Position numbers and translations under genes: made by a program
Notes under the pieces: generated by a model
The model's database searches: none
What the model was told of the DNA's origin: nothing
What the model saw: the letters and a program-made list of their open reading frames with translations, nothing else
Part shown: piece by piece, positions 1 through 21,722 of the stretch
How the letters are laid out: every line of letters begins with the position of its first letter
Numbering within the stretch: position 1 is the first letter of the stretch
Virus record (IMG/VR): IMGVR_UViG_3300049919_000100
Location: 1-21,722 of that record
Direction: 5' to 3' (one strand)
DNA from: a virus
DNA: 21,722 nucleotides

Positions 1-136
1 TCCCAAGGGATCTAGTAGGAAGAACCAGAAGCAAAAGCTTTATAGCATGAGGGGGGATCAAGGAATCTCTTTGAGAATGAGGATGCAGAGGAAAGTTGTC
101 TATCTACCAATTTCAACATATTAGGGAAAATTGAAC
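1..136. other. Upstream edge, no assignable gene
   Basis: This stretch before the first motif holds no complete gene. One + frame is open from base 2 to a TAG at 122-124 (about 40 codons, rich in Lys and Arg). Another frame closes with TGA at 48-50. Either could be the C-terminal end of a gene that starts outside the window, but nothing in the translated text is recognisable, so neither is called as a gene. Confidence 0.3.
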
Positions 137-144
137 TTTTGATA
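137..144 (+). promoter_or_regulatory. TTTTGATA motif before terminase operon
   Basis: Exact TTTTGATA, ending 21 nt before the ATG at 166. This is one of the longer spacings, and here the gap contains GGAG (157-160) at a usable Shine-Dalgarno distance. Interpreted as a late promoter core; transcription has not been shown. Confidence 0.6.
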
Positions 145-165
145 CCTCCAGAATTTGGAGATTAA

Positions 166-582
166 ATGAGGAAGAAAAAAGAAACATTCACAATCAAAGA
201 TCCTACTGATACAGAGGAAATTGATCAATCCTACAAACTTCATCGTGCCCGCAAAATGTCGAATGATGCTGACATGAAGGGGGAACAGAAGGAGATTGAA
301 AGACTCAAGAAGGAGAAGCTGAAGGCAAATCTAATCCCGCTAAAGGAAGCTCAAGAAATCTTTGTTTCAGTTGGAGCGCAAACAAAGCTCAGGTTCAACC
401 GGCTGATTGCAGAATTGCCTCCCAAGTTGGAAGGGTTGAACGGATTGGAAATGATCCCGATTCTAAGAGAGAAGTTTGATGAGATCTTTGCAGACCTTTA
501 TACAACCTTCTCAGTCAAAGAAGTTGATGCTGATTCAATCACCATTCAGAAGGATGATGAGAGGGAGGATGAAGAAGGATGA
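166..582 (+). CDS. Terminase small subunit, Nu1-like
   Basis: The predicted product is 138 aa, highly charged, with a helical stretch at about 38-55 rich in Glu, Lys and Leu, followed by a region (about 56-110) resembling the C-terminal part of phage Nu1-type DNA-packaging proteins (leucine-rich helices around paired prolines, LPPKLEGL). The small terminase subunit recognises phage DNA and hands it to the large subunit. The assignment rests mainly on position: it lies directly upstream of a GpA-type large terminase and overlaps it by 4 nt (ATGA), so the two are probably translationally coupled. No clear N-terminal winged helix, as found in lambda Nu1, is visible, so DNA recognition may differ. 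It has the best-placed Shine-Dalgarno-like box in the window (GGAG, 157-160). Confidence 0.6.
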   Translation: MRKKKETFTIKDPTDTEEIDQSYKLHRARKMSNDADMKGEQKEIERLKKEKLKANLIPLKEAQEIFVSVGAQTKLRFNRLIAELPPKLEGLNGLEMIPILREKFDEIFADLYTTFSVKEVDADSITIQKDDEREDEEG

Positions 583-2273
583 GCAAGGGAGATCAATTGA
601 GATTGGCCTTTGCAAACGCTGTAAGACCTCAAGACAGGCTTTCAATTGTTGATTGGGCTGCAAAGCATGTAAGGACTCAAAGAAGCTCCAGAAGCCAGAA
701 TGCAGACCTTAGACAGACTCCTTGGTTGATCGATCCTCTAGAGAAGGTGGTTGGCAATGAAGCTTCTGAAGTGGTGCTGTTGGCTCCCACTGGATCAGGC
801 AAATCAACCATTCTGGAAATTGCGGGAACCTACATCATTGCTGAAAATCCTGCTCCTACTCAGTTTGCCGTTGGATCTGATGCAGATGCACAACAATTCT
901 TTGAGACAGGTTTGAAGCCAGCTTTGAAGAACTGCAAGCTGATTGATGGGTTTTGGCCTGCTTCCAAGAACGCAATCAAGAAGGACATTATACAATTTAC
1001 TCACATGAATCTTTGGGTTGAAGGTGCAAATACTTCTAACCTACAGATGAAGTCTGTAACAAATCAGTTTCTTGATGAGTGCTGGATGATGAAGCAGGGA
1101 TTGATTAGAGAAGCGAAAGCACGCTTGCACAATCGATTTGGAGCTAAATGCACAATGGTATCACAAGCGGGTTTTGTGGGGGATGATCTAGATGAAGCAT
1201 GGAATGAATGCTACAAGTTTGAATACGCTTACAAGTGCCCTAAATGTGGTGAGTTTCATCCTTATGATTTCAAGAATCTAAAATGGACTAAGGAAGAAGT
1301 GGAAGGTCAAGTAATATGGGAAACCATTGATGCACATTATGAATGCCCTTGTGGCCATATATTCGAAGACAAGCAGGCAACCAGACGCGAAATGAGCGAA
1401 TCGGGGAAGTATGTGGAAGGAGATTCTACAAACCCGATCATGGGGCATTACGGGTATCACTACACGGCTTTAAATGTGTGGTGGATCACTTGGAAGGAAC
1501 TTGTGATTGAATTCCTCAAAGCCAATTCAGCAGCCAAGAAAGGGAATCTAAACTTCCTGAAACAGTTCAATCAAAAGAGACTGGCTAGACCTTGGGATGA
1601 GATGGAGCATTTGGAAGACAAGCCTGTTTCACTTTCAGATTATAAAATTGCAGATTCTAAGAAGTGGGATGTTACCATTCTTTCAGCAGACGTTCAAAAG
1701 GTTGATATATGGTGGCAGATTAGAACTTGGTCAAGATCAGGAGAAAGCCGATTGCTAAACTTTGGAAAAGTAGTCTCATTCTCAGACCTAGCCAGAATCG
1801 TAGAACAGAACGAAATACAAAGTAACTGTGTCTTCATTGACTCTGCTTATAGAGTTGAAGAAGTTAAGAGCTTCATTGCAAAGCACAAGTTTCTAGGATT
1901 GAACGGAAGACCGGAATCTAGCTACAGCATCAAGAACAAGAAGACGAACAAGACTTTCAGAAGGTTGTATGATGCTCCAAAGAACTTTCAGACAGCTAAC
2001 GGGAATGCTTGCATCACTCATTACTCTTCCATGGGGATCAAAGATATTCTCTTTATTCTGAAATCAGGAGGGGGAGCAGTGTGGGAAGTTCCCATTGATA
2101 TTTGTGAAGACTACAAGATTCAGATCAATTCTGAAGTGAAGGTCATTGGCAAAGATGGAAAGCTTACCTATAAGAAGAGGGGAGACAACAACCACGCAAC
2201 CGATACAGAAGCAATGTCCCTAGTGGGGGCAATGATGCATAGGTGTTACCCTGAAATCCTCCCTGATGACTAA
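579..2273 (+). CDS. Terminase large subunit, GpA family
   Basis: The 564-aa product is the ATP-driven packaging motor and DNA-cutting enzyme. Residues about 70-77 form a Walker A loop (APTGSGKST), and FLDE near 164-167 is the Walker B with its catalytic Glu. A zinc-ribbon-like pair follows (CPKCG near 220 and CPCG near 256), a usual insertion in the GpA family. The C-terminal nuclease half shows the expected acidic residues in beta-strand settings: ILSADV (Asp about 371), CVFIDSA (Asp about 421) and HATDTEA (Asp about 542). Its length matches the GpA family (about 550-650 aa). It starts inside the stop of the small subunit gene (ATGA), so coupled translation is likely. No frameshift or missing motif is seen. 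Confidence 0.95.
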   Translation: MSKGDQLRLAFANAVRPQDRLSIVDWAAKHVRTQRSSRSQNADLRQTPWLIDPLEKVVGNEASEVVLLAPTGSGKSTILEIAGTYIIAENPAPTQFAVGSDADAQQFFETGLKPALKNCKLIDGFWPASKNAIKKDIIQFTHMNLWVEGANTSNLQMKSVTNQFLDECWMMKQGLIREAKARLHNRFGAKCTMVSQAGFVGDDLDEAWNECYKFEYAYKCPKCGEFHPYDFKNLKWTKEEVEGQVIWETIDAHYECPCGHIFEDKQATRREMSESGKYVEGDSTNPIMGHYGYHYTALNVWWITWKELVIEFLKANSAAKKGNLNFLKQFNQKRLARPWDEMEHLEDKPVSLSDYKIADSKKWDVTILSADVQKVDIWWQIRTWSRSGESRLLNFGKVVSFSDLARIVEQNEIQSNCVFIDSAYRVEEVKSFIAKHKFLGLNGRPESSYSIKNKKTNKTFRRLYDAPKNFQTANGNACITHYSSMGIKDILFILKSGGGAVWEVPIDICEDYKIQINSEVKVIGKDGKLTYKKRGDNNHATDTEAMSLVGAMMHRCYPEILPDD

Positions 2274-2277
2274 AATC

Positions 2278-2285
2278 TTTTGATA
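2278..2285 (+). promoter_or_regulatory. TTTTGATA motif, 13-nt spacing
   Basis: Exact motif 4 nt after the terminase stop codon. It ends 13 nt before the ATG at 2299, which is preceded by T. No Shine-Dalgarno lies in the 13-nt gap. It heads the connector-portal-protease-scaffold operon. Confidence 0.65.
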
Positions 2286-2298
2286 CTCTCAGAAGTTT

Positions 2299-2565
2299 AT
2301 GGATGTTATGCTAGCTAGATCCCTTGCAAGATGGGGAGCTAAATCGACTGAGAACAGGGATCAACTAGAAGAATGGCTTGATGAAGCGATTCTTTCGATT
2401 GCATCAGGCAAAGGGGCTGCAATCCAATCAACAGCCGGGAACGGAATCAACGTTTCCTTCATGTCTTCAGGAATGACTAATGCCGAATGGTTAAACGTTC
2501 TCACCTTGGCGATTCAATACATTGACACTCCAGCAGTTTCTAAAATCACAGGGAGGGTCCGCTAA
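2299..2565 (+). CDS. gpW-like head-tail connector
   Basis: This small 88-aa protein lies between the large terminase and the portal, exactly where gpW sits in lambda-like phages. gpW is a head-completion protein that joins the portal to the tail and stabilises packaged DNA. The sequence suggests an N-terminal helix (EEWLDEAILSIASGKG), a central beta-hairpin-like segment (NGINVSFMS) and a C-terminal helix (TNAEWLNVLTLAIQYID), which resembles the helix-hairpin-helix plan of gpW. Similarity at residue level is weak, so the call depends on position and size. An in-frame ATG at 2308 is an alternative start, but 2299 gives the 13-nt motif spacing shared with five other genes. The portal gene follows after 2 nt. 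Confidence 0.55.
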   Translation: MDVMLARSLARWGAKSTENRDQLEEWLDEAILSIASGKGAAIQSTAGNGINVSFMSSGMTNAEWLNVLTLAIQYIDTPAVSKITGRVR

Positions 2566-2567
2566 TC

Positions 2568-4001
2568 ATGTCAGAACTAGATCAACACAAACTTTTAGAC
2601 TCTTCTAGACGTAGAGTAAACCGCAAGTGGCAAACCAATGTTGCTAAGGATTTCGATGAACTCATTTCAGACCTAGATTATAAAACCGTTCAATCGGGAT
2701 CTAGAAGGCTGTATGCAAATCACGGGATTGTAAAAGGTGCAATCCAACAGAAGGCAACCTATTCAGTAGGACAAGCATTCTTGCCAAGGTTCCTAGGCAC
2801 TAATAAAAATTGGAAGTCCCTTGCTACAGACTGGCTTTCGAAGTGGTATCAGATTTGTTCTGTAAACAACTTTGATTTCCAAACAGTTTTATACTTAACA
2901 TCCGTTACGGTTGATCGTGATGGAGATGCATTCATCATGCTTACGGAAACCAAAAGCGGGTATCCAAAGATTCAATGTGTCCCTTCCCATCAGATCGGGC
3001 AAAGGAATGATGCCAAGAGAGTCACAGAAGGCACCTACAAGGGCTTGAAGATTCGAAAGGGGATCATCACTGCCAAAACGGGGCAACCAGTCGCATACAG
3101 GGTTCTAGGAGAAACTGAAGCTGATGACAAAGACGTTTCAGCTTTGGACATGATCCACATTTTTGATCCTGAATACTTCGAGCAATCCAGAGGTTTAGGT
3201 TTGTTCTCCCATGCCATCAATCAATTCAAAGATATGGCGGATTCAACAGACAAGGAAATGATGGCACAATTGCTATTAGCTTCCATTGCGTTTGTAGAAC
3301 ATAATCCATTTGGAGGACCGGATGATTTTAATGCAGTTGATTCCTACTATTACACTTCACCAGATGGCAAGCCTACTTGCGAAGTCTTTGACGATGGAAC
3401 AATCAAGTTCTTCAAGAGTGGAGACGGTTCAAAGCTTGAACCAGTATCCAACAACAGACCTTCAGCGGAGTATCAAGCATTCCACGAAAGACTAGAGCGT
3501 ATTGCCCTAGTTGGAACGGGTTGGCCTAAAGTGTTGCTTGATGCAGCACAAGGAAACGGAACAGCCGACAGAGTAGCCTTGAGACAGGGACAGAAAGCTT
3601 GTGAAGACAGGCAATCCCTCTTGAAGCCTGTTGCACTTCGAATCATCAACTACGCGCTTTCTAAAGCGATCAAGAACGGCTTGCTAGAGTTTGATCCTGA
3701 TTTCTACAAGTGGGGATTCTCTACCCCTCCTGCTCTCTCAATTGATTTCGGGAAAGACTCCAGTGCAATCCGCGAGGAATACAAGCTAGGTCTTAGAAAC
3801 CTTACTGACATTCTAGAAGAACAAGGCAAGAGCCTTGATGATCATCTTTACCAGAGAGCAACAGAGGAAGCGCAAGCACAACTCATCAGGGAAGAAGTTG
3901 AAAAGCAATACAATGTTATAATTGATCCGCTTAACATGAGACTTACAAATCCCGCACAATATCAGAAGACCGGGGAAGCTCCAGAACAAGAAGCAGCATA
4001 A
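2568..4001 (+). CDS. Portal protein, lambda gpB family
   Basis: The 477-aa product has the look of the lambda-type portal, the dodecameric ring at the capsid vertex through which DNA enters and leaves. Family-like features are an N-terminal segment on which adjoining subunits pack (SSRRRVNRKW to YANHGIVKGAIQQKATYSVG), a DGDAFI strand near residue 122, an IHIFDPEYFEQSRGLG segment near 205-220 (the family typically has H..xP..QxRGxP here), and a long helical C-terminal half with a GTADRVALRQG segment. The C-terminus is acidic and Gln-rich. The start has no Shine-Dalgarno and lies 2 nt after the connector stop (TAATCATG), which suggests reinitiation. The protease gene follows after 1 nt. Confidence 0.92.
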   Translation: MSELDQHKLLDSSRRRVNRKWQTNVAKDFDELISDLDYKTVQSGSRRLYANHGIVKGAIQQKATYSVGQAFLPRFLGTNKNWKSLATDWLSKWYQICSVNNFDFQTVLYLTSVTVDRDGDAFIMLTETKSGYPKIQCVPSHQIGQRNDAKRVTEGTYKGLKIRKGIITAKTGQPVAYRVLGETEADDKDVSALDMIHIFDPEYFEQSRGLGLFSHAINQFKDMADSTDKEMMAQLLLASIAFVEHNPFGGPDDFNAVDSYYYTSPDGKPTCEVFDDGTIKFFKSGDGSKLEPVSNNRPSAEYQAFHERLERIALVGTGWPKVLLDAAQGNGTADRVALRQGQKACEDRQSLLKPVALRIINYALSKAIKNGLLEFDPDFYKWGFSTPPALSIDFGKDSSAIREEYKLGLRNLTDILEEQGKSLDDHLYQRATEEAQAQLIREEVEKQYNVIIDPLNMRLTNPAQYQKTGEAPEQEAA

Positions 4002-4002
4002 T

Positions 4003-4818
4003 ATGAAACTATTTTACACAACTGAAGACGCATTAGAAACCTACAAGGCAAACCGCACAAAAGCGGAATCCGGGTTTGATCTATCATTCTTCGTAAACAA
4101 AAGAAAAGAGGCTAAACTAGAAAATGGGATTGGCCATGTTTTCGTTTACGGTATGTTGATCTTTGATGCTGCTCCAATCGACAAGGCATTAGGCAATACA
4201 GATTACAAGGACGTTGAAGCCGACATTCAATCAATGATCGATCAGGGAGCTAAAGCAATCCTCTTGCATGTCAATTCCGGGGGAGGCTACGTTTTAGGAT
4301 GTATGGAGACTTCCGAATTCATTCAGAATCTTCCTGTTCCTGTAGTCACTCACGTTGATGGAATCTGCTGCTCTGCTGCTTACAAGCTTGCATCAGGATC
4401 AACCTACATCATAGCAACCAAGTCTTCCCAAGTGGGGAACATTGGAACCATTGCCGTTTATGCTGATACTTCAGAAATGATGCAGAGAATCGGAGTCCAA
4501 TATATTGCCTTCTACAATGAAGGAGCAATTTACAAGAGTATTGGGCACACTGATTCCCTTACCCAAGAACAGATCGATTACCTGCAAGCAGGGATCAACA
4601 AAGCGGGGGAAGAATTCCAGAACCACGTTAAAGCCAATAGAAGCGTCTCTGAAGACGTTTTCACGGCTGCTTGGTATAATGGAGCGCAAGGAGTCGAAGC
4701 AGGGCTTGTGGATGAAATTGGAGGGGTAGAAATGGCAATCCAAAGAACCCTAGAACTGATTGAAGTAGTTCCGAACGAATCAGAGGAAATTGATACACCC
4801 GATAATATAGAAGTATGA
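4003..4818 (+). CDS. Prohead protease, S49 (SppA/gpC-like)
   Basis: The 271-aa product is a serine peptidase of the ClpP-crotonase fold, the prohead maturation protease. Visible family features are VNSGGGY at about 90-96 (oxyanion region), GICCSAAY at about 120-127 with Ser124 as likely nucleophile, the SSQVGNIGTIAVY segment at about 141-153 and a Lys near 178 (IYKSIG) as likely dyad base. WYNGAQGVEAGLVDEIGG at about 225-242 matches the usual C-terminal segment of this family. In lambda the scaffold is made from the 3' part of the protease gene; here it is a separate gene that starts 4 nt inside the stop of this one (ATGA). The protease is expected to cut the scaffold and itself inside the prohead. 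Confidence 0.92.
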   Translation: MKLFYTTEDALETYKANRTKAESGFDLSFFVNKRKEAKLENGIGHVFVYGMLIFDAAPIDKALGNTDYKDVEADIQSMIDQGAKAILLHVNSGGGYVLGCMETSEFIQNLPVPVVTHVDGICCSAAYKLASGSTYIIATKSSQVGNIGTIAVYADTSEMMQRIGVQYIAFYNEGAIYKSIGHTDSLTQEQIDYLQAGINKAGEEFQNHVKANRSVSEDVFTAAWYNGAQGVEAGLVDEIGGVEMAIQRTLELIEVVPNESEEIDTPDNIEV

Positions 4819-5270
4819 ATCTTTTCAAATCAAAAATCAACGGTAGTGAGGAAGCTTTGAAAGCTTTGCAATCTGATTTTGAAGCTCTAAACCAGACCTT
4901 CGAAAATCTTAATACTGAATATGCGACACTGCAAGAGCAGTTCAAGACGCTTTCAGAACAGGCAACCACTTATAAAGAGGAATTCGAAAGAGTTTCGAAG
5001 GAAAACGAAGAACTGAAACTAGAGGTTGTTGAAGCCACTGAAGAAGTTGTTGAAGTGACCCAAGAAGCAATTGCAAATGATGATCTAGCCAGCATGAAAG
5101 CGGTGGAGATCCTTGCAGGAGTAGGACACCCTCAAATTGAAATTCTGGAAACAGAAGACCAAGAAGAAGAACAAGATCTAGTAACTAGATTTAAAGCACT
5201 AAAAGGCAAAGAAGCATTAGACTTCTACGAAGCACACAAGAAGGACATCAAAGCAATTTTGAAGCGATAA
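4815..5270 (+). CDS. Capsid scaffolding protein (coiled coil)
   Basis: The predicted 151-aa protein is dominated by Glu, Lys and Leu. A long coiled coil covers about residues 10-95 (heptad-like EALKALQSDFEALNQTFENL) and there is an acidic stretch near 115-125. The C-terminal 30 residues (VTRFKALKGKEALDFYEAHK) could form the helical capsid-binding tail typical of scaffolds. Its position between protease and major capsid gene and its overlap with the protease stop codon support the scaffold role. No particular scaffold family is recognised by sequence. The gene is followed by a strong intrinsic terminator at 5296-5332, so capsid expression is separated from this operon. Confidence 0.7.
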   Translation: MNLFKSKINGSEEALKALQSDFEALNQTFENLNTEYATLQEQFKTLSEQATTYKEEFERVSKENEELKLEVVEATEEVVEVTQEAIANDDLASMKAVEILAGVGHPQIEILETEDQEEEQDLVTRFKALKGKEALDFYEAHKKDIKAILKR

Positions 5271-5295
5271 TCCGAACAAATAACATCATAAAGTT

Positions 5296-5332
5296 AAACC
5301 CTGTTGGAGCAATCCAACAGGGTTTCTTTTTG
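5296..5332 (+). terminator. Intrinsic terminator after scaffold gene
   Basis: A 13-bp perfect stem (AAACCCTGTTGGA at 5296-5308 with TCCAACAGGGTTT at 5313-5325), closed by a GCAA tetraloop and followed by C and five T. It separates the connector-to-scaffold operon from the HNH and capsid genes. Confidence 0.9.
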
Positions 5333-5372
5333 TGAACCACTTGCAAATACCTTGGACAGACTAAGTATGTGA

Positions 5373-6053
5373 GTGGAAGACATTATAACAAAAGTATGCA
5401 CCAAGTGTGAAATAGAGAAACCGATTGATGAATTCGGAAAAGCCAAGAATATCAAGGACGGGCTGAATACCCGATGCTTTACTTGCAGAAGAGAAATATG
5501 CCTTGAACTGTATTATCGAAATAAGGAGAGATACAGCAAAGTTGCGGCGGAAAGAAGGCTTGCCAATATCGAAAAGGCTAAGAGCAAGGAAGAGAATTAC
5601 CGTATAAAGAACAAGGCATGGATTAAGGAGAAGTATGAAGCAAAGAAGGGTGTCTATAATGCCAACCGAGCTAGGAAATACAAAGAGAATAGCGTCACTC
5701 GCTCAATGCGGTTAGCAAGCAACCGACAATACTTGCAATCCAAAAGTGAAAACGTGCATCCGTTACATGATGTAAACCTTGAACGAGAGCTATATAATCA
5801 AGCATACGATTTGGGCAAGCAAACAGGAAATCGATATGATGTGGATCACATTTTTCCTTTATCAAAAGGTGGTCCCCATTGGCATCTAAACATGCAGGTA
5901 ATACCCAAGAAGATTAATGCGGCTAAAAGTGGATCGCTTAAATTCAAGCATCCTGAAATCACACATTGGACTGAACTTCCTGAAAAGGTTTTAGGTGCTA
6001 TTGAGCCTTCCAAGCTAGCAAAAGCATATGAGCAATTAGAGCAAGAAACGTAA
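5373..6053 (+). CDS. HNH homing endonuclease (zinc-finger N-terminus)
   Basis: This free-standing 226-aa HNH endonuclease probably cuts phage DNA lacking the gene and spreads by repair. An N-terminal CxxC...CxxC module (C9, C12, C35, C38) is shared in style with the HNH gene at 16391-17059. A basic helical linker follows (about 45-120). The HNH core is near 150-190: YDVDHIFPLSKGG with the DH pair, then HLNMQVIP and KKINAAKSG. The start is GTG at 5373, directly preceded by an in-frame ATG-TGA (5367-5372), so no upstream in-frame start is possible. It lies between the scaffold terminator and the capsid promoter motif without breaking either neighbour. Its TAA stop is 2 nt before the motif. Confidence 0.85.
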   Translation: MEDIITKVCTKCEIEKPIDEFGKAKNIKDGLNTRCFTCRREICLELYYRNKERYSKVAAERRLANIEKAKSKEENYRIKNKAWIKEKYEAKKGVYNANRARKYKENSVTRSMRLASNRQYLQSKSENVHPLHDVNLERELYNQAYDLGKQTGNRYDVDHIFPLSKGGPHWHLNMQVIPKKINAAKSGSLKFKHPEITHWTELPEKVLGAIEPSKLAKAYEQLEQET

Positions 6054-6055
6054 TA

Positions 6056-6068
6056 TTTTGATATAAAT
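6056..6068 (+). promoter_or_regulatory. Extended motif TTTTGATATAAAT, capsid gene
   Basis: The 8-mer (6056-6063) extends to TTTTGATATAAAT, the same 13 nt as before the putative tail tube gene (8590). Similarity continues downstream (AATT then ATAG in both). It ends 65 nt before the capsid ATG, leaving an A/C-rich leader with no Shine-Dalgarno. Probably the promoter of the most abundant virion protein. Confidence 0.65.
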
Positions 6069-6128
6069 GGAATTGATAGGAAAGCGGTGCAAGTGGCATC
6101 ACAACCTAATTTCAAATAAACAAATATT

Positions 6129-6983
6129 ATGAGTAATTCTCTCGATTCTACATTGGTTAATAAGATTCTTCTAACTAGAGGTATCTCAAAACTACAAGGC
6201 AAGCTTCCTTTCTTGGGAGCATTCACAACTGATTTCTCTGATGATGTCAGAGATCAGCGTTCTAGAAGCATCAGCGTTCCGTTCGTTAGCGGTGGTTCTG
6301 CTGTTCAAACAAACCCAACTGACTTTGAAACAGGTGATACAGGCTCCATCAACAGAGTCATCACTATGGATCACATCAGCAGATCTTTCTATATTACTTC
6401 CGCCGACTACGGTTCTGGAACTCGTTTGGAAAGCTTGGCTGATACAGCAATGACAATTGTTGCAAATGCAATTGAAGCAAAGGTCTTTGCCCTTCTAACA
6501 CAAACAAACTACGTTTCCGCAGTTGCTTCTGTTACAGGTGATATGACATCAGCAAATCTCAAAGCTCTTTGGGCTGCTGTTCCGGGAGACTACAAGGTTG
6601 CTGTTCTTAAGGATAGCAAGTATGCAGCTTTCCTTCCTGCTGATCTTCAATCGTTCAACCCTGCTCTTGGCTTGTCAGTCCTAGGATTCGACAGACTAGA
6701 TCACTCCAGCAATGGCTTTGCCTCTGCTGAATCGGGTGTGGTTGGATTCGCTTCTGCTAAGAGCGGAATCGTGATGGCTGCTGCAATTCCTGATTACACT
6801 CCAGAAGTGAAGGACATGCTAACATCTAGCGAAGTGATGGAAGTTCCGGGATTGGGTATCTCCGTTCAACTTAATACGTGGGCATCTGCTAAGACTCGTC
6901 AAACGTGGGCATCGTTCGATGTTCTATTCGGTGCGCAAGTCGGAGACACAAACGCTCTCAAGTTGGTTACTGGAGCTAACTAA
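6129..6983 (+). CDS. Major capsid protein
   Basis: The 284-aa product is placed and composed as a HK97-fold major capsid protein: moderate length, balanced composition, many Ser, Ala, Val and Thr, no Cys and a likely flexible N-terminal arm. Segments typical of coat proteins include SISVPFVSGGSAVQTN, a long helix SLADTAMTIVANAIEAKVFALL (about 100-121) in the place of the HK97 spine helix, and DYKVAVLKDSKYAAFLP near 156-172. It comes after protease and scaffold and before head-tail joining genes, and it has its own promoter motif and terminator (a single-gene unit), as expected for a protein needed in hundreds of copies. The HK97 fold is inferred from context. No lambda gpD-type decoration protein lies nearby. 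Confidence 0.85.
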   Translation: MSNSLDSTLVNKILLTRGISKLQGKLPFLGAFTTDFSDDVRDQRSRSISVPFVSGGSAVQTNPTDFETGDTGSINRVITMDHISRSFYITSADYGSGTRLESLADTAMTIVANAIEAKVFALLTQTNYVSAVASVTGDMTSANLKALWAAVPGDYKVAVLKDSKYAAFLPADLQSFNPALGLSVLGFDRLDHSSNGFASAESGVVGFASAKSGIVMAAAIPDYTPEVKDMLTSSEVMEVPGLGISVQLNTWASAKTRQTWASFDVLFGAQVGDTNALKLVTGAN

Positions 6984-7004
6984 GCTTACTAACTAAAAAC
7001 TCTG

Positions 7005-7046
7005 AAAACCCTCATTGGATTAGGTTCCGATGAGGGTTTTCCTTTT
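7005..7046 (+). terminator. Intrinsic terminator after capsid gene
   Basis: AAAACCCTCAT (7005-7015) pairs with ATGAGGGTTTT (7030-7040). Four further inner pairs, one of them a G-T wobble, leave a 6-nt loop at 7020-7025, and a CCTTTT tract follows. It isolates the capsid unit, and the next TTTTGATA motif begins 6 nt after it. Confidence 0.88.
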
Positions 7047-7051
7047 CCCGA

Positions 7052-7059
7052 TTTTGATA
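7052..7059 (+). promoter_or_regulatory. TTTTGATA motif, 13-nt spacing
   Basis: Exact motif just after the capsid terminator, ending 13 nt before the ATG at 7073. The 24 nt from motif to start codon differ by one base from those at 14754-14777. A motif placed right behind a terminator supports a promoter role. Confidence 0.68.
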
Positions 7060-7072
7060 ATCCCGCTTCAGT

Positions 7073-7372
7073 ATGGATCTTTCTTCATACCTTCTACAAG
7101 GGTTCAACATTCTTCCCAAGATCACAGTTTCCATCAATGGAACTGATGTTGAAGCAGTCTTCAACCAATCGACACACAGAGACAATAAGACTCTAGGAGG
7201 CTATGAACCTGACAATGAAGCCACGATTGTAGTAGCAACCAAGAACCTAAGCAGCCCTAGGGCATTGAAGGGGAAGATTGTAGTGATGGATTCCCTTCAA
7301 TGGAGAGTCATCAAAGTAAGGTATGGAGTCACAGTGACCCATCTAGATTTGATTTCAGTGGATAAACTATAA
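7073..7372 (+). CDS. Putative head-tail joining protein
   Basis: A small 99-aa, beta-rich protein (alternating strands such as PKITVSINGTDVEAVF, EATIVVATKNL and SLQWRVIKVRYG) between the major capsid and a larger basic protein. The size, the predicted beta-barrel character and the position match head-completion or stopper proteins of the lambda FII type, which close the portal and dock the tail. No motif assigns it to a family, so the role is inferred from order. The stop codon TAA overlaps the next start (TAATG), so the following gene is translationally coupled. It has its own TTTTGATA motif and no Shine-Dalgarno. Confidence 0.5.
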   Translation: MDLSSYLLQGFNILPKITVSINGTDVEAVFNQSTHRDNKTLGGYEPDNEATIVVATKNLSSPRALKGKIVVMDSLQWRVIKVRYGVTVTHLDLISVDKL

Positions 7373-8121
7373 TGCTAAAGATCACAGTCGATTACAGGGA
7401 CGTTGAACGTTCTCTAGAGAAGTTCTCAAAAGCCTTGAACAAGAGCGTAGAAGAAAGCGTGATTGAGCTAGGGCAATCAGCAGCCTATCAGCTTGCCTAC
7501 AGGGTTCAACCGTTTGGAGTTTCCAACAAATCAAAGGAGATTCTACACAAGGCAATTTATAAGGACGTTTCCAAAGCCTACAAAACAACGGGAACCACGT
7601 ATGCAGATATTAAGCTGAAGAATCCCAAGCTTGCAGCCGCTTACATGAAAGCAGTTGAAGCAAACGATCTAAGAGCGGCTGAAAGGATTGTTGATAAAGT
7701 TCTAAGCAACTACACAGCAGTTGAAGCAACAGACTCAGGGGATTACCTACAATCGATCAGAAACCAGAAGGGAAGGGTGGATACAGACAAGCCAATGAAC
7801 TTGACCAATGAAGGACAAATCAAATCCTTGAAGGACAAGCTAGCGCCAAGAGCAGGTTTAGTGAAAGCAGGATTTATGAAAGCAGGAGAATCCCTAGGAT
7901 GGAAAAGAAGGGTTCCGAAATGGCTACAGAATGCAATTCCTCTAGGAAGTTCAAAGATTCTAAGGAATGGCTATAAAACTGTTGTTACTCTCATCAATCA
8001 TGTGAGGTATGCAAGTAATGTAATGTCTGATTCACAAGCTCAAGCTGCGATCAAGAACGCTTACAACAATCAAATCAGGAAGCTGAAGAAGCAATTGCAG
8101 GCATTAGGTGAGAAGTTCTAA
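7372..8121 (+). CDS. Putative tail completion / minor virion protein
   Basis: A 249-aa, strongly basic and mostly helical protein. Its N-terminus (KITVDYRDVERSLEKFSKAL...AAYQLAYRV) resembles the start of HK97 gp10-type and lambda Z-type tail completion proteins. The C-terminal third is rich in Lys, Arg and Gln (NNQIRKLKKQLQALGEKF). It is longer than usual gp10 proteins (about 120-190 aa) because of a central Lys/Ala-rich helical insertion (about 70-140). It lies between a head-tail joining candidate and a tail-terminator candidate, where this role is expected. It overlaps the preceding stop by 1 nt. The TAAG at its end runs directly into the next TTTTGATA motif. Confidence 0.5.
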   Translation: MLKITVDYRDVERSLEKFSKALNKSVEESVIELGQSAAYQLAYRVQPFGVSNKSKEILHKAIYKDVSKAYKTTGTTYADIKLKNPKLAAAYMKAVEANDLRAAERIVDKVLSNYTAVEATDSGDYLQSIRNQKGRVDTDKPMNLTNEGQIKSLKDKLAPRAGLVKAGFMKAGESLGWKRRVPKWLQNAIPLGSSKILRNGYKTVVTLINHVRYASNVMSDSQAQAAIKNAYNNQIRKLKKQLQALGEKF

Positions 8122-8122
8122 G

Positions 8123-8130
8123 TTTTGATA
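8123..8130 (+). promoter_or_regulatory. TTTTGATA motif, 13-nt spacing
   Basis: Exact motif directly after the previous stop (TAAG-TTTTGATA), 13 nt before a T-ATG start at 8144. No Shine-Dalgarno lies in the gap. Confidence 0.65.
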
Positions 8131-8143
8131 CCTAGGCATTTAT

Positions 8144-8584
8144 ATGCTTGGAAAGAAACTTACTAGAAACCTCAAGAACTACTTTGACGGTCTTTCTTCA
8201 ATCACCGTTCCCGTTGTCACTTTCGACAATAACACAGAACAAGAACTTCCTTCAATTGCGGTAGGCTACTCCTCAGAAGAGACTTCCTTTCCCGGTTGCC
8301 ATGGCCATTACACGGTCAAAGGATTCGCTACGGTTCTGGTTCAAGGCTACGAAGATCCAGACAATGACACAGCAGATGCCCTAGGAGCCTCTGTAGTCGA
8401 TTCTCTAGAAGATTCGGCTGCTTTGTTCACGGCATTGAACAAACCCCTCTCAGGGACCGATTCTAGGCCATTATCGGGATTCTGCTTAAACGGTCTATTC
8501 ATCAGGGGAGTAGCCAGAGAAACAGAAGGAACTTCTACAATGGTTCAAGTGGAGTTTGATGCCTTTTGCGCGGCTAAGGACTAA
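8144..8584 (+). CDS. Putative tail terminator protein (gpU-like)
   Basis: The 146-aa product begins with a helix (KKLTRNLKNYFDGL) followed by strands (TVPVVTFDNNTEQELPSIAVGYSSEE, then a GHYTVKGFATVLVQGYED strand and a C-terminal MVQVEFDAFCA strand). Such alpha/beta proteins, which begin with a helix and contain a central E(L)PSIxV segment, are common at the gpU position. They cap the tail tube and join it to the head. It is monocistronic in layout, with its own TTTTGATA motif upstream and another immediately downstream. The assignment is from position and secondary-structure pattern, not from a specific motif. Confidence 0.55.
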   Translation: MLGKKLTRNLKNYFDGLSSITVPVVTFDNNTEQELPSIAVGYSSEETSFPGCHGHYTVKGFATVLVQGYEDPDNDTADALGASVVDSLEDSAALFTALNKPLSGTDSRPLSGFCLNGLFIRGVARETEGTSTMVQVEFDAFCAAKD

Positions 8585-8589
8585 GGGGA

Positions 8590-8602
8590 TTTTGATATAA
8601 AT
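8590..8602 (+). promoter_or_regulatory. Extended motif TTTTGATATAAAT, tail tube gene
   Basis: Same 13-nt extended motif as before the capsid gene. The 8-mer ends 68 nt before the ATG at 8666, with an A/C-rich leader lacking a Shine-Dalgarno. The leader contains a 13-codon ORF starting at 8623 whose TAA ends 1 nt before the main start. Confidence 0.65.
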
Positions 8603-8665
8603 CTAATTATAGAGATTCGCGGATGAACATCATCCAAAAACAACAATTCAAACATTTAATATAAT

Positions 8666-9043
8666 ATGGCAGCAACAGCAACATCTTTTGGCGATGGTAG
8701 ATTCGGAATCGGAGCAGATCAAACCGGATTCATCATTGAATCAATTTCACAAAGTTATGCATCATCTAATAAGATGGTGAAGGACAGAACAGGCAATACA
8801 AGTGGGATCACTTACTACGATGAGCAAGTGAAGGTTTCCTTGAAGGGTAAAGTTCCAAAGACTTCTCCTTTCTCTGGAACAATCGCTTCTTCTCTTACTC
8901 TAGCAAATCCTCTCTCTTCATACCTAAAGGGTGGAACTTCCGGTGGTTTAGCCATCGTGGAAACCATCACTCTAGATTATGGAATTGAGGAATACGCCGG
9001 GATCTCATTAGACGTAGTGTTCTACCCTAACATCACAGCATAA
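8666..9043 (+). CDS. Putative major tail (tube) protein
   Basis: A 125-aa protein rich in Gly, Ser, Thr and Ile with alternating beta strands (GFIIESISQSYASSNKMVKDR, QVKVSLKGKVPKTSPF, LAIVETITLDYGIEEYAGISLDVVFYP). It lies between the tail-terminator candidate and the tail chaperones, as tube proteins do. It is short compared with lambda gpV (246 aa) and lacks an added Ig-like domain, so it would be a minimal tube subunit. It shares the extended promoter motif and long leader only with the capsid gene and is followed by a terminator, so it is a single-gene unit suited to a protein needed in many copies. A head decoration or minor structural role cannot be excluded. Confidence 0.55.
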   Translation: MAATATSFGDGRFGIGADQTGFIIESISQSYASSNKMVKDRTGNTSGITYYDEQVKVSLKGKVPKTSPFSGTIASSLTLANPLSSYLKGGTSGGLAIVETITLDYGIEEYAGISLDVVFYPNITA

Positions 9044-9070
9044 TCCTTCTCATTCGTGGAAGGCATCATT

Positions 9071-9108
9071 GAAACCCGGTCGATTTATTCAACCGGGTTT
9101 CTTTTTTT
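9071..9108 (+). terminator. Terminator merging into next promoter motif
   Basis: GAAACCCGGT (9071-9080) pairs with ACCGGGTTTC (9092-9101) around an 11-nt loop and is followed by seven T (9102-9108). The last four T are also the first four bases of the next TTTTGATA motif, so terminator and promoter signal share bases. Confidence 0.85.
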
Positions 9109-9112
9109 GATA
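9105..9112 (+). promoter_or_regulatory. TTTTGATA motif fused to terminator
   Basis: Exact motif built from the T-tract of the preceding terminator. It ends 16 nt before the ATG at 9129. The gap ends in a purine run (GGGAG) that abuts the start codon, too close for a normal Shine-Dalgarno. Confidence 0.65.
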
Positions 9113-9128
9113 CCCCTGCAATTGGGAG

Positions 9129-9515
9129 ATGACTAGAGAAAGTTACATAGAGATTAATGATTTGGCACTTGTATCGGTGCTGTTGGCACTTGGAATTCCA
9201 TTTTGTGATGAACCCTTCATTAAGGTGAAGACTGTAAGAGGTGAGCAATACAAGTTCTTCCTAAAAGAAGAATCCACTTGTGGAATGTATAAGACCCTTG
9301 AAATGATGAGAGCTTGGAGTGATGAAAACTTCCACGTTCAAAATCCCGAACATCCCCTAGCATATATGAAATGTGCTTACACAAACCGCAATGGATTGTT
9401 GGATGTGGTGAATCAGTCAAGTGAACTGGTTGTAATCGAAAAGAACGGCAAGAAAGCAGTTCTTTCTAAGAATGCATCAGAAGAAACCAAGAAGGCAATT
9501 CTTTCCCAAATCTAA
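9129..9515 (+). CDS. Unrecognised protein before tail chaperones
   Basis: The 128-aa product is not recognised. It is a soluble alpha/beta protein without signal peptide or membrane segment. Its N-terminus (IEINDLALVSVLLALGIPF) is hydrophobic and helical, a hairpin-like FIKVKTVRGEQYKFFL follows, and it has four Cys without metal-binding spacing. It lies between the tail tube gene and the tail assembly chaperone G, where many phages carry a small accessory tail gene, and it heads a unit with the chaperones (4 nt to the next start). It also looks like a small adaptor, so a regulatory or host-directed role is equally possible. Confidence 0.6.
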   Translation: MTRESYIEINDLALVSVLLALGIPFCDEPFIKVKTVRGEQYKFFLKEESTCGMYKTLEMMRAWSDENFHVQNPEHPLAYMKCAYTNRNGLLDVVNQSSELVVIEKNGKKAVLSKNASEETKKAILSQI

Positions 9516-9519
9516 GAAC

Positions 9520-9882
9520 ATGAGCAAGAGAGAGAATCAAATTATAAGCGGAATCCTAAACGATGGATTCGAGTTCAAGGGAATCAAGTTTAAGCCAATG
9601 TCTGCAAGAATCCTTCTTCTACTGGAAAAGGTGAAATCCCCTTTCTACGTTGGAGGGGATCAGCTTAGAGGGTTGCTAGACTTCCTCTTTATCGCTTCTA
9701 AGGAGTCTAGAGACGTTCTGAAGGCAATCAATGAAGGGACTTGGGATGAAACCATCATGGAGTATGCAGACAGCTTTACGGCTGATGATTTGCAGGATCT
9801 AGCGGAACTGGTGGAAGCTCAAAGTGAAGACGCTTCTGCTGCTGTTGTTGATGTGAAATCCACAGCAGAAAAAAAAACGTAA
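9520..9882 (+). CDS. Tail assembly chaperone, G-like
   Basis: The 120-aa, acidic product carries the short form of the tail assembly chaperone, which coats the tape measure and recruits tube subunits. The N-terminal part (NQIISGILNDGFEFKGIKFKPMSARILLLLEK) and helical middle resemble chaperones at this position. The main evidence is architecture: it precedes the tape measure and ends in an A9 run (9869-9877) with a long open -1 frame behind it, as in lambda G/GT. The start is taken as the ATG at 9520; an in-frame ATG at 9472 would overlap the previous gene by 44 nt. The normal stop TAA (9880-9882) comes one codon after the A run. Confidence 0.75.
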   Translation: MSKRENQIISGILNDGFEFKGIKFKPMSARILLLLEKVKSPFYVGGDQLRGLLDFLFIASKESRDVLKAINEGTWDETIMEYADSFTADDLQDLAELVEAQSEDASAAVVDVKSTAEKKT

Positions 9883-10088
9883 GCTGCGCGGAACCTCATT
9901 GGGTTGCAGGTCTAGTATTCTCCATTGCCAAGGAAACGGGATGGAAGGAAGACGAAATTCTAGACATGCCTCTAGGAAGATTGTGGAGCTATAAGCACGC
10001 TCTACTAAGAAGCTATGATTGTGAAACTCATTACATCACTAATGAGGAAGAGAAGAAGGAGCTATATGAACTCTTTGAAAGCATGTAA
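9870..10088 (+). CDS. Tail chaperone T extension via -1 frameshift
   Basis: This reading frame has no start codon of its own. It continues the G gene in the -1 frame from the heptamer A-AAA-AAA (9870-9876) to TAA at 10086-10088. Slippage of the two Lys codons would give a G-T fusion of about 189 aa, with about 70 residues after the shift (NVSCAEPHWVAGLVFSIAKE..., ending EKKELYELFESM). The extension is helical and mixed in charge, with an aromatic WKEDEILDMPLGRLWSYKHALL region, a pattern typical of T domains that bind tube protein. In lambda the fusion is made at a few percent of G. The site lacks an obvious strong stem just after it, so efficiency is not predictable by eye. Confidence 0.8.
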   Translation, partial: KKNVSCAEPHWVAGLVFSIAKETGWKEDEILDMPLGRLWSYKHALLRSYDCETHYITNEEEKKELYELFESM

Positions 10089-10089
10089 G

Positions 10090-10097
10090 TTTTGATA
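10090..10097 (+). promoter_or_regulatory. TTTTGATA motif, 13-nt spacing
   Basis: Exact motif directly after the T-frame stop (TAAG-TTTTGATA), 13 nt before the T-ATG start of the tape measure at 10111. Confidence 0.65.
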
Positions 10098-10110
10098 ATC
10101 AAGTATTAGT

Positions 10111-11661
10111 ATGGCAACTTTGAAGATTGATGTAGCAGCAAATACCGCTAGTGCAAACAAGGGTATTGATAAACTCCAGAGTAACCTTAAAGGGGTTTCT
10201 GGAGTTGCTAAGGGAGTCACAACCGCAATTACGGGGATGATGGCCCCATTGATCGGTCTTGTTGCAGTTCTAGGGGGAATCTCCCTAGCAACAAAAGGAA
10301 TCAAGGATACAATCGATCTAGGTGGAGAACTTGATGATATGTCTTCCAAGACCGGGATTGCCGTAAGGGATCTTGTGATTCTAAAGGAAGCTTTCAAACT
10401 TGCAGGAATGGAGGGAGCAGACTTAGGAAAGATTGTAAACGGTCTTTCTGCAAAGCTTGATTCTCCTACTCCTAAGATTCTTGAAACGATGAAATCTCTA
10501 GGGCTTTCCATGGCGGAAGTCCAAAAGCTTCCAATCGGGGAGAGGTTTCAAGTTGTAGGCAATGCCATCAGTAACTTGAGTTCTGCCACTGATCGTGCAA
10601 GTGCATCACAAATCCTCTTTGGTAAATCAGCAGGCAACAACCTTCTAGTTCTGTTCAACAACAGAAACGCGATGAATGAAGCCAAAGCTTCCGTTGGGGG
10701 ACTTGCTGATTCCATGAATACCTATGCTTCAAGATTCGCAGCGATTGGAGATGCTTTAGATACTGTTGGAACGAAGATCATTCAGTTCTTTGCTCAAGCC
10801 CTAGGACAGAACATAGCACGTTTGCAGAATGCTGCTGACTGGTTGTTAAACTTGGATCTCTCGAATGCAGGGAAAGAGCTTGGCGGGATATTGAATACCC
10901 TTGGGGACATTGTGGAGACAATGACTGAAGCCAAGAACCTAGGCGAACTTTACGATACTTTCTCTGATGCAATTGAAATGGGTTGGCTCAATGTGAAGCC
11001 TATCCTGATCAACGGGATGAAGGAGGTTGCTACATTCTTTGCTAATGCACTTGTTGAAGCTATAAAGAAAGCTAACCCAATGTTGGCAAAAGCTTCAGAT
11101 ATGGCAAATGTTGCAAACGCAGTCGCAACAACTGTTGGTTATGTTGCTTTCGGAACTGGTGCAAAGGATGGCAAGATTGATTCAGGGAAGGACTACACAA
11201 GAACCCAAGAAGAAGAAGACAGGCTCAATACCCTGAAGAATCGACTAACGGGGGACAAGCCTTCTGAATACATTCCTGTTGATGTGGGAGAACAGATCGG
11301 AAAGATGCATGAAGCGATTGCGGCATACTATGCCAAGATTTCGAAAGTTACGGAAGACGCTATAAAGGCGAAGTTCACTTCCGCACAAGATTTGATTGCA
11401 AACTTCAAGCCTAAAACCAAACAGAACCCAACAGATATATTCGCAGGGTTGATGCAGTCTCTTGGAAACTTGGGAGCGCGAAACAATCAAGAAAATCTCA
11501 CAGAGAAGCAAAGAACAGGGAGAGCTGGAATCTTCACTGGCAATCCCGGATTATCGGAACAGAAGGAAACAAACCGAATCCTTAATCAAATCAGGGATCT
11601 TCTAGGAAAGAATCAAAACACTCCAACAAGCATTCCTTCTATAGCTACTTTCGGAGCTTAA
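10111..11661 (+). CDS. Tape measure protein
   Basis: The 516-aa product follows the frameshifted chaperone, the diagnostic place of the tape measure that sets tail length. It is largely helical and rich in Ala, Lys and Gly, with a hydrophobic stretch at about 29-66 (VAKGVTTAITGMMAPLIGLV and onward) of the kind thought to insert in the host membrane at DNA ejection. LDDMSSKTGIAVRDLVILKEAFKLAGM (about 72-98) resembles the N-terminal part of lambda-like tape measures. By the usual rule of about 0.15 nm per residue the tail would be about 75 nm, a short siphovirus tail. No lytic transglycosylase or peptidase domain is visible. It is preceded by its own promoter motif and followed by another. Confidence 0.85.
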   Translation: MATLKIDVAANTASANKGIDKLQSNLKGVSGVAKGVTTAITGMMAPLIGLVAVLGGISLATKGIKDTIDLGGELDDMSSKTGIAVRDLVILKEAFKLAGMEGADLGKIVNGLSAKLDSPTPKILETMKSLGLSMAEVQKLPIGERFQVVGNAISNLSSATDRASASQILFGKSAGNNLLVLFNNRNAMNEAKASVGGLADSMNTYASRFAAIGDALDTVGTKIIQFFAQALGQNIARLQNAADWLLNLDLSNAGKELGGILNTLGDIVETMTEAKNLGELYDTFSDAIEMGWLNVKPILINGMKEVATFFANALVEAIKKANPMLAKASDMANVANAVATTVGYVAFGTGAKDGKIDSGKDYTRTQEEEDRLNTLKNRLTGDKPSEYIPVDVGEQIGKMHEAIAAYYAKISKVTEDAIKAKFTSAQDLIANFKPKTKQNPTDIFAGLMQSLGNLGARNNQENLTEKQRTGRAGIFTGNPGLSEQKETNRILNQIRDLLGKNQNTPTSIPSIATFGA

Positions 11662-11663
11662 TA

Positions 11664-11671
11664 TTTTGATA
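11664..11671 (+). promoter_or_regulatory. TTTTGATA motif, 16-nt spacing
   Basis: Exact motif 2 nt after the tape measure stop. The 14 nt TAATATTTTGATAT are identical to those at 6051-6064. It ends 16 nt before the ATG at 11688. An earlier ATG at 11680 is followed at once by TAG. Confidence 0.63.
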
Positions 11672-11687
11672 TTGCTTCAATGTAGAG

Positions 11688-12491
11688 ATGAGTAGAGATG
11701 CAACTAAATTTGGTCTGCCTAGAGGAAGGCTTACATGGAATCCAGACTTCCAAGCAACATTAAGCGATAAAAATCTTTGGACTGGTTCCGTTACATTCAC
11801 TTGTAATATAGCGGATGTAATCGCCCTAAAGCCTGAGCTTAAATCACCCTGCCAAGAACCCGGATTTGAATTCATGGGTCTTGTAGGGTTGGAAGTGAAG
11901 AACAATGAAGGGGACACTGCTACAGTAAACTGTAGGTATTCAGGAACCGTCTCACCAGATTTCGGGATTGATGATCCAGAGGAAGAAACTCCAAAGACTT
12001 CATCAATGGCAATAGGTGTTTCCCTTGAACCGATTACAAGCCATAAGCAATTCAAGGATCTTACACAAGCGGAATGGACTATTGTATCACTATTCCAGAA
12101 GGGGCTTTATGTAGCAGGTAAGATTACAAACGGGGTTGTTGAAACTCTACTACCTAATACTTATGATTCAAAGCTCGGAATTGTAACATTGGAAGGTGAT
12201 AAACTCAAGAAGCTGATTGGCTACTTGAACAAAGGTGTTGATCGCTACTTGGCTGCTCATCAGGTCTATAGAGTCAATTACACTTCTAATAATCGTCCAA
12301 CTGCTGCCGAATTGAACAAAGTTGGATATGTCACAAATGCTCCCGGTGCCCCTGTTGTGAATGATCGCGATTGGCTATACATGGGAGTGAACTACTCAGA
12401 AAGCGGTGATGTATATGACATTACGCAAGAATGGGAACTTTCGGGTCCGGGTAAAAACGATCCATACCTATACAAAGAACCAGAAGAATAA
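11688..12491 (+). CDS. Unrecognised distal tail protein
   Basis: The 267-aa product is not assigned to a family. It follows the tape measure, where distal tail or tail-tip proteins lie. It is beta-rich in the N-terminal half (SVTFTCNIADVIALKP, GLVGLEVKNNEGDTATVNCRY) and ends in an aromatic, Asp-rich part (DWLYMGVNYSESGDVYDITQ). There is no signal peptide or membrane segment. It heads an operon with the next two genes (2-nt gap, then a 4-nt overlap). A distal-tail adaptor replacing lambda gpM/gpL is the likeliest role, on position only. Confidence 0.6.
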   Translation: MSRDATKFGLPRGRLTWNPDFQATLSDKNLWTGSVTFTCNIADVIALKPELKSPCQEPGFEFMGLVGLEVKNNEGDTATVNCRYSGTVSPDFGIDDPEEETPKTSSMAIGVSLEPITSHKQFKDLTQAEWTIVSLFQKGLYVAGKITNGVVETLLPNTYDSKLGIVTLEGDKLKKLIGYLNKGVDRYLAAHQVYRVNYTSNNRPTAAELNKVGYVTNAPGAPVVNDRDWLYMGVNYSESGDVYDITQEWELSGPGKNDPYLYKEPEE

Positions 12492-12493
12492 TT

Positions 12494-14092
12494 ATGATCC
12501 CGAATCCTAGAACAGTGAAGATCGGAGATCCTTTGAAAGTCTCTGATTACAATCAGCTAATATCAGGTCTAAAGACTCTCTCTAGAGATCCTTACGCCAA
12601 GGGTTCAACTCTAGCTTCCGCTGGAAGACAGAGTAAGCCTTTTGAAGTGATGGAGATTCTGGATAGTGAAGCAGTTGGGGGAAGTGACCCTAGTGCAGTC
12701 TATTTCAAAATCAAAGCAGGTTACTTGGTCAATGGTGATGATTATTATCATTGCTACGGGCCAGAAGAAACTAGCAAAGCATACAAGCCTTTGGACAATT
12801 ATCCGATTTTCAAACTCTTCAAGCCAACTGAAGGCAGCCCGACATGGCTTGCAGTCAATAGAAAATCTTGTGAACTTGTGTGGGTTGACACAGGGGAATA
12901 TCTTGCTGATCATACCTATCTTACAAGATTTGAAGTAAGAGGATCGGATGAAGAACCCAAGAATCAAACCAATCTCTTCAACCACTTCAACCTTCACCCT
13001 CAGAACATTCTTCTAGGACCGAAAGAACAGTTTAGAGTAACAGTTTGGCCCAATGATGGGGATTCCCCTACGCTTTCAGCAGGATCAGCCCCTACAAGCT
13101 GCAAACTTACGATCATTCCGGGTTACATCAAGAATTGGCTGCCAATGACAACTGAGGATCAAGTTTATACTCTTCATTCAGTTGAGAAATCTGGAGAGGG
13201 TCCGCTAGAAGGTTTTCCTACACCGATATTCGAAGAAATCGAAGACAATACTGTTGTCTATGTGAAGTTTGCCACTGATGACAAAGGAAAGGTTACAAGT
13301 GCTGAAATCTTCACTGAAGTAGGTTCTGAAGATCCTAAAGTCTTCAAGGAATCGACTCACTATCAACCAAAACCTGTTGCCACTCTAGGTGAATACTATT
13401 GGCCTATTGCAAGAATCAAGAGATTGGAATTCGTCGCAGTCGGGGGAGGCAAGTATTATCAGTTCTATGCACATCAACTTTGGGTTGGAGAAATTGACTT
13501 TCTTCCCAACTTGGCTGAGATTGAAAATATCGGAGAAAAAAGAGAATGGTATAAGGGTCTTAGAGATGCTGATACAGTTTATGAATTCAGAACAGCAGAG
13601 CAAATAGAAGGAAGAGGGGAAGCGATAATCAAGCCCCTTTCTGCTGCTACTCCCGGTGATTCTGAAGCAGTTCCTCCAATACCTGCAACACAAGCGGAGA
13701 ACGAAGGGGAAACGATCAAATGGAAGCGCATTGCTGAAAGAGGATCATCCCCACAAATTCATGTCACAACTGAAGATGATGGGTCTGTTGTTGAAATCAA
13801 AGGTAATGATCAAACTGAGAGTTGGACAGATGTTAAAAGATTTAGCATATCGTATGATGACGGTCTGATTACCGGTTTTACTCCGATTGATCCCGAACCA
13901 CTTTCGGGAGGCAATTTGAATCTTACAATTCGTAAGTGGGAAGAAGACACAGTAACAGGCGTTAGCACAGAAACAGGATCACCATCGGTGCTTTATTGGC
14001 GCAATGGTCTGTTTATTGGGGAAGCTGATCCGGGTGGTGCCCCTGCTGCTCTAATTGAAAAAGAAGCCGCATGGTTGAACCCTGTAGGATGA
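12494..14092 (+). CDS. Putative tail tip / fibre structural protein
   Basis: The 532-aa product is not recognised. It is beta-rich, with many Pro, Gly and aromatic residues, low in Cys, and looks like an extended surface protein. Segments such as YFKIKAGYLVNGDDYYHCYG, TVVYVKFATDDKGKVTSAEIF and the C-terminal SPSVLYWRNGLFIGEADPGG suggest repeated beta-sandwich or fibre domains. The latter pattern (wrNGlyig) is common at the C-terminus of phage receptor-contact proteins. It lies second in the distal-tail operon and ends with ATGA overlapping a glycosyltransferase-like gene. It is a candidate for the host-contact protein in place of lambda gpJ. The start at 12494 follows the previous stop by 2 nt without a Shine-Dalgarno. 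Confidence 0.6.
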   Translation: MIPNPRTVKIGDPLKVSDYNQLISGLKTLSRDPYAKGSTLASAGRQSKPFEVMEILDSEAVGGSDPSAVYFKIKAGYLVNGDDYYHCYGPEETSKAYKPLDNYPIFKLFKPTEGSPTWLAVNRKSCELVWVDTGEYLADHTYLTRFEVRGSDEEPKNQTNLFNHFNLHPQNILLGPKEQFRVTVWPNDGDSPTLSAGSAPTSCKLTIIPGYIKNWLPMTTEDQVYTLHSVEKSGEGPLEGFPTPIFEEIEDNTVVYVKFATDDKGKVTSAEIFTEVGSEDPKVFKESTHYQPKPVATLGEYYWPIARIKRLEFVAVGGGKYYQFYAHQLWVGEIDFLPNLAEIENIGEKREWYKGLRDADTVYEFRTAEQIEGRGEAIIKPLSAATPGDSEAVPPIPATQAENEGETIKWKRIAERGSSPQIHVTTEDDGSVVEIKGNDQTESWTDVKRFSISYDDGLITGFTPIDPEPLSGGNLNLTIRKWEEDTVTGVSTETGSPSVLYWRNGLFIGEADPGGAPAALIEKEAAWLNPVG

Positions 14093-14739
14093 TCCCTCTT
14101 ATTAGATGCGGTTTTGGAATTGGTAATCGTGTAACAATGATTGCCAATGCCCTTTCACGAAATGAAAGCATTCAATTTGTGTGGAGGGTGAACCCGATTC
14201 TTCCTCTAGAACATTGGGAGGTATTCCCCAACGGGATCAATGGTGTTGAATTTGTCGATAGTTCCCTAAAAGGGTTCTCTACAAGATGGGAGCGTAAAGT
14301 TCCCGGAGAATCGTGGGAGGGAGCAGGAGACAGGGAGAAGGCAAACACGGCTTACAGCACCATTATAGAGGCAATGGCAGGCAAGGAGAGAGAGGGAATA
14401 GACCTTGCGATTGTTGCACGCTTCTGGAGGTTTCCTGAAGCCGATCCTGTAGAGCTTGCAGAACTTGCTTCAAGGTATGGTTCACAAGCATTCATTCTAG
14501 CGGATTCCCGCCGTGAAGAGATTGCTACAGAACTAAACAAGCGGGGAATGGCTGCAATCCTTCCTAATGGCGGGGAAATGTCTTGTGATCTAGACCGATC
14601 CCCTGAAAGCACTCTAGCTTATTTGAGTGACTGGAAAACCGCAATCATGGCAGAAACAGTTATTACCCATCAAGCTGATACAAGCGTGATACATCCTGCT
14701 AAAGCAAGAGGGGCAAGAATCATTAGATCCTCAATCTAA
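14089..14739 (+). CDS. Probable glycosyltransferase (fucosyltransferase-like)
   Basis: A 216-aa protein with features of GT-B enzymes of the alpha-1,6- and O-fucosyltransferase group. These are an N-terminal phosphate-binding type loop (IRCGFGIGNRVTMIANALS, residues about 5-23), a central strand-turn AFILADSRREEIATELNKRGM (about 144-164, matching the usual 'fvatDsxxvxxxl' segment), and a C-terminal segment MAETVITHQADTSVIHPAKARGA like the usual 'silGxxsSxFS.xA' region, but without the full Ser motif. It is shorter than typical members (about 280-350 aa), so it could be a trimmed form. Likely substrates are a phage tail protein or a host surface sugar. The start is placed at the ATG in the ATGA overlap; an in-frame ATG at 14071 lies inside the upstream gene. 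The enzyme class is a moderately supported inference. Confidence 0.55.
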   Translation: MIPLIRCGFGIGNRVTMIANALSRNESIQFVWRVNPILPLEHWEVFPNGINGVEFVDSSLKGFSTRWERKVPGESWEGAGDREKANTAYSTIIEAMAGKEREGIDLAIVARFWRFPEADPVELAELASRYGSQAFILADSRREEIATELNKRGMAAILPNGGEMSCDLDRSPESTLAYLSDWKTAIMAETVITHQADTSVIHPAKARGARIIRSSI

Positions 14740-14753
14740 AGGATGCAGTCAAG

Positions 14754-14761
14754 TTTTGATA
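14754..14761 (+). promoter_or_regulatory. TTTTGATA motif, 13-nt spacing
   Basis: Exact motif, 13 nt before the T-ATG at 14775. From motif to start codon it differs by one base from 7052-7075, although the two downstream genes are unrelated. Confidence 0.68.
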
Positions 14762-14774
14762 TTCCCGCTTCAGT

Positions 14775-15755
14775 ATGCGATTGTATATTGACACAGTAAG
14801 CCAATCTTTTGTTACAGATCCAGCTTTTAGAGCACCCGTTGATTCAGCTACCTTCAAGAGAGGTGATGCAGCACAGGTAAACATTCAGTTTTCTAACGGT
14901 TCAACCGTTCTAAGTGCTGTTTCAGGAAGAGATTTAAAGTTTGGAATCAAGGCTTCTGGCGATTATGACGGGGATTATATTGTCTTCACTGAAGATTACA
15001 CCATAAACGGGAACGATTACGTTCTTAATCCTTCGTTCAATACTGAAGCTTTGAATCTTCTGTTGGGGCATGATCCCCTTTCCGGGAATGTGATTCCTGA
15101 TGTTGCTGCTGTTGATGCTATGCTTGAAGTCTCATGGTCAGATGATTCTGGCACTTCTTGGTATTCCACAAACACAATCACCGCAACCATCAACAATGAT
15201 GTAAACAAGGGATCAGAAGGAACTCCTATAGAGTTGCCTGATGCTCTTGATTGGCTACAAGCTAACGGAATTGTATATGAGACTGCAATTACTTCATTAA
15301 CCGGGGGAACATCAACCTATCTTGATGCACTTGTTACAACTGGTATTCCTGTAGGTTCTTTATATGCCGTAAAAGGTTCGGGAAACAATCTAAGCATTTA
15401 TCGTATGGCGGATTCGACAAGCACAACATCTGTGCCACTCAGAATTAGGCCATTGGACTACAACAACCCGGATAATAAAAAAGTGTGGTTCCTTGCTGCT
15501 CCCCAAGTCGCTAGTTTGAGATCTTATGGTCAAGTGTTGGCAACCGCTTTAGCAATTGAAAATTCAAGCGGGAATGCAATTACATTATATGGGGATGAGG
15601 TTACGGCTGAAACAGATTTACAATTACCTGATGTAAGCGGACACATTCCTTCAGTTCCACCTTACGCGGATTTAACTGCTGCAAATGCTGCTTTGGATTC
15701 CGGGGATTTCTTTTGGGATACAACTTTAAAGAAATTGAGACAGGCAACAGCATAA
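14775..15755 (+). CDS. Tail fibre-like structural protein
   Basis: A 326-aa protein with an N-terminal domain of the kind seen at the head of phage fibre or baseplate proteins: FKRGDAAQVNIQFSNGSTVLSAVSGRDLKFGIKASG (about 28-63) resembles the 'kr GDt..i.v.f...g.v.dLtg..v.f.iK' pattern of BppU-like N-termini. A Tyr/Asp/Gly-rich middle part follows. The C-terminal end (PYADLTAANAALDSGDFFWDTTLKKLRQATA) resembles trimeric fibre ends. It probably forms a side fibre or a baseplate-attached protein. It is first in an operon with the holin candidate and the DUF1353 gene. The module at 20880 shows the same N-terminal theme, so the phage may carry two fibre sets. Confidence 0.6.
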   Translation: MRLYIDTVSQSFVTDPAFRAPVDSATFKRGDAAQVNIQFSNGSTVLSAVSGRDLKFGIKASGDYDGDYIVFTEDYTINGNDYVLNPSFNTEALNLLLGHDPLSGNVIPDVAAVDAMLEVSWSDDSGTSWYSTNTITATINNDVNKGSEGTPIELPDALDWLQANGIVYETAITSLTGGTSTYLDALVTTGIPVGSLYAVKGSGNNLSIYRMADSTSTTSVPLRIRPLDYNNPDNKKVWFLAAPQVASLRSYGQVLATALAIENSSGNAITLYGDEVTAETDLQLPDVSGHIPSVPPYADLTAANAALDSGDFFWDTTLKKLRQATA

Positions 15756-15768
15756 TCTCTGAATACCT

Positions 15769-16020
15769 ATGAGCAATTTCTTCTGTCTAATGGCACAAAA
15801 GGTCTTGGGTATATTCCTAGATTATCAGGAGTTCACTTCCGCGAAACTTTGGTTATATGCGGCTGCTCCATTATCTGCTTGGGGATTGTCTCATGCTGAA
15901 ATCAATGAATACCTTCAGACGGGATCAATGGGGATCGGAATCCTTGTGGGTCTGTTTGCTTTGGTTCCTTTGTGTATAGCACTCTTCAAGAAGTGCTTCA
16001 AGAAGTGCTTTAAGAAATGA
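15769..16020 (+). CDS. Holin candidate
   Basis: An 83-aa protein with one clear membrane segment at about 53-73 (GIGILVGLFALVPLCIALF) and a weaker hydrophobic helix at about 25-41 (KLWLYAAAPLSAWGL), ending in a basic tail with a Phe-Lys-Lys-Cys repeat (FKKCFKKCFKK). Two membrane helices and a cationic C-terminus fit a class II-type holin, which permeabilises the inner membrane and lets the lysin out. The position just upstream of the lysin region supports this. The tail is encoded by a 12-bp tandem repeat (15984-16007), a possible site of length change. Its TGA overlaps the next start. Confidence 0.55.
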   Translation: MSNFFCLMAQKVLGIFLDYQEFTSAKLWLYAAAPLSAWGLSHAEINEYLQTGSMGIGILVGLFALVPLCIALFKKCFKKCFKK

Positions 16021-16394
16021 ATGAGTGCTTTCTAGACAAGATCATTCTAGAAGATGCTGGTATGGTTGGAGATTCCCGGTTGTTTAGGCTAGGGAAGGAA
16101 TTCAGGGTGAAGACTTCCAAAGGGTTGTTTTCAGCCCCAAAAGGTTTCATTACAGATGGTGCTTCTTCCCCTAGGTGGAGTCATTCTATAGTTGGACCTT
16201 TTGGTGATGCATTTGGAGCAGCCTTGGTGCATGATTACCTTTATTCGAAGGATTGTCCTTATAATGTTACCAGAAAAGAAGCAGATGATATATTTTTGGA
16301 GCTTCTTAAAGCTTCTGGTGTTTCCTTCATCAAACGACAAACGATCTATTTGGCAGTCCGTTCTTGTGGTTGGATGTTCTGGAGAAAAGACTAA
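16017..16394 (+). CDS. DUF1353 family protein
   Basis: The 125-aa product matches the DUF1353 pattern: FSAPKGFITDGASSPRWSHSIVGPFG followed by AAALVHDYLYS, then KEADDIFLELLKASGVSFIKRQTIYLAVRSCGW. The conserved H-D pair (VHDYLY) and the D-G-A-S loop suggest an enzyme, possibly a small hydrolase. Members are common in phage lysis or tail-end regions, but the activity is unknown. It overlaps the holin candidate by 4 nt (ATGA). Its TAA (16392-16394) overlaps the stop of the antisense HNH gene, so that gene abuts it tail to tail. Confidence 0.85.
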   Translation: MNECFLDKIILEDAGMVGDSRLFRLGKEFRVKTSKGLFSAPKGFITDGASSPRWSHSIVGPFGDAFGAALVHDYLYSKDCPYNVTRKEADDIFLELLKASGVSFIKRQTIYLAVRSCGWMFWRKD

Positions 16395-17059
16395 GCTACA
16401 TGCTTCCAAGTCTTTCGTTCTAGGATGCATTGAATTGTTCCTTGTGAAACCTGATACTTCTCTGCAAGCTTGGCTCTTGATACCACTCTTGGAATGTATT
16501 CAGATCGAATCTGTATCACTTCTATCTCAGTGAGCTTGCTTCCGCTGAATTCCTCTCCCTTTGGTGCTACCTTAAGTCCCGCCGCTAATGCATGTTGCGC
16601 GTTCTCTTGCGCTGTTACCCATTCAAGATTTGAAAGAATGTTATTTTGTTTGTTTCCATCAAGGTGATTCACTTGGGGAAGATTGAAAGGGTTTGGAATG
16701 AAAGCTTCAGCAAGCAAGCGGTGGAAAGTAGTATAACGGTGGGATTCTTTTGATTGGAGTTTCACATCCTGATACCTTCCGGGCATTGTTTTAGGCTTGA
16801 GAAATCTCTGGGTATTGACATTCCATAATCTCCCATCTTTGAATATAAGATATTGCTCAAAATCTTTTACTTGTTTCCATTCGCCTGTTTGTTTCACAAA
16901 GTCTGTAGCCTCCGCGCATTTTTCAGGTGTAAGCTTTTTCTCGTAGTAGTTATTGCAGCTTTTGCATTTGGTTGCCTTTTTATCCTTTTTTCTAATGTGA
17001 TTGTGAAATTGATTAAGTGCTTTCGGTTGTTTGCATTTAGAGCATGTTTTTGTTTCCAT
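16391..17059 (-). CDS. HNH endonuclease with NUMOD4 (antisense)
   Basis: A 222-aa homing endonuclease on the opposite strand. From the N-terminus it shows a CxxC...CxxC zinc module (C6, C9, C32, C35), a NUMOD4-like DNA-binding segment (GEWKQVKDFEQYLIFKDGRLW, about 57-77), an HNH_3-type core (TFHRLLAEAFIPNP...QVNHLDGNKQNNILSNLEWVT, about 107-145) and a C-terminal helix-turn-helix (RAKLAEKYQVSQGTIQCILERKTW). It is free-standing, lies between DUF1353 and lysin, and its stop overlaps the DUF1353 stop. This insertion separates the lysin from the holin operon. No TTTTGATA motif lies upstream of its start, so it is probably transcribed separately. Confidence 0.88.
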   Translation of the reverse strand: METKTCSKCKQPKALNQFHNHIRKKDKKATKCKSCNNYYEKKLTPEKCAEATDFVKQTGEWKQVKDFEQYLIFKDGRLWNVNTQRFLKPKTMPGRYQDVKLQSKESHRYTTFHRLLAEAFIPNPFNLPQVNHLDGNKQNNILSNLEWVTAQENAQHALAAGLKVAPKGEEFSGSKLTEIEVIQIRSEYIPRVVSRAKLAEKYQVSQGTIQCILERKTWKHVA

Positions 17060-17147
17060 AATAATATTTAGCTACACCCTCTGTTATTTTGGTGTCGATA
17101 CATATTTACATGGAAGCTTAGGAATGCAAATGTCGCAAGGCTAGGGT

Positions 17148-17155
17148 TATTGATA
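17148..17155 (+). promoter_or_regulatory. Variant motif TATTGATA before lysin
   Basis: TATTGATA (one mismatch to TTTTGATA) ends exactly 13 nt before the T-ATG at 17169, matching the spacing class of the exact motifs. The spacing is the reason it is counted as the same element. Confidence 0.55.
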
Positions 17156-17168
17156 TTTCCTGAATTGT

Positions 17169-17645
17169 ATGCTCAGGGACAAAATTCTAGAATTGGCTAA
17201 AGGTGAAATTGGAGTTGAAGAAGTTGATGGAACCAATTGCGGCAAACGTGTAAACGAGTATAAGAGTGCAACTTGGCTAGATCATACTAAACCTTGGCCA
17301 TGGTGTGCGGGTTTCATCTGTTGGCTATTCAGAGAGGCAATGAAGGGAAAAGAATATACCTTCAAAAGACCGGAAACTGCTGGAGCGTATGATTTTGAAA
17401 ACTGGTGTAGGAAACAGGATTATTCTGTTGTTCTCAAGAAACCCCATGAGAATGATATTGAAGCGGGGGACATTGTGATTTTCTCCTTCTCTCACATTGG
17501 TATTGCAACCTCTGGAGTCAAGAACGGGTATATCACCACGATTGAAGGTAACTCTAATCTAGAAGGTTCTAGAGAAGGGGGAGCGGTGGTTAATCAAAGA
17601 CGCAAGGTTTCTTCCATCAGATCTAGAATTAGAGTGATGGTCTGA
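17169..17645 (+). CDS. Endolysin, CHAP-like cysteine peptidase
   Basis: A 158-aa lysin with CHAP/NlpC-type catalytic layout. Cys46 sits in PWPWCAGFICWLFREA, His109 in FSFSHIGIATSG, and ITTIEGNSN at about 122-130 supplies the third polar residue; these enzymes cleave peptidoglycan peptide bonds. The N-terminal ILELAKGEIGVEEVDGTNCGKRVNEY is the usual helix-loop lead-in. It has no signal peptide or separate cell-wall-binding domain, so it would need the holin. It ends IRSRIRVMV just 1 nt before an antisense HNH gene, and a diverged copy of its last 27 codons lies at 18287-18371. It has its own motif with 13-nt spacing. Confidence 0.85.
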   Translation: MLRDKILELAKGEIGVEEVDGTNCGKRVNEYKSATWLDHTKPWPWCAGFICWLFREAMKGKEYTFKRPETAGAYDFENWCRKQDYSVVLKKPHENDIEAGDIVIFSFSHIGIATSGVKNGYITTIEGNSNLEGSREGGAVVNQRRKVSSIRSRIRVMV

Positions 17646-17646
17646 T

Positions 17647-18228
17647 TTAGTTTCTTCCATGGTTTTCGTGGTAAAGGTCTCCTTGTGCTTTTATTCTTGC
17701 TGAAATAGCTTCTTCTTTTGTGAGGTAAGATCCGACATGCTTTTTACCAAGTTGAGCAATCCATTTAGAGTTCTTCAAGTAAACACCGACATGACCGCTA
17801 GTGTTTGTTTTGTAGATGCATTTGTTTTGCATATTTGCAGTCATCGACACACTTCTGAGATTTGAGAATATATTATTGATTCGATTTCCATCGATATGGT
17901 CTATGTATTCGGCGTCTTCACCTGTTACAAATTTCCAAATCACCCGATGTGCTAATACGGATCTTCTGAATAGGTTGCCATAGTAATAACCATCTTGATG
18001 TTTTGCTGTTAATGCTTCTTTGCCTGCAAAATTGATATTAAATGTATTCATTTGTGAAGATGCTAGATATCGACCATTATCTTTGAATAGGGAAAGATCT
18101 CTAGGTTTCCAGAATAGTTTTCCCGTTTCTGGATTATAATCTAGAACTTGTTGCAGGACTTCTTGGGTTGGCAATTCAAGTCTGTTTACATTGGTGATTG
18201 TGGAATTAAGTAATTTATACATCAACAA
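17647..18228 (-). CDS. HNH endonuclease with AP2-like domain (antisense)
   Basis: A 193-aa homing endonuclease, a third and different architecture. The HNH_3-type core is near 90-135 (LAHRVIWKFVTGEDAEYIDHIDGNRINNIFSNLRSVSM). An AP2-like DNA-binding domain follows (SGHVGVYLKNSKWIAQLGKKHVGSYLTKEEAISARI, about 143-178). It is free-standing and antisense, ending 1 nt from the lysin stop. Upstream of its start, on its own strand, is TATTGATA (18251-18258) at 22 nt. The orphan second lysin 3' end lies just beyond its 5' side. The simplest view is an endonuclease gene that entered the lysin locus and left the displaced gene end behind. Confidence 0.88.
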   Translation of the reverse strand: MLMYKLLNSTITNVNRLELPTQEVLQQVLDYNPETGKLFWKPRDLSLFKDNGRYLASSQMNTFNINFAGKEALTAKHQDGYYYGNLFRRSVLAHRVIWKFVTGEDAEYIDHIDGNRINNIFSNLRSVSMTANMQNKCIYKTNTSGHVGVYLKNSKWIAQLGKKHVGSYLTKEEAISARIKAQGDLYHENHGRN

Positions 18229-18250
18229 TACTTACCATGTCAGGTGCATT

Positions 18251-18258
18251 TATCAATA
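18251..18258 (-). promoter_or_regulatory. Possible TATTGATA motif for antisense HNH
   Basis: On the - strand TATTGATA lies 22 nt before the HNH start at 18228, close to the 21-nt spacing seen twice on the + strand. A single variant match could be chance. Confidence 0.3.
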
Positions 18259-18268
18259 GGGTCCAATA

Positions 18269-18371
18269 CAGCACAAATACAGATGGAGAAGGTTCTAGAG
18301 AAGGTGGAGCAGTCCTAGCTAAGAAAAGAAAAGTTTCCTCCATTAGATCCAGAATCAGAATCACGGTCTGA
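18269..18371 (+). pseudogene. Orphan second copy of lysin 3' end
   Basis: Bases 18287-18371 align without gaps to the last 85 nt of the lysin gene (17561-17645), with 65 of 85 identical by hand count, including the TGA. The translation shares EGSREGGAV and RKVSSIRSRIR, and 21 of 27 residues match. Just upstream it reads TNTDG, as other lysins of this type do before this point. Most differences fall at silent positions outside one short variable patch, so the copy evolved under constraint before being orphaned. The homology seems to begin near 18269 and the catalytic part is absent. It is a remnant, not a gene. Confidence 0.85.
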
Positions 18372-18496
18372 AAGGGGAATCCCTGATGCCCTTCAAAGCC
18401 TCCAGAATGCCCCTAGAATCGAAGCAGGGAATTCCCGCTTGATCACGTAGCCGGGAAGGGGAGAATCCCCGCTGGAAAGCATCCTCTCCCCGGTTT
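18372..18496. other. Spacer with short palindromes before tRNA
   Basis: No gene is seen. This G/C-richer stretch holds the palindrome GGGAATTCCC and several GGGGA/TCCCC runs that could pair (for example GGGGAGA with TCTCCCC just before the tRNA). Its composition differs from the late genes around it, so it may belong to the attachment region or to host-derived DNA. Confidence 0.4.
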
Positions 18497-18568
18497 GTCC
18501 CCGTAGTTCAATGGATAGAACTCAAAACTCCTAATTTTGAAATGCAGGTTCGATTCCTGCCGGGGACA
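18497..18568 (+). tRNA. tRNA-Arg (anticodon CCU)
   Basis: The full cloverleaf can be drawn by hand. The acceptor stem is GTCCCCG with CGGGGAC (7 bp). The D stem is GTTC/GAAC, and the anticodon stem is CAAAA/TTTTG around loop CTCCTAA, giving anticodon CCT for AGG codons. The T arm is GCAGG, TTCGATT, CCTGC. The discriminator is A and no CCA is encoded. A T7 run follows. It lies directly before the attP-like repeats and the integrase, a common site of phage integration, and the phage genes use AGG and AGA often. Confidence 0.93.
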
Positions 18569-18580
18569 CCCCCTTTTTTT

Positions 18581-18607
18581 GCCACTAATCCCCGCTCCCC
18601 TAGTGGC
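18581..18607. repeat. Inverted GCCACTA / TAGTGGC pair
   Basis: GCCACTA (18581-18587) and TAGTGGC (18601-18607) form an inverted pair 13 nt apart, starting 12 nt after the tRNA. TAGTGGCA recurs at 18646, 18833 and 18888. These are candidate integrase-binding boxes. Confidence 0.6.
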
Positions 18608-18645
18608 AGGCTGAAACCCCGGATTTTTCAGGGTAGGTGCAAAGG

Positions 18646-18896
18646 TAGTGGCAACGGTTTTGGAAAACGTTGAAAAAACAACGGGTTACAAACAATCGTC
18701 TAGAGCTTCCTAATTCCTTGAAGGTCTATTGATGTTAGAGCGTTTCATTGAGAACTCAACGGGTTACAGTTGGCTTGCATTGGGTTCCATTGGCTAGAAT
18801 TGGCCATTATCGGGGGAGACTAGGGGCAAATTTAGTGGCAAATGCCCCTAGAGCAGCCTAGGCTTCTGGCGACAGAGGAATCCGCCCTAGTGGCAA
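18646..18896 (+). repeat. attP-like repeat zone with phased TTGG boxes
   Basis: A gene-free stretch of about 350 nt (18569-18919) between tRNA and integrase holds layered repeats. TAGTGGCAA occurs at 18646, 18833 and 18888. A 12-bp direct repeat, CAACGGGTTACA, lies at 18679-18690 and 18757-18768. TTGG boxes start at 18770, 18780, 18790 and 18800, exactly 10 bp apart. The inverted pair CTAGGGGCA (18820-18828) and TGCCCCTAG (18843-18851) encloses a TAGTGGCAA. This looks like the integrase and accessory-factor binding array of a phage attachment site, and perhaps the integrase operator. Confidence 0.65.
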
Positions 18897-18919
18897 AACC
18901 AGAAACCAGAGAAAATCCG

Positions 18920-20092
18920 ATGAACCTGAAAACCAGAAACGGGAAGTGGTATGTGCGAAAGCTCCACGATGGGAAGCAGCAAGAAGCCAGTCTGCAAACC
19001 GCTTCCAAGGTGGTTGCAACCACGCGAGCCAATCGCTTCCTGACTACCCTTGAAGAAACGGGATCATGGCAAGTGGCTGTTACAGAACTACGGGGCAAAG
19101 AAATCATCAAGAAAGGGGAGTCTCCTACGATGGAGCAGTTCAAAGAATTGTATAAGCAATTTGTTTCACAATCCCCAAAACCGATTAGACCTAATACTTT
19201 CGCAACTAATATAAGTGCATTGAAGCGATTGATGGAAACCCTGAAAGTGAAAACAGTTTCAGAAATCAATACTGATAGAATCAAATTCACTCCAGAGAAT
19301 CGGAAGACCATCATTTCAGAAATCAAACATTCTAAAGCTATGTTTAAACCTGCTTGCTTGCGCTTCTATAACAAGCAGGGAGTGAAGGTTTCAAATCCGT
19401 TCACTCAAATTGAATTGGGGGGAATGGTCAGAAATCCTTATACCCCTCTTTCATCTGAAAAAAGAAAAGCAATTTGGGATGAAGCTAGAAAGCTTCCCCC
19501 TGATGAAAGCTTGTGTATCCTTATAGCCCTTGGAGCAGGTTTAAGAAAAAATGAAATCGACAAGGCAAGAGTGAGTTGGATTTCCTTCATGGATGATCAC
19601 GCAATTTTTACAGTGAAATCAGAAGATGATTTTATTCCCAAGTCTTCCGCTAATAGAAACATTCCGATTTCAAAAGACCTAGCTGAAGAGATTCTGGCAA
19701 TTCGGGAAACCATGAATCCTAATGAGAATGATCCTTACATTCTTGCGGGGGATGGAAGAGGGGCAACAAGGAAGGATAAAACTTTCAGAAGGATCAGCAC
19801 TTGGCTAAAATCAAAAGGTGTTACTTTTACAAACCCTCTCCATTCCCTTAGAAAAGAATTCGGCTCAAATGTATTCACCGCGCATGGTGTAGGAGTCGCT
19901 TCCGTTCTCCTTGGTCATGCTGACATCAAGCTTACAATGGACACTTACGCGGGTTTGACAGCTTCCCCCGTCATTGACATTGGGGGGATGATTAACGGGA
20001 AGCTTGATCCTCTAGAAGCTCTTGCCAAGTCGCAGGGAATATCCTTGGAAGCTCTCAAGGATTTTCTTGCCAAGCAGAAGCAGGCTTCTTAG
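18920..20092 (+). CDS. Tyrosine integrase
   Basis: A site-specific recombinase of about 390 aa (416 if begun at the ATG at 18842). From the 18842 start, the catalytic residues are Arg235 (GAGLRKNEID), Lys259 (FTVKSED), His334 and Arg337 (LHSLRKEFG), His359 (LLGHADIK) and Tyr369 (MDTYAG), all present. NLKTRNGKWYVRKLHDGKQQEASL at its N-terminus looks like an arm-binding domain, then a core-binding domain (about 95-180). 18920 is preferred because the first 26 codons from 18842 overlap repeat boxes and an inverted repeat and have no domain character. It integrates or excises the phage, most likely at the adjacent tRNA gene. There is no TTTTGATA motif, so its control differs from the late genes. 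Confidence 0.92.
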   Translation: MNLKTRNGKWYVRKLHDGKQQEASLQTASKVVATTRANRFLTTLEETGSWQVAVTELRGKEIIKKGESPTMEQFKELYKQFVSQSPKPIRPNTFATNISALKRLMETLKVKTVSEINTDRIKFTPENRKTIISEIKHSKAMFKPACLRFYNKQGVKVSNPFTQIELGGMVRNPYTPLSSEKRKAIWDEARKLPPDESLCILIALGAGLRKNEIDKARVSWISFMDDHAIFTVKSEDDFIPKSSANRNIPISKDLAEEILAIRETMNPNENDPYILAGDGRGATRKDKTFRRISTWLKSKGVTFTNPLHSLRKEFGSNVFTAHGVGVASVLLGHADIKLTMDTYAGLTASPVIDIGGMINGKLDPLEALAKSQGISLEALKDFLAKQKQAS

Positions 20093-20105
20093 AGCTTCCC
20101 CCGCT

Positions 20106-20684
20106 ATGGCAAAAACAAGAGAACTACAGCCGCAATCAAACGTTGTAACCCCTGATGCTCCAGAAGGAGAGGAATCGGATTCTACCTCTGAAACTTCCCC
20201 GACACCTTCCCAGAAGGTGAAGAGGTATTCAGTTGAAGAGAAGAAAGAGATCCTTGATTTCATCGATGCGCACGGAAGAGGTGGACAAGAAGCAGCCAAG
20301 AAGAAATTTGGCTGTTCCATCCCCGCAATTGGGCTTTGGAGAAAAGAAGCCAAGAAAGCAGCCGGGGGAGAAACAGCCGAAAGCAAGCCTAGCACTCCAT
20401 CCGCCAAGTCTTCCGCTTCTTCTCCCAAGGTGAACATGGAATCTGTTTACAAGTTTCTAGGAGGGAGAGGCTTCAAGTTCTCCCGAGTCACTGAATACGG
20501 TCCTACAGGATCAACTACCAAGGACGTTGGAGATCCTAAGCTAGAAGCTTTGAACTTGAAGGAGCATACAGGATCAATCAACCAAGTAGAAGCAGCAGCT
20601 ACTTCCGTTGTTTCCACTGAAAATAAGATCGTGGTTGCAATGCCCTTGGAAACCCTCCTTGAACTGATGAAGATCAAGCCTTAA
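20106..20684 (+). CDS. Helix-turn-helix protein next to integrase
   Basis: A 192-aa protein with three parts. An acidic Ser/Thr/Pro-rich N-terminus covers about 1-36. A transposase-type (IS3-like) helix-turn-helix covers about 38-78 (RYSVEEKKEILDFIDAHGRGGQEAAKKKFGCSIPAIGLWRKEAKK). A flexible linker leads to a C-terminal half (VYKFLGGRGFKFSRVTEYGP...IVVAMPLETLLELMKIKP) that is not recognised. It starts 13 nt after the integrase stop and probably shares its transcript. It ends before a terminator. Its place suggests a recombination directionality factor or a regulator of lysogeny; both are inference. An in-frame ATG at 20022 lies inside the integrase gene and is not used here. Confidence 0.6.
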   Translation: MAKTRELQPQSNVVTPDAPEGEESDSTSETSPTPSQKVKRYSVEEKKEILDFIDAHGRGGQEAAKKKFGCSIPAIGLWRKEAKKAAGGETAESKPSTPSAKSSASSPKVNMESVYKFLGGRGFKFSRVTEYGPTGSTTKDVGDPKLEALNLKEHTGSINQVEAAATSVVSTENKIVVAMPLETLLELMKIKP

Positions 20685-20710
20685 CGGATTGCCGTTTAAA
20701 CCCCTCAATC

Positions 20711-20740
20711 AGCCTTCAGGAGCAATCCTGAAGGTTTTTT
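20711..20740 (+). terminator. Intrinsic terminator after integrase operon
   Basis: CCTTCAGGA (20713-20721) pairs with TCCTGAAGG (20726-20734) around a GCAA tetraloop, with two weaker outer pairs, and is followed by T6. The GCAA loop is the same as in the terminator at 5296. Confidence 0.9.
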
Positions 20741-20831
20741 AGTGTCCCTACACCAGAAACTTCTAGAAATCGATTCTGGAGGCATTCTAGAGCAAAAGAA
20801 AGGGCATTGAAGATCAAGCCTCATTCCTGCT

Positions 20832-20872
20832 TAGAACAGGGAAGGGGAGATTTTGATATTGTCCCTGTTCTA
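20832..20872 (+). promoter_or_regulatory. 11-bp inverted repeat around motif
   Basis: TAGAACAGGGA (20832-20842) and TCCCTGTTCTA (20862-20872) are perfect inverted repeats. The 19-nt loop holds the TTTTGATA motif near its centre. It could act as an operator for a dimeric repressor, or as an RNA hairpin that blocks read-through transcripts from making the fibre protein. Confidence 0.6.
20851..20858 (+). promoter_or_regulatory. TTTTGATA motif, 21-nt spacing
   Basis: Exact motif inside the inverted repeat above. It ends 21 nt before the ATG at 20880, with a purine run (AAGAGG) abutting the start. Confidence 0.62.
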
Positions 20873-20879
20873 TAAGAGG

Positions 20880-21230
20880 ATGACAGCTAGCCAAACAATC
20901 AATTTATCAGCAAGGAAGGGAGATACTTGGAACGGTTTTTCAATGTCTATCACGAAGAATGGAACTCCAGTGGATTTGACTGATGCAGAACTGTTGATGC
21001 AACTGAAGAAGAAGCCTTCTGATACTGATGCACAATTAGAGTTTTCGAGTCTTTCAGCAGCAGATTACACCATTACGACAAATTCAGTCAGTTCATTTTC
21101 TGTTGATCCAACAATCATTGATATCAATGCTAATGATTACTTCTACGACTTTCAGATCACTTTTGCGGATGGAGTTGTTTTAACACCATTTGAAGGAACC
21201 TTCACAATCTTCCAAGACGTTTCAAGGTAA
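20880..21230 (+). CDS. BppU-like baseplate/fibre adaptor
   Basis: A 116-aa protein resembling the N-terminal domain of BppU-type baseplate proteins: SARKGDTWNGFSMSITKNGTPVDLTDAELLMQLKKKPSD (about 9-47), then strands including FSVDPTIIDINANDYFYDFQITFADG, and EGTFTIFQDVSR. In other phages this small domain attaches receptor-binding parts to the baseplate. Here it is a stand-alone protein of BppU N-terminal size, probably acting with the repeat-bearing gene that follows after 2 nt (TAATCATG). The ATG at 20880 is chosen; an in-frame TTG at 20853 lies inside the promoter motif. Confidence 0.68.
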   Translation: MTASQTINLSARKGDTWNGFSMSITKNGTPVDLTDAELLMQLKKKPSDTDAQLEFSSLSAADYTITTNSVSSFSVDPTIIDINANDYFYDFQITFADGVVLTPFEGTFTIFQDVSR

Positions 21231-21232
21231 TC

Positions 21233-21722
21233 ATGGATTCATACACTTTAAATCTTTCATCTTCCCCAAATGTATTTGATCTTGATCTAGCATCAACTCA
21301 GAACGTTTTTCAATTAAACTATCAGGAAGCTGAAGACGGTTCCGATGGGAATACCCCTCTTCTCTCTGCTAATGATGCATTGCAGGAGATTCAGGTTTCC
21401 TACGATGGGGGAGAGACTTGGGAAGAACTGGTTTCCTACGGTTCTTTGAATAGCGGATCGGATGTTTCGGGTTTATCAGCAAATTGGCAAAACACTTATA
21501 CCACAGTTCAAGCCAATTCTGCCAATTGGGATTATGCTTATAGTTCAATCAATACTAATGAAACAACTTGGAACACAACGGCTTCTGTTGTTGTTCTCAA
21601 CGAGGCAAATTGGAATTACGCATATAATGCGATTTTCACCAGTGAGCAAAACTGGAATGATACCCTCTCAATTGTTTCTAATGGATACACTAACTGGGAT
21701 TATGCTTATAATTCAATCAATG
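21233..21722 (+). CDS. Repeat-containing tail fibre protein (partial)
   Basis: The gene is open to the window end (163 codons visible) and lacks its C-terminus. About the first 80 residues form an N-terminal domain (IQVSYDGGETWEELVSYGS is fibre-like), then a run of 14-residue repeats begins, built on N-W-x-x-x-Y or T-L, with a Trp every 14 residues (first Trp codon 21485). Such repeats are typical of the shafts of long phage fibres, which trimerise and carry a receptor tip downstream. It follows the BppU-like adaptor by 2 nt. The part beyond 21722 is needed to see its tip. Confidence 0.75.
   Translation, partial: MDSYTLNLSSSPNVFDLDLASTQNVFQLNYQEAEDGSDGNTPLLSANDALQEIQVSYDGGETWEELVSYGSLNSGSDVSGLSANWQNTYTTVQANSANWDYAYSSINTNETTWNTTASVVVLNEANWNYAYNAIFTSEQNWNDTLSIVSNGYTNWDYAYNSIN
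21482..21722 (+). repeat. 42-bp tandem repeat in fibre gene
   Basis: Trp codons fall at 21485, 21527, 21569, 21611, 21653 and 21695, exactly 42 nt apart, each in an N-W or T-W context, giving six 14-residue repeats that continue past the window. The DNA is diverged between units, and the Trp spacing is kept. Confidence 0.85.

Follow-up and report, generated by a model that had tools for sequence, protein, structure and literature searches.

TTGAYA at fixed spacing before late genes, a probable dispersed late-promoter core in temperate Verrucomicrobiota phages

The hexamer TTGAYA is probably the core of late promoters dispersed through the genomes of temperate Verrucomicrobiota phages, with RNA starting no more than 14 nt downstream. 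Host RNA polymerase, acting with a phage DNA-binding factor, would initiate within these 14 nt; where 13 nt separate motif and start codon, the preferred start would be the A of the ATG, giving mRNAs that are leaderless or nearly so, and the major capsid and probable major tail genes would receive A-rich leaders of 65-68 nt. This factor is likely to be E3, a protein of about 125 residues with an HTH, encoded directly before the terminase genes. We infer promoter activity, the start site, the polymerase and the binding of E3 from features observed directly: the motif, its position, strand, spacing and conservation, its co-occurrence with E3 and its absence from the host.

The window, meaning the whole stretch of DNA that was analysed, is a virus record of 21.7 kb; it carries genes for terminase, portal, S49 protease, capsid, tail, endolysin, tRNA-Arg and integrase. 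The exact 8-mer TTTTGATA occurs eleven times on its + strand and once on the - strand, at an intragenic position (5860-5867). Dinucleotide shuffles gave a mean of 1.79 copies on both strands (sd 1.3, maximum 6) and none of 100 reached 12, while the expectation for one strand is about 0.8-0.9, as against the 11 seen. Only 6.9% of the window is non-coding by a simple ORF call, the kind of gene call our script makes, and all eleven + strand copies lie inside this fraction, each preceding a start codon and often just 2-6 nt past the preceding stop codon. The initial annotation had listed eleven + strand copies, all in gaps before start codons, and had expected about one by chance; both statements agree with the coordinates, the ORF call and the shuffles. 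The sites, two degenerate copies and the associated terminators, all on the + strand, are as follows.

137..144, +, TTTTGATA, 21 nt before the terminase small subunit gene (166)
2278..2285, +, TTTTGATA, 13 nt before an 88-aa gene (2299)
4788..4795, +, degenerate copy AATTGATA, N19 before gene 4815, overlapping the protease gene end
5296..5325, +, intrinsic terminator (hairpin and T tail) ahead of the HNH gene and the putative capsid promoter
6056..6063, +, TTTTGATA, 65 nt before the major capsid gene (6129), leader A-rich
7008..7046, +, intrinsic terminator, -20.3 kcal/mol, after the capsid gene and immediately before the next motif
7052..7059, +, TTTTGATA, 13 nt before gene 7073
8123..8130, +, TTTTGATA, 13 nt before gene 8144
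8590..8597, +, TTTTGATA, 68 nt ahead of gene 8666, which from its position probably encodes the major tail protein
9071..9106, +, intrinsic terminator, -18.8 kcal/mol, after gene 8666, its T tract entering the next motif
9105..9112, +, TTTTGATA, 16 nt before gene 9129
10090..10097, +, TTTTGATA, 13 nt before the tape-measure gene (10111)
11664..11671, +, TTTTGATA, 16 nt before gene 11688
14754..14761, +, TTTTGATA, 13 nt before gene 14775
17148..17155, +, degenerate copy TATTGATA, N13 before the endolysin gene (17169)
20851..20858, +, TTTTGATA, 21 nt before a BppU-like tail gene (ATG at 20880)

The gap between the end of the 8-mer and the ATG is 13 nt at five genes (2299, 7073, 8144, 10111 and 14775), 16 nt at 9129 and 11688, 21 nt at 166 and 20880, 65 nt at the major capsid gene (6129) and 68 nt at 8666. 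Genes that lack the motif mostly abut or overlap the gene before them, as had been noticed at the outset, and translationally coupled genes are without it; the HNH gene (5373), the integrase gene (18842) and gene 20106 also lack it. The leader of gene 8666 contains a 13-codon open frame at 8623-8664 (MNIIQKQQFKHLI) whose stop lies one base before the ATG, a possible leader peptide. Further along, the sequence coding for the endolysin C-terminus (EGSREGGAV...RKVSSIRSRIR) is present twice (17169-18371), once on each side of an HNH gene on the minus strand (17647-18228), which looks like an insertion of that gene together with a second copy of the lysin 3' end. An intact tRNA-Arg (CCT) gene at 18496-18571, up to 82% identical to tRNAs of Verrucomicrobiota genomes, is followed by a tyrosine integrase gene (18842-20092), the pair lying between the lysis gene and the BppU-like tail gene. 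After the integrase, 20106-20684 encodes a 192-aa protein whose match is weak and transposase-like; a G004 protein shares the C-terminal part but begins differently, with a zinc-ribbon-like N-terminus.

The closest relatives, L009 and L010, have portals with 74% identity to that of the window. G003, G004, G006 and a prophage of Haloferula sp. BvORR071, a Verrucomicrobiota bacterium, are further relatives, and P8625, a phage isolate from a Puniceicoccales host, is a distant one (portal 30% identical). The host group of the window phage is very probably Verrucomicrobiota, to judge by these sequences. A query of IMG/VR with TerL alone returned zero matches. Several of the contigs have features of their own: L065 and L066 on the G004 contig form an apparently near-complete temperate phage of 26.6 kb whose ORF list holds no obvious replication genes, the G006 phage contig carries a cluster of four tRNA genes (Phe, Asn, Trp, Met; L067 9356-9710), and in G010 a gene block (L098/L099, contig positions 11859-18395) sits inside the phage structural region and looks, by eye on the translations, like glycosyltransferase, radical-SAM and methyltransferase genes.

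A search of relatives for the 8-mer, which the initial annotation had suggested, showed that the exact sequence is not conserved, whereas a shorter core is, together with its place and spacing. Neither L009 nor L010 has TTTTGATA before genes, yet TTGACA stands at the corresponding places: the orthologues of the window site at 2278 read TTTTGACA-N13-ATG in L009 (3209) and L010 (3000), and that of site 7052 reads TTGACA-N13-ATG at L009 10619. Conservation of the exact 8-mer is thereby ruled out, as the relatives carry TTGACA. The core across relatives is TTGAYA (TTGACA in the relatives, TTGATA in the window) with variable bases upstream, usually T or A in the window's close relatives and G in GC-rich ones, and TTTTGATA is a local variant of this wider element. 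In the approximately 13 nt after the motif, C is enriched at +5 and +7 and T at +10 and +13, followed by A or G at +14; positions conserved beyond the core include C7 (p=1e-7), T13 (p=1e-6) and T10 (p=4e-6). A scan of IMG/VR with the extended pattern TTTTGATANNNNNGCNTNANTATG gave 30 matches, mostly in AT-rich contigs and with no clear excess of TTTTGATA on one strand. P8625 (L043) was kept out of the pooled sites, as it has TTGACA some 30 nt before certain ATGs and a GTATCC/GGATAC dyad instead (TTGACA with GTATCC...GGATAC, for example at 5412, 10736 and 15558), an arrangement that looks like a separate operator-promoter system.

The constant spacing between motif and ATG, which the initial annotation had missed, is the most informative feature. 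We counted distinct start-associated sites, with near-identical ones removed, in a first set made up mostly of portal or major capsid protein (MCP) relatives plus L096 and G010, and in a second set of phages found with E3 only. The first set contains 57 forward sites and 6 scattered reverse ones, with gaps of 13 nt at 19 sites, 14 nt at 6, 15 nt at 2 and 16 nt at 14, and one gap below 13; in the second set (29 forward, 6 reverse) none falls below 13 nt and 12 are at exactly 13. Among all 86 forward sites, then, one lies closer than 13 nt, 31 are at 13 nt and most others at 14-16 nt, as against 12 scattered sites on the opposite strand. Such a one-sided distribution, with its floor at 13 nt, is what a start site would give if the ATG could not lie ahead of it. 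A pyrimidine stands before the ATG at 26 of 31 N13 sites, compared with 116 of 213 starts lacking the motif (p=0.0017), as would be expected of an initiator with the A of the ATG at +1; this preference at +13 is weaker in the second set (9/12). The start site at +14 was picked after inspection of the first set, and the second set repeats the 13-nt floor.

The same positions allow another geometry, which we regard as possible: TTGAYA may be a -10-type element of a phage sigma-like factor, as in T4 late promoters, with RNA starting 7-8 nt after it. C7 followed by A8 is a frequent pyrimidine-purine step and, taken as the initiator, could make TTGAYA -10-like with a leader of about 6 nt. TTGAYA is also the AT-rich, meltable stretch in GC-rich phages, and in the phages of 60% GC the DNA between motif and ATG is GC-rich, which would be harder to melt and argues against a start exactly at the ATG. 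A -10-type element alone leaves the sharp floor and mode at 13 nt and the pyrimidine before the ATG at N13 sites unexplained, however, and no protein with sigma region 2 was found in the relatives' early operon. The T4-like position at -10 is one of two possible geometries; both the spacing and the base context speak for a start at the ATG or close to it.

The surroundings of the motif also point to transcription. Strong T-tract hairpins end just before motifs in the window (7008-7046 and 9071-9106), in L009 (7212) and in L010 (7005), and for several motifs the first base is no more than about 10 nt away from a terminator. Directly downstream of a terminator a new promoter is expected, and there is room for it in only about 20-40 nt before the next start codon.

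These observations also bear on whether TTGAYA might instead act in the mRNA as a signal for translation initiation, recognized by the ribosome or another factor in the manner of the start-associated sequence (SAS), a reading that we consider unlikely. The motif is tightly coupled to start codons, and these starts have no Shine-Dalgarno (SD) sequence, which is plausible for such hosts since SD-scarce translation has been reported for some Verrucomicrobia (PMC10783764). Against this, the spacing is one-sided with a long tail, unlike that of SD sequences; the motif lies 65-68 nt from the starts of two structural genes, a misfit with a ribosome signal; several motifs lie close to terminators; and translationally coupled genes and host genes lack the motif, which tracks instead with a DNA-binding HTH protein. 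The initial annotation had doubted a ribosome-binding role, and rightly so: the motif is not complementary to CCUCC, stands at a gap of 13 nt and is not an SD sequence. The SAS of cluster K mycobacteriophages, present in 11-19 copies per genome, is alike in layout only: it too is short and asymmetric, keeps mostly to one orientation and occupies a fixed position ahead of some of the phage genes (PMC3203893). Its sequence is GGGATAGGAGCCC, with AGGAG in the ribosome-binding position and the SD core next to the start (PMC3203893). TTGAYA, by contrast, stands further from the start on the upstream side, lacks complementarity to CCUCC and at some sites comes after a terminator.

The hexamer of the relatives is identical to the consensus -35 box of sigma-70 (TTGACA), so the sites might be read as ordinary host promoters. 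This is most improbable and was rejected: no -10 element stands at spacers of 16-18 (matches of at least 4 at 3-4 of 60 sites, which is background), and the window has no excess of sigma-70-like sites. The implied start would, moreover, fall inside the gene, and the window motif is TTGATA. The host itself makes no such use of the element. In the 7.8-Mb Haloferula genome the pattern TTTGACAN{10,20}ATG has 29 matches, 3 of them inside the prophage of about 30 kb, and TTGAYA was found in 0 of 170 upstream regions of Haloferula host genes. TTGAYA is a phage signal unused by the bacterial host.

In relatives whose early region is available, the early operon ends in E3 (about 125 aa, HTH) and E4, directly before the terminase genes. 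E3 at the end of the early cluster, directly upstream of terminase, is seen in G003, G004, G006, G010, the Haloferula prophage and L096; the window fragment excludes the early region, and E3 is predicted for the window phage. The predicted structure is helix-helix-HTH (block pLDDT 84-96, residues 31-100). The best fold matches, all of them weak, are to sigma region 4 and to domains of the LuxR and TFIIB types (best Foldseek E 0.15, Z about 5), too weak to name a family, other HTH families being possible; the G006 copy matches GerE at 3e-6. The pI is 4.5-6.7 in five of six copies and 9.6 in one.

Motif and E3 largely occur together. E3-positive records that include late DNA carry the motif, and the E3-negative MCP or portal relatives (G009, P8625 and L055-L060) have no motif site. 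G010 has E3 and four motif sites on the coding strand, with none on the other, although its structural genes are mostly unrelated and only an HK97-gp10-like gene matches well. The E3 profile was built from the copies of G010, L096, G003, G004, G006 and Haloferula, whose matches are thus by construction. E3 alone as bait is a more independent test of the link: among 388 Verrucomicrobiota genomes, 15 had matches, one being the known Haloferula prophage, and the further prophages so recovered show the same spacing: in most loci no hexamer is more frequent than TTGACA at 13-16 nt before starts. The link has exceptions, as L129 and L139 have E3-like matches and no forward motif, and L126 and L127 one site each; the co-occurrence also partly reflects the phages' shared ancestry.

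The initial annotation had read the 8-mer as a single-element late promoter, served by a phage-altered polymerase or a phage sigma factor and similar in style to those of T4. The late-promoter idea is supported for the core rather than for the exact 8-mer: the element is specific to late genes and to one strand, is associated with starts, conserved as TTGAYA, placed after terminators at some sites, absent from the host and found with a phage DNA-binding protein. As for the factor, the guess was a fair one. The candidate from the relatives' early operons is the small HTH protein E3, weakly resembling sigma region 4 or LuxR; no region 2 protein was found there, and neither a complete sigma factor nor a phage RNA polymerase came to light. 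A phage-encoded, T7-like single-subunit polymerase is a very doubtful reader of the motif. T7-type promoters are likewise recognized upstream of the start with no -10 element, and TATAG occurs at some sites; the ORF lists of the Haloferula prophage, G003 and G004, however, show no protein of RNA polymerase size, and PF00940 was unmatched in relatives, in a search whose control gave no match either.

T4 late promoters have a TATAAATA element centred at -10 and depend on gp55, gp33 and gp45. The likeness to them is one of style, a short single element repeated before many late genes with specificity that would be phage-encoded. The sequence is TTGAYA and not TATAAATA, its spacing to the ATG is fixed, and no gp55-like sigma (region 2 mimic) was found among the relatives' early-operon proteins, the window fragment excluding that region. 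E3 resembles the RinA and Ltr late regulators of Gram-positive phages in size (about 130 aa) and place (PMC13123087). No sequence similarity to them was detected, and most E3 copies are acidic, unlike the basic RinA/Ltr type. Scans of E3 with Pfam, PHROGs and NCBIfam gave no Ltr, RinA or ArpU family among the matches, although the Ltr families are themselves dissimilar to RinA in sequence (PMC13123087), which gives this absence little weight. The Ltr that has been described works at a single late promoter, whereas at least 13 candidate sites lie in 21 kb here. By analogy, TTGAYA and E3 would combine T4-like dispersed promoters with RinA/Ltr-like placement of the regulator, demonstrable as a member of neither system.

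We found nothing on a TTGAYA motif in the open-access PMC literature on Verrucomicrobia phage promoters or leaderless mRNAs. More tentatively, a lone, sigma-region-4-like E3 might direct host RNA polymerase to TTGACA with no -10 element and RNA beginning at the A of the AUG, an undescribed promoter class that would control a leaderless late regulon across many Verrucomicrobiota phages. If true, E3 acting in this way would be a new way of programming bacterial RNA polymerase. For a phylum with very few studied phages, the analysis supplies a sequence rule for phage late genes, TTGAYA-N13..16-ATG, with E3 as candidate regulator; late mRNAs are predicted from it to be leaderless or nearly so, and it offers a means of locating and annotating prophages in Verrucomicrobiota.
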